A stretch of DNA of 64,000 bases from assembly GCA_003024785.1 (NCBI GenBank), contig PUQB01000396.1:26051-90050 (forward strand). Direction: 5' to 3'. Made by a program: the position numbers and the translations under genes. Numbering within the stretch: position 1 is the first letter of the stretch; every line of letters begins with the position of its first letter. The notes under the pieces were generated by a model that did no database searches, was not told the DNA's origin, and saw only the letters and a list, made by a program, of their open reading frames with translations. This stretch comes from Selaginella tamariscina. Its lineage: Eukaryota > Streptophyta > Lycopodiopsida > Selaginellales > Selaginellaceae. Below are positions 1 through 64,000 of the stretch, one piece after another.

Positions 1-553
1 ATATGAGTTGTTCTTCCGGGTTGTTATTATTGAAATCCAACCCAGAATATGTTGAACCATCTTTGCCGTCTTAATTCAGATGTTCGCCACCTCACGAGGG
101 ATCCAGGATACAATGTGCCATTAGGTGAAACCTCTGTCACAACTACACCCACAAAGTCGGACCCTAGTTTCTCTTCTGACACTGCTTCCATTGGATTTAT
201 AGCTGTGATGATGCCTCTTCCGACTTCAATCTCACGAAGAAAGAGAATCACCTCATCCATACAGCAGGCAAGCCATCATCTGGTAAACTCGTGCTACTAT
301 TTGTTTGTGACTCTGCATATTCTGTGTCAGCCTTGACTTCATCCAAATTCCACAATACAGGAGAACCCCTCCTCAAATTCCATTCCCAGAACCTCAACAT
401 GTTTGTAAATGGTGTTCACCCATACGTACACACAAGATCCTTGGGCAATATTGTGACATGATGCATTATTATCTCGAACTTCCACAGTTCAGTGCCAACT
501 ATCTCGTTGTTCCGAAGAAGACATACTTTATCTCCAGTATTAAACATATTGTC
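1..553 (-). pseudogene. DUF7869-type transposase-like gene, 5' exon fragment (A1)
   Basis: This is the upstream coding exon of the same gene seen at 58857-61906, read on the minus strand and cut by the window edge. The exon appears to start after a CAG splice acceptor at 554-556. It encodes a G-D-K-V segment and then a second module, best preserved at 27-260, containing VGRGIIT...LGSDFVGVVVTEV. This resembles the DUF8039-like module found in plant transposon proteins (GDxV, then a short G-x-G turn and a V-x-V strand). Single-base losses relative to other copies near 264-268 and 500 break the frame, so this copy is probably not functional. The catalytic part lies outside the window. Confidence 0.6.
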
Positions 554-689
554 CTGCACATAAATAATTGTATTATTTATGATATCTGTTTATGCAATAT
601 TTCTAAGAAATCTGAATTACGGTTACTTAATAATATGCATATGCAATAATACATAATTATGTTTAGAGATAATATCTCATGTTTGATTA

Positions 690-1225
690 ATACAACTGAT
701 GGGCGGGATTAATCCCGCCCACGAATCCCTCCGACGAGGAACGGTCAGCGGATTAATCCCGCCGCCGACTCAACCCCTTCGGAGAGAGTCGGCGGGATTA
801 ATCCCGCCCACAATTCTTACGACGGGGAATGGTGGCGGGATTAAACCCGCACATAACTCTCTCCTAAAACTATGATTTCAAAGAGATCTCGGATAAATCC
901 TGTCCCCAAATCTTTAAAACAGGGAAGTGGTGGCGAGATTAATCCCGCCACCCCTTCCCTGCCTCCTAAAATGGTTGGCGGGATTAATCCCGCCGACAAC
1001 TCTTTTAATAAATTCTGGTAACTCTTCATCAGTTGAGAAGGTTATCGCGGGATTAATCCCGCCACTCTTTTTCAGTGGCGGAGAAGCATTGCCCGGGAGA
1101 GATGGTGGCGGGATTAATCCCGCCACCTCTTCGAAGAGGCCAAAAAGAAATGGCCGGATTAATCCCGCCGCCCGGTTAACCTAGAATATTAAGTTAAAGG
1201 ATATTTAAACGGGATAAATCCTAAC
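690..1225. repeat. Palindrome cluster I (A1), GGCGGGATTAATCCCGCC units
   Basis: About ten to eleven perfect or near-perfect copies of the 18-bp palindrome lie here, spaced roughly 35-70 bp apart, with unrelated-looking spacers. Many differ by one base (for example GGCGAGATTAATCCCGCC or CGGATAAATCC). The cluster sits about 140-670 bp upstream of the first recognised DUF7869 exon, which is transcribed away from it. Inverted copies of the same cluster are at 12800-13410 and 58010-58725, and a direct copy is at 21100-21780. The long open frames here, with GGINPAA or AGLIPP repeats, are by-products of the motif. Confidence 0.93.
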
Positions 1226-2760
1226 GGAATATTTATAATCCTAATGCATTCCTAAACCCCTAAATTGTAATTTTAAGAGAGAATGTAAGAGAGTGAATCT
1301 TTATAAGTATTTTTAAATTGTTTATAATACTTACTTGTAAACAGCACTGAAGGCGCCGTGCTTTCCTATAAAGAATAGCACCCAATTTAATCTCGCCCTG
1401 AGATGATCACTATGAAGAAAAAAGAAGATCTAAAGAGTGAAAAATACAGAAATGAAGAAACCCTTGCCGAAGAAAGAACCAGATCTGAATTTGAGTGGGA
1501 AATTAAATGCATTTTCAAATTTACATGTCAGACCGACAATACATATGTCAGAAATTCAAATTTTTTTAAAAAGAACAGAAAATAAAATTTAAGATGAGTT
1601 GACACAAATATCCGACACTCTGACATATATACTCTCCAGTTCCAATGAGTATTTTAAAATTGCATTTAATGTTATTCAAGTGATTCAAGCTGTTTAATAT
1701 TACGAAATTTTAGACTATATTCTACATTCTTAGTATTCAAGTATATTATATTATATATATATATATATATATAAATATATACTTATACAATAAATAAATT
1801 GATATATATATTATGTATCATTTAAAATATATTCATAGTCTGTTTATTATATTATTTTCTTAATTACTCGAGTATTTAGTTTTCATTTCCTAGTATCAAT
1901 GGGATATTCTTTATATTTTATTAATATTTGAAGAATATTCTAATATTAAACCTGATATCATAATTAAATTAGTCTTGTTCTTAATTATTGCAGTAATTAT
2001 TCTACATTTGTATAATTAATGGGATTTTCTCAATTAATTTGTTATTATTTCAAGAATATTCATGTGTTAAACCTTATTATCAATATTAAATTAATACACA
2101 CTATGAACATATTTTAAATTATACATATAAATACATGTCATTTTATCTAATATATAGTCATATATAGTTTTAATAATATATATATTAATATTTCCTTAAT
2201 TACTTGAGTAATTAATCTTCTTTATATTAATGGGATATTCTTTATTATTTTCTTATTATTCCAAAATATTCCAATATTAAACATGATATATGATAATTAA
2301 TTTAGTTAATTATTTGAGTACTTAATTTACATTTGTATATTAATGGGATTTTCTCAATTAATTTCTTATTATTTCAAGAATATTTCAATGTTAAACCTTT
2401 TTATCAATATTAAATTAATATATATTAAAACTATATATGGCTATATATTAGATAAAATCATATATATTATGTATAATTTAAAATATGTTTCATAGTGTGT
2501 TTATTAATATTATTTTCTTAATATTCGATGTTTGTTTTGCACACATATATAAACACAATCATAAATTTACACACGCATTAAGAACTTACAAAAACACATA
2601 TGCACACACATGCACAACCCTAAACCAAACTGAAGAAATAGGTTGCTTCTTTATTGAAAACATCATGTTCAACGCATGTATGATATATGTACTCAATCTG
2701 TGTGACTGTATGTAACACATTGAATTTACATGTGTAATATTTATATTAAGCTTGTTGGGA
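1226..2760. other. AT-rich central spacer of A1
   Basis: Very AT-rich DNA with (TA)n runs near 1750 and many short motifs such as GAATATTC and TTAATTAA. Apart from the small frame at 1345-1585, no coding sequence is visible. The same stretch recurs inverted at about 11287-12780 (A2) and 56860-57980 (A4) and direct at about 21780-23300 (A3), so it is a stable part of the element. Sub-blocks near 1900-2100 and 2220-2420 resemble each other, pointing to an old internal duplication. Confidence 0.7.
1345..1585 (+). CDS. Conserved small charged protein or exon of the element (A1)
   Basis: A short lysine- and glutamate-rich frame follows a good CAG splice acceptor at 1342-1344. The conserved core begins MKKKEDLKSEKY and includes EFEWEIKC and DNTYV. 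The frame ends with TAA at 1583-1585. A missing T near 1397 breaks the upstream part, but the segment from the ATG at 1409 stays open. Counterparts are at 12415-12631 (A2), 21905-22132 (A3) and 57593-57834 (A4). A3 has an in-frame 18-base loss, A4 is fully open and A2 has a frameshift. No known family is recognised. It points towards the ParB gene, so it could be a far-upstream exon of that gene rather than a separate one. Confidence 0.4.
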
Positions 2761-2762
2761 GC

Positions 2763-2798
2763 AAACCCTAAACCCTAAACCCAAACCCTAAACCCTAA
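2763..2798. repeat. Interstitial telomere-like repeat (AAACCCT)n
   Basis: About five near-perfect units of the plant telomere repeat AAACCCT lie in the AT-rich spacer. Shorter runs are at 23867-23884 (A3), and single AAACCCTAA boxes recur around 3200-3300, 26140-26240 and 56180-56290. They are part of the element and do not show a chromosome end. Such telo boxes are also known plant promoter motifs. Confidence 0.85.
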
Positions 2799-2799
2799 T

Positions 2800-3643
2800 T
2801 GTAACACAATGAATTTACTCATGTAATATGTATGTATGTGTGTGTATACACGTGTGCATGTATTATATGTGTACTCTGTATGTATATATGTGTACTTTCT
2901 GTCTTCTCTCATACATACACACCATGCATGATCTATAATATGTACTCGGTCTCTTTAATATTATGTACTAATATGTGTGTTAGTCTGTGTGTATACACGT
3001 TGTGTATGTATATATTATGTGTATTAATAATGCAATGTGTATGTATTTTGATACACATGAAACTTTAACACTCTCATGGACACACACATGTTAAATCTCT
3101 GCATGATTTATATTTTGAGGTGTATGTGATATACACCCACGCACACGCACGCGCTAAAATATAATGAAAGAATATTCGTTTAGGCGAATCTATATTTTAT
3201 TCTTTTTAGGGTTTAAGTATATTCTCAGAAGGAATATTCTATTAGGGTTAATATATATATTTAATTCCTTTAGGGTTAGGTATATTCTTAGGGTTTCAAG
3301 AGGCGGCGGCTGTGAAATCGGCGGCGGCGGCTGTGCACACAGGTGAGATCTGTGTGTGTGTGTGTGTGATGTATGTATATATGTATAGGAGTGTGCGTAA
3401 TAAAATTTATTTATTAGTTTTATCTCTCGCACACACACGCACCTCCTGTGTATGTATATGTGTGTGTGGTGTGTGTTTGTTTATCTGTATGATTTTATTG
3501 TTTCGCTCACACACGCATACACACGATATACATATACACATATATATATATACCTATAACATATATACATACATATATTATGTGTACCAGTATCTGTAAA
3601 ATTTTTTTTATTGATCTATCTCTCCCACGCACACGCACACTGC

Positions 3644-3683
<40 letters not shown>

Positions 3684-4380
3684 ATATATATATATATAAT
3701 CAATGCATATTAACAAATAGTATACAACACTAGTTTATATATATGCTTATATATTCATATGGTTATATATCTATATACACACATATATATATGTGTGTGT
3801 TTATCTGTATAATTTTATTTATTTATTAGTTTTATCTCTCGCACACACACGCACACTCCTGTGTATGTATATGTGTGTTGTGTGTTTGTTTATCTGTATG
3901 ATTTTATTTGTTTCGCTCACACACGCATACACACAATATACATATACACATATATATACCTATATACATATATACATACATACAACACTAGTTTATATAT
4001 ATGCTTATATATTCACAGACTCTCTCTCTTTTCTCTATAGATTATATATCTATATACACACATATATATGTGTGTTTATCTGTATAATTTATTTATTTAT
4101 TAGTTTATCTTTCGCACACACACGCACACTCCTGTGTATATATATGTGTGTGTGTGTTTGTTTATCTGTATGATTTTATTTGTTTCGCTCACACGCATAC
4201 ACACGATATAACATATCACACATATATATACCTATGTACACACATATATTAGTGTACCAGTACTGTATAATTTTATTTATTTATCTATCTCTTGCACACA
4301 CACGTACACTCCTATACATATATACATACGTACATATATATATATACACACACACAATTATATATGTGTGTTTTTTTCTC
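2800..4380. repeat. Microsatellite region (TG/CA, TA) of A1
   Basis: Dense (CA)n, (TG)n and (TA)n tracts are mixed with a repeated block of about 250-300 bp containing TTTATCTGTATRATTTTATT and CTCGCACACACACGCACACTCCTG. The block occurs at about 3410-3560, 3800-3960 and 4080-4260. One unit of the CATACATACACACCATGCATGATC repeat, expanded in A3, lies at about 2900-2945. Cys-, Tyr- or His-rich open frames here are low-complexity artefacts. Inverted counterpart: 55460-56500. Confidence 0.85.
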
Positions 4381-4395
4381 GCTAAGCCCCTCGAG

Positions 4396-6125
4396 CGGCG
4401 GGATTAATCCCGCTGCTATAGGTTTATAGCCTCGGCGGCGGATTAATCCCGCCGCTATATGGTTGGGGCCATGGCGGCGGGATTAATCCCGCCGCTCTAC
4501 GACAAACCGAAGAGCGGCGGGATTCATCCCGCCGCCCATAACCTGCGTGAGGGCCTCGGCAGCGAGATTAATCCCGCCGCTCACCCATGCTCTGCGCGGA
4601 ATGCGGCGGGATTTATCTCGCCGGCAATGGCCTGTGTGAAGGTTCTAATGGGTGGGATTAATCCCGCCGGATTCCGCGCAGGCATTACAGGGGATGGGCG
4701 GCGGGATTAATCCCGCCGCCCATGGCCCTTCACGCAGGCCATGGGCGGTGGGATTAATCCCGCCGCCAGGGAATTCACGCAGGACATGAACGGCGGGATT
4801 AATCCGGCCCCACGCTCATGCCCTTCGTGGAGGGCGGCGGGATTAATCCCGCCGCTCAGGCACTTCCGCAGGATATAAGCGGCGGGATTAATCCCGCCCC
4901 CACCCATCCCTGTTCAAAAATGCCGCAGCCAATATAATGTGTGAACCTTCATTACCCATTGGTATGTTGAATCAATCCCGACTAACTCTGTATGAGACGG
5001 AGAAGGTTTACAAAATACCAATGGAGGAACTGAGAAGGGTGGTGGGATTAATTTCACCATCCCTTACATGGTGGGCGGGATTAATCCCGCCGCGTACGCA
5101 TGCCCTGCGCGGAATCGGGCGGGATTTATCCCGCCGCCATTGGCCTGCCTGAAGGGCCTAGGCGGCGGGAGTAATCCCGCAAGATTTCGCACAGGGCATT
5201 GGCGTTCGGCGGGATTAATCCCGCCGCCCAAGGCCTTCACTCGGTCCCTATGCGGCGGGATTAATCCCGCCGGACGCCAATTCCCTGCTCGGAATCGGCG
5301 GGATTAATCCCGCCGCCATTGGCCTGTCTGAAGTGCCTAGCGGCGGGATTAATCCCGCCCGATTCCCAGCAGGGAATTGGCGTCCGGCGGGATTAATCCC
5401 GCCGCATAGGGACCGAGTGAAGGCCCTGGGCAGCGTGATTAATCCCGCCGAGTCTTCAATGCCTGTTGGAGGAATGAATCCCGCCACCCTTCCTTTGTTT
5501 TCTCCATTAGTGAGTCGGACCAATCCAAACGTTTCTGTCTGAGACGTAGAAGGTTTTCAACATACCAATGGAGAGAATTGGGAAGAGTGGGGAAATTCAT
5601 TTAACCATCACTTACATGGTGGGCGAGATTAATCCGCCTCCTTTCTGGAGTCACTGAAGGGGTGTGAGAAATAAATCGCGCAGGGAATTGGCGTCCGGCG
5701 GGATTAATCCCGCCGCATAGGGACCGAGTGAAGGCCCTGGGCGGCGGGATTAATCCCGCCGAGTCTTCAATGCCTGTTGGAGAATGAATCGCCACCCTTC
5801 CTTTTTCTCCATTGGTGAGTGGACCAATCCCAAACGTTTCTGTCTGAGACGTAGAAGGTTTACAACATACCAATGGAGAGAACTGGGAAGGGTGGGAAAT
5901 TCATTTAACCATCCTTACATGGTGGGCGAGATTAATCCCGCCTCCTTTCTGGAGTCACTGAAGGGGTGTGAGAAATAAATCCTGCCCAGTTCTCTCTGAG
6001 ACCGAGAAGGGTGGCAAGATTAATTCCGCACTCCCGTTCAAGGCCTCCAGAAAGGTGGCGAGATTAATCCCGCCCACTCTTTCAGGAGGCATTGAAGGGG
6101 TGGCGAGATTAATTCCATGTGAATA
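4396..6125. repeat. Palindrome cluster II (A1), about 30 GGCGGGATTAATCCCGCC units
   Basis: This is the densest palindrome array in the window. In the first part the dyad centres fall at about 4405, 4444, 4484, 4524, 4569, 4613, 4659, 4708, 4755, 4800, 4844 and 4889, a spacing of 39-49 bp. Spacers are related GC-rich sequences (versions of CCTTCACGCAGGCC in both orientations), and some are palindromic, for example around 4709-4750. A duplicated block of about 300 bp (around 5390-5640 and 5680-5945) lies in the right half. The array ends about 290 bp upstream of the first recognised ParB-gene exon. Inverted copy: 54440-55455. Confidence 0.93.
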
Positions 6126-6221
6126 TATATGTGTATTAGTATATATAAGTTGCATATCTCATTTTATTTACTTTTATCATCTTATCATAATATTTCGAGT
6201 AAAAGCTAGGAATCTATGTAA

Positions 6222-6308
6222 AACTGTCCAGAGCTCACATTTGTGGTGGTTCTAAAACGAAATGTTATCTTTCTTTTGCACTAACACAAATGTGAGCTTC
6301 GGACAGTT
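6222..6308. repeat. 24-bp inverted repeat (stem-loop) upstream of the ParB gene
   Basis: The arms at 6222-6245 and 6285-6308 pair in 22 of 24 positions (core CTCACATTTGTG / CACAAATGTGAG) around a loop of about 39 bases. The same structure is kept in A4 at 54252-54275 and 54313-54336, where 23 of 24 positions pair. It lies about 100-190 bp before the first recognised ParB exon. It could be a transcribed hairpin, a promoter dyad or a small fold-back insertion predating copy divergence. Confidence 0.75.
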
Positions 6309-6411
6309 AATTACGTCTACTTCTCTCTGTGTATTATTTTTGTATATTCGGGTTTATACAAGTGTGTGTGCGTTTTTATATAATTTATATTTATAGTGTA
6401 TTATTTTGCAG

Positions 6412-9400
6412 AAGGACGATTTGATCAAACAAGGAGATCGAGTCATTAGTATGGAGTCGTCGTCAAATTCTGGGTAAGAATTAAAATAAAATCTGTTATA
6501 CTCGGATACTTGAACTAATCATTTTTGTATTCAGATGTGGAATTGAGGTGACATTAAAGACAAGAGCAGGAGAAGAGATGGGCAGGGGGATTCTGGAATC
6601 AACTTGGCCATATTTTAAGATAAATGGGAAGCGCATTGGAGCAACCATGGTTGCTGTCAAATTAACCTCTGTCACATCTCATGGACAAGCAAAACAATGG
6701 AAAGTAGATTCGCTAGTCAAGCACCCGAAAGCAGGCTGCGAACCCAGATTGGACGATGCTCGACAGATATGCCTTGTTCCATCCAATGTCACGTTCTCGG
6801 ATCCAGAGGTCGTCAGTTACAACATTAATCTCGGGTGGTTTTGTCGACTTGTGGATAATGACGTTCACGTGTTCACTAATGATGTTGACCTTGGAGTTCT
6901 TCTTCAACTCAACGAAAGCCCATCTATGGAGGGGATCCATCTGGATGTCTACTTCGAAGATCTTCAGACTCATCGAGTAGGTGTATTGTCAGGAGATATT
7001 GCTTCACAATACAGAAAATCAGCAAGTGGAGCAATCTTCCCTCTTCACATTGAAGAAGAACACAGCGACATCATAAGGGAGATTGAGAAGGTGGCTCGGT
7101 CTCAGGTTCTCTACAGATCACGTTCAATTTGCTTAGGAAGCTTCGGGAGCTGGAGAGTGTGCCGAGAACACTAGAACAGCTGCAGTCGGGGATCACACAT
7201 GTTGATTCGGATCGCAAAAGAAAATCATCAATCGTTTTGTCAGCTGCACCTGTGGCATCTCATGCTGCAATAAGTCACAAGGAAATGATGTTGGATGATA
7301 AGATTTATCCTTGTAGGGTTAAATATTGCAGCGTCAACCCAAACTTCAATTACAGGCCACTCAACCAGGAACGTGTAGCTGAGCTCATGGAGAAGATGAA
7401 GGACGACAATTCTTATACCGTTCCACATAATGCTGTTTTGTGTCCATACTATGAAAGAAGAAGGGTGCTGACAAAGTCTGGATCACAACACCAGAACAAC
7501 TCATGAAGATTCAGACGGAGAATAAAAGATCTATCAAGTACTACATCATTAGTGGCCAGCACACAATAACGGCAGCCCAACGACTTCTCGATGAACACAA
7601 CAAAGGAACGATGGCAACAAAACTTTCCGAGCATACCCGTGAGAAGCTGACAAAAAGATCGGCGTTTTTAGCTAAGCCGAATCTCACAATCGAGCAGTAC
7701 CATAAGTTATCGGCGGAATGGGACGCTGCCGACACCAACCACTACAACAGCAAAATATGGGAGAAGTTTAAACACACGCGAGCCGTGTGGGAATCTCTTC
7801 AGCGACCACAAAGAGCTACCGCAGGGAATACACAATCTGCGGAATACCGGGTAAGCAAATTGTTTGGGCGGGATTTATCTCGCCGGTATATTAATCTGTC
7901 TTTTTCCTCAGAGAGTTGAAGAAATTGCAGCAGTTGATTTTGCCCAGGTGGGCGGGAAGGAAACATCATTTCTGATGATGTTGATTTCTTGCCCCGAAGA
8001 TAGGATCTTTGCCAAATGGTTGGGGATTATGGAATCCTTTTCAAAAGGAACACTGAAGAAGAAGCAGACAAGTGAAGGGGAGCCCTCAGAAAAGTCTGCA
8101 AAGAAACCCAGTAAGACGCCGAAGGCTAAGTCTGTTCAATCTACAAAGGATGTAGACAACGATTTCAAGCTCACATGGTTGAAGCCTTTAAATGGAACAA
8201 CGATGGAGGAGATGGAAGTCTTGGCTGATTTGGTGATCGATGGCAAACTACAAATTAATAACAGCAGCCCAACCTCTCCTTTTCATCTCAAGGCAATGGA
8301 GTTGAAGACGGTCAGGCATTTCAAGGAGTGGTTGGGAATACACTGCCACAAACTGGGTTGGACCTCGACTTCAACATATGAAGAGGTAGCAAATATTTGC
8401 ATGTGACGAACGATGATATGCTTGTCGAATGGGTGAACCAATCGGAAGATCTAGGCAAGAATCTATTGCACGCCAACGCCAAAAAGGAGAACATTGGGAT
8501 GACGCCTTCTCTTATGGCAGTCCTTCAGCAGCGGAGAACCGAATTGAACCTTATAAAGGAGGATGCTACGAATCACGACAAGCCCTACAGATGTTTGTTG
8601 TTAGATTCGGAGACTTTATGGGGTAACATCACTGCTTGTAGGAAACCGTTTCAATTGTTCGTGATGGATCGGCGGGTGTCAAAAAATCTTTCGACAGATA
8701 GGGCACTAGAGGATCTGGTGGAGAAACTTAGCCGTGCAAGCATATACATAGAAGGTATTTATTATTGAATTCATGCTTGCGCTCTTCACTGATACCTACT
8801 TTTTCAGGTATTTATTTCTTGATTCTTGCTCATGTCACCGATACTTTTGCCTTCGCCTTCGCCAAGAAGAATAGACATCGTTGGACAGGATTTTATATGA
8901 ACGATGCTAATCCCAAGTGCATTGATACTGTTGTTCACTTGGTTGTTAGGAATGCGCCAAACAATTTCAAGCTTCCAAATGACTGGCCAGGCATCTGTTT
9001 GCACTCCAACGGCCCTGAACCTCCATCCGATACACCGATAGGTATGAGTGACGTATTCGGCAATGTACGTTATCCAAACATTACAAGTCAAGCGGCACGG
9101 AGCATCGTCAACTTGATCAGGGGTCCTCACAGTGATGCGTGGGTTTTTGACTACTGCACTAGGGGGTCCGTCTTGAAGGAGTGTTACCTTCGGCATACAT
9201 GTGTGTTTGCCGTTGAGAAGGATAAGACCATGGTTGAGGACCTGAACAAGTGGATAGATTGGGTCTCAACTGAGTACCCCAACGAATCCATAAAGGCGTA
9301 TTTGAGAAAGTTCCCTCCAGATAAGTGCGATAGCTCTGAAGGTGAATCTGGTTCAATCTCGGAGTCTGAGAACGAACATCAATCAGATATTAGACCGGAA

Positions 9401-9553
9401 GTTATCTCGAGGAGTACAGAACATTCGCACACTCCAGGACCCATGGAAACATCAATAGAAGATGCAGAAGATCTTGAACCATCTCACAAGCGGCTTAGAC
9501 CTTCTTCGCCTCATTCAGAAGGTAATAGCGAAGAAGAATTGATAATGAATTGA
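6412..9553 (+). pseudogene. ParB-like / DNA-methyltransferase-like protein gene (A1), frameshifted
   Basis: Exons inferred from GT-AG sites are 6412-6473, 6535-7850, 7912-8754 and 8808-9553. An in-frame ATG is at 6451, but the frame is open back to a CAG acceptor at 6409-6411, so an earlier exon is likely. The order is: a GDRV...MGRGILEST...MVAVKLTSV module (DUF8039-like); a ParB/sulfiredoxin-like segment with YCSVNPNF, RPLNQERVAELMEKM and YYIISGQHTITAAQRLL (7330-7600); a Lys/Ser linker; a beta-class methyltransferase-like C-terminus with WVFDYCTRGSVLKECYL and VFAVEKD (9138-9220); and an acidic Ser/Glu tail with HKRLRP. Indels near 7085-7190, 7447 and 8387 break the frame. Copy A4 lacks the last two of these breaks but has others. 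The usual DPPY and FxGxG motifs are altered, so methylation activity is doubtful. Confidence 0.68.
7851..7911 (+). other. Intron carrying a palindrome-like element
   Basis: This is a 61-base GT-AG intron between codons that join in phase. Inside it, 7865-7886 reads GGGCGGGATTTATCTCGCCGG, a variant of the cluster palindrome. The A4 copy has the same intron, with the motif at about 52686-52709. It is the only palindrome copy noticed inside a gene. Confidence 0.75.
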
Positions 9554-9757
9554 TAGAGTGATGAATAGTTGTAAATGAGTGTAACATAAGGCATTTTTGT
9601 ATATTTCTTTTATATTTGTACAGAAAATAAATTCTCAAGGATTAATGAAGCTTTTAGTTCAAACATGGGTCACACATTAACAAGGTAAATAATATACCTT
9701 GATAATTTTAAGGTCAGCTAATTATCATTTTGCAGATGTAATGAAATAATTGAGAAC
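9554..9757. other. Spacer between the ParB-like and phosphatase-like genes
   Basis: About 200 bases, AT-rich, with no coding sequence seen. AATAAA at 9626-9631 may serve as a polyadenylation signal for the upstream gene. The spacer is conserved in A3 at about 26770-26965. Confidence 0.5.
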
Positions 9758-9810
9758 ATGGATTTTCAGCATTGCCATGAGGTAAGAGAGGGGTTTGGCG
9801 ACAATTTCTT

Positions 9811-10999
9811 GTGCCACATGTCAGAATGACAGAGTTCATGCAGGAAATGGATAATAATGCAGCTCAAAACATCGTTACCATGGGGGCCACTTCAGTTTTT
9901 GCATCATCATTTTTATTGGCTTCAGTTCCGAAATCAATTTCTTCAGCGCATGCAATATCTGAATCTTGTAAGGATGATGTACAATTAAATGATGAAGGGA
10001 TAGGCAACGAATAGTGGCAACGGATAAATGTGAAAGGGAGCAAACAAGTGATTTGCAAAGTATTCAAGAGGCAACGCTATCTCATGTTACTCATGGCCAT
10101 ATTGTGTTGTTGGATGTCAATGGTGTTCTGCTTCATCGACAAAGGCCCGAGGATAGAAAAACAGAAATCAAACAAGGAGATTTCATTCCTTGTCATGGTA
10201 AATTTCGATATGATATTATTTTTCGTCCAGGGTTGGATCGTCTCTTTCAAAAGCTTAAGGAGATGGGTGCGCTTGTGGGGATTTGGTCATGCATGCAGAT
10301 TCATAACTTAACACCGCTGTTGAGTTTACTTAAGAAACATTGTAGTGTTGCAGAAGAGGTGATTCGTAAAGATTGGATTTTTGACCAGCGAATGTGTATA
10401 AACCTCTCGAATTTCACAATATAAGAAAGGAAAGCAAGCCATACTTCTTCAAGAATGAAAGAATAATTGGGACTCATGGGGAGATCAGTCGCTTAAGGAT
10501 AACGAAGAATGCACATATCTTAGTAGTAGACGACTCTCCTCAGAAGGCTATGCTCAACCAAAACATTGCTTGTATTCATCCAATCACTTTCGATCCATAT
10601 TCTGATATCGATATCATGGATGAGCTAGTGAACTACTTGGATACGTGCCTCAGAAAGAAGAATCTCGAAAATTTTTGTGAGCAGTATCCACCGTATCATA
10701 CATTTCCTGAAGCTTTTCTTTCTCGTGATATTGAATTTTATAAAATGAAGGATAGCAACCGGGCGCTTTATAATATTATTCTTAAGGAACGTCAGTTTTT
10801 AGATGAGCCTTTATGCAGACCTTCTCTTATCACATCTTATGTATTAACAAGGATGGCAACTCCCAATTGCATTCGTGAGAGTGTTAAGTGGTGGCAACAA
10901 CATCAAGATATTGACCAAAATGATTTGATTAATCCGGAGAGTGATGATTTAGACAAAATGAAAAGATTTCTTTGTATGATAGAAAGAAAGTATTTATAA
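9811..10999 (+). pseudogene. FCP1/SCP-like HAD phosphatase gene (A1), frameshifted
   Basis: The protein matches the FCP1/NLI-interacting-factor phosphatase fold. It has IVLLDVNGVLLH (about 10090-10125) where the family has DxDx(T/V), then FRPGLDRLFQKLKEMGALVGIWS, and later ILVVDDSPQKA (10520-10552), the usual third motif. The second aspartate of the DxD motif is replaced by asparagine, which would be expected to impair catalysis. Frames change near 10010 and 10395; copy A3 reads straight through the first point, so the breaks are recent or sequencing artefacts. The tail after the HAD core (to residue about 390) has no recognised domain. The start is uncertain: a short upstream frame at 9758 ends in a conserved stop. 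The role in the element is unknown. Confidence 0.7.
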
Positions 11000-11260
11000 A
11001 AAATTAACATGTTGATAAGAAAATGATTTCATTTGTAATTATGTTTGATAGTATTTCTTCATTATTGTAAACTATTTTTAGAATAATATGAATATTCTAA
11101 GATATTTTAGGAATATTCCTTACTAAGTAAGGTTATTGAAGGATTAATTAATTAATTAATTAATATTTAAGGCTTAATTACATATTAATTAAATGATTAA
11201 TTAATAATTAAAACTTAAGTATTAATTAGTAATTTATTTTATATTCCCATTTTCACGTAT
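11000..11260. other. Terminal AT-rich region, end A (A1)
   Basis: This is non-coding DNA between the phosphatase stop codon and the terminal repeat, rich in TTAATTAA. The same sequence in A3 spans 28126-28391. It includes TATTCCCATTTTCACGTATC next to the terminal repeat, a subterminal sequence specific to end A. Confidence 0.65.
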
Positions 11261-11286
11261 CATGCCCACTTTAGTTACAACGTGCA
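11261..11286. repeat. Terminal inverted repeat, end A (A1)
   Basis: The outward-reading end is CATGCCCACTTTAGTTACAA followed by CGTGCA. The reverse complement begins TGCACGTTGTAACTAAA. It matches end B copies (TGCAAGTTGTAACTAAAATG) at 16980-17006, 17592-17616 and 62381-62406 in inverted orientation. Homology between A1 and A3 stops exactly after this repeat. Confidence 0.82.
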
Positions 11287-12790
11287 TACATATATCATAC
11301 ATGCGTTAAAACATGATGTTTTCAATAAAGAAGCAACCTATTTCTTCAGTTTGGTTTAGGGTTGTGCATGTGTGTGCATATGTGTTTTTGTAAGTTCTTG
11401 TAATGCGTGTGTAAATTTATGATTGTGTTTATATATGTGTGCAAAACAAACATCGAATAATTAAGAAAATAATATAATAAACACCACTATGAACATATTT
11501 TAAATTATACATAATAATATATGATTTTATCTAATATATAGCCATATACAGTTTTAATAATATATATTAATTTAATATTGATAAAAAGGTTTAACATTGA
11601 AATATTCTTGAAATAATAAGAAATTAATTGAGAAAATCCCATTAATATATACAAATGTAAATTAAGTACTCAAATAATTAACTAAATTAATTATCATAAT
11701 CATGTTTAATATTGGAATATTTTGGAATAATAAGAAAATAATAAAGAATATCCCATTAATATAAGAAGATTAATTACTCAAGTAATTAAGGAAATGATAT
11801 TAATATACACACTATGAACATATTTTAAATTATACATAATAATACATCATTTTATCTAATATATAGTCATATATAGTTTTAATAATATATATTAATTTAA
11901 TATTGATAATAAGGTTTAACACAGGAATATTCTTGAAATAATAACAAATTAATTGAGAAAATCCCATTAATATATACAAATGTAGAATAATTACTGCAAT
12001 AATTAAGAACAAGATTAATTTAATTATGATAATCAGGTTTAATATTAGAATATTCTTCAAATATTAATAAAATAATAAAGAATATCCCATTGATACTAGG
12101 AAATGAAAACTAAATACTCGAGTAATTAAGAAAATAATAATAATAAACAGACTATGAATATTTTAAATGATACATAATAATATATCAATTATTTATTGAT
12201 AAGTATATATTTATATATATATATATATATAAATATACTTGAATACTAAGAATGTAGAATATAGTCTAAAATTTCGTAATATTAAACAGCTTGAATCACT
12301 TGAATAACATTAAATGCAATTTTAAAATACTCATTGGAACAGGAGAGTATATATGTCAGAGTGTCAAGATATTTGTGTCAACTCATCTTAAATTTTATTT
12401 TCTGTTCTTTTTAAAAAATTTGAATTTCTAACATATGTATTGTCGGTCTGACATGTAAATTTGAAAATGCATTTAATTTCCCACTCAAATTCAGATCTGG
12501 TTCTTTCTCCGACAAGGTTTCTTCATTTCTGTATTTTTCACTCTTTAGATCTTCTTTTTTCTTCATAGTGATCATCTCAGGAGCGAGATTAAATTGGGTG
12601 CTATTCTTTATAGGAAAGCACGGCGCCTTCGCTGTTTACAAGTAAGTATTATAAACAAATTTTAAAAATACTTATAAAGATTCACTCTCTTACATTCTTT
12701 TAAAATTACAATTTAGGGATTTAGGAATGCATTAGGATTATAATATATTCCGTTAGGGATTTATCCCGTTTAAATATCCTTTTAACTTAA
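11287..12790. other. AT-rich spacer of A2
   Basis: Inverted counterpart of 1226-2670, with (TA)n at about 12210-12235. Apart from the decayed small frame at 12415-12631, nothing coding is visible. Confidence 0.65.
12415..12631 (-). pseudogene. Small charged protein or exon (A2), frameshifted
   Basis: Counterpart of 1345-1585. It starts after a CAG acceptor at 12632-12634 and keeps the MKKKEDLKSEKY core. A single-base loss near 12518 changes the frame after the glutamate-rich part, so it is probably inactive. Confidence 0.4.
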
Positions 12791-12799
12791 TATTCTAGG

Positions 12800-13410
12800 T
12801 TAACCGGGGCGGCGGGATTAATCCGGCCATTTCTTTTTCACCTCTTCGAATAGGTGGCGGGATTAATCCCGCCACCATCTCTCGGGCAATGCTTCTCCGC
12901 CACTGAAAAGAGTGGCAGGATTAATCCCGCCGATAACCTTCTCAACTGATGAAGAGTTATCAGAATTTATTAGAAAGAGTTGTCGGCGGATTAATCCCGT
13001 CAACCATTTTAGGAGGCAGGGAAGGGTGGCGGGATTAATCTCGCCACCACTTCCCTGTTTTAAGGATTTCGGGACAGGATTTATCCCGAGATCTCTTTGA
13101 AATTATAGTTTTGGAGAGAGTTATGTGCGGGTTTAATCCCGCCACCCATTCCCGTCGTAAGAATTGTGGGCGAGATTAATCCCGCCTTGGACTCCTTCGA
13201 CAAGAAGAGCCGACGGATTAATTCCGCCGAACTCCCCTGAGGAGGAAGAGGCGGGATTAATCCCGCCGGCTCTTCCTTGTCGGAGGGAGTCCAAGGCGGG
13301 ATTAATCCCGCCGACTCTCTCTAAAGGGGTTGAGTCGGCGGCGGGATTAATCCCGCCGACCGTTCCTTGTCGGAGGGATTTGTGGCGGGGATTAATCCCG
13401 CCCATCAGTT
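12800..13410. repeat. Palindrome cluster I (A2)
   Basis: About twelve to thirteen GGCGGGATTAATCCCGCC-type palindromes, in inverted arrangement relative to 690-1225. The right part, 13190-13400, has four clean units separated by TCTTCCTTGTCGGAGGGA-type spacers. It lies directly upstream of the DUF7869 gene of A2. Confidence 0.92.
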
Positions 13411-13535
13411 GTATTAATCAAACATGAGATATTATCTCTAAACATAATTATGTATTATTGCATATGCATATTATTAAGTAACCGTAATTCAGATTTCTTA
13501 GAAATATTGCATAAACAGATTCATAAATAATACAC

Positions 13536-16501
13536 CATTTACAAGCATGTTGAGGTTCTGGGAATGGAATTTGAGGAGGGTTCTCCTGTATTGTGGAATT
13601 TGGATGAAGTCAAGGCTAACACAGAATATGCAGAGTCACAAACAAATAGTAGCACGAGTTTACCAGATGATGGCTTGCCTGCTGTGATGGATGAGGTGAT
13701 TCTCTTTCTTCGTGAGATTGAAGTCGGAAGAGGCATCATCACAGCTATAAAATCCAATGGAAGTAGTGTCAGAAGAGAAACTAGGGTCTGACTTCGTGGG
13801 TGTAGTTGTCACAGAGGTTTCACCTAATGGCACATTGTATCCTGGATCCCTCGTGAGGTGGTAAACATCTGAATTAAGACGACAAGATGGTTCAACATAT
13901 TCTGGTTGGATTTCAATAATAACAACCCGGAAGAACAACTTATATTTGAAGAGGTTCCTTGCATTGGTCCTATTGTAAGAAAAAGGCGATTCATGGGTTG
14001 TAGATCTTCCCTGCAAGTTTCAGCAAGAGGTAAAGATGGATCCTACATCTTCCGAAAGTGTTACGAGCATTTCCACGATTGACTGTTGTAAGAAGAAGTG
14101 TTGTTAGATGGCAGACCGGAATGAAATTACCCAATGTAGACATGTCTTTCGTACGCTCACCCAAAAGCAAAGGCATGAGTTTGTATATGCTACACTAACT
14201 AGGTGTATTGATGGAATGGCCTCGGACACAGGTTATCAGAGTACATCCATGGTATTTAATAAGGTGGCCATCTGCTTCAAAGCTTGGTACAGTATATACG
14301 GGATCCCAAAGACCACATTCTACGTCGGAGGGATGAGTGGCTAGATGGAGCGCGAACCTCAGTTCATGGGAACACTCGCTTGGTCAAAACCCGCTCTCAC
14401 ATCATGGCAGCCATAGAGATACTCAAGGCTTTTGTGGAAGCAAATGCAGACAGGATGCCTCACAAATGCCGAACCACAAATGCAGGGGTCAGGGAAAATC
14501 TCAAGGTTTTGCCTTCAATCTACACTCAATTGAAGCTGTGTGAACATGTGAACAAGTGCCTCAGTTTGATGGGGCTCCAAGCAATCTGCACTGGTACCTT
14601 CAACAACATATGGAATACTCATTTTAAGGATGTGGAGATTGCAAAACACTCTAGCTTTTCAAAGTGTGACACTTGTACATCATTGAAGGCTGCAGAGGCT
14701 TGTGCAAAACCTTGGTGGAGATCACTGCCATTCAAAAGAAGATGGAGGCCCACATGATTGCACAACAAACTTGCCGGTCTCAGTACTATGCACACCACAT
14801 GCTTTCTGTGTCACGCTCATCAAAGTACCTGTGCTTGATCCATGACAAGATGGATCATTCAAAGACCAGCATTCCAAAGCTCTTTTGCAACACCAAAGTG
14901 CCTTGGAAATGTCAAAAACTTCCGATTTCATTGACATGTGTGCTAACACATAGACACGGTTGTGAGTCATATGGACACTTTTCACTTCCACATTGGTCTA
15001 GCGACTCCAATTTCACTATTGGGTCGTTAGCCATGTGTTTCAGAAACCTTGAAGCCCACTCACAGACAAGTCCTATCAGTGATCTCAAAGTGAAGAAACA
15101 ACACCTTCAACCTTTACATAATGCTCTCATGAACACGTCTGCACTTGAGGCTACTTGGGAATATGAGAGGCATTGTCAACAGCCTGCACAGAAAACAGAT
15201 GGCCCTGTTGAGAGTTCTGGTTCAGTGGAGGGATCTAGCTCAAATAGTGTACATGTGTCTCAACATCAAATAAGCTTCCTCGTCATTTGCTTTTACAGAT
15301 GGATAATTGTGCAGGCGAGAACAAAAATAGGTAAATCATTTTACTTAAGGGTTTCTCAAAGCTCATACTTACTTTTATTTTCTAGATATGTGCTAGCATA
15401 CTTGTCAATGCTTGTTGCCAAAGGTGTGTTTGAAACAATCACGCTCAGTTTCCTTATGGTTGGTCACACTCATGAAGATATTGATGCGTTCTTCAGCAAG
15501 GTCTCCAACTCTACAAAAAGGACAAGTGCACTTACTTACCGCATATGATGAATCTTTTTGAAATTGCATCTCCAAAAAAAGTTGTGCTTTGCTTGTGATT
15601 GATGTGCTAGACTTCAAAAAATTTCTCAAGGAGTATATAAAGAAGGGAGTGATTCTTTAGTTGGTCACCTTGTGCCGCTACAATTCTTTTTCTCCATACG
15701 AGATGGTATACCTATTATGCAGTACAAGTTACGGCCATCAGAGCAGGAGTGGTTACCGAAAGAGGGCTTAATGCTCTGCAAAGTGGAGAGGATGGAAAGC
15801 CACTTCTCCCAGAAGGACAACCAGACCCTATTCCATTGAGTGCCCAGCTCAAGGAACAAGAGGTTATTATTGATGGCATCAAAAAAATGTGGCATGGGTT
15901 CAAAAATCGATGCCAAAGAATTCTGATAAGGCAACTGGTTACTCAAAACTAATAAGCATGTGGTTTGACTATTAGGAGATTGTTGTTCAAGAGTTAGAAG
16001 GGCCTACTGTCACAAATACAGAATTGCAACACCCTTTTTGGCCTAAAACAAGGTGGCGAGAGGAGATTAAAATGACATCACTGAGCATAAACGACATATA
16101 AGCCAATAGTGATGTGGAAGTGCAAACCCCACACTTTGTTGGACAAAGAACCAAAAACTTAAAGCATACTTTGATTGTTGCCAGGATCTTCAAAAACTAA
16201 TGATGGTTCTCATTACTCCAGATGTGTCATATATCAGCTTATTTGGATGGGTCAAATTATCGACACACCTGAAGTAATAATAAAAAATAGTATGGTTTAA
16301 GGTTGCATAGTTCAAACCACAAAAAAGGCGACACGAGAAGAAGAGGGAAAGATATAATGGATGCCTAAAGAAAACAGGTCTCCCAATCAAAAAGACCCAG
16401 CATGTTTTATAAATAAATCCATTTGGTATGGGTGGATGTTAAGAAGCGTTGATAAAGTCGATTAATAAAACTGCAAGGAATGTATGTTTTCTGAAGCTTA
16501 G
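13536..16501 (+). pseudogene. DUF7869-type transposase-like gene (A2)
   Basis: The 5' exon lost about 130 bp (the first GDKV module) relative to A4. Next come the VGRGIIT module, a Cys cluster CCKKKCC (about 14085-14105), and a region with KCDTCTSLK (14660-14690) suited to metal binding. The RNase-H-like part has HDKMDHSK (14840), LQMDNCAG in A4 (degraded here near 15295) and VGHTHEDIDAFFSKVS (15460-15508). An intron at 15331-15385 separates the last two. Stops and shifts near 14105, 14340, 14720, 15545 and later make this copy non-functional. Acidic residues in these motifs fit a DDE/D-type nuclease, but that is inference. The stop TAG is at 16499-16501. Confidence 0.7.
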
Positions 16502-16979
16502 CAATTACAAAAATTATAAAATATCATATATTTAATATTCATAATTATTATAAACTCTTTAATAATAGTACCAAATTGTATACTTAACTATATAAATTTA
16601 AAAAATGATATGGAAGATTGACTATATTATTATAGGATTTATATATATATTATTACTACTTACAAATTTTTAATTAATAATGTTATATTTAAATATTAAT
16701 ATTTTAATAACAACATCAATATTTATATAATGTACCTCTTATGCTCTTCCTTAATTGTTATATTAGGCAATATATTATATAATTTAATACATTCTACTTT
16801 TATAATGTTATTAATTTTTATTCAATGAATGCTATAATTTATTAAAGGTAGAATACAAAATAAAATATTCTAAAGAATATTCTATTTTAAAACATATATT
16901 CTAAAGAATATTCCTTTAATATTAGAAAATGCTAATTAAAATAGCTAAAATTGCTAATTATAGGAAATGGGACTATAGC
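16502..16979. other. Terminal AT-rich region, end B (A2)
   Basis: Non-coding DNA between the DUF7869 stop and the terminal repeat. The same sequence is at 17617-18103 (A3, inverted) and 61907-62380 (A4). It contains GAATATTC-type dyads near 16865-16915. Confidence 0.65.
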
Positions 16980-17006
16980 CATGCCCATTTTTAGTTACAA
17001 CTTGCA
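16980..17006. repeat. Terminal inverted repeat, end B (A2)
   Basis: Reads CATGCCCATTTTTAGTTACA then ACTTGCA, preceded by GACTATAGC, a subterminal sequence specific to end B. Beyond 17006 the sequence switches to the L repeat found at 40413 and 63050. Confidence 0.82.
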
Positions 17007-17591
17007 TAGTTATTCACCATTCCAAAAAAAAAAAATAAAGATAACTTATTTAAATACCATGTCCAGCAAATTATTAAATTGCATGCTTCTACAATAAGTC
17101 TTCTTCTTTTGTCCTACCTCAATTATAAGTTCGATCTAATTTATAGGTTTGTAGAAGCAAACTAGAGGTTCTCAACCTTTGTTGTAGTCAAGAATGAATA
17201 GACAAACCAAATTATTTTATCTCAATCAGAACTATATTTGAAGTTTTCCTCACAAATTCATCGAGAAAAGATTGAATAAAAGATTTTTTTCTATTTAGAG
17301 CTAGGTTGTGTACTAGATGATGAGATGCACAATGAAGTTAGATTGCAGAAGGTTAGCAAGCACGGACAAAGAAGAGGAAGCGGTGAATCTACTAATAGCA
17401 GTGGAACTAAAAAGGACAAGGGAAAAGGGAGGAAATTTATGTTTATATGACAGTTGTCTTGGCTAAAGCTCTTGAAGTCCAAAATAGTATTATGGGACAT
17501 TCCCAAACTAAAAAAATTCAAAAGATTATTCAATTCCTACAAACTAACAATGTACAACCAACATCGTCATAAGGGTTGTGATCTCATAATA
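17007..17591. repeat. L-repeat fragment between A2 and A3
   Basis: This 585-bp piece matches 40413-40990 and, inverted, 62407-63060. It separates two oppositely oriented elements that both show their B ends here. It contains a decayed copy of the 105-codon frame at 40599-40916, with several stops (around 17200-17460). Confidence 0.75.
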
Positions 17592-17616
17592 TGCAAGTTG
17601 TAACTAAAATGGCATG
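17592..17616. repeat. Terminal inverted repeat, end B (A3)
   Basis: Starts TGCAAGTTGTAACTAAAATG; one G of the following GG-GCATG is missing relative to other ends. Outside it, CTCATAATA is L sequence that also flanks A4 (inverted, after 62406). Confidence 0.82.
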
Positions 17617-18103
17617 GCTATAGTCTCATTTTTTTAATAATTAGCAATTTTAGCTATTTAATTAACATTTTTTTAATATTAAAGGAATATTCTTTAAAAT
17701 ATATGTTTGAAAATAAAATATTCTTTAGAATATTCTATTATTAATCGACACTTTAATAAATTATAGCATTCATTAAACAAAAATTAATAACATTATAAAA
17801 GTAGAAGGTATAAATTATATAATATATATTTTAAGATTGTATGGGCCTAATATAACAATTAAGGAAGAGACATTATAAAAATAATTAAAATGTTATTAAA
17901 ATATAATATTTAAATATAAAATTATAATTAAAAATTTGTAGTAGTAATAATATATATATATACAAATCCTATAATAATAAATAGTCAATCTTCCATATCG
18001 TTTTAAATTTATATAGTTAAGTAAACAATTTGGTACTATTATTAAAGAGTTTATAATAATTATGAATATTAAATATACGATATTTTATAATTTTGTAATT
18101 GCT
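17617..18103. other. Terminal AT-rich region, end B (A3)
   Basis: Inverted counterpart of 16502-16979. Nothing coding is seen. Confidence 0.6.
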
Positions 18104-21086
18104 TTAAGCTTCAGAAAACATACATTCCCTTGCAGTTTTGTTAATCGTGACTTTATCAACGCTTCTTAACATCCACCCATACGAAATGGATTTAACATTT
18201 ATAAAACATGCTGGGTCTTTTTGATTGGGAGACCATGTTTTCTAGGCATCCATTATATCTTTCGCTCTCTTCTCGTGTCGCCTTTTTTTGTGGTTTGAAC
18301 TATGCAACCTTAACAATACTATTTTTATTATTACTTCAGGTGTGTCGATAATTTGACCCATCCAAATAGCTGATTATATGACATCTGGAGTAATGAGAAC
18401 CATCATTAGTTTTTGAAGATCCTGGCAACAATCAAAGTATGCTTTAGGTTTTTGGTTCCTTTGTCCAACAAAGTGTGGGGTTTGCACTTCCACATCACTA
18501 TTGGCTTATGTCGTTTGCTCAGTGATGTCATTTCAATCTCCTCTCGCCACCTTGTTTTAGGCCAAAAAGGGTGTTGCAATTTGTACTTTGTGACAGTAGG
18601 CCCTTCCAACTCTTGAACAACAGTCTCCCAATAGTCAACCACATGCTTATATAGTTTTGAGTAACCAGTTGCCTTATCAGAATTCTTTGGCATCGATTTT
18701 TGAACCCATGCCACATATTTTTTGATGCCATCAATAATAACCTCTTGTTCCTTGAGCTGGGCACTCAATGGAATAGGGTCTGGTTGTCCTTCTGGGAGAA
18801 GTGGCTTTCCATCCTCTCCACTTTTGAAGAGCATTAAGCCCTCTTTCGGTAACCACTCCTGCTCTGATGGCCGTAACTTGTACTGCATAATAGGTATACC
18901 ATCTCGTATGGAGAAAAAGAATTGTAGCGGCACAAGGTGACCAACTAAAGAATCACTCCCTTCTTTTATATACTCCTTGAGAAATTTTTTGAAGTCTAGC
19001 ACCTCAGTCACAAGCAAAGCACAACTTTTTTTGGAGATGCAATTTTCAAAAAGATTCATCATATGCGGTAAAGTAAGTGCACTTGTCCTTTTTGTAGAGT
19101 TGGAGACCTTGCTGAAGAACGCATCAATATCTTCATGAGTGTGACCAACCATAAGGAAACTGAGCGTGATTGTTTCAAACACACCTTTGGCAACAAGCAT
19201 TGACAAGTATGCTAGCACATATCTAGAAAATAAAAGTAAGTATGAGCTTGAGAAACCCTTAAGTAAAATGATTTACCTATTTTTGTTCTCGCCTGCACAA
19301 TTATCCATCTGTAAAAGCAAATGACGAGGAAGCTTATTTGATGTTGAGGACACATGTACACTATTTGAGCTAGATCCCTCCACTGAACCTGAACTCTCAA
19401 CAGGGCCATCTGTTTGTACAGGCTGTTGACAATGCCTCTCATATTCCCAAGTAGCCTCAAGTGCAGACGTGTTCATGAGAGCATTATGTAAAGGTTGAAG
19501 GTGTTGTTTCTTCACTTTGAGATCACTGATAGGACTTGTCTGTGAGTGGGCTTCAAGGTTTCTGAAACACATGGCTAACGACCCAATAGTGAAATTGGAG
19601 TCGCTAGACCAATGTGGAAGTGAAAAGTGTCCATATGACTCACAACGTGTCCATGTGTTAGCACACTGTCAATGAAATCGGAAGTTTCATGACATTTCCA
19701 AGGCACTTTGGTGTTGCAAAGAGCTTTGGAATGCTGGTCTTTGAATGATCCATCTTGCATGGATCAAGCACAGTACTCTGATGGGCGTGACACAGAAAGC
19801 ATGCGGTGTGCATAGTACTGAGACCGACAAGTTTTTGTGCAATCATGTGGGCCTCCATCTTCTTTTGAATGGCAGTGATCTCCACCAAGGTTTTTGCACA
19901 AGCCTTGTAGCCTTCAATGATGTACAAGTGTCACACTTGGAAAAGCTAGAGTGTTTTGCAATCTCCACATCCTTAAAATGAGTATTCCATATGTTGTTGA
20001 AGGTACCAGTGCAGATTGCTTGGAGCCCCATCAAACTGAGGCACTTGTTCACATGTTCACACAGCTTCAATTGAGTGTAGATTGAAGGCAAAACCTTGAG
20101 ATTTTCCCTGACCCTGCATTTGTGTTCGGCATTTGTGAGCATCCTGTCTACATTTGCTTCCACAAAAGCCTTGAGTATCTTATGGCTGCCATAATGTGAG
20201 AGCGGGTTTTGACCAAGCGAGTGTTCCCATGTACTGAGGTTCGCGCTCCATCTAGCCACTCATCCCTCCGACGGTAGAACGTGGTATTTGGGATGCCATT
20301 TATATGTACCAAGCTTTGAAGTAGATGGCCACCTTATTAAATACCATGGATGTACTCTAATAACCTGTGTCCGAGGCCATTCCATCAATACACCTAGTTA
20401 GTGTAGCATATACAAACTCATGCCTTTGCTTTTGGGTGAGCGTACGAAAGACATGTCCATTGGGTAATTTCATTCCGGTCTACCATCTGACAACACTTCT
20501 TCTTGCAGCAGTCAATTGTGAAAATGCTCGTAACACATTCAAAAGATGTAGGATTCATCTTCACCCTCTTGAAGCTTGCAGGGAAGATCTACAACCCATG
20601 AATCGCCTTTTCTTACAATAGGACAAATGCAAGGAACCTCTTCAAATATGAATTGTTCTTCCGGGTTGTTATTATTGAAATCTAACCGAGAATATGTTGA
20701 ACCATCTTACCGTCTTAATTCAGATGTTCGCCACTTCAAGAAGGATCCAAGATGTAATGTACCATTAGGTGAAACCTCTGTCACTAACTACACCCACGAA
20801 ACGAACCCTAGTTTCTCTTCTGACACTGCTTCCATTGAATCTATAGCTGTGACGATGCCTCTCCCAACCTCAATTTATGAAGAAAGATCACCTCATCCAT
20901 CACAAGGCAAGCCATCATTTGGTAAACTCATGCTACTATTTGTTTGTGACTTTGCATATTCTGTGTCAGCCTTGACTTCATCCAAATTCCACAATACATG
21001 AGAACCCTCCTCAAATTCCATTCCCGGAACCTCAACATGTTGTAAATGGTGTTCACCCATACGTACACACAAGATCCTTGGGCAAT
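18104..21086 (-). pseudogene. DUF7869-type transposase-like gene (A3)
   Basis: The C-terminal part (18406-19218) is open for 270 codons, the longest uninterrupted stretch of this gene in the window. It begins at the exon after the intron at 19223-19276 and contains VGHTHEDIDAFFSKVS, SKKSCALLVTEV and a tail with PEGQPDPIPLS. The preceding exon keeps LLLQMDNCAGENKNR at its end. The end of the frame after 18406 and the Cys-rich middle (19700-20100) carry shifts. The N-terminal exon (20640-21086) has several stops and lacks its first part. The motif order matches 58857-61906. The protein is probably the mobility enzyme of the element; this is inferred from the family and from its presence in every copy. 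Confidence 0.7.
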
Positions 21087-21099
21087 CTCATGCTTGATT

Positions 21100-21780
21100 A
21101 ATGCAACTGATGGGCGGATTAATCCCGCCCATGACTCCCTCCGACGAGGAACGATGAGCGGGATTAATCCGTCGCCGATTCCCTGAATCGGCAGAATTAA
21201 TCCCGCCGTCGAATCTTCCTAATCGAAGAGAGGCGGCGGGATTAATCCCGTCGCAGACTTCCTCCGACGAGGAAGAAGCGGCGGGATTAATCCCACCACA
21301 ATTCCTCCGATGAGGAAGAGGCGACGAGATTAATCTCGCTGCAACTCCCTCCAATGAGGAAGAGACGGTGAGATTAATCCTGCCCACAACTCTCTTCAAA
21401 GTTATGATTTTAAAGAGATATCGGGATAAATCCTGCCCATAAATTTTTAAAATAGGGAAGTGGTGGCGAGATTAATCCCGCCACCTTCTCTGCCTCTTAG
21501 AATGGTTGGCGGGATTAATTTGTCGACAACTCTTTTTTAATAAATTCAGGTAACTCTTTATTAATTGAGAGAGTTATCGACGGGATTAATCCCACTGCTC
21601 TTTTTCAGAGGCGGAAAAGCATTGCCCGGATTAATTCTGCTATGGCTATTAAAGAGATGGTGACGGGATTAATCTCGCCGCTTCTTCTAAGAGGCGAAAA
21701 AGAAAGGCCGGATTAATCCTGCCGCCCTAGCTAATTGAGAATATTAAGTTAAAAGGATATTTAAACGGGATAAATCCCTA
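21100..21780. repeat. Palindrome cluster I (A3)
   Basis: About thirteen palindromes of the GGCGGGATTAATCCCGCC family, more diverged than in A1 (for example GGCGACGAGATTAATCTCGC). Some changes are symmetrical: GAGATTAATCTC at about 21327-21338 keeps the dyad. Confidence 0.9.
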
Positions 21781-22300
21781 ACGGAATATATTGTAATCCT
21801 ATTGCATTCCTAAACCCCTAAATTTTAATTTTAAGAGAGAATGTAAGAGAGTGAATCTTTATAATTATATCTAAATTTGTTTATAATACTTACTTGTAAA
21901 CAACACTGAAGGCGTTGTGCTTCCTATAAACAATAACACCCAATTTAATGTCACTCCTGAGCTGATCATTATGAAGAAAAAAGAAAATCTGAAGAGTGAA
22001 AAATACAAAAATGAAGAAACCCTTGCCAGAGAAAGAACCATATCTGAATTTGAGTGGGAAATTAAATGCAAGATCGACAATACTTATGTCAGAAATTCAA
22101 AATTATTGAAAAGAACAGAAAATAAAATTTAAAATGAGTTGACACAAATAACCGACACTCTGACATATATACTCTCCAATTCCAATGAGTGTTATAAATT
22201 GCATTTAATGTTATTCAAATGATTCAAGCTGTTTAATATTACAAAATTTTAGTAATTATTTTACATTTTAATATTCAAGTATATATTATTAAGTTTATAT

Positions 22301-22331
<31 letters not shown>

Positions 22332-23420
22332 ATACATACAATAAATAAATTGATATATTATTATGTATCATTTAAAATATATTCATAGTCTGTTTATTAA
22401 TATTATTTCTTAATTACTCTAGTAATTAATTTACATTTCCTACTATTAATAGGATATTCTTTATTATTTTCTTAATATTCAAAGAATATTCCAATATTAA
22501 ACCAGATTATCATAATTAAATTAGTCTTATTCTTAATTATTTCAGTAATTATTCTACATTTGTATATATTAATGGGATTTCTCAATTAATTTTAATCATC
22601 CAAAATATCCAATACTGTCTCTTTAACATAATAAAATAAATTATTTATTATTTCAAGAATATCGAATGTTAACCTTATTATCAATATTAAATTAATATAT
22701 ATTATTAAAACCTATATATGACTATATATTAGATAAAATAATGTATTATTATGTATAATTTAAAATATGTTCATAGTGTGTATATTAATATCATTTTCTT
22801 AATTACTTGAGTAATTAATCTTCTTTATATTAATGGGATATTCTTTATTATTTTTTTATTATTCCAAGAATATTCCATTATTAAACATGATTATCATAAT
22901 TAATTTAGTTAATTATTTCAGTACTTGATTTACATTTGTATATATTAATGGGATTTTCTCAATTAATTTCTTATTATTTTAAGAATATTCCAATGTTAAA
23001 CCTTACTATCAATATTAAATTAATATATATTATTAAAACTGTATATGGCTATATATTAGATAAAATCATATATTATTATGTATAATAAAATATGTTCATA
23101 GTGTGTTTATTAATATTATTTTCTTAATTATTCGATGTTTGTTTTGTACACATATATAAACACAATCATAAATTATATACACGTGCACACGCATTAGAAG
23201 CACTTACAGAGACACATATGCACACACATGCACAAGCCCTAAACCAAACTGGAGAAATATGTTGCTTCTTTATTGAAAAATCATGTTGAACGCATGTATG
23301 ATCTATATGTACTCAGTCTGTATTATATAACACATGAATTTACACATGTAATATATATGTATGTCTATGTGTATACACGTGTGTGTATATATGTGTACTA
23401 ATATATGCAATGTGTACAAT
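21781..23420. other. AT-rich spacer of A3
   Basis: Direct counterpart of 1226-2760 with (TA)n near 22300. Only the small frame at 21905-22132 is a possible coding sequence. Confidence 0.65.
21905..22132 (+). CDS. Conserved small charged protein or exon (A3)
   Basis: Counterpart of 1345-1585. It is open to TAA at 22130-22132 with NNNTQFN, MKKKENLKSEKY and EFEWEIKC. Compared with A1 and A4 it has an in-frame 18-base deletion after EWEIKC. The splice acceptor CAG is changed to CAA (21902-21904), so normal splicing may be lost. Confidence 0.35.
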   Translation, partial: TEGVVLPINNNTQFNVTPELIIMKKKENLKSEKYKNEETLARERTISEFEWEIKCKIDNTYVRNSKLLKRTENKI

Positions 23421-23424
23421 TTTA

Positions 23425-24035
23425 ATTTGTTAACATCTCTCTCTTCTCTCATACATACACAGTGTCACCATACATAATCCCTTCTCTCATACATACACAC
23501 CATGCATGATCCATAATATGTATTGTCTCTCTTCTCTCATACATACACACCATGTATGATCCATAATATGTAGCCTGTCTCTCTTCTCTCATACATACAC
23601 ACCATGCATGATCCATAATATGTACTATTTCTCTTCTCTCATACATACACACCATGCATGATCCATAATATATAGCCTGTCTCTCTTCTCTCATACATAC
23701 ACACCATGCATAATCCATAATATGTACTAGTTACAATATATGTACTTTGTATGTATATCTATGTATAATATGTGTATGTAAATATGTGTACTAATATACA
23801 ATGTGTACAAAATTAATTTTTAACACTCTCTCTTCTTCTCATACATACACACCATGCATGATCCATCCTAAACCCTAAACCCTATGTAACACATTGAATT
23901 ACACATGTAATATGTATGTATGTATGTGTGTATACACGTGTGTATATATATGTGTACTAATATATGTAATGTGTATGAATTTAATTTGTTAACACTCTCT
24001 CTCTTCTCTCATACATATACACCATGCATGATCCA
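23425..24035. repeat. Tandem repeat, about 60-bp units, with telomere-like motif
   Basis: Units of CTCTTCTCTCATACATACACACCATGCATGATCCATAATATGTA recur at 23449-23720 (about five units), 23830-23865 and 24003-24035, and beyond the solo LTR at 25810-25920. A1 has one unit and A4 about four, so unit number differs between copies. A (CCCTAAA)n run is at 23867-23884. Confidence 0.88.
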
Positions 24036-25796
24036 TGTTAGAGTTTTAACCTAAAGGGCCAACACGTGGCAACACGTGGCTTCCAAGTGGCCATTCGGTG
24101 TCATCACCCTGGTGAGCAACGCTAAGTCTTCCAAGATAACCCTAAGAGTCCGACTTAGAGGCCCAATTAGGCAGAAGACTTAGAGTCCCACCCCTAAGTC
24201 CCCTAAAATGACTATCCCCTGAACCCTAGAGGATAACCCGAGTAGACTTTAGGATCATGTCTTACTAGACCTAGACAGGCTCTTGCCCTAAGCCCACAAA
24301 GGAGATGTGTGTTTCACACATCCCCTCATGACATAGCTAAGGCATCATTACTTACCCCTTGAAGAATCACCCTCATCCGAGAGAACAACCCCTTTAGGGC
24401 GACAAGGTGTACCCTGAACCACGACAACCCTTAAGGGTTTGAGTGGCCAAGTCATACCCTAGACCTAGGGCTAATACTTAGTGAAGACCCGAGTGTGCGC
24501 CGTAGGCGAACACGAGTGTTCTGCTAAGCAAACTCCCTAAGGCTAGGTTTGGATAACCCTAAGTACATGACCTTGTGAGTGCTTCACGAAAAGGCTCCTG
24601 CTAACAAGCTTAGGTTGTTCAACCCTAGATTCCAAGGAGAGCACTCCCCTAGCCAAGTGTGCTTAAGCACACCTAGTTATGAGACCTAACCTCCCTTAAG
24701 CAAATGCCCAAGGCTTAGCACCCTAGTGCGAGCACAAACATGTCTGTATGCTAAAGTATCCAACCCCTTGGCGACAAGCCCATGACACAACCCCAAAGGG
24801 CGTGCCTCATGTATTGTATTGTGTGACGTCTAGCCCAATGTCACATCTCCATGTGACACTGCCTTCCCCGTTGTGGGGTATCATGCCATAGTCCTAAGAT
24901 TCAAGAGTTGCACTAAGTGCCATAAATGTGGCTCCTAAATGCCAACTCTAGAACCCCTCAATTATCCTCAGGACTCGGTAAGGAAACCATGTCAATCAAG
25001 AATCCACAACCATAGTTAGACAAGGACACGAACGTGCCCTGCTTAGCTGTGAGTGTTGCTCTTAAGCTTGATGTGGAGGAGGAGGCCGAAGACAAGCCTC
25101 AATTGACCTCTACCTCTTGGAACATGCATTCCCACAAAGACCTCCCAGGCATGGATTCGCCAACGTTAAGGGTAAGCTACCCCGAAGGTGGGACGTACCC
25201 CTATCATCTAGAAGTGAGGGCGGGCACAATAAAGGGTTGTGCCTTGACGACACAAGTTAAAGCTTGCACCGAGAGAAGAGTAACAAGCTCAGTCATGAAC
25301 CAGGAACCCTCACTCCTACATTCTACCTTATTTATGTGACAGAGCCCCCCCCTCTTTTCCTGAATGTGTATGTGGGCTGGCACAAATTTAGTTAGCCCCT
25401 TATTAAGTTAATGAGAAAGTGCTTAACTTAGCCTAACTCTAACCCTAAAACCCTACCCAAGGGGGGGGGTTTTTAGGGCGTGAGTTAGGGCAATCCTAGG
25501 GTTAGGTCAACCCTAGGGGTGTTTCTAACCCTATTAAACACGCCGAACTCATCTACATTAACCAATCAGCCTAACTGGGACGTCAAAATTGGGGGTGGGT
25601 TTCTATAAGGTAAGTTCTAGCTTTGCTTAGAGTTTCCTGTAAATACCTAATGACACCCGACTGGACCATCATCAGATACCCAAGTGCACTAAGTGGGCAT
25701 GTTTCCTACTACATCTAGGGTCCATCAACATAGTACAGTAGGTAACAACAATCAACATCCAAAGTAAAGGGTCGAGTCATAGTAAAAACTATGACA
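24036..25796. mobile_element. Solo LTR of a retrotransposon with 5-bp target duplication
   Basis: The insert starts TGTTAGAGTTTTAACC and ends AAAAACTATGACA, giving TG...CA ends. It is flanked by ATCCA at 24031-24035 and 25797-25801. The flanks join into the tandem repeat of A3, and no such sequence occurs in A1 or A4, so it inserted after the copies diverged. At 1761 bp it is long for an LTR but within the range of large plant Ty3 families. Internal sequence is GC-richer than its surroundings, with many CCCTAA/TTAGGG words. An open frame of 101 codons at 25034-25339 has no recognisable product. No primer site or second LTR is present. Confidence 0.85.
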
Positions 25797-25801
25797 ATCC
25801 A

Positions 25802-26576
25802 TGTTAATATGTACTATCTCTCTTCTCTCAAACATACACACCATGCATGATCCATAATATGTATTGTCTCTCTTCTCTTATACATACACACCATGCATGA
25901 TCCATAAAATGTACTTTGTCTCTCTAATATTATGTACTAATATGTATGTATGTCTATGTGTATAATACTATGTGTGTATATATGTATTGCTACACATGAA
26001 ACTTTAACACTCTCATGGACACACACATGTTAAACCCCTGCATGATTTATATTTTTGTGGTGTATGTGATACACCCACACACACGCACACGCTGATAATA
26101 TAATGAAAGAATATTCATTTAGGGCAAATCTATATTTTATTCTTTTTAGGGTTTAAGTATATTCTTAAAAGGAATATTCGATTAGGGTTAATATATATTC
26201 TATTCCTTTTAGGGTTTAAGTATATTTTTAGGGTTTCAAGAAGAAAGGTGGCGGCTGTGAAATCCCTCTGTAAAATCTCCCTCTCTCTCATACACAAGTG
26301 AGATCTCTCTCTCTCACACGCACACTCCTGAGTTTATTTATTTATTTTTATTCACATATACATTTGTATCTTAATAATAAAATTTATTTATCTATCTCTC
26401 TCACACACAAGCACACTTCTATACAGACACACACACACACCACACACACACACACACATATATATGTATGTGTGTGCGTGTGTATCTGTATAATTTTATT
26501 ATTTATTAATTTTATCTCTCGCACACACACGCACACTCCTGTTTATCTGTATGAATTTATTTGTTTCACTCACACA
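25802..26576. repeat. Tandem and microsatellite region of A3 up to the deletion point
   Basis: Continues the 60-bp units, then telo boxes (TTTTAGGGTTTAAG) and (CA)n or (TC)n tracts matching about 2930-3560 of A1. At about 26577 it jumps to sequence matching 9361 of A1. The joint lies in a CACACA tract, so microsatellite slippage or microhomology may have caused the internal deletion. Confidence 0.75.
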
Positions 26577-26770
26577 CTGTCTGAGGACGAACTTCAATCA
26601 GATATTAGACTAGAAGTTATTTCGAGGAGTACAGAACATTCACACACTGCATTACCCATGGAAATATCAATAGAAGATACGGAAGATCATGAACCATCTC
26701 ATAAGTAGCTTAGACCTTCTTCGTCTCACTCAGAAGGTAATACCGAAGAAGAATTGTTAATGAGTTCTTA
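26577..26770 (+). pseudogene. 3' end of the ParB/methylase-like gene (A3 remnant)
   Basis: About 190 bp match 9361-9553 of A1 (the acidic Ser/Glu tail, with SRSTEHSHT and EPSHK). An in-frame TAG occurs after EPSHK. All domains upstream are deleted. Confidence 0.8.
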
Positions 26771-27027
26771 GAGTGACAAATAGTTGTAAATGAGTGTAAC
26801 ATAAGGCATTTTTATATATTTCGTTTATATTTGTACAGAAAATAAATTCTCAAGGATTAATGAAGCTTTTAGTTCAAACATGGTCACACATTAACAAAGT
26901 AAATAATATACCTTGATAATTATAAGGTCAGCTAATTATCAATTTATAAATGTAATGAAATAGTTAAGAACATGGATTTTCAGCATTGCCATGAGGTAAG
27001 AGAGGGGTTTGGCAAAAATTTCTTGTG

Positions 27028-28125
27028 CCACATGTCAGAATGATAGAGTTCATGCAGGAAATGGATAATAATGTAGCTCAAAACATCATTACCATGGGAC
27101 CACTTCAGTTTTTTCATCACCATTTCTATTGGCTTCAGTTTCTAAATCACTTTCTTCAGCGCCTACAATATCTGAATCTTGTAAGGATGATGTACAATTA
27201 AATGATAAAGGGATAGGCAATGATATAGTGTCAACAGATCAATGTAAAAGGGAGCAAACAAGTGCATTCAAGAGGCAATGTTATCTTATGTTACCCATGA
27301 CTATATTGTGTTGTTGGATGTCAATGGTGTTTTGCTTCATTGACAAAGGCCTGAGAATAGAAAAAAAAAATCAAACAAGGAGATTTCATTCCTTGTCATG
27401 GTAAATTTTGATATAATATTATTTTTTGTCCAGTGTTGAACCGTATCTTTTAAAAGCTTAAGGAGATGGGTGCACTTGTGGGATTTGGTCATGCATGCAG
27501 ATTCACAACTTGACACCGCTGCTGAATAAACCTCTCGAATTTCACAGTATAAGAAAGGAAAGTAAGCCATACTTCTTCAAGAATGAAAGATTAATTGGGC
27601 TTCATGGGGAGATTAATAAGTTAAGGATAATGAAAAATGCACATATCTTAGTGGTAGACGACTCTCCTCAGAAGGCTATGCTTAACCAAAACATTGTTTG
27701 TATTCATCCAATCACTTTCGACTCATATTCTAATATTAATACCATGGATGAGCTAGTGAACTACTTGGATACGTGCCTCAGAAAGAAGAATCTTAAAAAC
27801 TTTTGTGAGCAGTATCCACCGTATCAAACATTTCTTGACACTTTTCTTTTTGTGATTTTGAGTTTTATAAAATGAAGGATAACAACCGGGTGCTTGACAA
27901 TATTATTCTTAAGGAACGTCATTTTTTAAATGAACCTTTATGCAGACCTTGTCTTATCACATTTTTGTATTAACAAGGATAACAACTCCTAATTACATTC
28001 GTGAGAGTGTTAAGTGATAGCAACAACATCAAGATATTGATCAAAATGATTCGATTAATCCGGAGAGTAATGATTTAAACAAAATGAGGAGATTTCTTTG
28101 TATGGTTAGGAGAAAGTATTTATAA
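27028..28125 (+). pseudogene. FCP1/SCP-like HAD phosphatase gene (A3), decayed
   Basis: Counterpart of 9811-10999. The first motif region (27300-27350), the GFGHACR part (27480-27500) and ILVVDDSPQKAML (27645-27685) are visible. The join from the N-terminal segment at about 27235 is in frame here, unlike in A1. A loss of about 86 bp around 27523-27527 removes the part matching 10320-10400 of A1. Further shifts and stops follow after 27840. Not functional. Confidence 0.72.
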
Positions 28126-28391
28126 AAAATTAACATGTTAATAAGGAAATGATTTCATTTATAATTATGTTTGATAGTATTTTTTAAGTATTGTAAACTA
28201 TTTTTAAAACGAAGAATAATATGAATATTCTAATATTTTAGAAATATTTCTTACTAAGTAAGGTTATTGAAGGATCAATTTATTAATTAATTAATATTTA
28301 AGGCTTAATTACATATTAATTAAATAATTAATTAATAATTAAAACTTAAATATTAATTAGTAATTTATTTGATATTCCCATTTTCACGTAT
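28126..28391. other. Terminal AT-rich region, end A (A3)
   Basis: Counterpart of 11000-11260; nothing coding is seen. Confidence 0.6.
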
Positions 28392-28417
28392 CATGCCCAT
28401 TTTAGTTACAACGTGCA
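28392..28417. repeat. Terminal inverted repeat, end A (A3)
   Basis: Reads CATGCCCATTTTAGTTACAA then CGTGCA. Beyond it, TTAGTGGGAGACTTTTTGAT is L sequence, matching 40993 onward. Confidence 0.82.
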
Positions 28418-28640
28418 TTAGTGGGAGACTTTTTGATTGGGCTCTCTCCTAGAAGAGACTTAGAACATAGTCATGCACTTATATTCTATGCAGAGGTCAT
28501 TCTTTACCGATTGTAATTAATTTCTTTACAAACAAGTGATTGGAGCATGTGAAATTATTTGGAACATCTAACCAAGGCACTTCGTCGCAATTCAAAAGGC
28601 AGGATTGACAAACTTCAATCTCCACATATAAAGATACGAT
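28418..28640. repeat. L-repeat, right flank of A3
   Basis: Matches about 40993-41215 (AGTGGGAGACTTTYTGATTG, GGGCTCTCTCCT, TCATGCAYTTATATTCTATG). Together with 17007-17591 it shows the pre-insertion locus. No coding sequence is seen. Confidence 0.75.
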
Positions 28641-28925
28641 GATGAAATCAAGGTACCTACACATCCTATTCTACCATCAACGTCAAGGTTTCCTTAATGA
28701 TTGGGTCCTTGGCTCACATCAAGGTTTTCTTAATGATTAGGTCCTTGGCACTAAGGAATGTTTAATTCTACTCTTGGCGCCAAGGTTTATTGGGGAATAT
28801 ATCTTGGTGTTGAGGGTGGCATTAGACATTCCTCGGCGCCAAGGGTAGCACTTAACATCCCTTGGCACCGAGGTATAAAACACATTACAACCTCAGTGTT
28901 GAGGTTATTAAATACTTCAGCTGCA
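28641..28925. repeat. Cluster of CCTTGGCGCCAAGG-type dyads
   Basis: Degenerate copies of a second short palindromic motif (CTTGGCGCCAAGG, CCTCGGCGCCAAGG, CCCTTGGCACCGAGG, CCTCAGTGTTGAGG) occur every 20-50 bp. A similar cluster lies at 38955-39180. It is unrelated in sequence to the GATTAATC palindrome. Confidence 0.6.
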
Positions 28926-31370
28926 ATGTGTATTGATAATCATACTAAGTATGTTTGTGTTTATTTATGCAATGCATTGATGTCCATTTGTTCATGATGA
29001 TGCAAGGGGAGATCACAAAAGTCTATTTCAAACTCACTAGACTGCAATGGTAAACATATTAAATATCAAAAAATATCCTATGAAAATACTGGTATTATGA
29101 ATGTGAAACAATATAGCTTCCATTCTCATACTTTGACACTTTTTCTAGACGTTGGGACTTAGAAAAATTTGTTGCACTAGCAACAATGTTACTAACCAAT
29201 CTGACTACACTAGGTGATTAGTCCTCGACTTATTCATGGAAACTAAGAAAATGCTATCCGTTGGTGCATCAATGGGAGAAATGTTTTTAGAGTAGACATG
29301 GATGTGGTACTTTACTCACATGTCAGAAATACGGTTTTGGAAAACTTACTTGAGCCATTACATTCCATAAAAAATGTAAAGCCTAAATGAGAGTCGAGTG
29401 AGGCATCAACTAGTGGTGACAAAATAGAGGATAAAGAGGAAGATAATGACAAAGGAAAATATTAAAGCGAACATGAGGATGAACCACCACTTCCTAAAAA
29501 ACCAATGCCACAAATGAACTCTACAACACGAAAGAGTAAGGGTGCAGAAGTTGAGTGAATTTCTTGTAATTGAAAAGTCTGCATCAAACAAGAAAGAGAA
29601 GCAAAGGCATATGGAATCACATAGAGGTGCAAGAAAACAAGATTTGAAAAATTCACAAGTCAAGGAGGGAGTTCCACACATGAAGAAGAAGAAAAACACC
29701 TTCCATGATACGGACACTAAAGAACAACCCCGAAGGACTTGCTAAACAAGCTAGAACTTGAAAGTTATTAAAGATGAAAGGGAAAAGGCAGTGGTCAAAA
29801 GAAAACAAAATGAAGGGATATTAGGTAAACTACTTTCCTAACCTCCATAGGAGTACTCATCTATAAAAATGTTTGTTAACTAATGTACATATCAAATATA
29901 AACACATGTTTGCACAAATTTTGTATATAGGTGTAAACATTGTTACATATATTATGTTTTATGTATTTTCTATATAACAATGGACAACATCACGATTCTC
30001 TTTTATGAGCATAACATAAATACATTAGCATTAGTGTTTAATCTATGTTCATATGGTGCCATAAATGTCATTGTTTACAAGTAACAAACTCTACCTTGGT
30101 GCCACTGAGGAAAATAGTTTCCAATTGGCGTAGAATATGGTAGTGTACAGCCTAGAGTGTGAAATAGTCACTTCCTTTATACATTTACACTATAATAAAA
30201 CTCATGATATTCTCATGTGTGTGTGTATGGGGGTGTTTGTGTAGATAGTATATGCACACATGTGGACACACACGTATATGCATGCCCACATGTGGCATAC
30301 ATGCAAGTATAAAGAGATATGGCGTCTTAGGGCAAGCTAGAGCTATGGATGGGCAAATGAGGCAGGGATGGACAATTTGTCTAATGAAGTAATTATGAGC
30401 CTTATGAGCCTTATGAGCAAATCACAATATGGACGACAGATTGCTTACTAGGTATCCCACATTGAACAAGAGGTGGAGAAAGCTTTGCCCTCTTGTTGAT
30501 TCTTTGGATTTTGAGCTATCTTTAAGGGTGAAGATATCTTGAAAGTACTCTTTCTGGTTGTACGAGGGAACGCTTCAATCTTTCTCACTTGTACTTGTTT
30601 GAGTTGGTTGACAGTCCACTATATAAAACTCTATGCAAATCTCAAAGGTGGATGTCACATTTAAATTTTTTAATATATTTTGATCTTATAACTATTTTAA
30701 TATATGTAATTTTAAATTTAAAAAGAGAGTGCATCTTTATTTTTAAAATCTTCTATTACATTGAATATTATATTACATTCTATCAACATAGTACAAAAGT
30801 ACACATTTTAAAATATATTAAAATCACATTGTTTTAAATTAAAATAATAAATTATAAATTTTTTTAATTTAGTTTTAATTAAACATCAGTAGTGGGATCT
30901 TTCATCTTAACACTGCTCATTTACGTATTAAAGCTAAATATAATATAATAATAATACTAAATTATATTTTAGCTTAAAATTAAGAATAATATTATTAATG
31001 CTGTAATAAATTTAATATTATTACGTTTATCCTAATTCTTTTTGTTATAAATTTATTATATTTACTTGTCTTAATCTTACTATTTTTCTAATTCCTTTTT
31101 GTAATATATTTGTTACTTCTGCTCTTATTTTGAGTGTTGTTATCTCAATTATTCTCGCTATAGTATATTTAAGTATAGAATAGATTATTTAAAAAATTAA
31201 AAATATTTTAAATATTTATTTATAAACCTTATAAAATTAACAAGCAATTAATTTCTATGGTACTGAACATACTTACAGTGGTAAATATTAATAGTAAATG
31301 TAGTAAATTTAATAAGTTAAGGCGCCCACGCACTTGCCTTTTTCTATCCTAGATCTCTCCATTCTTACAT
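28926..31370. other. Unassigned region with a decayed Lys/Glu-rich coding trace
   Basis: Between about 29405 and 29830 the plus strand reads like a decayed Lys/Glu-rich coding stretch (EDKEEDNDKGK, then KSKGAEVE, then RREAKAYG-like segments in shifting frames). No family is recognised. The rest, including 30650-31330, is AT-rich with no support for a gene. Confidence 0.3.
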
Positions 31371-31380
31371 TTAAATAAAG

Positions 31381-31640
31381 ATGAAATTCTTGGTCGTTCT
31401 GCTTGTTATGTTTAGATCTGTTGCTTTCCTTGTTTCTCTTGTGTTCCTAAGTACTTCAAGGTATAATCTATCATTTATGTCTCTCTCTATCTTTCTTCTC
31501 TACACGATGTGGTGGTTCTATTGCAGTTATGGCTTTGGCAGCCTTCATGGATTGGATTGAGGAAGATCCACTAGATGTGTTTCACACTTGGGCTGCAACT
31601 GGTTGAATCTTAATTGCAGTGGGAGAACAGATATTTTGAA
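31381..31640 (+). pseudogene. SERK-like gene fragment a (signal peptide and LRRNT exons)
   Basis: Exon 1 starts with ATG at 31381 and encodes a hydrophobic signal-peptide-like segment (MKFLVVLLVM). After a small intron ending in TTGCAG at 31526, exon 2 reads MALAAFMDWIEEDPLDVFHTW, matching the N-terminal cap of SERK receptor kinases (ALxxLxxxLxDPxxVLxSWD). A deletion after HTW removes the paired-cysteine part and brings in a stop. No kinase sequence is seen. Confidence 0.6.
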
Positions 31641-32229
31641 ACGTTTTCACTCTAAACCGGCAAGTCTCTAAAGGTGACAAGGGCAAGCTCATTGGTGCAT
31701 CTGTTTAACATCTCTTCCACTTCTAGCATCACTCTTTGGTGCATCTGTTAACATCTCTTCCGTCACCCCTGCATGAAGTTCTCCTTCACTAACTGCACAA
31801 GGTCCATTGGTCCGTGTTCATCGTGGTCGTCTTTTCAAGTGCTTTGCTAGCTTTGCTGCTGCACTCAATGACTCAAAATATTAAGCCCATTTTTCTGCAT
31901 TTTTTATGGCTCATAAATCTTATGGAACCAAGAAGGTGCGAGCATTGGAGTTTGAGGGAACAGAAGAATGTGCTCCCGAAACTCAATAACAGAAACAAGA
32001 CCTAATGCAGTAAGTCACAAGAAGAGCTTTAAACATAAGTACATGCTTCAGGAAAACAAATCCCCACTTGTTAATATCATCCCCAGCATAATGTGTTGCA
32101 CACACATCTATTTTATGCTCACTGCCAAGCCAAAGACATTATTAGGATTGGCAACATCACTTTTCCACACACTAGGAATATGGTTATCAAGACTCCGGAT
32201 GGAAAAAGTTACAGTTACCCTTGGAGTGT

Positions 32230-32470
32230 GGTTGACGGCTAGGTGCTCCTTAGGGGGACTAGTTGGAGGTTTAGGGGGACAACTGAAGGTCATGGGAGGA
32301 GGGTCGAATGTCCCACAGAGGAGGTGCGGAGGTCTCACGGAGGAGGTGCGGAGGTCTCTCGGAGGTGCGGCAGTCCATGCAGGTCCCACAGAGGAGGTGT
32401 GGGGGTCTTGTGGAGGTTTTGTAGAGGAGGTGCAGGGGTCCTAAGGAGGTGTAGAGATCCATAGGGGATG
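32230..32470. repeat. G-rich minisatellite (GGAGGTGCGGAGGTCTC-like)
   Basis: Imperfect tandem units of about 17-35 bp containing GGAGG and GAGGTGCGG run on the plus strand. Many GG/GGG tracts could allow quadruplex structure. Open frames on both strands here are repeat artefacts. Sequence on either side (31641-32229 and 32471-32950) shows no gene. Confidence 0.7.
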
Positions 32471-32958
32471 GTCAAAGGTCCACAAGAGGAATAATGCCCA
32501 ATTATGAGCTTTGGGTATGGCATCGATGGTTGATGACATATTATAAGGAAGGACGATATAGGTGGCCATCATAAGATTCTAGAAAGTAGGTAAATGATGA
32601 TCACATGGTTGACTGTCAACCATTGGATCATGTGGCAAATGTTAATTATACTAGAAAAGGAGATCAATTTAAACAAAAGGATCGATCCACATAGGAACAT
32701 ACATTCATATAAAGTGTTTAATAGGCTCTCCCACAACAGCAAGCTCCCCTGGCTACACCAACAACCAAGAAATGCCCAAACCCAATGTAGCATTAGACTC
32801 TTCCCCTTTGTACAAGAGGTGGAAGTTTTCTTCTTTCTTAAATAGATTCACATACTATTATATCAAGAGCTACATAGTATAAAACAGACATTTTGCCCTA
32901 GTTATTTCCCTTGTTGCAATTGTATTTTTCTTAGGAATTTTTTTTTCCATTTAGACAT

Positions 32959-33740
32959 ATGGAGATGGAAATTCTGGATAGTTTTGCTTCTTGTTCTTTC
33001 CATATGTTCCTTTCCGTGTTTTGTCGTGTGTACTTCAGTCCCAATACAAATAATAAAGAGGGTACAAATATATATCTTCCCCCTTCTCTCTCTAATCTTC
33101 TATATGCTTGTTTCTATTGCAGTTATGGCTTTGGTTGCCTTCATGGATGGGATTGAGGAGGACCCACTAAATGTATTTTTGAGTTGGGATGTGTCAGATG
33201 ATGATCCATGCAACTGGTTGAATGTTATTTGCAATAGGAACAACTCAATTACAACTATGTAAGTATGTTAATTGTATAGATTAATGAGATATATAACTCG
33301 CTAAACTGATTGATGTTTAGGATATTGAACAATTACAAACTCCAAGGAAAAATTGCTCCACTCTCTTTGTCAGTGTTTATGTATATCCAAGGTAATTTCA
33401 TACAATTTTGACAGGACTCCCCAAGAAAATCAGCTGTACTAGACTCATTAACTTCTCTGTCAAAGCTAGTTGTCATGTAACTATGCATTGTCTCATGGCA
33501 AGTCTTCCCTAATAAATATGCAGTCCATTACACACACATATGCTAATGTTTATTCATCATGCTTGCAGTGACCTGTCCTATAACCAGTTATCTGGCAAAA
33601 GTCCTACTGGTGGTTCATTTGATAAGTTCACTTCCAAGAGGTATATAGTATAAGCATGCAAATAGAGTGTATACTATATATCTAACACATAATTAATTTT
33701 GCAGCTTTGAAAGTAATCCTATGAAATTTTTATTGTGCAT
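32959..33740 (+). pseudogene. SERK-like gene fragment b (four exons, best preserved)
   Basis: Recognisable pieces are: a signal-peptide exon (from about 32971, frameshifted); the cap exon 33123-33258 with MALVAFMDGIEEDPLNVFLSWD, then a PCNWLNVIC cysteine pair; an LRR-like exon 33321-33391; and 33569-33640 reading DLSYNQLSGKSPTGGSFDKFT, which matches the last LRR of SERK proteins (DLSNNxLSGxVPxxGSFSxFT). Introns keep GT-AG ends, so it came from genomic DNA and not from an mRNA copy. The start of a further exon follows a CAG acceptor near 33704. The LRR middle, the proline-rich hinge and the kinase are absent. Confidence 0.7.
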
Positions 33741-33899
33741 TTAGATAATGATTTTCATTCTAAACGATTCCACTCCAACGCACTGAGTCTTCCTGTATCT
33801 CCAACACCAATAATTTTATTTCTTTTTAAATCTATAATGCGTATGCTTATGTGTGTAGCTGGTATAGTGCCATGTGTTTATATCTTTTTTTGAGTAGCT

Positions 33900-34090
33900 C
33901 AATGTTCATATCCAAAAAGAATGAAACAAATGGTCTAGCTGTAATTATTTCGATTACAAATAACATGCAAATATTAAGTGTATGGATTGTGATACTGTAA
34001 ACCCAACTCACTAACACATCCAATGGATCCTCAATCCCATATGCATAGCTGCAATCCTCCTGAGATAGAGAGAGAGCGTCCGACATACTT
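33900..34090 (-). pseudogene. SERK-like gene fragment f (LRRNT remnant)
   Basis: On the minus strand YGIEDPLDVLVSW and, after a disturbed part, ICNRNN-like sequence in another frame match the cap exon of fragment b. It is strongly decayed. Confidence 0.45.
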
Positions 34091-34990
34091 ACCTCTTCAA
34101 GGGATTGAAGTATGAATCTACACTTCTAGGAGAAGCACATAGAGCAGGTGGTATCACTTGTACTGGCGTAAAAAATTTGAATGCGTAACCTTGTGTAATA
34201 ATAAAGTTTTAGGGTATAGGGTTTAAACTTTTTAGGTTTCAAAATTCATATACTTTCACTACAATGACAAGGGTCTCTGTGTACTCTTCCATCCAAGATA
34301 AATTTGTTCTGAATGATGGTTCGCTTTGCAAGCCAACACAAAAACCGCTTTTAACTTGATACTATATTCTCACTCATCGTATTTTTTAATTTTTCCCATA
34401 AAACACACATTTTGCACATTTTTCGCAGCATACAAATTATGCAGAAAATGCTGCTATTTCTTGAATATTTATATGAAATATGTAAAAGAGAATTTTTTTA
34501 AAAAGTACACATTTTTCATTGTTTTTTTTTCATGTAAGGACGAGGGTGGTCTTCTTTGCCCCCAAGTCGACCACTGTGTTGGAGCTACAGGAATGTTGGA
34601 ATAGAACGGTTTAGAGAGAAAATGAATATTTGCCACCCCAAATACTGTAGACGATGAAGAAGACAGTGTTTCTTGCTGCACAAGATATGCTAGAATTGCA
34701 TAGTGAAAATCTTCTTGTTACGTATGATACTTGACACTGTTACACAAAGGAGTGGAGCTCTGACCCCACATCTATCATTAATCTCTCCAAAAAGATTTAT
34801 GCCGTGTATACTTAATATGTATGTTTAATTACATGTGTGTGCGCATGTGTTAGTAGAAATATAAACACAGATAATTAACCACAAAACTCATAAAAACTTG
34901 ATTATATTAATTATTTATCATTAACAAATCATGAGCTATCTATGAGCTGCTTGGTTCGGATTACCTTTAAAGCTGCAAAACCAGTTGTGG
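34091..34990. other. Unassigned region
   Basis: No coding sequence or repeat was recognised. Open frames around 34326-34681 look non-coding in composition. Confidence 0.3.
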
Positions 34991-35009
34991 TTATCTATCC
35001 ATGTGAGCT

Positions 35010-35701
35010 TCACCTTCTGGATGTGAACTTGTCGAATGAACCGCCAGTAGGAATTTTCCCCAACAACTCATTATAGGATAGGTCACTGCAGCTATGAACT
35101 GACATTAGCACATAAGTATATATGCATATGTATTCAGTACTTACAGGATAACAAACTTTGAGAGAGAAGTTAGAGAGTCTGGTATTGGCCCATAGAGCTT
35201 GATGTTCTCCAAGTGTCCTTAAATCATCACAATGTATAAAATTATCATAGTTTATAAATATACATATGCAATAATGATATATAAACCCTTGGTGAGATTC
35301 CCAAGTTCTGGAGCAAGTTTTCCCTAAGTCTCTAATCATTCATTATCCTAGACATCAACCAATTTAACAAGTTAATTACCTATATATGGTGTAAGTTTTG
35401 CGTACTTACAGTAACTGAGTTATTCCTGTTGCAATTAAGATCCAACCAGTTGTATGAATAGTCATCTGTCATATCCCAAGAGTGAAAGGCATCTAATGGG
35501 TCTTCCTCGATCCCATCCATGAAGGTTGCTAAAGCCATAACTGCAATAGAACCACAGTGGATATACGAGAGAGAGGGAGATGAATGATATACAATACCTT
35601 CTTTATTGCATTGTTTATTAGGATTGAAGTGATTCAGAACACGAGAAACATGGCACGGAACAAATGGAAAGCACCAGAAGCAAAACGAGCAAGAATTTCA
35701 T
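35010..35701 (-). pseudogene. SERK-like gene fragment c
   Basis: Minus strand. Exon 1 starts at 35701 (MKFLLVLLLVLSIC, a good signal peptide). The cap exon, 35540 down to about 35410, reads MALATFMDGIEEDPLDAFHSWD and then NWLDLNCNRNNSV. The last-LRR exon at 35080-35010 reads DLSYNELLGKIPTGGSFDKFT. Splice sites resemble fragment b. One cysteine of the N-terminal pair is lost (SYNW in place of PCNW). No kinase exons. Confidence 0.65.
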
Positions 35702-35877
35702 ATTTATCAAACTGAAGGGAAAATAGACTTTCTAGGATAGAAAATCCTTGTTTCACACCCATATAAACCAATAAAAATCATGTGCGTGGGCGTGCCATGC
35801 ATTAAATGTTCTTAAACACATTTCTGCATTAACCATTAATGGTAAGGGTCATACCTTACAAATAGAGTGCAAAATCA

Positions 35878-35912
<35 letters not shown>

Positions 35913-36513
35913 AATTCTTAATTTCAAGTTACAAATTGAATTTTATGCTGTTTCATGAATATAAGTTAATTTTTATAAGGTTTAAAAATAAATATTTACA
36001 TATTTTTATAGAGTTTATTTAGTTTACGATTTACATTAATTATCATTTTAATAAAATATTACTAATATAAAATCTAATTTACTATACTATATATGTTTTA
36101 GGATGAAATAAATAAATAAATAAAATGCTGTTAATAAATAAGTAACACAATTCATTATAGAACAAATTAATTCAAATGAGTAATAATAAATTCATCGTGC
36201 TGTTAATGATAATGTTAAATTTAATATGTAAGTTTATAAATTGTAATAATAGTGGGATTTATATTTAAAACTGAAAATTTTATTATAAATATTTAAATTT
36301 TAATTTTAGTAATGTAGTTTTAACATATAATTTATAATATTCAAATTAAGATATATTTAAAAGTGTACACAATGTGTAATATGAGTTTACAATATTAATT
36401 AATATAATATAGAGTTTAAAACATAGAAATAAAACCATATAACATATAATTTATAAATATAAAAATATCATCTCTCTATAAATTTGGATTTATAAATAAA
36501 ATACTATGGTGCA

Positions 36514-36896
36514 CGGACCCTCGCAGGGTCATTTCAGCACCCTCCAATGCTCCCACGGTAAGTCTGGCTCACGGGTGCGGACCTGGGACTGGATGCTGCC
36601 GAGAGCGTCCTGGCGGCCCTGAGGCTTTGTAAGAACATCACATCTGACATACGGAGTCCCGACGACTGGTTGTCATCTGTCACATCCCAAGTGTGAAAAG
36701 CATCTTCCTCCATCCCATTCTTAAAGCCATAACTGCAATAGAACCACATGGATATACTAGAGAGAGGGAGATGAATGATATATACAATACCTTCTTTATA
36801 GCATTGTTTATTGGGATTGAAGTGATTTAGAACACGAGAGAAACATGGCACCGAACATATGGAAAGCACCATAAGCAAAACGAGCAAGAATTTCAT
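36514..36896 (-). pseudogene. SERK-like gene fragment d fused to a GC-rich insert
   Basis: Minus strand. The signal-peptide exon starts at 36896 (MKFLLVLLMVLSICSVPCFS); the cap exon starts at 36732. After HTWDVTDDNQS the SERK sequence stops at about 36662 and a GC-rich segment of about 150 bp follows. In one frame that segment reads VRCDVLTKPQGRQDALGSIQ, then RVRTREPDLPW. The origin of the insert is not recognised. It is absent from fragments a, b and c and present in e. Confidence 0.6.
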
Positions 36897-38830
36897 GATT
36901 ATCAAACTGAAGGGAAAATAGACTTTCTAGGATAGAAAACCCTTGTTTCACACCCCATATAAACCAAAAAAAATCATGTGCGTGGGTGTGCCACGCATTA
37001 AATGTTCTTAAACACATTAATCTGCATTAACCATTAATGGTAAGGGTCATACCTACAAATAGAGTGTGTCTGTGTGTATAAATCCTTAGTTTTAAGTTAC
37101 AAATTAAATTTTATCTGTTCCATGTGAATACAGGTTAATTTTTATAAGGTTTAAAAATAAATATTTACATATTTTTATAGAATTTATATATTTTGAGATA
37201 AACATTAATTATCATTTAATAAAATAATATTAATATAAAATCTAATTTCTATACTATATATGTTTTAGGATGAAATAAATAAATAAATAAAATGCTGTTA
37301 ATAAATAAGTAACACAATTCATTATAGAATGGATTAATTTAAATGAGTAATAATAAATTCATTGTGCCATTAATGATGATGTTAAATTTAAAATGTAAGT
37401 TTATAAATTGTAATAATAGTGAGATTTATATTTAAAATTAAAAATTTCATTATAAATATTTAGGATTTAATTTAGTAATGTAGTTTTAATATATAATTTA
37501 TAATATTCAAATTAAGATATATTTAAAAGTGTACACAATGTGTAATATGAGTTTACAATATTAATTAATATAATATAGAGTTTAAAACATAGAAATAAAA
37601 CCATATAACGTATAATTTTAAATATAAAGATATAATCTCTCTATAAATTTGGATTATAAATAAAATACTATCTGCATCATTGAAATATACTAATATGTTT
37701 ATTTAAGTGTTAAAAGAATATTTGTATATACGTAAATACGTATAAGCAAACTAGGTTAACACCACTATGACATACACAGAGTAATTTCTAGTGTTAAATA
37801 TGTTCTTATACACACACACACACATTGTGTGTCTATGTTTACATAATGTGTTCTTGCAGAGTAGTTTGTGTAGACTTAGTATATAAAACGGACATAGGTA
37901 TGTGCTTGGGTGATTATTTTGCGTGCTTGGCCTTATGGCTATTGTGCATGACCATGCAACCGTAACAAAGATACATAGAATATTTCACTAATTAAACTTC
38001 AGCGTCAAGGATAGTAAAAGAAATAATCTTAGTCAAACATCTTCACTTCGTTGATGACCTAAATTTACTAGTGCCAAGGGCTATTCCGGGTATGTTTAAG
38101 ATAAATTTTTTAAACAATGAAAAGTGATTATGAATGACATAATACATTTAAGTGAAACATTTATGGCCATTGGTTGAATTTATTCCATTTTTGGTATTTG
38201 TGTTTCTTTTTGAAATAATATATATAATTAGGCCACATGAGTTTATGATTTTGGAGATTACTGAATAGAGTGTTTATGAAATCATGTCATCACATATGTA
38301 ATGCCACCAACAGCTAAGGCAAACCAGATCTAAAGTTTTTTTAAGGTTTTTTTTCAATCTCTACAATTTCTTGCCGAATTCTTCTCTTATGTTGCCAAAT
38401 CCAATGGATTAAAGCTTCCATAGAGAGACACAAACCATTGTTCTTTCCCAAATCGCAATCAATTAACTAGTTATCTTTTTTTTTTTTTGTCTCTATTATA
38501 TAATTATATCTCTCTCACTAAAATCTTTGTCTCTCAATACAGATCTTAATCTGTCTCTCCCACTCTCTATATGCACACATACTCACATAAGCCAGCATTT
38601 CTTTGCACATTTGACCCTCTTTCCTTCACTATTTAACACTCTTCTACTCACACACATGCACACACACACGTGCATATCTCTCTCTTCTCTTGCTCTTTTT
38701 GTCTATCTCATATGCACAAACACACACACACTCTCTCTGCATGCATAGATCTCCGTCTATCTAACACATGCAGACATATTTGCATCTCTTTGAAACACCT
38801 CTCTCTCTCTCTCTTTCCTAATATATGAAA
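36897..38830. other. AT-rich non-coding part of the left inverted-repeat arm
   Basis: No gene seen. It contains (CA)n at 37811-37824, (T)n at 38468-38487 and pyrimidine-rich microsatellite DNA at 38500-38820. The frame at 38527-38748 is low-complexity. Confidence 0.5.
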
Positions 38831-38954
38831 CTGAAAACCACAAGTACGTGCATGAAATATGCTTAGAATACACATATGCTTTCTATACCTTATGTCAAGG
38901 TTACTCGATATTACTTAACAAAAATGCAAGGATAACAATCTATTTTGTTTAAAA

Positions 38955-39180
38955 ACCTTGGTGCACCTCAGCACTGAGGTTGTTGTGCACATTAATTTGT
39001 CATTTGCTAGGCTCATATTTTAACTACACTTTCTAGTTTCCCAGTTTCCCTTAGTGCCAAGGTTGGAGCGTGTCCCCCTCCATGCTGAGGTTGGAGCATG
39101 TCAACCTTGGCGTCCAACCTCAGCGTCAAGGGTGTGACGGTCCAGCCTCGGCACAGAGGGTGGGTATTTTTGCACCAAGG
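38955..39180. repeat. Second cluster of CCTTGGCGCCAAGG-type dyads
   Basis: Contains CCTCAGCACTGAGG, CCCTTAGTGCCAAGG, ACCTTGGCGTCCAACCTC, CAGCGTCAAGG and related words, each an imperfect dyad. It resembles 28641-28925 and lies close to an L copy in both places. Confidence 0.55.
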
Positions 39181-39260
39181 CTTTACACATCTATTTCGTT
39201 GACTTATTTATGTTATGTCAGAAATGCTTAAAAGACACGACTAACATGCTACACAAACTG

Positions 39261-41215
39261 TTGCGTCACACCCCTTGTCCCTCAAGATGGACGAAGACGT
39301 AGACTAAACCAACAACTTCTTTTGACAAATTTTGTGTGGACACACCTTTGTCCAACATGCTTGATGGCTTGGAGAGGAAGTGGGGAGAAAATTTGTTACA
39401 TATCCCACTTATATTATTGAAGGAGAACAAGAAAGTGTGATCGATTGCAAGGAATACGAGCAATCTAATACATTCCTTCACACAAATAGCTACATAAGCA
39501 TGGCGCAAGCTTTTGTGGTTATAGAGAAGAGAACTAAACTCTGAAGAAAAAAAGGCCATTGAAGAATACAAGTTATTGGGAGATGCGTGCAAGTCTTTTT
39601 AACAACAATGCAAATAGCTGCATGATCTAGCCATCCTAGTAAACAAAAATTTGGGATGGTAATAATTGCCATCATTAATGATGAGGAACCTTATTACAAC
39701 GATAGAAAACACATGTGTTTGTCAAATGCCACTTGTTGGAAATAATGAACTATTCATAAACTATCCACTCATATAGGTTATAAAGAGAATTAATGAAGTA
39801 TGTTACATATATCTTCTCATATTATTAAACATGTGTGTCTTAGAGTCTTGTCCAGCATTTTGACGGAGTTATCTCAAAGATTGTATGCTATGAGGTAGTG
39901 CAAGAGGTATCAACGGGATCACTATTGAAAGTAGCACATATATTCATTCTTCTCGGAGTAAATTTATTTGCTCTTTGCCATTACTTAGAGATAATCATCG
40001 GTGTTGAGGATTATCTCTTCTTCTTCTTTCCAACATAGTTACCTTGGTATTTTATGCAACCCAAATACTAAAAGAATGAAAAAAAGTAGAATTGATTCAC
40101 TAATATCAAAGGGTATGGGGACAATAGCTAACATACAAAAAGCTAAGTAGAACATAAGAAATAATCAGATGACAACAATGGGCAAATACTTCTTTATCAT
40201 AAATTCCAAGGGTGGTAAAGAATTTAAACATTGGCTCATTATATGGCGGATGAACTGGATGATAAAGGGTGTGCACAGAGAGTGTGGCAAAAGTTGTAAA
40301 AGACAAGAATGAGGTTGATCACTACGACTACTCATGTTGACCTTTTTCATGGATACCTTTTTCAAGGAGATAAAGAAGGAGGCCTTTGGATGATTAATAT
40401 CCATACATAGCAAAGGTATTCACCATTCCAAAAAAAAAATTAAAGACAACTTATTTAAATACCATGTCCAACAAATTATAGATCACATGCTTCTACAATA
40501 AGTCTTCTTCTTTTTCAATTATAAGTTCGATCTAATTTATAGGTTTGTAGAAGCAAACAAAGGTTCTCAACTTTTGTTCCAGATAGGTGTAGTCGAGAAT
40601 GAATAGACAAACGAATTATTTTATTCTCAACTCAAAACTGTATTTGAAGTTTCCTTGCAAAATCACTAATGAAGAAATTAAATGTATTTTTCTATTTAAG
40701 TTATGTTGTGTATCAGATAATGAAATGCACAATGAAGTCAGATTACAGAAGGTCAACGAGCAAGGGACAAGGAAAGGAAGCGGTGAATCTAGCAATAGCG
40801 GTGGAACTAAAAAGGGCAAGGGAAAAAGGAGGAAATTTATGTTGAGGACAAGTTGCTTGGGTAAAACTCTTGGGAGTCCAAAATATATAAGGTACATTCC
40901 CAAACTAAAGGCATAAATTAAAAAGATTGTTCAATTTCTATAAACTAGCAATGTACAACCAACATTGTCAGAAGGGTGGGGTTACGATCGCATAGTGGGA
41001 GACTTTCTGATTGGGCTCTCTCCTGGCAGAGATTTAGAAAAGAGTCATGCATTTATATTCTATGCATAGGTCATTCTTTACTAATTGTAATTAAATTCTT
41101 CACAAACAGGGCTTTATAATGGTGATTAGAGCATGTGAAATTATCTGAAACATGTAATTGAAGCACTTCCTTGTAGTACTGATAAACTTCAATATTCACA
41201 TATAGAGATACAATC
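39261..41215. repeat. L repeat, copy without the element (unoccupied site at about 40990)
   Basis: The segments 40413-40990 and 40993-41215 correspond to the left and right flanks of A3 and are joined here without any insert (GATCGCATAGTGGGAGAC). The part 39735-40430 recurs inverted at 63040-64000. The sequence is low in coding signal except for the frame at 40599-40916. Confidence 0.75.
40599..40916 (+). CDS. Hypothetical basic protein of the L repeat (105 codons)
   Basis: An open frame from ATG at 40599 with MNRQTNYFILNSKLYLKF, then EMHNEVRLQKVNEQGTRKGS, then a basic GTKKGKGKRRKF segment that could be a nuclear signal. The inverted L copy keeps much of it (62870 down to 62628, truncated by changed sequence), and the 17200-17460 copy is broken by stops. 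No family is recognised. It may be an exon of a larger gene or a chance frame kept because the copies are young. Confidence 0.3.
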   Translation: MNRQTNYFILNSKLYLKFPCKITNEEIKCIFLFKLCCVSDNEMHNEVRLQKVNEQGTRKGSGESSNSGGTKKGKGKRRKFMLRTSCLGKTLGSPKYIRYIPKLKA

Positions 41216-42460
41216 ATATGGAGAGTCTTCTTGAATTCGTAATACTGCACACCTCTGTAACATTATATCAATTTTCAACTCTCAAATTGATTATGCATCG
41301 AAGTATAACTTCTTCACTAATTTGAACAATTAGTATTTTGACAATCACCTTTTAAATTAATCCTCATTTCATAAATAATTACAATTTCAATATTGATACT
41401 CTCAAATTAATAACGATCATCTAATGTTCAAATCCTGAATTTACCAACAAATTATAATTAGTAGATATGACTTTACAATTGTATTAATTTATTGAAATGC
41501 AAAAATTGTAATATAGACATTTGAACTTAGTTGATATAAACCAAACTTCAACTTGAGATGAAATACTTTCAGTATTTCGAGATGTCATTTAGGGACTAAG
41601 AGGAATTATGAATCATTGTTTTGTTCATCTAACTAATTTAGTAAGATATTAATTTCCATATTAATGTTATCATGACACCAAAGTGTTATACTAACTTCAC
41701 ATTTAATTATATTTCATAATTCAATAAAATTCTCTAAACATGAATAAGCTATTTAATTCAGTACATTGAATTAAGATACACTATTCAATCTAAAGATTTA
41801 GCAATCCCATAAAGTTCTACATTGCTCCCCTAGCAATGTATTGAGAAATTCTTTCTTATTTTTCATAAAAATAGTGTTTCAAACTACAACATTAAAGTAT
41901 TACCTTGCTAAAGTGTTAAAAGTTAAATCCTTCATTTTGAATCTTTTTATATCATGATTATGGCCACCTCATATGATCATAACTAAGTCTTAATATTAAG
42001 CATTCTAATCTCAATATTCAACAGATATTATACCATACTTTACTAAGTTATTTATAATAAATCTTAAAAAGACTATCACAAATATTTTCAAAGTCTAGAA
42101 TATAAATATCTTAATAGATGAGGTGATAAAAAACCTCATTTCTCAAATCGAATATTAAACCATACGTTAGGGAACTTCTTCTTGAGCTATCTTAGTAACT
42201 CAAAATCATACTTTCATAAATATTGAATCAAACTCAAGAAACACCATCAAACCTTAAATAAAGAAAAGTTTTAGTTTATGATATTCCAGAAGATTGAAGA
42301 TATATACTTTGTATGTTCTCTGAGTGCCACATTTATGACCATGATGTAGAGTCAAGAAACTGACTTTTTGAATAATTGTATTTAACTTCAAATGAAGTCA
42401 ATATCAAAAATCAACACCAACTTTTAAAATCCCATTTGAATACTCCCTAAAGAGGTACAT
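41216..42460. other. Unassigned AT-rich region
   Basis: No coding sequence, RNA gene or repeat structure was seen on either strand. Confidence 0.4.
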
Positions 42461-42739
42461 TGTCATGACGTGTATAACAAATAAAAGAATATTCTCCATA
42501 AAGTATAAGCCAAAATATTCCTAAAAGGTTATATGTAGAATTCAAAAAGGATATAGATTAAGGTATAAAAGGGAATTAAAAGAATTAAGGAAGGCACCCT
42601 AATATTAAAAGCATTTTGGAGAGCAACGTTTGGAGACTAGAGATAGCTCGGGGGAGGTCGGGTGGTTTTGTGAGGGTCTCTAGTTTGTACATAGTGATGC
42701 CTAATAATGTGGTATTGGAGGGAGGTTCAAGATGAGTGA

Positions 42740-43660
42740 CTGATGGGAAGGAGAGGACAACACCAATGAGTGGACAAACCAGGAAATCATGTTCAAAGTA
42801 TACGCTATGACGAAGGATTCCAAGCAATTTCACGAGTATGTGACTAGCTCCTTAGAGGTGATTCGTGAGCGGTTGGATACTATTAAGATCAACTTGGTCA
42901 AGGAACTGTGGGTGGTAAGAGCAGGGTGCTGGATCATCTTCACATTTCTCCTTTTCCTAGTAAAGAATCCGCATTTGAGGTTATGAGTTGGCTAGAGATA
43001 GCAGCAAACTTGCTTACTGCACAAGGAGTGACTACCGAGCAGGCTATGATAACTGTATTAGTAGCCTTGAAGGATAAAGTTGCAAGGTGGTGAACATGCA
43101 TTCAAAATCAACACCAGTTAGCTCACCAAGATATGATTGCAACTTGGGAGGAGTTCTTTAAGCTATTTAAGGAGTATACTCCTTGGTTCGATGTGTCTCA
43201 TGCAAGACATGTATTGCAACACTTAAAGTAAGGGAAGATGACATTTGATGATTACATTGAGAAGTTAAGTCAATTACTTACCTAACATGTCTGCCAACCA
43301 GCAGAAGGATTATTTTATAAATGAGCTACGAAGTGCTAACTTTGGATAGACATCTTAACTCAGTGATTCAGCCCAAGACTTTGGAGGAGCTATACGAATA
43401 CACCCACTTGCTAAGGAGGATAAGGTGTTTAAAGAGAATGAAAGGCATGGCAAGAAGCATGGTAGGAGCACCTCTCCAAGTCCTCGTGAACACCAAGAGT
43501 ATAGAGGGAATAGAAATCATGCTAGGCTGAAGTCCAAGCTAATAGCCTCTAATTCTTATTGCATCAACAAGCGGCCTAAGAAGATTGTTAAGGTGTTTGA
43601 TAACGAACATTGCCACATGTGTAGAAAGGTCGAACACTAGAAAGTAAATTATCCAAGGAG
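42740..43660 (+). pseudogene. Ty3 gag remnant
   Basis: Contains a retrotransposon gag core (KVARW, WEEFFKLFKEYTPWFDVSHA) and a C-terminal zinc knuckle CHMCRKVEH. Several in-frame stops occur (for example at about 43090 and 43230). Confidence 0.7.
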
Positions 43661-43819
43661 GAACAAGTGCAATGGCAAAAGTTTTAATGGTAGTAAGGAT
43701 AAGGAGATGCCTAAGAAGCTTCATGAGATGGAGCATGAAGAGGAGTACCAAGGAGATAGCTCTAGACTGCGAGGTAAATTTCTATATGTTCTTGCTCGAT
43801 AGGTAAACTACATGGCATG

Positions 43820-44930
43820 GGAGGAGCCACACACATGTGCTATTATAGTGAAGGGACGACTTGGTGGACGTCCAGTGCGAATCCTTTTAAATACAGGAGT
43901 AGTGATAACTTTGTGTCAGCAAAGTTAGTGCATGAGTGCAGCTTGCCCATGAAGTGCTTCAATACTAGAGTAAGGGCTCAACTATTGTCACACAAAGTTG
44001 GAGGAGTTACAGCTAGAGGTTGACAAAACTTAGCTGGTGGAGACTTTCTTTCTTGCAGAGCTAGTGCACGTGGATCTCATCCTTGGGATGAGCTGGTTGG
44101 AACGTGTGGGAAGTGGTGCACCAAGTGAGTGAAACTTGAGTATAGTGGAGTGAAATACACTTGGTTTGGAACAAAGCTTAAGTTTCCAAACAAGTATCTT
44201 TCTACTATGTCTTTGAAGAAATATCTTCATAATAAAAAAGATCAAGTCTTTCTGATGTATATATGTGAGTTAGATTCTTCTAATGTCACCTCGGGTGAAG
44301 CTGCTGTACAACTTATCCTTGAGGAGTTTGCTGACATCTTTCCTCCCGAGCTACCTCATGGCTTACCACCTACAAAAGGTGTGGAGCATGAGATTGTGTT
44401 GGAATCGGGTAAGAAAGCCATTTATCATAGGCTGTTCTGACTGAGCCATGCTGAGGAGCAAGAGGTTAAGAGACAAGTGATGTACAACTAAGCAAGTCTC
44501 TATTCGGTGCACCAGTATTTCTTGTCAGGAAGAAAGATGGCATTATGAGATGTGCATAGACTACAGAGCTCTTAACAAGCAAACACTGAAGGGAAAGATG
44601 CCCATGCCACGTGTGGATACTATCATGGATCATCTCGATGGAGCCAGAGCATTCACCAAGATAAATTTGCGCAATGGGTATCATCAAATTGTTGTGAAGG
44701 AGGCAGATATCTACAAAATTGCTTTCAACACAGCTTTGGGCATTTCGATTCACTATTATGCTGTTTGGCTTAACAAATGCCCTAGCCACATTCACTCAGT
44801 TGATGACTAAGGTGTTTGGTGGCTACTTACATGACTTTGTGGAGATCTTCCTTGACAATATTCTTATTTATAATAAGAATATGAAAGAGCATGTACAAGC
44901 TTTATGTAAAGTACAAGCTTTATGTAAAGA
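43820..44930 (+). pseudogene. Ty3 protease and reverse-transcriptase remnant
   Basis: The protease region has RLGGRPVRILLNT where the family has DSG, so it is inactive. RT blocks include [51 protein letters not shown] and IFLDNILIYNKN. The FLDD catalytic motif is altered to FLDN. A short direct duplication (GTACAAGCTTTATGTAAA twice) is at about 44894-44929. Confidence 0.75.
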
Positions 44931-44990
44931 AGAGTAAATGTGCATTTGCTCAATGCGAAGTGGAGTATTTGGCGTCACAAGGTGGTAGTG

Positions 44991-45295
44991 GTGGAATAAT
45001 AGGGTGATGTGTTAGCCAACTTGTTCGTATGATCTTAGATACTAAATTACACCATCAACACCAAGGCGTATATTCATACGACCACACATTCCAGACCAAT
45101 TGTGGACCACACAATCCTGAAGACTCAAATATATAAACATGGTTCCAATTCCAGGTTTCTCAAAATCATTCAACACCAGTCTTTGGCATTGTGTTTCATT
45201 TTATATTCATTTCTCTCTTGAATACAATCTCCTCATTTCAGCTCAAAGGTTCCACTCTTATTTTAAAGGTTTCGCCATTTGCGCAAGGTCGTGAC
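44991..45295. other. Spacer between the two Ty3 elements
   Basis: No coding sequence is seen. ATATATAAACATGG at about 45128-45141 resembles a TATA region, and the overall look is that of another decayed LTR, but no ends could be defined. Confidence 0.3.
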
Positions 45296-45519
45296 TGTTA
45301 GGCACCACTATGTACAAACTAGAGACCCTCACAAAACCACCCGACCTTCTCCAAGCTGTCTCTAGTCTCCACACGCTGCTCTCCAAAAGGCTTCTAATCT
45401 TAGGGTGCCCTTAATTCTCTTAGATCTAGGTATATCTCTTCACGAATATTCTGGCTTATACCTTTCTGGAAAATATTCTTTTGATTCGTTATATGGGTCA
45501 TAACAATCCTCCCCCATTA

Positions 45520-46330
45520 GCAAGTCCTTGTCCTCAAGGGTAGTATAACTTACTCAATTGGTCCTATATCATTAGCCTTGTATATCCACAAAGAATCTAC
45601 TTAGGATTCATTCCTTGTGAGTACTCTCTTTAACTGGCTAACATGAAACACTGGGTGCACCCTCACTCCTTCTAGCAGCCGTAGTCAATATGCCACCTTA
45701 CCGATACGCTCCAGAATCTATAAGGACCTGAGTACCTGGGAGATAACTTATTATTGTGTCACTTCAGTAAGGCCACAACAGTGTTCTGCCTTCAACACTC
45801 AGATCTTTATCTTCCTCATCCATGTTGCCTTGAGCTTTCTTACTTGCTAAACCCAACTCAAAAGCTATCTTGGGATGCCATCCAAACATAACATAGTATG
45901 GACTCATTCCAATGCTACTGTGTCCTTGGCAAACGGGTGACAAAGTCCATAGAGATACTGCCCCATCACTGTCTAGAATAGGCAATGGTACTAATAGCCC
46001 ACCTGGTTTCTCCTTGGACACCTTTACTTGCTGAACTTGTCACAAGTCTGCAGTACTCTATGATATCAGCTTTCATATTCCTCCAATAGAACCTCCTCTT
46101 GATCAACTCATACGTTTTCCTCCCCCAAAATGACCAACCTGGGCATCATGATGGAAATATAGTACTGGTTGATCAAATGGTCCACACGAGGAAGATACAC
46201 ATGGCCATTGTAATACAAAACTCCATCCTGAAATGAGAATGGTTGCTCTAGCTATCCTCTAAGCTCCTGCACCTCGGCGTCTTGTGCTTGAGCATGTTGA
46301 ACTACCTGGCTAAACTCATTGACCGTCCTT
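45520..46330 (-). pseudogene. Ty3 integrase remnant
   Basis: Remnants of an HHCC-type zinc region occur near 46030-46130 (EYCRLVTSSAS). Then VPLPILDSD jumps directly to HSSIGMSPYYVMFGWHP (45890-45960), so most of the DD(35)E core is deleted. The C-terminal part has KLSPRYSGPYRF and, in another frame, CFMLASLKRV, typical of Ty3 integrase tails. Confidence 0.72.
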
Positions 46331-48640
46331 GTTAATGCATTACATAAGCGTGTTTGGAATTCTCCAAACTGTGGCTCTCCTCGTGACAAAGCATCTGCCA
46401 CCACGTTAGCCTTCCCTGCACGATGCTCAATAGGAAATTGCCAAACTCCATGAGCTTAACCATCAGCGAGCTTGTCAACAACTCTTTTGTGTGAACAAAT
46501 ACACCAAAGGCTTGTAAACACCTTGAAACTTGCACCATAAAGATAGTGCCTCCAAACTCGTAATGCATTAACAATAGCCAGTAATTCTTGCTCATACGTT
46601 GAGTACCGTTGCTCTGCAGGATTCAAAGTACACTCTCATAAGCAATAGGCCTTCCCTCTTGCATAAGTACAACTCCAATGGCCACTCCACTTGCATCACA
46701 GATACCTCATAAGGCTTAGAGGGATCTGCAATACATAAAACTAGTGCACGTACCAAAGCTTGTTTCAAAGCTTGGAAACTGCTTCTCTGAAGCACTTCAT
46801 GCAAAGGGAACGTCCTTCCTCAGCAACCTAGTTAACGGAGAAGCTTTCTTGGCATAATCCTTGACATACCGCTGGTAATAACCAACCATGCCCAAGAAAC
46901 TCGTAACTCTTCTGCATTGCTAGGAACTGGCCATTGCTCCACCACTGCCACCTTCTGTGGATCAGTCTTCACTCCACTTGGCGTCACAATGTGACCCAAA
47001 TACTCCACTTCGCACTGAGCAAATGCACATTTGCTCTTCTTTGCATAGAGCTTGTTCTCCTCAACAACTGAAGAACTCTTCGCAAATGCTGCACATGCTC
47101 CTTCATATTCTTACTGTAAATAAGAATATCGTCGAGGAAGATCTCCACAAAGTCATGCAAGTAGTCACCAAACACCTCAGTCATCAACCGAGTGAATGTG
47201 ACTGGGGCATTTGTTAAGCCAAATGGCATAACAGTGAACTCGAAATGCCCAAAGCTAGTGTTGAAAGCAGTTTTGTAGATATCTGCCTCCTTCACAGCAA
47301 TCTGATGATACCCATTGCAAATCTATCTTGGTGAACACTCTGGCTCCACCGAGATGATCCATGATAGTATCCACACGTGGCATGGGCATTGTCCTTCACT
47401 GTTTGCTTGTTGAGAGCTCTGTAGTCTATGCACATCCTCATGGTGCCATCTTTCTTCCTGACAAGCAATACTGGTGCACCAAATGGAGACTTGCTTTTGA
47501 TAAAGCCATATTCCAATAGCTCCATCACTTGTCTCTTAACCTCTTGCTCCTTAGCATGGCTCAGTCGGAATGGCTTACAGTAAATGGCTTTTTTACCCTG
47601 TTCCAACACAATCTCATGCTCCACACCTCTTGCGTAAGCCATGAGGTAGCTCAGGAGGGAAGACGTCAGCAAACTCCTCGCACAACAGCTTTGCTCAAGG
47701 TGACAGTAAAAGAACTTGTTTGGAGACTCAAGCTTTGTTCCAAACCAAGTGTCTTTCACTTCACTATACTCAAGCTTCATGTGCTTGGTGCTCCACTAGA
47801 TCTTAGGATCCACACGCACTAGCTCGCAAGAAAGAAAGTCTCCACCAGCTGGGTTTTGCCAACCTCTAGCTGTAACTCCTCCACACAAGCAATTTAGCTC
47901 TGTGTGACAACTGAGCCCTCAATCTCGTATTGAGGCACAGTTTTGCAGCTCCACCAGCTGGGTTTTGCCAACCTACAGCTGTAACTCCTCCACACAAGCA
48001 TTGTAGCTCTGTGTGATATTGAGCCCTCAATCTCGTATTGAGGCACAGTCTTTGTGCAGCTCCACCAGCGGTTTTGCCAACCTCAGCTGTAACTCCTCCA
48101 CACAAGCACTGTAGCTCTGTGTGATAGCTGAGCCCTCAATCTCGTATTGAGGCACAGTCTTGTGCAGCTCCACCAGCTGGGTTTTGCCAACCTACAGCTG
48201 TAACTCCTCCACACAAGCACTGTAGCTCTGTGTGATAGCTGAGCCCTCAATCTCGTATTGAGGCACAGTCTTTGCGGGCAAGCTGCACTCCTCCACTAAC
48301 TTTGTTGACACAAAGTTATCGCTACTCATGCTATCCACAAGGACTCGCACTGGACGCTCACCAAGTCGTCCCTCCAATAGCACGTGTGTGTGGTTCCTCC
48401 CTATGCCATGTAGTTTACCTATTGAGCAAGAACAAATAAAATTTACCTTGTGGTTTAGAGAAGTCTCCTTTGTGCTCCTCTCCACGCTCCATCTCCTAAA
48501 GCTTCTTAAGCATTCTACTTGTCCTTTTGCCATTGAAACTTTTGCCCTTGGGCTTGCTTCTCCTTGGACAATTTGCCTTTCAGTGTCCAATGTCTCCATA
48601 CAGGTGGTATTATCCCTTCCACCAAGCACTCATCTCGAAC
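46330..48640 (-). pseudogene. Ty3 gag end, protease, RT and RNase H remnant
   Basis: From right to left: a zinc-knuckle trace just after the primer site (about 48600-48560); protease GRLGERPVRVLVDS with M in place of G after DS (about 48370-48330); a 110-bp tandem repeat; RT with [43 protein letters not shown] and an intact [12 protein letters not shown] (about 47130-47160); and RNase H traces at 46330-46800. Frameshifts separate these blocks. Confidence 0.78.
47835..48275. repeat. Four tandem copies of an approximately 110-bp unit in the Ty3 protease region
   Basis: Each unit contains CAGCTGTAACTCCTCCACAC, TGTAGCTCTGTGTGA and CTCAATCTCGTATTGAGGCA; the last recurs at about 47919, 48030, 48145 and 48250. 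The sister element at 43930-44040 has a single unit. The duplications shift the frame, so this is decay or assembly-level expansion, not a protein repeat. Confidence 0.85.
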
Positions 48641-48801
48641 CTTGCTCTGATACCAATTGTTAGGCACCACTATGTACAAACTAGAGACCCTCACAAAACC
48701 ACCCAACCTCCCCCGAGTTGTCTTTAGTCTCCATGCACTACTCTCCAAAAAGATTCCAATCTTAGGGTGCCCTTAATTCTCTTAGATCTAGTTTCTAGTT
48801 T

Positions 48802-51708
48802 CATATATTAGGAAAGAGAGAGATAGATAGAGAGAGGTGTTTCAAAGAGATGCGCATACGTCTGCATGTGTTAGATAGACGGAATCTATGCATGCAAAGA
48901 GAGGTGTGTGCATGTTTGTGCATATGAGATAGACAAAAAGAGCAAGAGAAGAGAGAGATATTGCACGTGTGTGTGCATGTGTGTGAGTAGAAGAGTGTTA
49001 AATAGTGAAGGAAAGAGGGTCAAATGTGCAAAGAAATGCTGGCTTATGTGAGTATGTGTGCATATAGAGAGTGGGAGAGACAGATTAAGATCTGTTGAGA
49101 GACAAAGATTTTAGTGAGAGAGATATAATCATATAATAGAGACCCAAAAAAAAAGAAATAACTAGTTAATTGATTGCGATTTGGGAAAGAACAATGGTTT
49201 GTGTCTCTCTATAGAGCTTTAATCCATTGGATTTGGCAACATAAGAGAAGAATTCGGCAAGAAATTGTAGAGATTGAAAAAAAACCTTAAACAAAAACTT
49301 TAGATCTGGTTTGCCCTAGCTGTTGATGGCATTACATATGTGATGACATGATTTCATAAACACTCTATCCAGTAATCATTCTAAATCATAAATCATGTGA
49401 CCTAATTCATATATATTATTTCAAAAAGAACACAAATACCAAAAAATGGAATAAATTCAACCAATGGCCATAAATGTTTCACTTAAATGTATTGTTTAAT
49501 GTCATTCATAATCACTTTTCATTGTTTAAAAAATTTATCTTAAACATACCCGGAATAGTCCCTTGGCACTGAGTAAATTTAGGGTCATCAACGAAGTGAA
49601 GATGTTTGGACCAAGATTATTTCTTTTACTATCCTTGACGCTGAAGTTTAATTAGTGAAATATTCTATGTATCTTTGTTACGGTTGCATGGTCATGGCAC
49701 ATAGCACGCATACGGCCAAGCACGCAAAATAATCACCCCAAGCACATACCTATGTCTGTTATATATACTAAGTCTATGCAAACTACTTTGCAAGAACACA
49801 TTGTGTAAACATAGACACACAATGTGTGTGTGTGTAAAGAACATATTTAACACTAGAAATTAGTTTGTGTATGTCATAGTGGTGTTAACCTAGCTTAATT
49901 CGATATGAAATGGATGAATATGATGTTTTCAAGACTTGTTTAGCACTAATAACAACTATTGTATTTGCTTATACGTATTTACGGTATATACAAATATTCT
50001 TTTAATACTTAAATAAACATATTAGTATATTTCAATGATGCAGATAGTATTTTTATTTATAATCCAAATTTATAGAGAGATTATATCTTTTATTTATAAA
50101 TTATACATTATATGGTTTTATTTCTATGTTTTAAACTCTATATTATATTAATTAATATTGTAAACGCATATTACACATTGTGTACACTTTTAAATATATT
50201 TTAATTTGAATATTATAAATTATATATTAAAACTACATTACTAAATTAAATCCTAAATATTTATAATGAAAATTTTTAATTTAAATATAAATCTCACTAT
50301 TATTACAATTTATAAACTTACATTTTAAATTTAACATCATCATTAATGGCACAATGAATTTATTATTACTCATTTAAATTAATCCATTCTATAATGAATT
50401 GTGTTACTTATTTATTAACAGCATTTTATTTATTTATTTATTTCTCCTAAACATATATAGTATAGAAATTAGATTTTATATTAATATTATTTTATTAAAT
50501 GATAATTAATGTTTATCTCAAAATATATAAATTCTATAAAAATATGTAAATATTTATTTTTAAACCTTATAAAAATTAACCTGTATTCACATGGAACATC
50601 ATAAAATTTAATTTGTAACTTAAAACTAAGGATTTATACACACAGACACACTCTATTTGTAGGTATGACCCTTACCATTAATGGTTAATGTAGATTAATG
50701 TGTTTAAGAACATTTAATGACGCACATGATTTTTTTTGGTTTATATGGGGTGTGAAACAAGGGTTTTCTATCCTAGAAAGTCTATTTTCCCTTCAGTTTG
50801 ATAATCATGAAATTCTTGTTCGTTTTGCTTATGGTGCTTTCCATATGTTCGGAATCATGTTTCTCTCGTGTTCTAAATCACTTCAATTTCAATAAACAAT
50901 GCTATAAAGAAGGTATTGTATATATCATTCATCCCCTCTCTCTAGTATATCCACTGTGGTTCTATTGCAGTTATGGCTTTAAGAGCCTTCATGGATGGGA
51001 TGGAGGAAGACCCATTAGATGCTTTTCACACTTGGGATGTTGCAAACGACGACCAGTCGGGGACTTCGTATGTCAGATGTGATGTTCTTACAAAGCCTCA
51101 GGGCCGCCAGGACGCTCTCGGCAGCATCCAGTCCCGGGTCCGCACCCGTGAGCCAAACTTACCGCGGAGTATTGGAGGGTGATGAAATGACCCTGCGAGG
51201 GTCCTGAGTATTTATTTATAAATCCAAATTTATAGAGAGATGATATTTTTATATTTATAAATTATATGTTATATGGTTTTATTTCTATGTTTTTAAACTC
51301 TTTATATTATATTAATTAATATTGTAAACTCATATTACACATTGTGTACACTTTTAAATATATCTTAATTTGAATATTATAAATTATATGTTAAAACTAC
51401 ATTACTAAAATTAAAATTTAAATATTTATAATAAAATTTTCAGTTTTAAATATAAATCCCCTATTATTACAATTTATAAACTTACATATTAAATTTAACA
51501 TTATCATTAATGGTTATTATTACTCATTTGAATTAATCCGTTCTATAATGAATTGTGTTACTTATTTATTAACAGCATTTTTTTTATTTATTTATTTCAT
51601 CATAAAACAAATATAGTATAGTAAATTAGATTTATATTAGTAATATTTTATTAAAATGATAATTAATGCAAATCATAAACTAAATAAACTCTATAAAAAT
51701 ATGTAAAC
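48802..51708. repeat. Large inverted repeat, right arm
   Basis: Inverted counterpart of 35985-38835. The left limit is the junction with the truncated Ty3 LTR and the right limit the junction with A4, where sequence switches within ATGTAAA/CGATGT to ParB-gene sequence. Non-coding parts (48802-50650 and 51210-51708) show no gene. Confidence 0.8.
50807..51205 (+). pseudogene. SERK-like gene fragment e fused to a GC-rich insert
   Basis: Counterpart of fragment d. Exon 1 starts with ATG at 50807 (MKFLFVLLMVLSICSESC); the cap exon starts at 50971 after TTGCAG and reads MALRAFMDGMEEDPLDAFHTWD. At about 51055 it passes into the GC-rich segment, with VRCDVLTKPQGRQDALGSIQ and then VRTREPNLP. Near the end, GACCCTGCGAGGGTC (51188-51202) is a perfect short dyad. 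Confidence 0.6.
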
Positions 51709-54149
51709 GATGTTTATTCTTCTTGGCAGGCAAAGGCAAAAGTATCGTGACATGAGCAAGAATCAAGAAATAAATACCTGAAAACAAGATATCAGTGAAG
51801 AGTGCAAGCATGAATTCAATAATAAATACCTTCTTTGTACATGCTTGCACGGCTAAGTTTCTCCACCAAATCCTCTAGTGTCCTATCTGTCGAAGGATTT
51901 TTTGACACCCGCCGATCCATCACGAACAATTGAAACGGTTTCCTACAAGCAGTGATGTTACCCCATAAAGTCTCCGAATCCAACAACAAACATCTGTAGG
52001 GCTTGTCGTGATTCGTAGCATCCTCCTTTATAAGGTTCAACTCGGTTCTCCGCTGCTGAAGGACTGCCATAAGAGAAGGCGTCATCGCAATGTTCTCCTT
52101 TTTGGCGTTGGCGTGCAATAGATTCTTGCCAGATCTTCCGATTGATTCACCCATTCGACAAGCATATCATCATTTGTCACATGCAAATATTTGCTGACCT
52201 CTTCGTATGTTGAAGCCGAGGTCCAACCCAAGTGTATTCCCAACCACTCCTTGAAGTGCCTGACCGTCTTCAACTCCATTGCCTTGAGATGAAAAGGAGA
52301 GGTGGGGCTGCTGTTGTTAATTGTAGTTTGCCATCAATCACCAAATCAGCCAAGACTTCCATCTCCTCCATCGTTGTTCCATTTAAAGGCTTCAACCATG
52401 TGAGCTTGAAATCGTTGTCTACATCCTTTGTAGATTGAACAGACTTAGCCTTCGGCGTCTTACTGGGTTTCTTTGCAGACTTCTCTGAGGGCTCCCTTCA
52501 CTTGTCTGCTTCTTCTTCAGTGTTCCTTTTGAAAAGGATTCCATAATCCCCAACCATTTGGCAAAGATCCTATCCTCGGGACAAGAAATCAACATCATCA
52601 AAAAGGATGTTTCCTTCCCGCCCACCTGGGCAAAATCAACTGCTACAATTTCTTCAACTCTCTGAAAAAAGACAGATTAATATACCGGCGAGATAAATCC
52701 CGCCCAAACAATTTGCTTACCCGGTATCCGCAGATTGTGTATTCCCTGCAGTAGCTCTTTGTGGTCGCTGAAGAGATTCCCACACGGCTCGCGTGTGTTT
52801 GAACTTCTCCCATATTTTGCTGTTGTAGTGGTTGGTGTCGGCAGCGTCCCATTCCGCCGATAACTTATGGTACTGCTCGATTGTGAGATTCGGCTTAGCT
52901 AAAAACGCCGATCTTTTTGTCAGCTTCTCACGGGTATGCTCGGAAAGTTTTGTTGCCATCGTTCCTTTGTTGTGTTCATCGAGAAGTCGTTGGGCTGCCG
53001 TTATTGTGTGCTGGCCACTAATGATGTAGTACTTGATGATTTTCTATTCTCCGTCTGAATCTTCATGATTTGTTCTGGTGTTGTGATCCACACTTTGTCA
53101 GCGCCTTTTTCTTTCGTAGTATGGCACAAAACAGCATTATGTGGAACGGTAAGAATTGTCGTCCTTCATCTTCTCCATGAGCTCAGCTACACGTTCCTGT
53201 TGAGTGGCCTGTAATTGAAGTTTGGGTTGACGCTGCAATACTTAACCCTACACTCATAAATCCTATCATCCAACATCATTTCCTTGTGGCTTATTGCAGC
53301 ATGGGATGCCACAGGTGCAGCTGACAAAACGACTAATGATTTTCTTCTACGATCCGAATCAACATGTGTGATCCCCGATTGCAGCTTTCTAATGTTCTCG
53401 GCACACTCTTCCAGCTCCCGAAATTCCTAAGCAAATTGAACGTGATCTGTAAAGAACCTGAGACCGAGCCACCCTCTCAATCCCTTTATGATGTCGCTGT
53501 GTTCTTCTTCAATGTGAAGAGGGACGATTGCTCCACTTGTGGATTTTCTGTATTGTGAAGCAATCTCTGAGAATACACCTACTCGATGAGTCTGAAGATC
53601 TTCGAAGTAGACATCCAATTGGATCCCCTCCATAGATGGGCTTTCGTTGAGTTGAAGAAGAACTCCACAGGTCAACATCATTAGTGAACACGTGAACATC
53701 ATTATCCACAAGTCGACAAAACCACCCGAAATTAATGTTGTAACTGGCGACCTCTGGATCCGAGAACGTGACATTGGATGGAACAAGGCATATGTGTCGA
53801 GCATCGTCCAATCTGGGTTCGCAGCTGCTTTGGGTGCTTGACTAGGAATCTACTTTCCATTGTTTTGCTTGTCCATGCGATGTGACAGAGGTTAGTTTGA
53901 CAGCAACCATGGTTGCTCCAATGCGCTTCCCGTTTAGTTTGAAATATGGCCAAGTTGATTCCAGAATCCCCCTGCCCATCTCTTCTCCTGCTCTCGTTTT
54001 CAATGTCACCTCAATTCCACATCTGAATACAAAAATGATTAGTTCAAGCACATATCCGAGTATAACAGATTTTATTTTAATTCTTACCCAGAATTTGACG
54101 ACGACTCCATACTAATGACTCGATCTCCTTGTTTGATTAAATCGTCCTT
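51708..54149 (-). pseudogene. ParB/methylase-like gene (A4), 3' truncated
   Basis: Counterpart of 6412 to about 8873. The exon start follows a CAG acceptor near 54150; an in-frame ATG is at 54110. It keeps the N-terminal module (MGRGILEST, MVAVKLTSV), the ParB-like blocks (YCSVNPNFNYRPL; the ISGQHTITAAQRL frame near 53000) and the intron at about 52665-52730 with the palindrome-like motif. The 3' intron boundary near 51780-51830 is still visible. Frames break at places different from A1, for example near 53400, 53040 and 52130, while it reads through where A1 breaks near 7447 and 8387. The FxGxG-like motif region is missing. Confidence 0.7.
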
Positions 54150-54251
54150 CTGCAAAATAATACACTATGAATACAATCATATAAAAACGCACACACACTT
54201 GTATAAACCCGAATAAATAAAATAATAACAATAAACAGAGAGAAGTGGATT

Positions 54252-54336
54252 AACTGTCCAAAGCTCACCTTTGTGCTAGTGCAAAAAAAGATAACATTTC
54301 GTTTTAAACCACCACAAATGTGAGCTTTGGACAGTT
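54252..54336. repeat. 24-bp inverted repeat upstream of the ParB gene (A4)
   Basis: Arms 54252-54275 and 54313-54336 pair in 23 of 24 positions; homologous to 6222-6308. Both copies keep pairing although the arms differ between copies. Confidence 0.75.
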
Positions 54337-54439
54337 TTACATAATTTACTAGCTTTTACTCGAAATATTATGATAAGATGATAAAAGTAAATAAAATGAG
54401 ATATGCAACTTATATATACTAATACACATATATATTCAC

Positions 54440-55455
54440 ATGGAAGGTGGGCGGGATTAATCTCGCCACCCCTTCAATGCCTCCTGAAAGAGTGGGCGGG
54501 ATTAATCTCGCCACCTTTCTGGAGCCTGAATGGGTGTGCAGGATTAATCCCTCACCCTTTTGGTCTCAAGAGGAACTGGGTAGGATTTATTTGGCACACC
54601 CCTTCAGGTCCAAAAGGCGGCGGGATTAATCTCGCCCACCATGTAAGGGATGGTAAATTAATCTCGCCACCCTTTTCAGTCCCCTCCATTGGTATGCTGT
54701 AAACCTTCTCCGTCTCAGACAGAGGTGATCGGGATTGATTCGACTCACCAATGAAGGAAAAAAAGAAGGGTGGCGGGATTCATCCTGCCATCAGGCATAG
54801 AAGGGTCAGCGAGATTATCCTGCCGCCCTCTCGTAAATTATGCGCACACACACATATATATGGGTGGCGGGATTAATCCCCTCGCCCTCGAGAAGGGATG
54901 GGTGAGGGGCGAGATTAATCCCGTTGCCCTCCGCGCAAGGCATGGGCGTGCGGCCAGATTAATCCCGCCACCTAGGCCCTTCACACATGTGGGATTAATC
55001 CCGCCGGCTTTCGCGCAGTGCATGGATGTGCGGCGGATTAATCCTGCTGCCTAGGCCCTTCTTGCAGGCCATGGGCAACGGATTAATCCTGCCGCCTAGG
55101 TCCTTCACACAGGCCATTGGTGGCAAGATAAATCCCGCCGCATTCTGCGCAAGGGATGGGTGTGCGAAGGGATTAATCCCACTGCCTAGGCCCTTCACGC
55201 AGGTCATGAAATCCCGCCGCCCTTCACGCAGGCTATTCGATTAGCCTCATGGGCGCAGGATTAAGCCCATGAGGCTAACCGAATAGCCTGCGTGAATGGC
55301 GGCGGGGATTAATCCCGTCGCTCATGACCTGCATGAAGGGCCTCGGCGACGGGATTAATCTCGCTGCTCATAAGGGTAACAAATGAGCAGCAGGATTAAT
55401 CCCGCCGCCGAGGCCCTAACCATATAGCGGCGGGATTAATCCCGCCACTATAAAT
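54440..55455. repeat. Palindrome cluster II (A4)
   Basis: About 23 palindromes of the GGCGGGATTAATCCCGCC family, inverted relative to 4396-6125 and more diverged. The spacers again contain CCTTCACGCAGGCC-like words. Confidence 0.92.
55223..55296. repeat. 32-bp hairpin inside cluster II (A4 only)
   Basis: Arms 55223-55254 and 55265-55296 match in 31 of 32 positions around a 10-base loop. Not found in the A1 array. It may mark a fold-back rearrangement. Confidence 0.85.
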
Positions 55456-55459
55456 TAAA

Positions 55460-56500
55460 TTAAATTATACACACACACACACACATATATATATGTATAT
55501 ATATGTATTGTATATGTATATACAGGAGTGTGCGTGTGTGTGTGAGAGATAGATAAATAAATAAAATTATACAGATACTAGTACACATAATATATGTATG
55601 TATATAGGTATATAGTATATATATATATGTGTGTGTATATGTATGTCGTGTGTATGCGTGTGTGAGCAAAACAAATAAAATCATACAGATAAACAAACAC
55701 ACACACACACACACACATATATATACAGGAGTGTGCATGTGTGTGCGAGAGATAGATAAATAAAAAAAATTATACAGATATTGGTACACATAATATATAT
55801 GTATATATGTATATAGGTATATATATGTGTGTATATGTATATCGTGTGTATGCGTGTGTGAGTGAAACAAATAAATTCATACAGATAAACAGGAGTGTGC
55901 GTGTGTGTGCGAGAGATAAAATTAATAAATTAATAAAATTATACAGATACACACACACATACACATATGCGTGTGTGTGTATATATATATATATATATAT
56001 GTATGTATATATGTATAGGAGTGTGCGTGTGTGTGCGAGAGATAGATAAATAAATTTTATTATTAAGATACACACACATATAAATGTATATGTGAATATA
56101 AATAAATAAATAAACTTGTGAGAGAGAGAGATCACACCTGTGTGTGAAAGAGGGAAATTTCACAGCCGCCTTTCTTCTTGAAACCCTAAGAATATACCTA
56201 AACCCTAAAAGGAATAGAATATATATTAACCCTAATCGAATATTCCTTTTAAGAATATACTTAAACCCTAAAAAGAATAAAATATAGATTCACCCTAAAT
56301 GAATATTCTTTCATTATATTATCAGCGTGTGCGTGTGCGTGGGTGTATCACATACACCCCAAAAATTAAATCATGCAAGGGTTTAACATGTGTGTGTCCA
56401 TGAGAGTGTTAAAGTTTCACGTGTAGTAATACATATATACACACATAGTATTATACACATAGACATACATACATATTAGTACATAATATTAGAGAAACAA
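55460..56500. repeat. Microsatellite region and telo boxes (A4)
   Basis: Inverted counterpart of 3000-4380: (CA)n/(TG)n, (TA)n and ACACGCACACTCCTG blocks, followed by AAACCCTAA boxes at 56180-56290. Open frames here are low-complexity. Confidence 0.85.
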
Positions 56501-56504
56501 AGTA

Positions 56505-56740
56505 CATATTATGGATCATACATGGTATGTATTATGAAGAAGAGAGACAGTACATATTATGGATCATGCATGGTGTGTATGTATGAGAGAAGAGAGACAG
56601 TACATATTATGAATCATGCATGGTGTGTATGTTTAAGAGAAGAGAGACAGGCTACATATTATGGATCATGCATGGTGTGTATGTATGAGAAAAGGGATTA
56701 TGCATGGTGACACTGTGTATGTATAAGAGAAAGAGAGAGT
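56505..56740. repeat. Tandem repeat, about 60-bp units (A4)
   Basis: About four units of GGATCATGCATGGTGTGTATG with GAGAAGAGAGACAGTACATA, inverted relative to 23449-23720. Confidence 0.85.
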
Positions 56741-58009
56741 GTTAACAAATTAAAATCGTACACATTGCATATATTAGTACACATATATACACACGTGTAT
56801 ACACATAGACATACATATATATTACATGTGTAAATTCAATGTGTTACATACATACAGACTGATACATATAGATCATACATGCGTTCAACATGATGTTTTT
56901 CAATAAAGAAGCAACATATTTATGCAGTTTGGTTTAGGGCTTGTGCATGCGTGTGCATATGTGTCTCTGTAAGTGCTTCTAATGCGTGTGCACGTGTATA
57001 TATAAATTTATGATTGTGTTTATATATGTGTGTAAAACAAACATCGAATAATTAAGAAAATAATATTAATAAACACACTATGAACATATTTTAAATTATA
57101 TAAATAATATCTAATATATAGGCATATATAGTTTTAATAATATATATTAATTTAATATTGATAATAAGGTTTAACATTGGAATATTCTTGAAATAATAAG
57201 AAATTAATTAAGAAAATCCCATTAATATATACAAATGTAGAATAATTACTGAAATAATTAAGAATAAGACTAATTTAATTATGATAATCTGGTTTAATAT
57301 TGGAATATTCTTTTAATATTAAGAAAATAATAAAGAATATCCCATTAATAGTAGGAAATGTAAATTAATTACTAGAGTAATTAAGAAAAAATATTAATAA
57401 ACAGACTATGAAAATATTTTAAATGATACATAATAATATATCAATTTATTTATTGTATAAGTATATATATATATATATATATTTAAACAACTTGAATCAC
57501 TTGAATAACATTAAATGTAATTTTATAACACTCATTGAATTGGAGAGTATATATGTCAGAGTGTCGGTTATTTGTATCAACTCATCTTAAATTTAATTTT
57601 CTGTTCTTTTCAACAATTTTGAATTTTTGACATAAGTATTGTCAATCTGACATGTAAATTTAAAAATGCATTTAATTTCCCACTCAAATTCAAATATGGT
57701 TCTTTCTCTGGCAAGGGTTTGTTCATTTTTGTATTTTTCACTCTTCAGATCTTCTTTTTTCTTCATAATGATCAGCTCAGGAGCAACATTAAATTGGGTG
57801 CTATTGTTTATAGGAAAGTACAATGCCTTCAGTGCTGTTTACAAGTAAGTATTATAAACAAATTTTGATATACTTATAAAGATTCACTCTCTTACATTCT
57901 CTCTTAAAATTAAAATTTAGGGGTTTAAGAATGCATTAGGATTACAATATATTCCGTTAGGGATTTATCTCGTTTAAATATCCTTCTAACTTAAAATTCT
58001 CAGTTAGCC
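56741..58009. other. AT-rich spacer of A4
   Basis: Inverted counterpart of 1226-2760. The only candidate gene is the small frame at 57593-57834. Confidence 0.6.
57593..57834 (-). CDS. Conserved small charged protein or exon (A4), intact frame
   Basis: This is the best-preserved copy. After a CAG acceptor at 57835-57837 the frame is open for about 80 codons: FPINNSTQFNVAPELIIMKK, then the Lys/Glu-rich core, EFEWEIKC and DNTYV, to a stop at 57593. Two cysteines and a cluster of charged residues are kept in most copies. No recognised family. A coiled-coil-like charged stretch (about residues 25-50) is possible. Confidence 0.42.
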
Positions 58010-58725
58010 GGAGTGCGGGATTAATCCGGCCATTTCTTTTTCGCCTCTTAGAAGAAGTGGCGAGATTAATCCCGCCACCATCTCTTTAATAGCCATAGCA
58101 GAATTAGTCCGGGCAATGCTTCTTCGCCTTTGAAAAAGAGCAGCGGGATTAATCCCGCCGATAACTCTCTCAATTGATAAAGAGTTACCTAAATTTATTA
58201 GAAAGAGTTATCGGCGGAATTAATCTCGCCAACCATTCTAGGAGGTAGAGAAGGGTGGTGAGATTAATCTCGCCACCACTTCTATTTTTAAAGATATGTG
58301 GCATGATTATCTCGAGATCTCTTTAAAATCATAGCTTCGGAGAGAGTTGTGAGCGGAATTAATCCTGCCGTCTCTTCCTCATTGGAGGGAGTTGCAGCAG
58401 GATTAATCCTGTCATCTCTCTTCGACAAGGAAGATCCGGCGGCAGGATTAATTCCGCCGCCTCTTCCTTGTCGGAGGGAATTGCAGCAGGATTAATCTCG
58501 CCACCTCTCTCCGACGAGGAAGATCCGGCAGCATGATTAATTCTGTCGATTCGGAGGGAATCGGCGACGGAATTAATCCCGCCAACTCTCTCTGAAGGGG
58601 TAAAGTCGATGGCAGGATTAATCCCGCCGACTCTCTTCGAAGGGGTAAAGTTGGCAATGGGATTAATCCCACCCACCGTTCCTCGTCGAAGGGAGTCGTG
58701 GACGAGATTAATCCCGCCCATCAGT
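58010..58725. repeat. Palindrome cluster I (A4)
   Basis: About 15-16 palindromes of the GGCGGGATTAATCCCGCC family, many with changes in one arm only. It lies 130-850 bp upstream of the first recognised exon of the A4 DUF7869 gene. Confidence 0.92.
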
Positions 58726-58856
58726 TGTATTAATCAAGCATGAGATATTATCTCTTTACATAATTATGTATGCATATTATTAAGCAACCGTAGTTCAGAT
58801 TTCTTAGAAATATTGCATAAATAGATATCGTAAATAACACAATTATTTATGTGCAG

Positions 58857-61800
58857 GACAATATATTTAATATTGGAGATAAAGTATATCTTCTTTGGAA
58901 CAACGAGATAGTTGGCACTGGAACTATGGAAGTTCGAGATGATAATGCATCATGTGACAATATTGCCCAAGGATCTTGTGTGTACATATGGGTGAACACC
59001 ATTTACAAGCATGTTGAGGTTCCGAGAATGGAATTTGAGGAGGGTTCTCATGTATTGTGGAATTTGGATGAAGTCAAGGCTGACACAGAATATGCAGAGT
59101 CATAAACAAATAGTAGCACGAGTTTACCAGATGATGGCTTGCCTACTGTGATGGATGAGGTGATTCTCTTTCTTCATGAGATTGAGGTTGGGAGAGGCAT
59201 CGTCACAGTTATAAATCCAATGGAAGCAGTGTCAAAAGAGAAATTAGGGTCCGATTTCGTGGGTGTAGTTAGTGACAGAGGTTTCACCTAATAGCACATT
59301 GCATCTTGGATCCCTCTTGAGGTGGCAACATCTGAATTAAGACGGTAAGATGGTTCAACATATTCTCGGTTGGATTTCAATAATAACAACCCGGAAGAAC
59401 AACTCATATTTGAAGAGGTTCCTTGCATTGGTCCTATTGTAAGAAAATTTCGAAAGTGTTACAAGCATTTCCACGATTGATTGCTGCAAGAAGAAGTGTT
59501 GTCAGATGGCAACCGGAATGAAATTACCCAATGTAGACATGTCTTTCGTACACTCACCAAAAGCAAAGGCATGAGTTTGTATATGCTGCACTAACTGGGT
59601 GTATTGATGGAATGGCCTCGGACACAGTTATTAGAGTACATCCATGGTATTTAATAAGGTGGCCATCTGCTTCAAAGCTTGGTACATATATACGGGATCC
59701 CAAAGACCACGTTCTACCGTCGGAGGGATGAGTGGCTAGATGGAGCGCAAACCTCAGTACATGGGAACACTCGCTTGGTCAAAACCCGCTCTCACATTAT
59801 GGCAGCCATAGAGATACTCAAGGCTTTTGTGGAAGCAAATGCAGACAGGATGCCTCACAAATGCCGAACCACAAATGCAGGGGTCAGGGAAAATCTCAAG
59901 GTTTTGCCTTCAATCTACACTCAATTGAAGCTGTGTGAACATGTGAACAAGTGCCTCAGTTTGATGGGGCTCAAGCAATCTGCACTGGTACCTTCAACAA
60001 CATATGGAATACTCATTTTAAGGATGTGGAGATTGCAAAACACTCTAGCTTTTCCAAGTGTGACACTTGTACATCATTGAAGGCTGCAGAGGCTTGTGCA
60101 AAAACCTTGGTGGAGATCACTGCCATTCAAAAGAAGATGGAGGCCCACATGATTGCACAACAAACTTGCCGGTCTCAGTACTATGCACACCGCATGCTTT
60201 CTGTGTCACGCCCATCAGAGTACCTGTGCTTGATCCATGACAAGATGGATCATTCAAAGACCAGCATTCCAAAGCTCTTTGCAACACCAAAGTGCCTTGG
60301 AAATGTCATGAAACTTCCGATTTCATTGACAGGTGTGCTAACACATGGACACGGTTGTGAGTCATATGGACACTTTTCACTTCCACATTGGTCTAGCGAC
60401 TCCAATTTCACTATTGGGTCGTTGGCCATGTGTTTCAGAAACCTTGAAGCCCACTCACAGACAAGTCCTATCAGTGATCTCAAAGTGAAGAAACAACACC
60501 TTCAACCTTTACATAATGCTCTCATGAACACGTCTGCACTTGAGGCTACTTGGGAATATGAGAGGCATTGTCAGCAGCCTGCACAAAAAACAGATGGCCC
60601 TGTTGAGAGTTCAGGTTCAGTGGAGGGATCTAGCTCAAATAGTGTACATGTGTCCTCAACATCAAATAAGCTTCCTCGTCATTTGCTTTTACAGATGGAT
60701 AATTGTGCAGGCGAGAACAAAAATAGGTAAATCATTTTACTTAAGGGTTTCTCAAGCTCATACTTACTTTTATTTTCTAGATATGTGCTAGCATACTTGT
60801 CAATGCTTGTTGCCAAAGGTGTGTTTGAAACAATCACGCTCAGTTTCCTTATGGTTGGTCACACTCATGAAGATATTGATGCGTTCTTCAGCAAGGTCTC
60901 CAACTCTACAAAAAGGACAAGTGCACTTACCTTACCGCATATGATGAATTTTTTGAAAATTGCATCTCCAAAAAAAGTTGTGCTTTGCTTGTGACTGAGG
61001 TGCCAGACTTCAAAAAATTTCTCAAGGAGTATATAAAAGAGGGAGTGATTCTTTAGTTGGTCACCTTGTGCCGCTACAATTCTTTTTCTCCATACGAGAT
61101 GGTATACCTATTATGCAGTACAAGTTACGGCCATCAGAGCAGGAGTGGTTACCGAAAGAGGGCTTAATGCTCTTCAAAAGTGGAGAGGATGGAAAGCCAC
61201 TTCTCCCAGAAGGACAACCAGACCCTATTCCATTGAGTGCCCAGCTCAAGGAACAAGAGGTTATTATTGATGGCATCAAAAAATATGTGGCATGGGTTCA
61301 AAAATCGATGCCAAAGAATTCTGATAAGGCAACTGGTTACTCAGAACTATATAAGCATGTGGTGACTATTGGGAGACTGTTGTTCGAGAGTTGGAAGGGC
61401 CTACTGTCACAAGTACAGAATTGCAACACCCTTTTTGGCCTAAAACAAGGTGGCGAGAGGAGATTGAAATGACATCACTGAGCACAGACGACATAGAAGC
61501 CAGTAGTGATGTGGAAGTGCAAACCCCACACTTTGTTGGACAAAGGAACCAAAAACCTAAAGCATACTTTGATTGCTGCAAGGATCTTCAAAAACTAATG
61601 ATGGTTCTCATTACTCCAGATGTGTCATATAATCAGCCTATTTGGATGGGTCAAATTATCGACACACCTGAAGTAATCACAAAAAATAGTATTGTTAAGG
61701 TTGCATGGTTCAAACCACAAAAAAGGCGACACGAGAAGGAGAGCGAAAGATATAATGGATGCCTAGAGAAAACATGGTCTCCCAATCAAAAAGACCCAGC

Positions 61801-61906
61801 ATGTTTTATAAATGTTAAATCCATTCGATATGGGTGGATGTCAAGAAGCGTTGATAAAGTCACGATTAACAAAACTGCAAGGGAATGTATGTTTTCTGAA
61901 GCTTAA
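58857..61906 (+). pseudogene. DUF7869-type transposase-like gene (A4), most complete copy
   Basis: The exon starts after CAG at 58854-58856 with DNIFNIGDKVYLLWNNE. Module 1 (to about 59060) and module 2 (VGRGI, LGSDFVGVV; 59140-59290) resemble DUF8039. Then come a basic Cys cluster CCKKKCC (about 59484), a KCDTCTSLK region (60055-60085), HDKMDHSK (60236), LLLQMDNCAGENKNR, an intron at 60727-60780, YVLAYLSMLVAKG, and VGHTHEDIDAFFSKVS (60857-60905). The C-terminus has PIWMGQIIDTPEV and VKVAWFKPQ, possibly a small beta-barrel. Stops or shifts occur near 59103, 59270, 59440, 59970, 60950, 61050 and 61360. Acidic residues in the three motifs fit an RNase-H-fold transposase, but their roles are inferred. 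An upstream first exon was not found. Confidence 0.72.
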
Positions 61907-62380
61907 AGCAATTACAAAATTATAAAATATCATATATTTAATATTCATAATTATTATAAACTCTTTAATAATAGTACCAAATTGTTTACTTAACTATATA
62001 AATTTAAAAATGATATGGAAGATTGACTATATTATTATAGGATTGTATATTATATATATATTATTACTACTACAAATTTTTAATTAATAATGTTATATTT
62101 AAATATTAATATTTTAATAACAACATCAATATTTATATAATGTCTCTCTTAATTGCTATTCCTTAATTTTATATTAATATATATATAATTTAATACCTTC
62201 TACTTTTATAATGTTATTAATTTTTGTTCAATGAATGCTATAATTTATTAAAGGGTAGAATACAAAATAGAATATTCTAAAGAATATTATTTTTCAAACA
62301 TATATTCTAAAGAATATTCCTTTAATATTAGAAAATGCTAATTAAATACTAAAATTGCTAATTATTAAAATGACTATAGC
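61907..62380. other. Terminal AT-rich region, end B (A4)
   Basis: Counterpart of 16502-16979; no gene seen. Confidence 0.6.
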
Positions 62381-62406
62381 CATGCCCATTTTAGTTACAA
62401 CTTGCA
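62381..62406. repeat. Terminal inverted repeat, end B (A4)
   Basis: Reads CATGCCCATTTTAGTTACAA then CTTGCA. Beyond it TATTATGAAATCACAACC is L sequence in inverted orientation, the same flank as left of A3. Confidence 0.82.
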
Positions 62407-64000
62407 TATTATGAAATCACAACCTCACCCTTACGACGATGTTGGTTGTACATTGCTAGTTTGTAAGAACTGAACAATCTTTTGAATTTTTTTAGTTTGG
62501 GAATGTCCCATATATATTTTGGACTCCAAGAGCTTTAGCCAAGACAACTTGTCCTCAACATAAAATTTCCTCCCTTTTCCCTTGTCCTTTTTCGAAATCA
62601 ACATTGAATCTTAACCAAAGCCAAAACTCAATGGACACTGTCCATTCTCAAATCGTGTGTTATTCCATTGGTAGATTCACCGCTTCCTCTTCTTTGTCCT
62701 TGCTTGCTAACCTTCCGCAATCTGACTTCATTGTGCATCATCTCATCATCTAGTACACAACCTAGCTCTAAATAGAAAAATACATTTTTAATCTCTTTCT
62801 CGGTGATTTTGTGAGAAAACTTCAAATACAGCTCTGAGTTGAGAATAAAATAATTTGTTTGTCTATTCATTCTTGACTACAACAAAGGTTGAGAACCTCT
62901 AGTTTGCTTCTACAAACCTATAAATTAGATGAACTTATTAATTGAGGTAGGACAAAAAGAAGAAGACTTATTGTAGAAGCATGTGATCTATAATTTGTTG
63001 GACATGGTATTTAAATAAGTTATCTTTATTTTTTTTTTTGGAATGGTGAATACCTTTGCTATGTATGGATATCAATCATCCACAAGGGCCTCCTTCTCTT
63101 GAAAAAGGTCTCCATGAAAAAGGTCAACATGAGTAGTCGCAGTGATCAACCTCATTCTTGTCTTTTACAACTTTTGCCACACTCTCTGCGCACACCCCTT
63201 TATCATCCAGTTCATCCGCCATATAATGAGCCAATTTTTGAATTCTTTGCCACCCTAGGAATAATAATGTTCTTGAAGTGGATAATAGCTGCACTAAATA
63301 ACTTATTCATGACCTTCATCTTAAATGTGCAATCCTAGAATTGTCCATCAATGACAATCTGAATAGTGAAGTCCATTTCTCCATGCCAAAGGCGTTTGAT
63401 GTTAGTTTCCATCCAGTTGAAATTTTATCGACAAAGTCCACACCATTCAAATCTTCATTTATGATAAAGAAGTATTTGCCCATTATTGTCATCTAATTGT
63501 TTCTTATGTTCTACTTAGCTTTTTTTATGTTGGTTGATGTCCCATACCTTTGATATTAGTGAATCAATTCTACTTTTTTCATTCTTTTAGTATTGGGTTG
63601 CATAAAATACCAAGGTAATTATGTTGAAAAGAAGAAGAAGAGATAATCCTCAACACCGATGATTATCTCTAAGTAATGGCAAAGAGCAAATAAATTTACC
63701 CTGAGAAGAATGAATATATGTGTTACTTTCGATAGTGATCAGTTCCCACAATCTTAGCCTCTCTTTATGAATGATTCTTTTGTCTTCCAATAAGATGGAT
63801 TGTAGGTAATACTCGAAGTTGCTATACCTCTTGCACTACCTCATAGCATATAATCTTGACATAACTCTGTAAAAATGCTGGACAAAAACTCTAAGACACA
63901 CATGTTTAATAATATGAGAAGTATATGTAACATACTTACTCATTAGTTATCTTTATAACCTATATGAGTGTGATAGTTTATGAATAGTTCATTATTCTAA
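62407..64000. repeat. L repeat, inverted copy flanking A4
   Basis: Matches 40990 back to about 39735 in inverted orientation, with extra sequence at about 63250-63440. It contains a truncated copy of the 105-codon frame on the minus strand (62870-62628). No other coding sequence is seen up to the window end. Confidence 0.72.

Follow-up and report, generated by a model that had tools for sequence, protein, structure and literature searches.

What kind of mobile element, if any, accounts for the inverted repeats and unusual genes at this locus of the lycophyte Selaginella tamariscina, and how does the element relate to known transposon superfamilies? The window that we analysed (the whole 64,000-nucleotide stretch) contains parts of four copies, two of them nested, of a DNA transposon of approximately 14.4 kb with terminal inverted repeats (TIRs). 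An earlier note had read positions 1–28,417 as one inverted-repeat-bounded element; a transposon with TIRs is indeed present, but the boundaries of the first three copies show that this interval is not one element and is therefore three copies together with a host repeat. Copy A1 (1–11,287, plus strand, from self-alignment) has its end A to the left of the window and end B on its right, and carries the phosphatase gene, the ParB-like gene, palindrome cluster II, a spacer, cluster I, and approximately 415–450 bp of the DUF7869 region (5' part at 1–415, minus strand, from self-alignment). Because A1 inserted into the spacer of A2, only the right part of the latter lies beside it (11,288–17,007, plus strand, from self-alignment), consisting of spacer, cluster I, DUF7869 gene, and end A. 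A3 (17,591–28,418, minus strand) retains both ends but is internally deleted, with no cluster II and almost nothing left of its ParB-like gene, and A4 (approximately 51,692–62,407, plus strand) reaches end A at 62,407 but is truncated within the ParB-like gene near 51,692, lacking the phosphatase and end B. Thus the common order of six parts proposed for all four copies is found in one block in no copy of the window, whereas a copy elsewhere in the genome (C518, approximately 14.5 kb, with both ends) has the complete order.

The insertion of A3 can be read directly from its surroundings. As had been claimed, A3 has both ends and is flanked on each side by the same host repeat (L); L recurs at 40,410–41,217, where it is uninterrupted at the insertion site. 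The target-site duplication reads TAAT on the left (17,587–17,590) and TAGT on the right (28,419–28,422), and the empty site in the uninterrupted repeat, located by sequence and alignment, reads TAGT (40,993–40,996), so that the only mismatch is in the left copy. The shared inverted sequence of ends A and B also holds: at a tolerance of 3 mismatches, TGCAMGTTGTAACTAAAATG is found at five places in the window, compared with a maximum of 0 in 100 shuffles. The TIRs located by pattern search are those of A3 (end A at 17,592–17,611, plus strand; end B at 28,398–28,417, minus strand), end B of A1 (11,267–11,286), end A of A2 (16,987–17,006), and end A of A4 (62,387–62,406), the last three on the minus strand.

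Collecting copies through the terminal repeat, as the earlier note had advised, yielded 1,508 matches to end A and 1,671 to end B across the 300.7-Mb genome, whereas the reversed patterns gave 0 matches genome-wide; the TIR-bounded family is real, and the genome holds more than 1,000 copies of it, whole or partial. Ends A (TGCAAG...) and B (TGCACG...) point inward; the true termini are 5'-ATGCAMG, one base beyond the repeat as first read, and the element ends are 5'-ATGCAMGTTGTAACTAAARTGGGCATG, with the 4-bp duplication immediately outside. All seven copies for which both ends were read have perfect 4-bp target-site duplications; a TA or 3-bp duplication, an idea drawn from the window alone, was dropped in view of the 4 bp in other copies. 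We assessed pairing on the perfect ends among the matches listed, from contigs C1–C213 (77 A and 100 B of the 1,508 and 1,671). Among these matches, at least 40 inward-facing A/B pairs lie no more than 30 kb apart, 28 of those 40 at a spacing of 13.5–15.2 kb (26 one-to-one pairs), whereas the same spacing is seen for one outward-facing and three same-direction pairs. Inverted termini, a target duplication of fixed length with a matching empty site, and a predicted transposase of the RNase H type, its acidic residues conserved, place the family among the TIR elements of class II, subclass 1.

The element carries three genes: the DUF7869 gene, transcribed toward end A, and the ParB/methylase-like and NIF-type phosphatase genes, transcribed toward end B. 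The DUF7869 and ParB-like genes diverge on opposite strands, with two palindrome arrays between them, one upstream of each. The DUF7869 gene is spliced, and occupies (with approximate bounds) 13,532–16,510 in A2 (plus strand, mapped from C518), 18,100–21,086 in A3 (minus strand), and 58,962–61,906 in A4 (plus strand). The suggestion of a transposase-like gene gains support from a structure model of a relative, which adopts an RNase H fold with integrases and transposases as its nearest neighbours, and from invariant aspartates at D350/D353, D485, and D525, which are candidates for the catalytic residues. The table of structural neighbours has no transposase from a giant transposon, an absence that carries no weight as evidence. 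A search for intact frames found both long DUF7869 exons open in 4 of 30 loci, and there are signs of purifying selection. DUF7869 is probably the mobility enzyme of the element.

The phosphatase gene spans approximately 9,760–10,999 in A1 (plus strand), and a decayed version, the best piece of which scores under the Pfam cut-off, spans approximately 26,930–28,030 in A3 (plus strand). Its description as HAD phosphatase-like is borne out by a Pfam NIF match above cut-off (E 2.5e-9, 37.4 bits against 21.8); a comparison with PDB sequences gave no match at E≤0.01. NIF/FCP-type HAD phosphatases share the catalytic motif DxDx(T/V); the window has LLDVNGVLL, which keeps the first aspartate, has asparagine in place of the second, and thus departs from that pattern, so that judged from the motif, catalytic activity is uncertain. 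NIF and ParB-like sequences are both present in 8 of 8 copies whose end-B stretch was read (A1 and seven others, a count over the copies read), whereas A3 in the window lacks most of the ParB-like gene.

The ParB/methylase-like gene (6,440–9,553 in A1, plus strand, with visible GT-AG introns and with frameshifts; 51,692–54,140 in the truncated A4, minus strand) is an orphan whose putative label comes from resemblance by eye and a published precedent. The motifs NP..R, IISGxH..AA, and VFD.CTRGS can be recognised by eye in both this protein and ParB and phage ParB-methyltransferase proteins (21 IMG/VR loci), whereas the searches found no profile similarity between them and the Selaginella gene is eukaryotic and spliced. 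Profile and homology searches lent the label no support: Pfam and NCBIfam profiles gave no match, PHROGs only chance-level hits (E 0.06–0.2), PDB sequences only designed proteins (E 2.1 and 7.4), phage tblastn and IMG/VR scans no relative, and two protein searches no relative at E≤10 (the first scoring only the 7,993 candidates that had the most words in common with the query). Our own HMMs from the 21 viral ParB-methyltransferase loci (19 for ParB, with L012 and L013 left out as lacking the motif pattern used, and 12 for the methylase) performed no better than shuffles. Short-motif HMMs gave a weak signal at best, with the methylase pattern matched by just 4 of the 21 viral loci, and a single-sequence structure model of the methylase-like part (8,807–9,550) was uninformative (pLDDT 35.6).

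ParB proteins bind arrays of palindromic targets, known as parS, and the element likewise has dense arrays of an 18-bp palindrome. The window has 92 palindrome sites, every one of which falls inside an element copy, and the exact 18-mer occurs 27,128 times genome-wide. Palindrome scans place cluster I at 702–1,169 (A1), 12,811–13,402 (A2), 21,112–21,723 (A3), and 58,014–58,718 (A4), cluster II at 4,397–6,074 (A1) and 54,450–55,446 (A4), and a single palindrome in the ParB-like gene's intron at 7,867–7,884 (A1) and 52,687–52,704 (A4). The ParB-like protein may have no action on the arrays, which would then be tandem repeats of a passive kind or binding sites for the transposase; this is quite possible, although we lean somewhat against it. 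In its favour, the near-constant step of 44–46 bp could arise through expansion by unequal exchange, the palindromes are conserved between copies no better than the remainder of cluster I, and the ParB-like protein matches no ParB profile. Against this, the palindrome has an identity of 0.93 across 19 units from C518, compared with 0.32 for the ungapped 25-bp spacer (shuffled, 0.26), and the 18-mer has therefore been kept apart from the repeat unit; the arrays also lie upstream of both genes, with one palindrome in an intron.

Target duplications measure 8 bp in KDZ and hAT elements and 3 bp in CACTA and PIF/Harbinger elements. Those of MULEs measure 7–12 bp (PMC10741241), and all five groups were rejected on the contradiction with the 4 bp seen in seven of seven copies. 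The Sola superfamily, by its published description, combines a DDD transposase, TIRs, a 4-bp duplication, and lengths that can exceed 15 kb (PMC10741241); the Selaginella element is Sola-like in its TIRs and 4-bp duplication, with aspartates that are candidates for a DDD set, and accessory genes are no part of the superfamily's definition. The closest precedent is Sola1-1_Ec32 of the brown alga Ectocarpus, a 21.5-kb DNA transposon with an opposite-strand ParB-methyltransferase gene (PMC12477816). Both are giant elements with a transposase (predicted in Selaginella) and an opposite-strand accessory gene (ParB/methylase by eye in Selaginella), but the algal element is longer, and the available part of its description mentions neither palindrome arrays nor a phosphatase (PMC12477816). 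An accessory gene of this type would combine ParB-like and N4/N6 methyltransferase domains, which in Selaginella are suggested by the motifs seen by eye. Given this precedent, the most likely assignment is a land-plant variant of the Sola1-like kind, suggested by four likenesses: the length of the duplication, the size of the element, its aspartates, and a comparable set of genes. The open-licence literature searched, with searches aimed at features other than the phosphatase and the palindrome arrays, described no element of this sort from a land plant and neither of those two features. More distant analogues are the diverse fungal transposons that captured a TET/JBP DNA-modification enzyme and are thought thereby to escape silencing, which differ in their enzyme (a dioxygenase), superfamilies, and hosts (PMC12730594).

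We regard it as rather unlikely that the element instead belongs to another or new superfamily, in which a DUF7869 transposase captured its accessory genes independently. Several superfamilies make 4-bp duplications, the Sola link is confined to the four likenesses just listed, and the name DUF7869 is absent from the open-licence literature searched; set against this, the accessory-gene arrangement matches that of Sola1-1_Ec32 (PMC12477816), and Sola has been reported in a moss (PMC9033089, PMC10741241; Physcomitrella Sola1 in PMC9033089). An endogenous virus or virus-derived element is disfavoured and very improbable. Phages and large viruses often encode ParB- and methylase-like proteins, but the subset of frames scanned contained no recognisable gene for virion structure or replication, six-pattern scans of IMG/VR gave no relative, phage searches gave only chance-level matches (E 8–10), and the element has short inverted repeats, exact 4-bp duplications, and spliced genes.

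We therefore favour, with reasonable confidence, a family of giant transposons (approximately 14.4 kb) in the nuclear genome of a land plant that would move by cut-and-paste using a DUF7869 transposase, with a ParB-like protein acting on the arrays. The DUF7869 protein, as a transposase with an RNase H (DD[D/E]) core, would bind both ends and insert the element through 4-bp staggered cuts; the ParB-like protein would bind the 18-bp palindromes, possibly methylating the element, and once bound may protect or regulate both promoters against host silencing; and the NIF-type phosphatase may tune host or element proteins through dephosphorylation. A more ambitious version, which we consider unlikely, is a working ParB/parS-like self-recognition system, in which a ParB-methylase on the arrays would mark all family copies at once and block or reset silencing of both promoters, with the phosphatase in the same counter-silencing module.

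These observations link the widespread DUF7869 domain, so far without a known function, to a transposon whose ends and target duplications are exact, in what is likely a land-plant case of the algal type of ParB-methylase transposon, to which they add a phosphatase gene and arrays of candidate binding sites in extreme copy number. The idea that transposons recognise and modify themselves can thus be put to a direct test that needs a single protein and a single probe of 18 bp.

A full-length copy of the element (C518; copies are named here by their contig) spans approximately 14,497 bp and carries, in order, end B, the NIF phosphatase gene, the ParB/methylase-like gene, palindrome cluster II, a spacer, cluster I, the DUF7869 gene (the presumed transposase), and end A. 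A 20-bp end motif gives 5 matches in the window at up to 3 mismatches, and 0 in 100 shuffles. Over the whole assembly (300,702,823 bases in 1,391 contigs), we observed 1,508 matches to end A and 1,671 to end B at up to 2 mismatches, with 0 for the reversed-pattern control of each. We paired ends using perfect matches among those listed for contigs C1–C213 (77 A ends and 100 B ends). Among these listed matches, 40 inward-facing pairs fall within 30 kb, 28 of which, equivalent to 26 one-to-one pairs, are 13.5–15.2 kb apart; the same range holds 1 outward-facing and 3 same-direction pairs. All 7 copies with both ends read show an exact 4-bp target-site repeat (C518, ATAT; C727, TTTG; C955, TCTG; C914, AATA; C993, ACTC; C460, ACGT; C845, CACT), which directly adjoins 5'-ATGCA except at one end of C845, where the sequence is ATACA. 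End B is absent from the stretches examined for copies C1064, C504, C704, and C575.

According to PMC10741241, Sola elements have a DDD transposase, a 4-bp target-site duplication, and terminal inverted repeats of 11–1124 bp, some exceed 15 kb, and they are found in a moss; the element agrees with this description on each point tested. On these features we refer to it as Sola1-like, and not as proven Sola1.

Self-alignment of the window reveals four copies of this element, in parts. The earlier note had taken 1–28417 to be one large inverted-repeat-bounded element, a reading that gives way, on self-alignment and flank alignment of the copies, to three copies, A1, A2, and A3. A1 (1–11287) has its left part beyond the window edge and its end B in the spacer of A2 (11288–17007), the host of the A1 insertion; this nesting emerged from an alignment of the flanking A2 sequence to the corresponding place of A1, A3, and A4. 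A2 and A3 (17591–28418) are arranged end A to end A, with about 570 bp of the host repeat L between them; L lies on either side of A3, and is intact, without insertion, at 40,410–41,217. The A3 target site reads TAAT/TAGT, and the empty site TAGT. A4 (51692–62407) is broken off within the ParB-like gene. Its end A and that of A3 join L at one and the same point, which suggests that this stretch was duplicated, not that the element inserted twice. At loci L025 and L051 elsewhere in the assembly, end A adjoins ParB-like or DUF7869 gene sequence (by eye), and thus the element seems to insert into its own copies in places. At L049, end A is doubled, with two tandem terminal repeats 28 bp apart.

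Tandem 50–52 bp units (CTTCTCTCATACATACACACCATGCATGATCC...) lie inside the element copies (23481–23729, 25805–25925, and 56501–56694), and their number varies between copies. Self-alignment also joins related pieces at 31340–33642, 35012–38838, and 48791–51721, with inverted copies approximately 94% identical (36–38.8 kb vs 48.8–51.7 kb) around a retrotransposon-like region; 42577–48784 holds a further pair of related stretches in inverted orientation, whose frames look reverse-transcriptase-like by eye, and 47840–48272 is a tandem array of 109-bp units. Within the first of the related pieces, 32846–33259 reads as a SERK/BAK1-like leucine-rich-repeat N-terminus (E 3.7e-5), and the window further contains AAACCCT repeats; together with the reverse-transcriptase-like frames, these features mark the DNA as probably that of a land plant.

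The palindrome GGCGGGATTAATCCCGCC occurs 92 times in the window at up to 4 mismatches (21 perfect), always within element copies, compared with 1, 0, 0, 0, and 0 in five base shuffles. C518 has 38 (16 perfect), with none in the flanks read; the commonest step is 44–46 bp, and the arrays are placed upstream of both genes. Across 19 C518 units, identity is 0.93 in the 18-mer and 0.32 in the spacer (shuffled, 0.26); between window copies, conservation is equal (palindromes 0.855, rest of cluster I 0.850). The exact 18-mer totals 27,128 in the genome, counted without regard to the family, and its reversed control 0. C to T (6) and G to A (5) substitutions at positions 5 and 14, a CHG position, are the most frequent changes in the C518 palindromes, a pattern that CHG methylation in plants would be expected to leave. 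The array palindrome also sits in the ParB-like intron (7867–7884 and 52687–52704), where it is unchanged in 6 of nine copies, altered in 2 (C993 and C460), and deleted in C727.

By our searches, the ParB/methylase-like protein is an orphan, with 0 relatives at E≤10 in protein searches and no credible match in profile searches. By eye, it contains ParB-like motifs NPNFNYRPLNQERVAELMEKMKDD..IISGQHTITAAQRL, and SIVNLIRGPHSDAWVFDYCTRGSVLKECYL..FAVEKD resembles motif I of a permuted DNA methylase. When these hand-picked stretches were scored with HMMs, the observed score was equaled or exceeded in 74 and 96 of 2000 shuffles for the ParB halves and in 33 for the methylase; the whole-domain HMM test was negative. 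Across 8 copies, and without a significance test, dN/dS is 0.17–0.51 in the ParB-like exons, below the 0.68 and 0.82 of two cluster II frames, so that these exons look constrained. The gene is open throughout in 0 of 8 copies, some frameshifts being common to several; in C727 (L069) the stretch is open as a 311-aa frame. The phosphatase is a NIF/HAD protein (profile E 2.5e-9) in which the second Asp of the DxDx motif is replaced by Asn; its exons have dN/dS of 0.48–0.51, likewise below the two cluster II frames (8 copies, without a significance test).

The DUF7869 gene matches its profile (PF25273) at E 2e-47 in a joined reading. Once the GT-AG intron that follows ENKNR is spliced out, the family motif ENKNRY..GHTHEDID is regained. 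GHT..D motifs occur in Sola transposases. pN/pS is 0.39 in the first exon and 0.71 in the second, the latter no lower than in the cluster II control frames, and indels in the window are mostly private to a single copy. We compared 30 loci, the best-matching of 40 scored from 2,139 candidates, which makes them unrepresentative of the copies as a whole: the first long frame (at least 650 aa) is open in 15 of them, and both long frames in 4. Pairwise identity among these best-matching loci has a median of 0.991 and a minimum of 0.896, which points to recent spread of the element.
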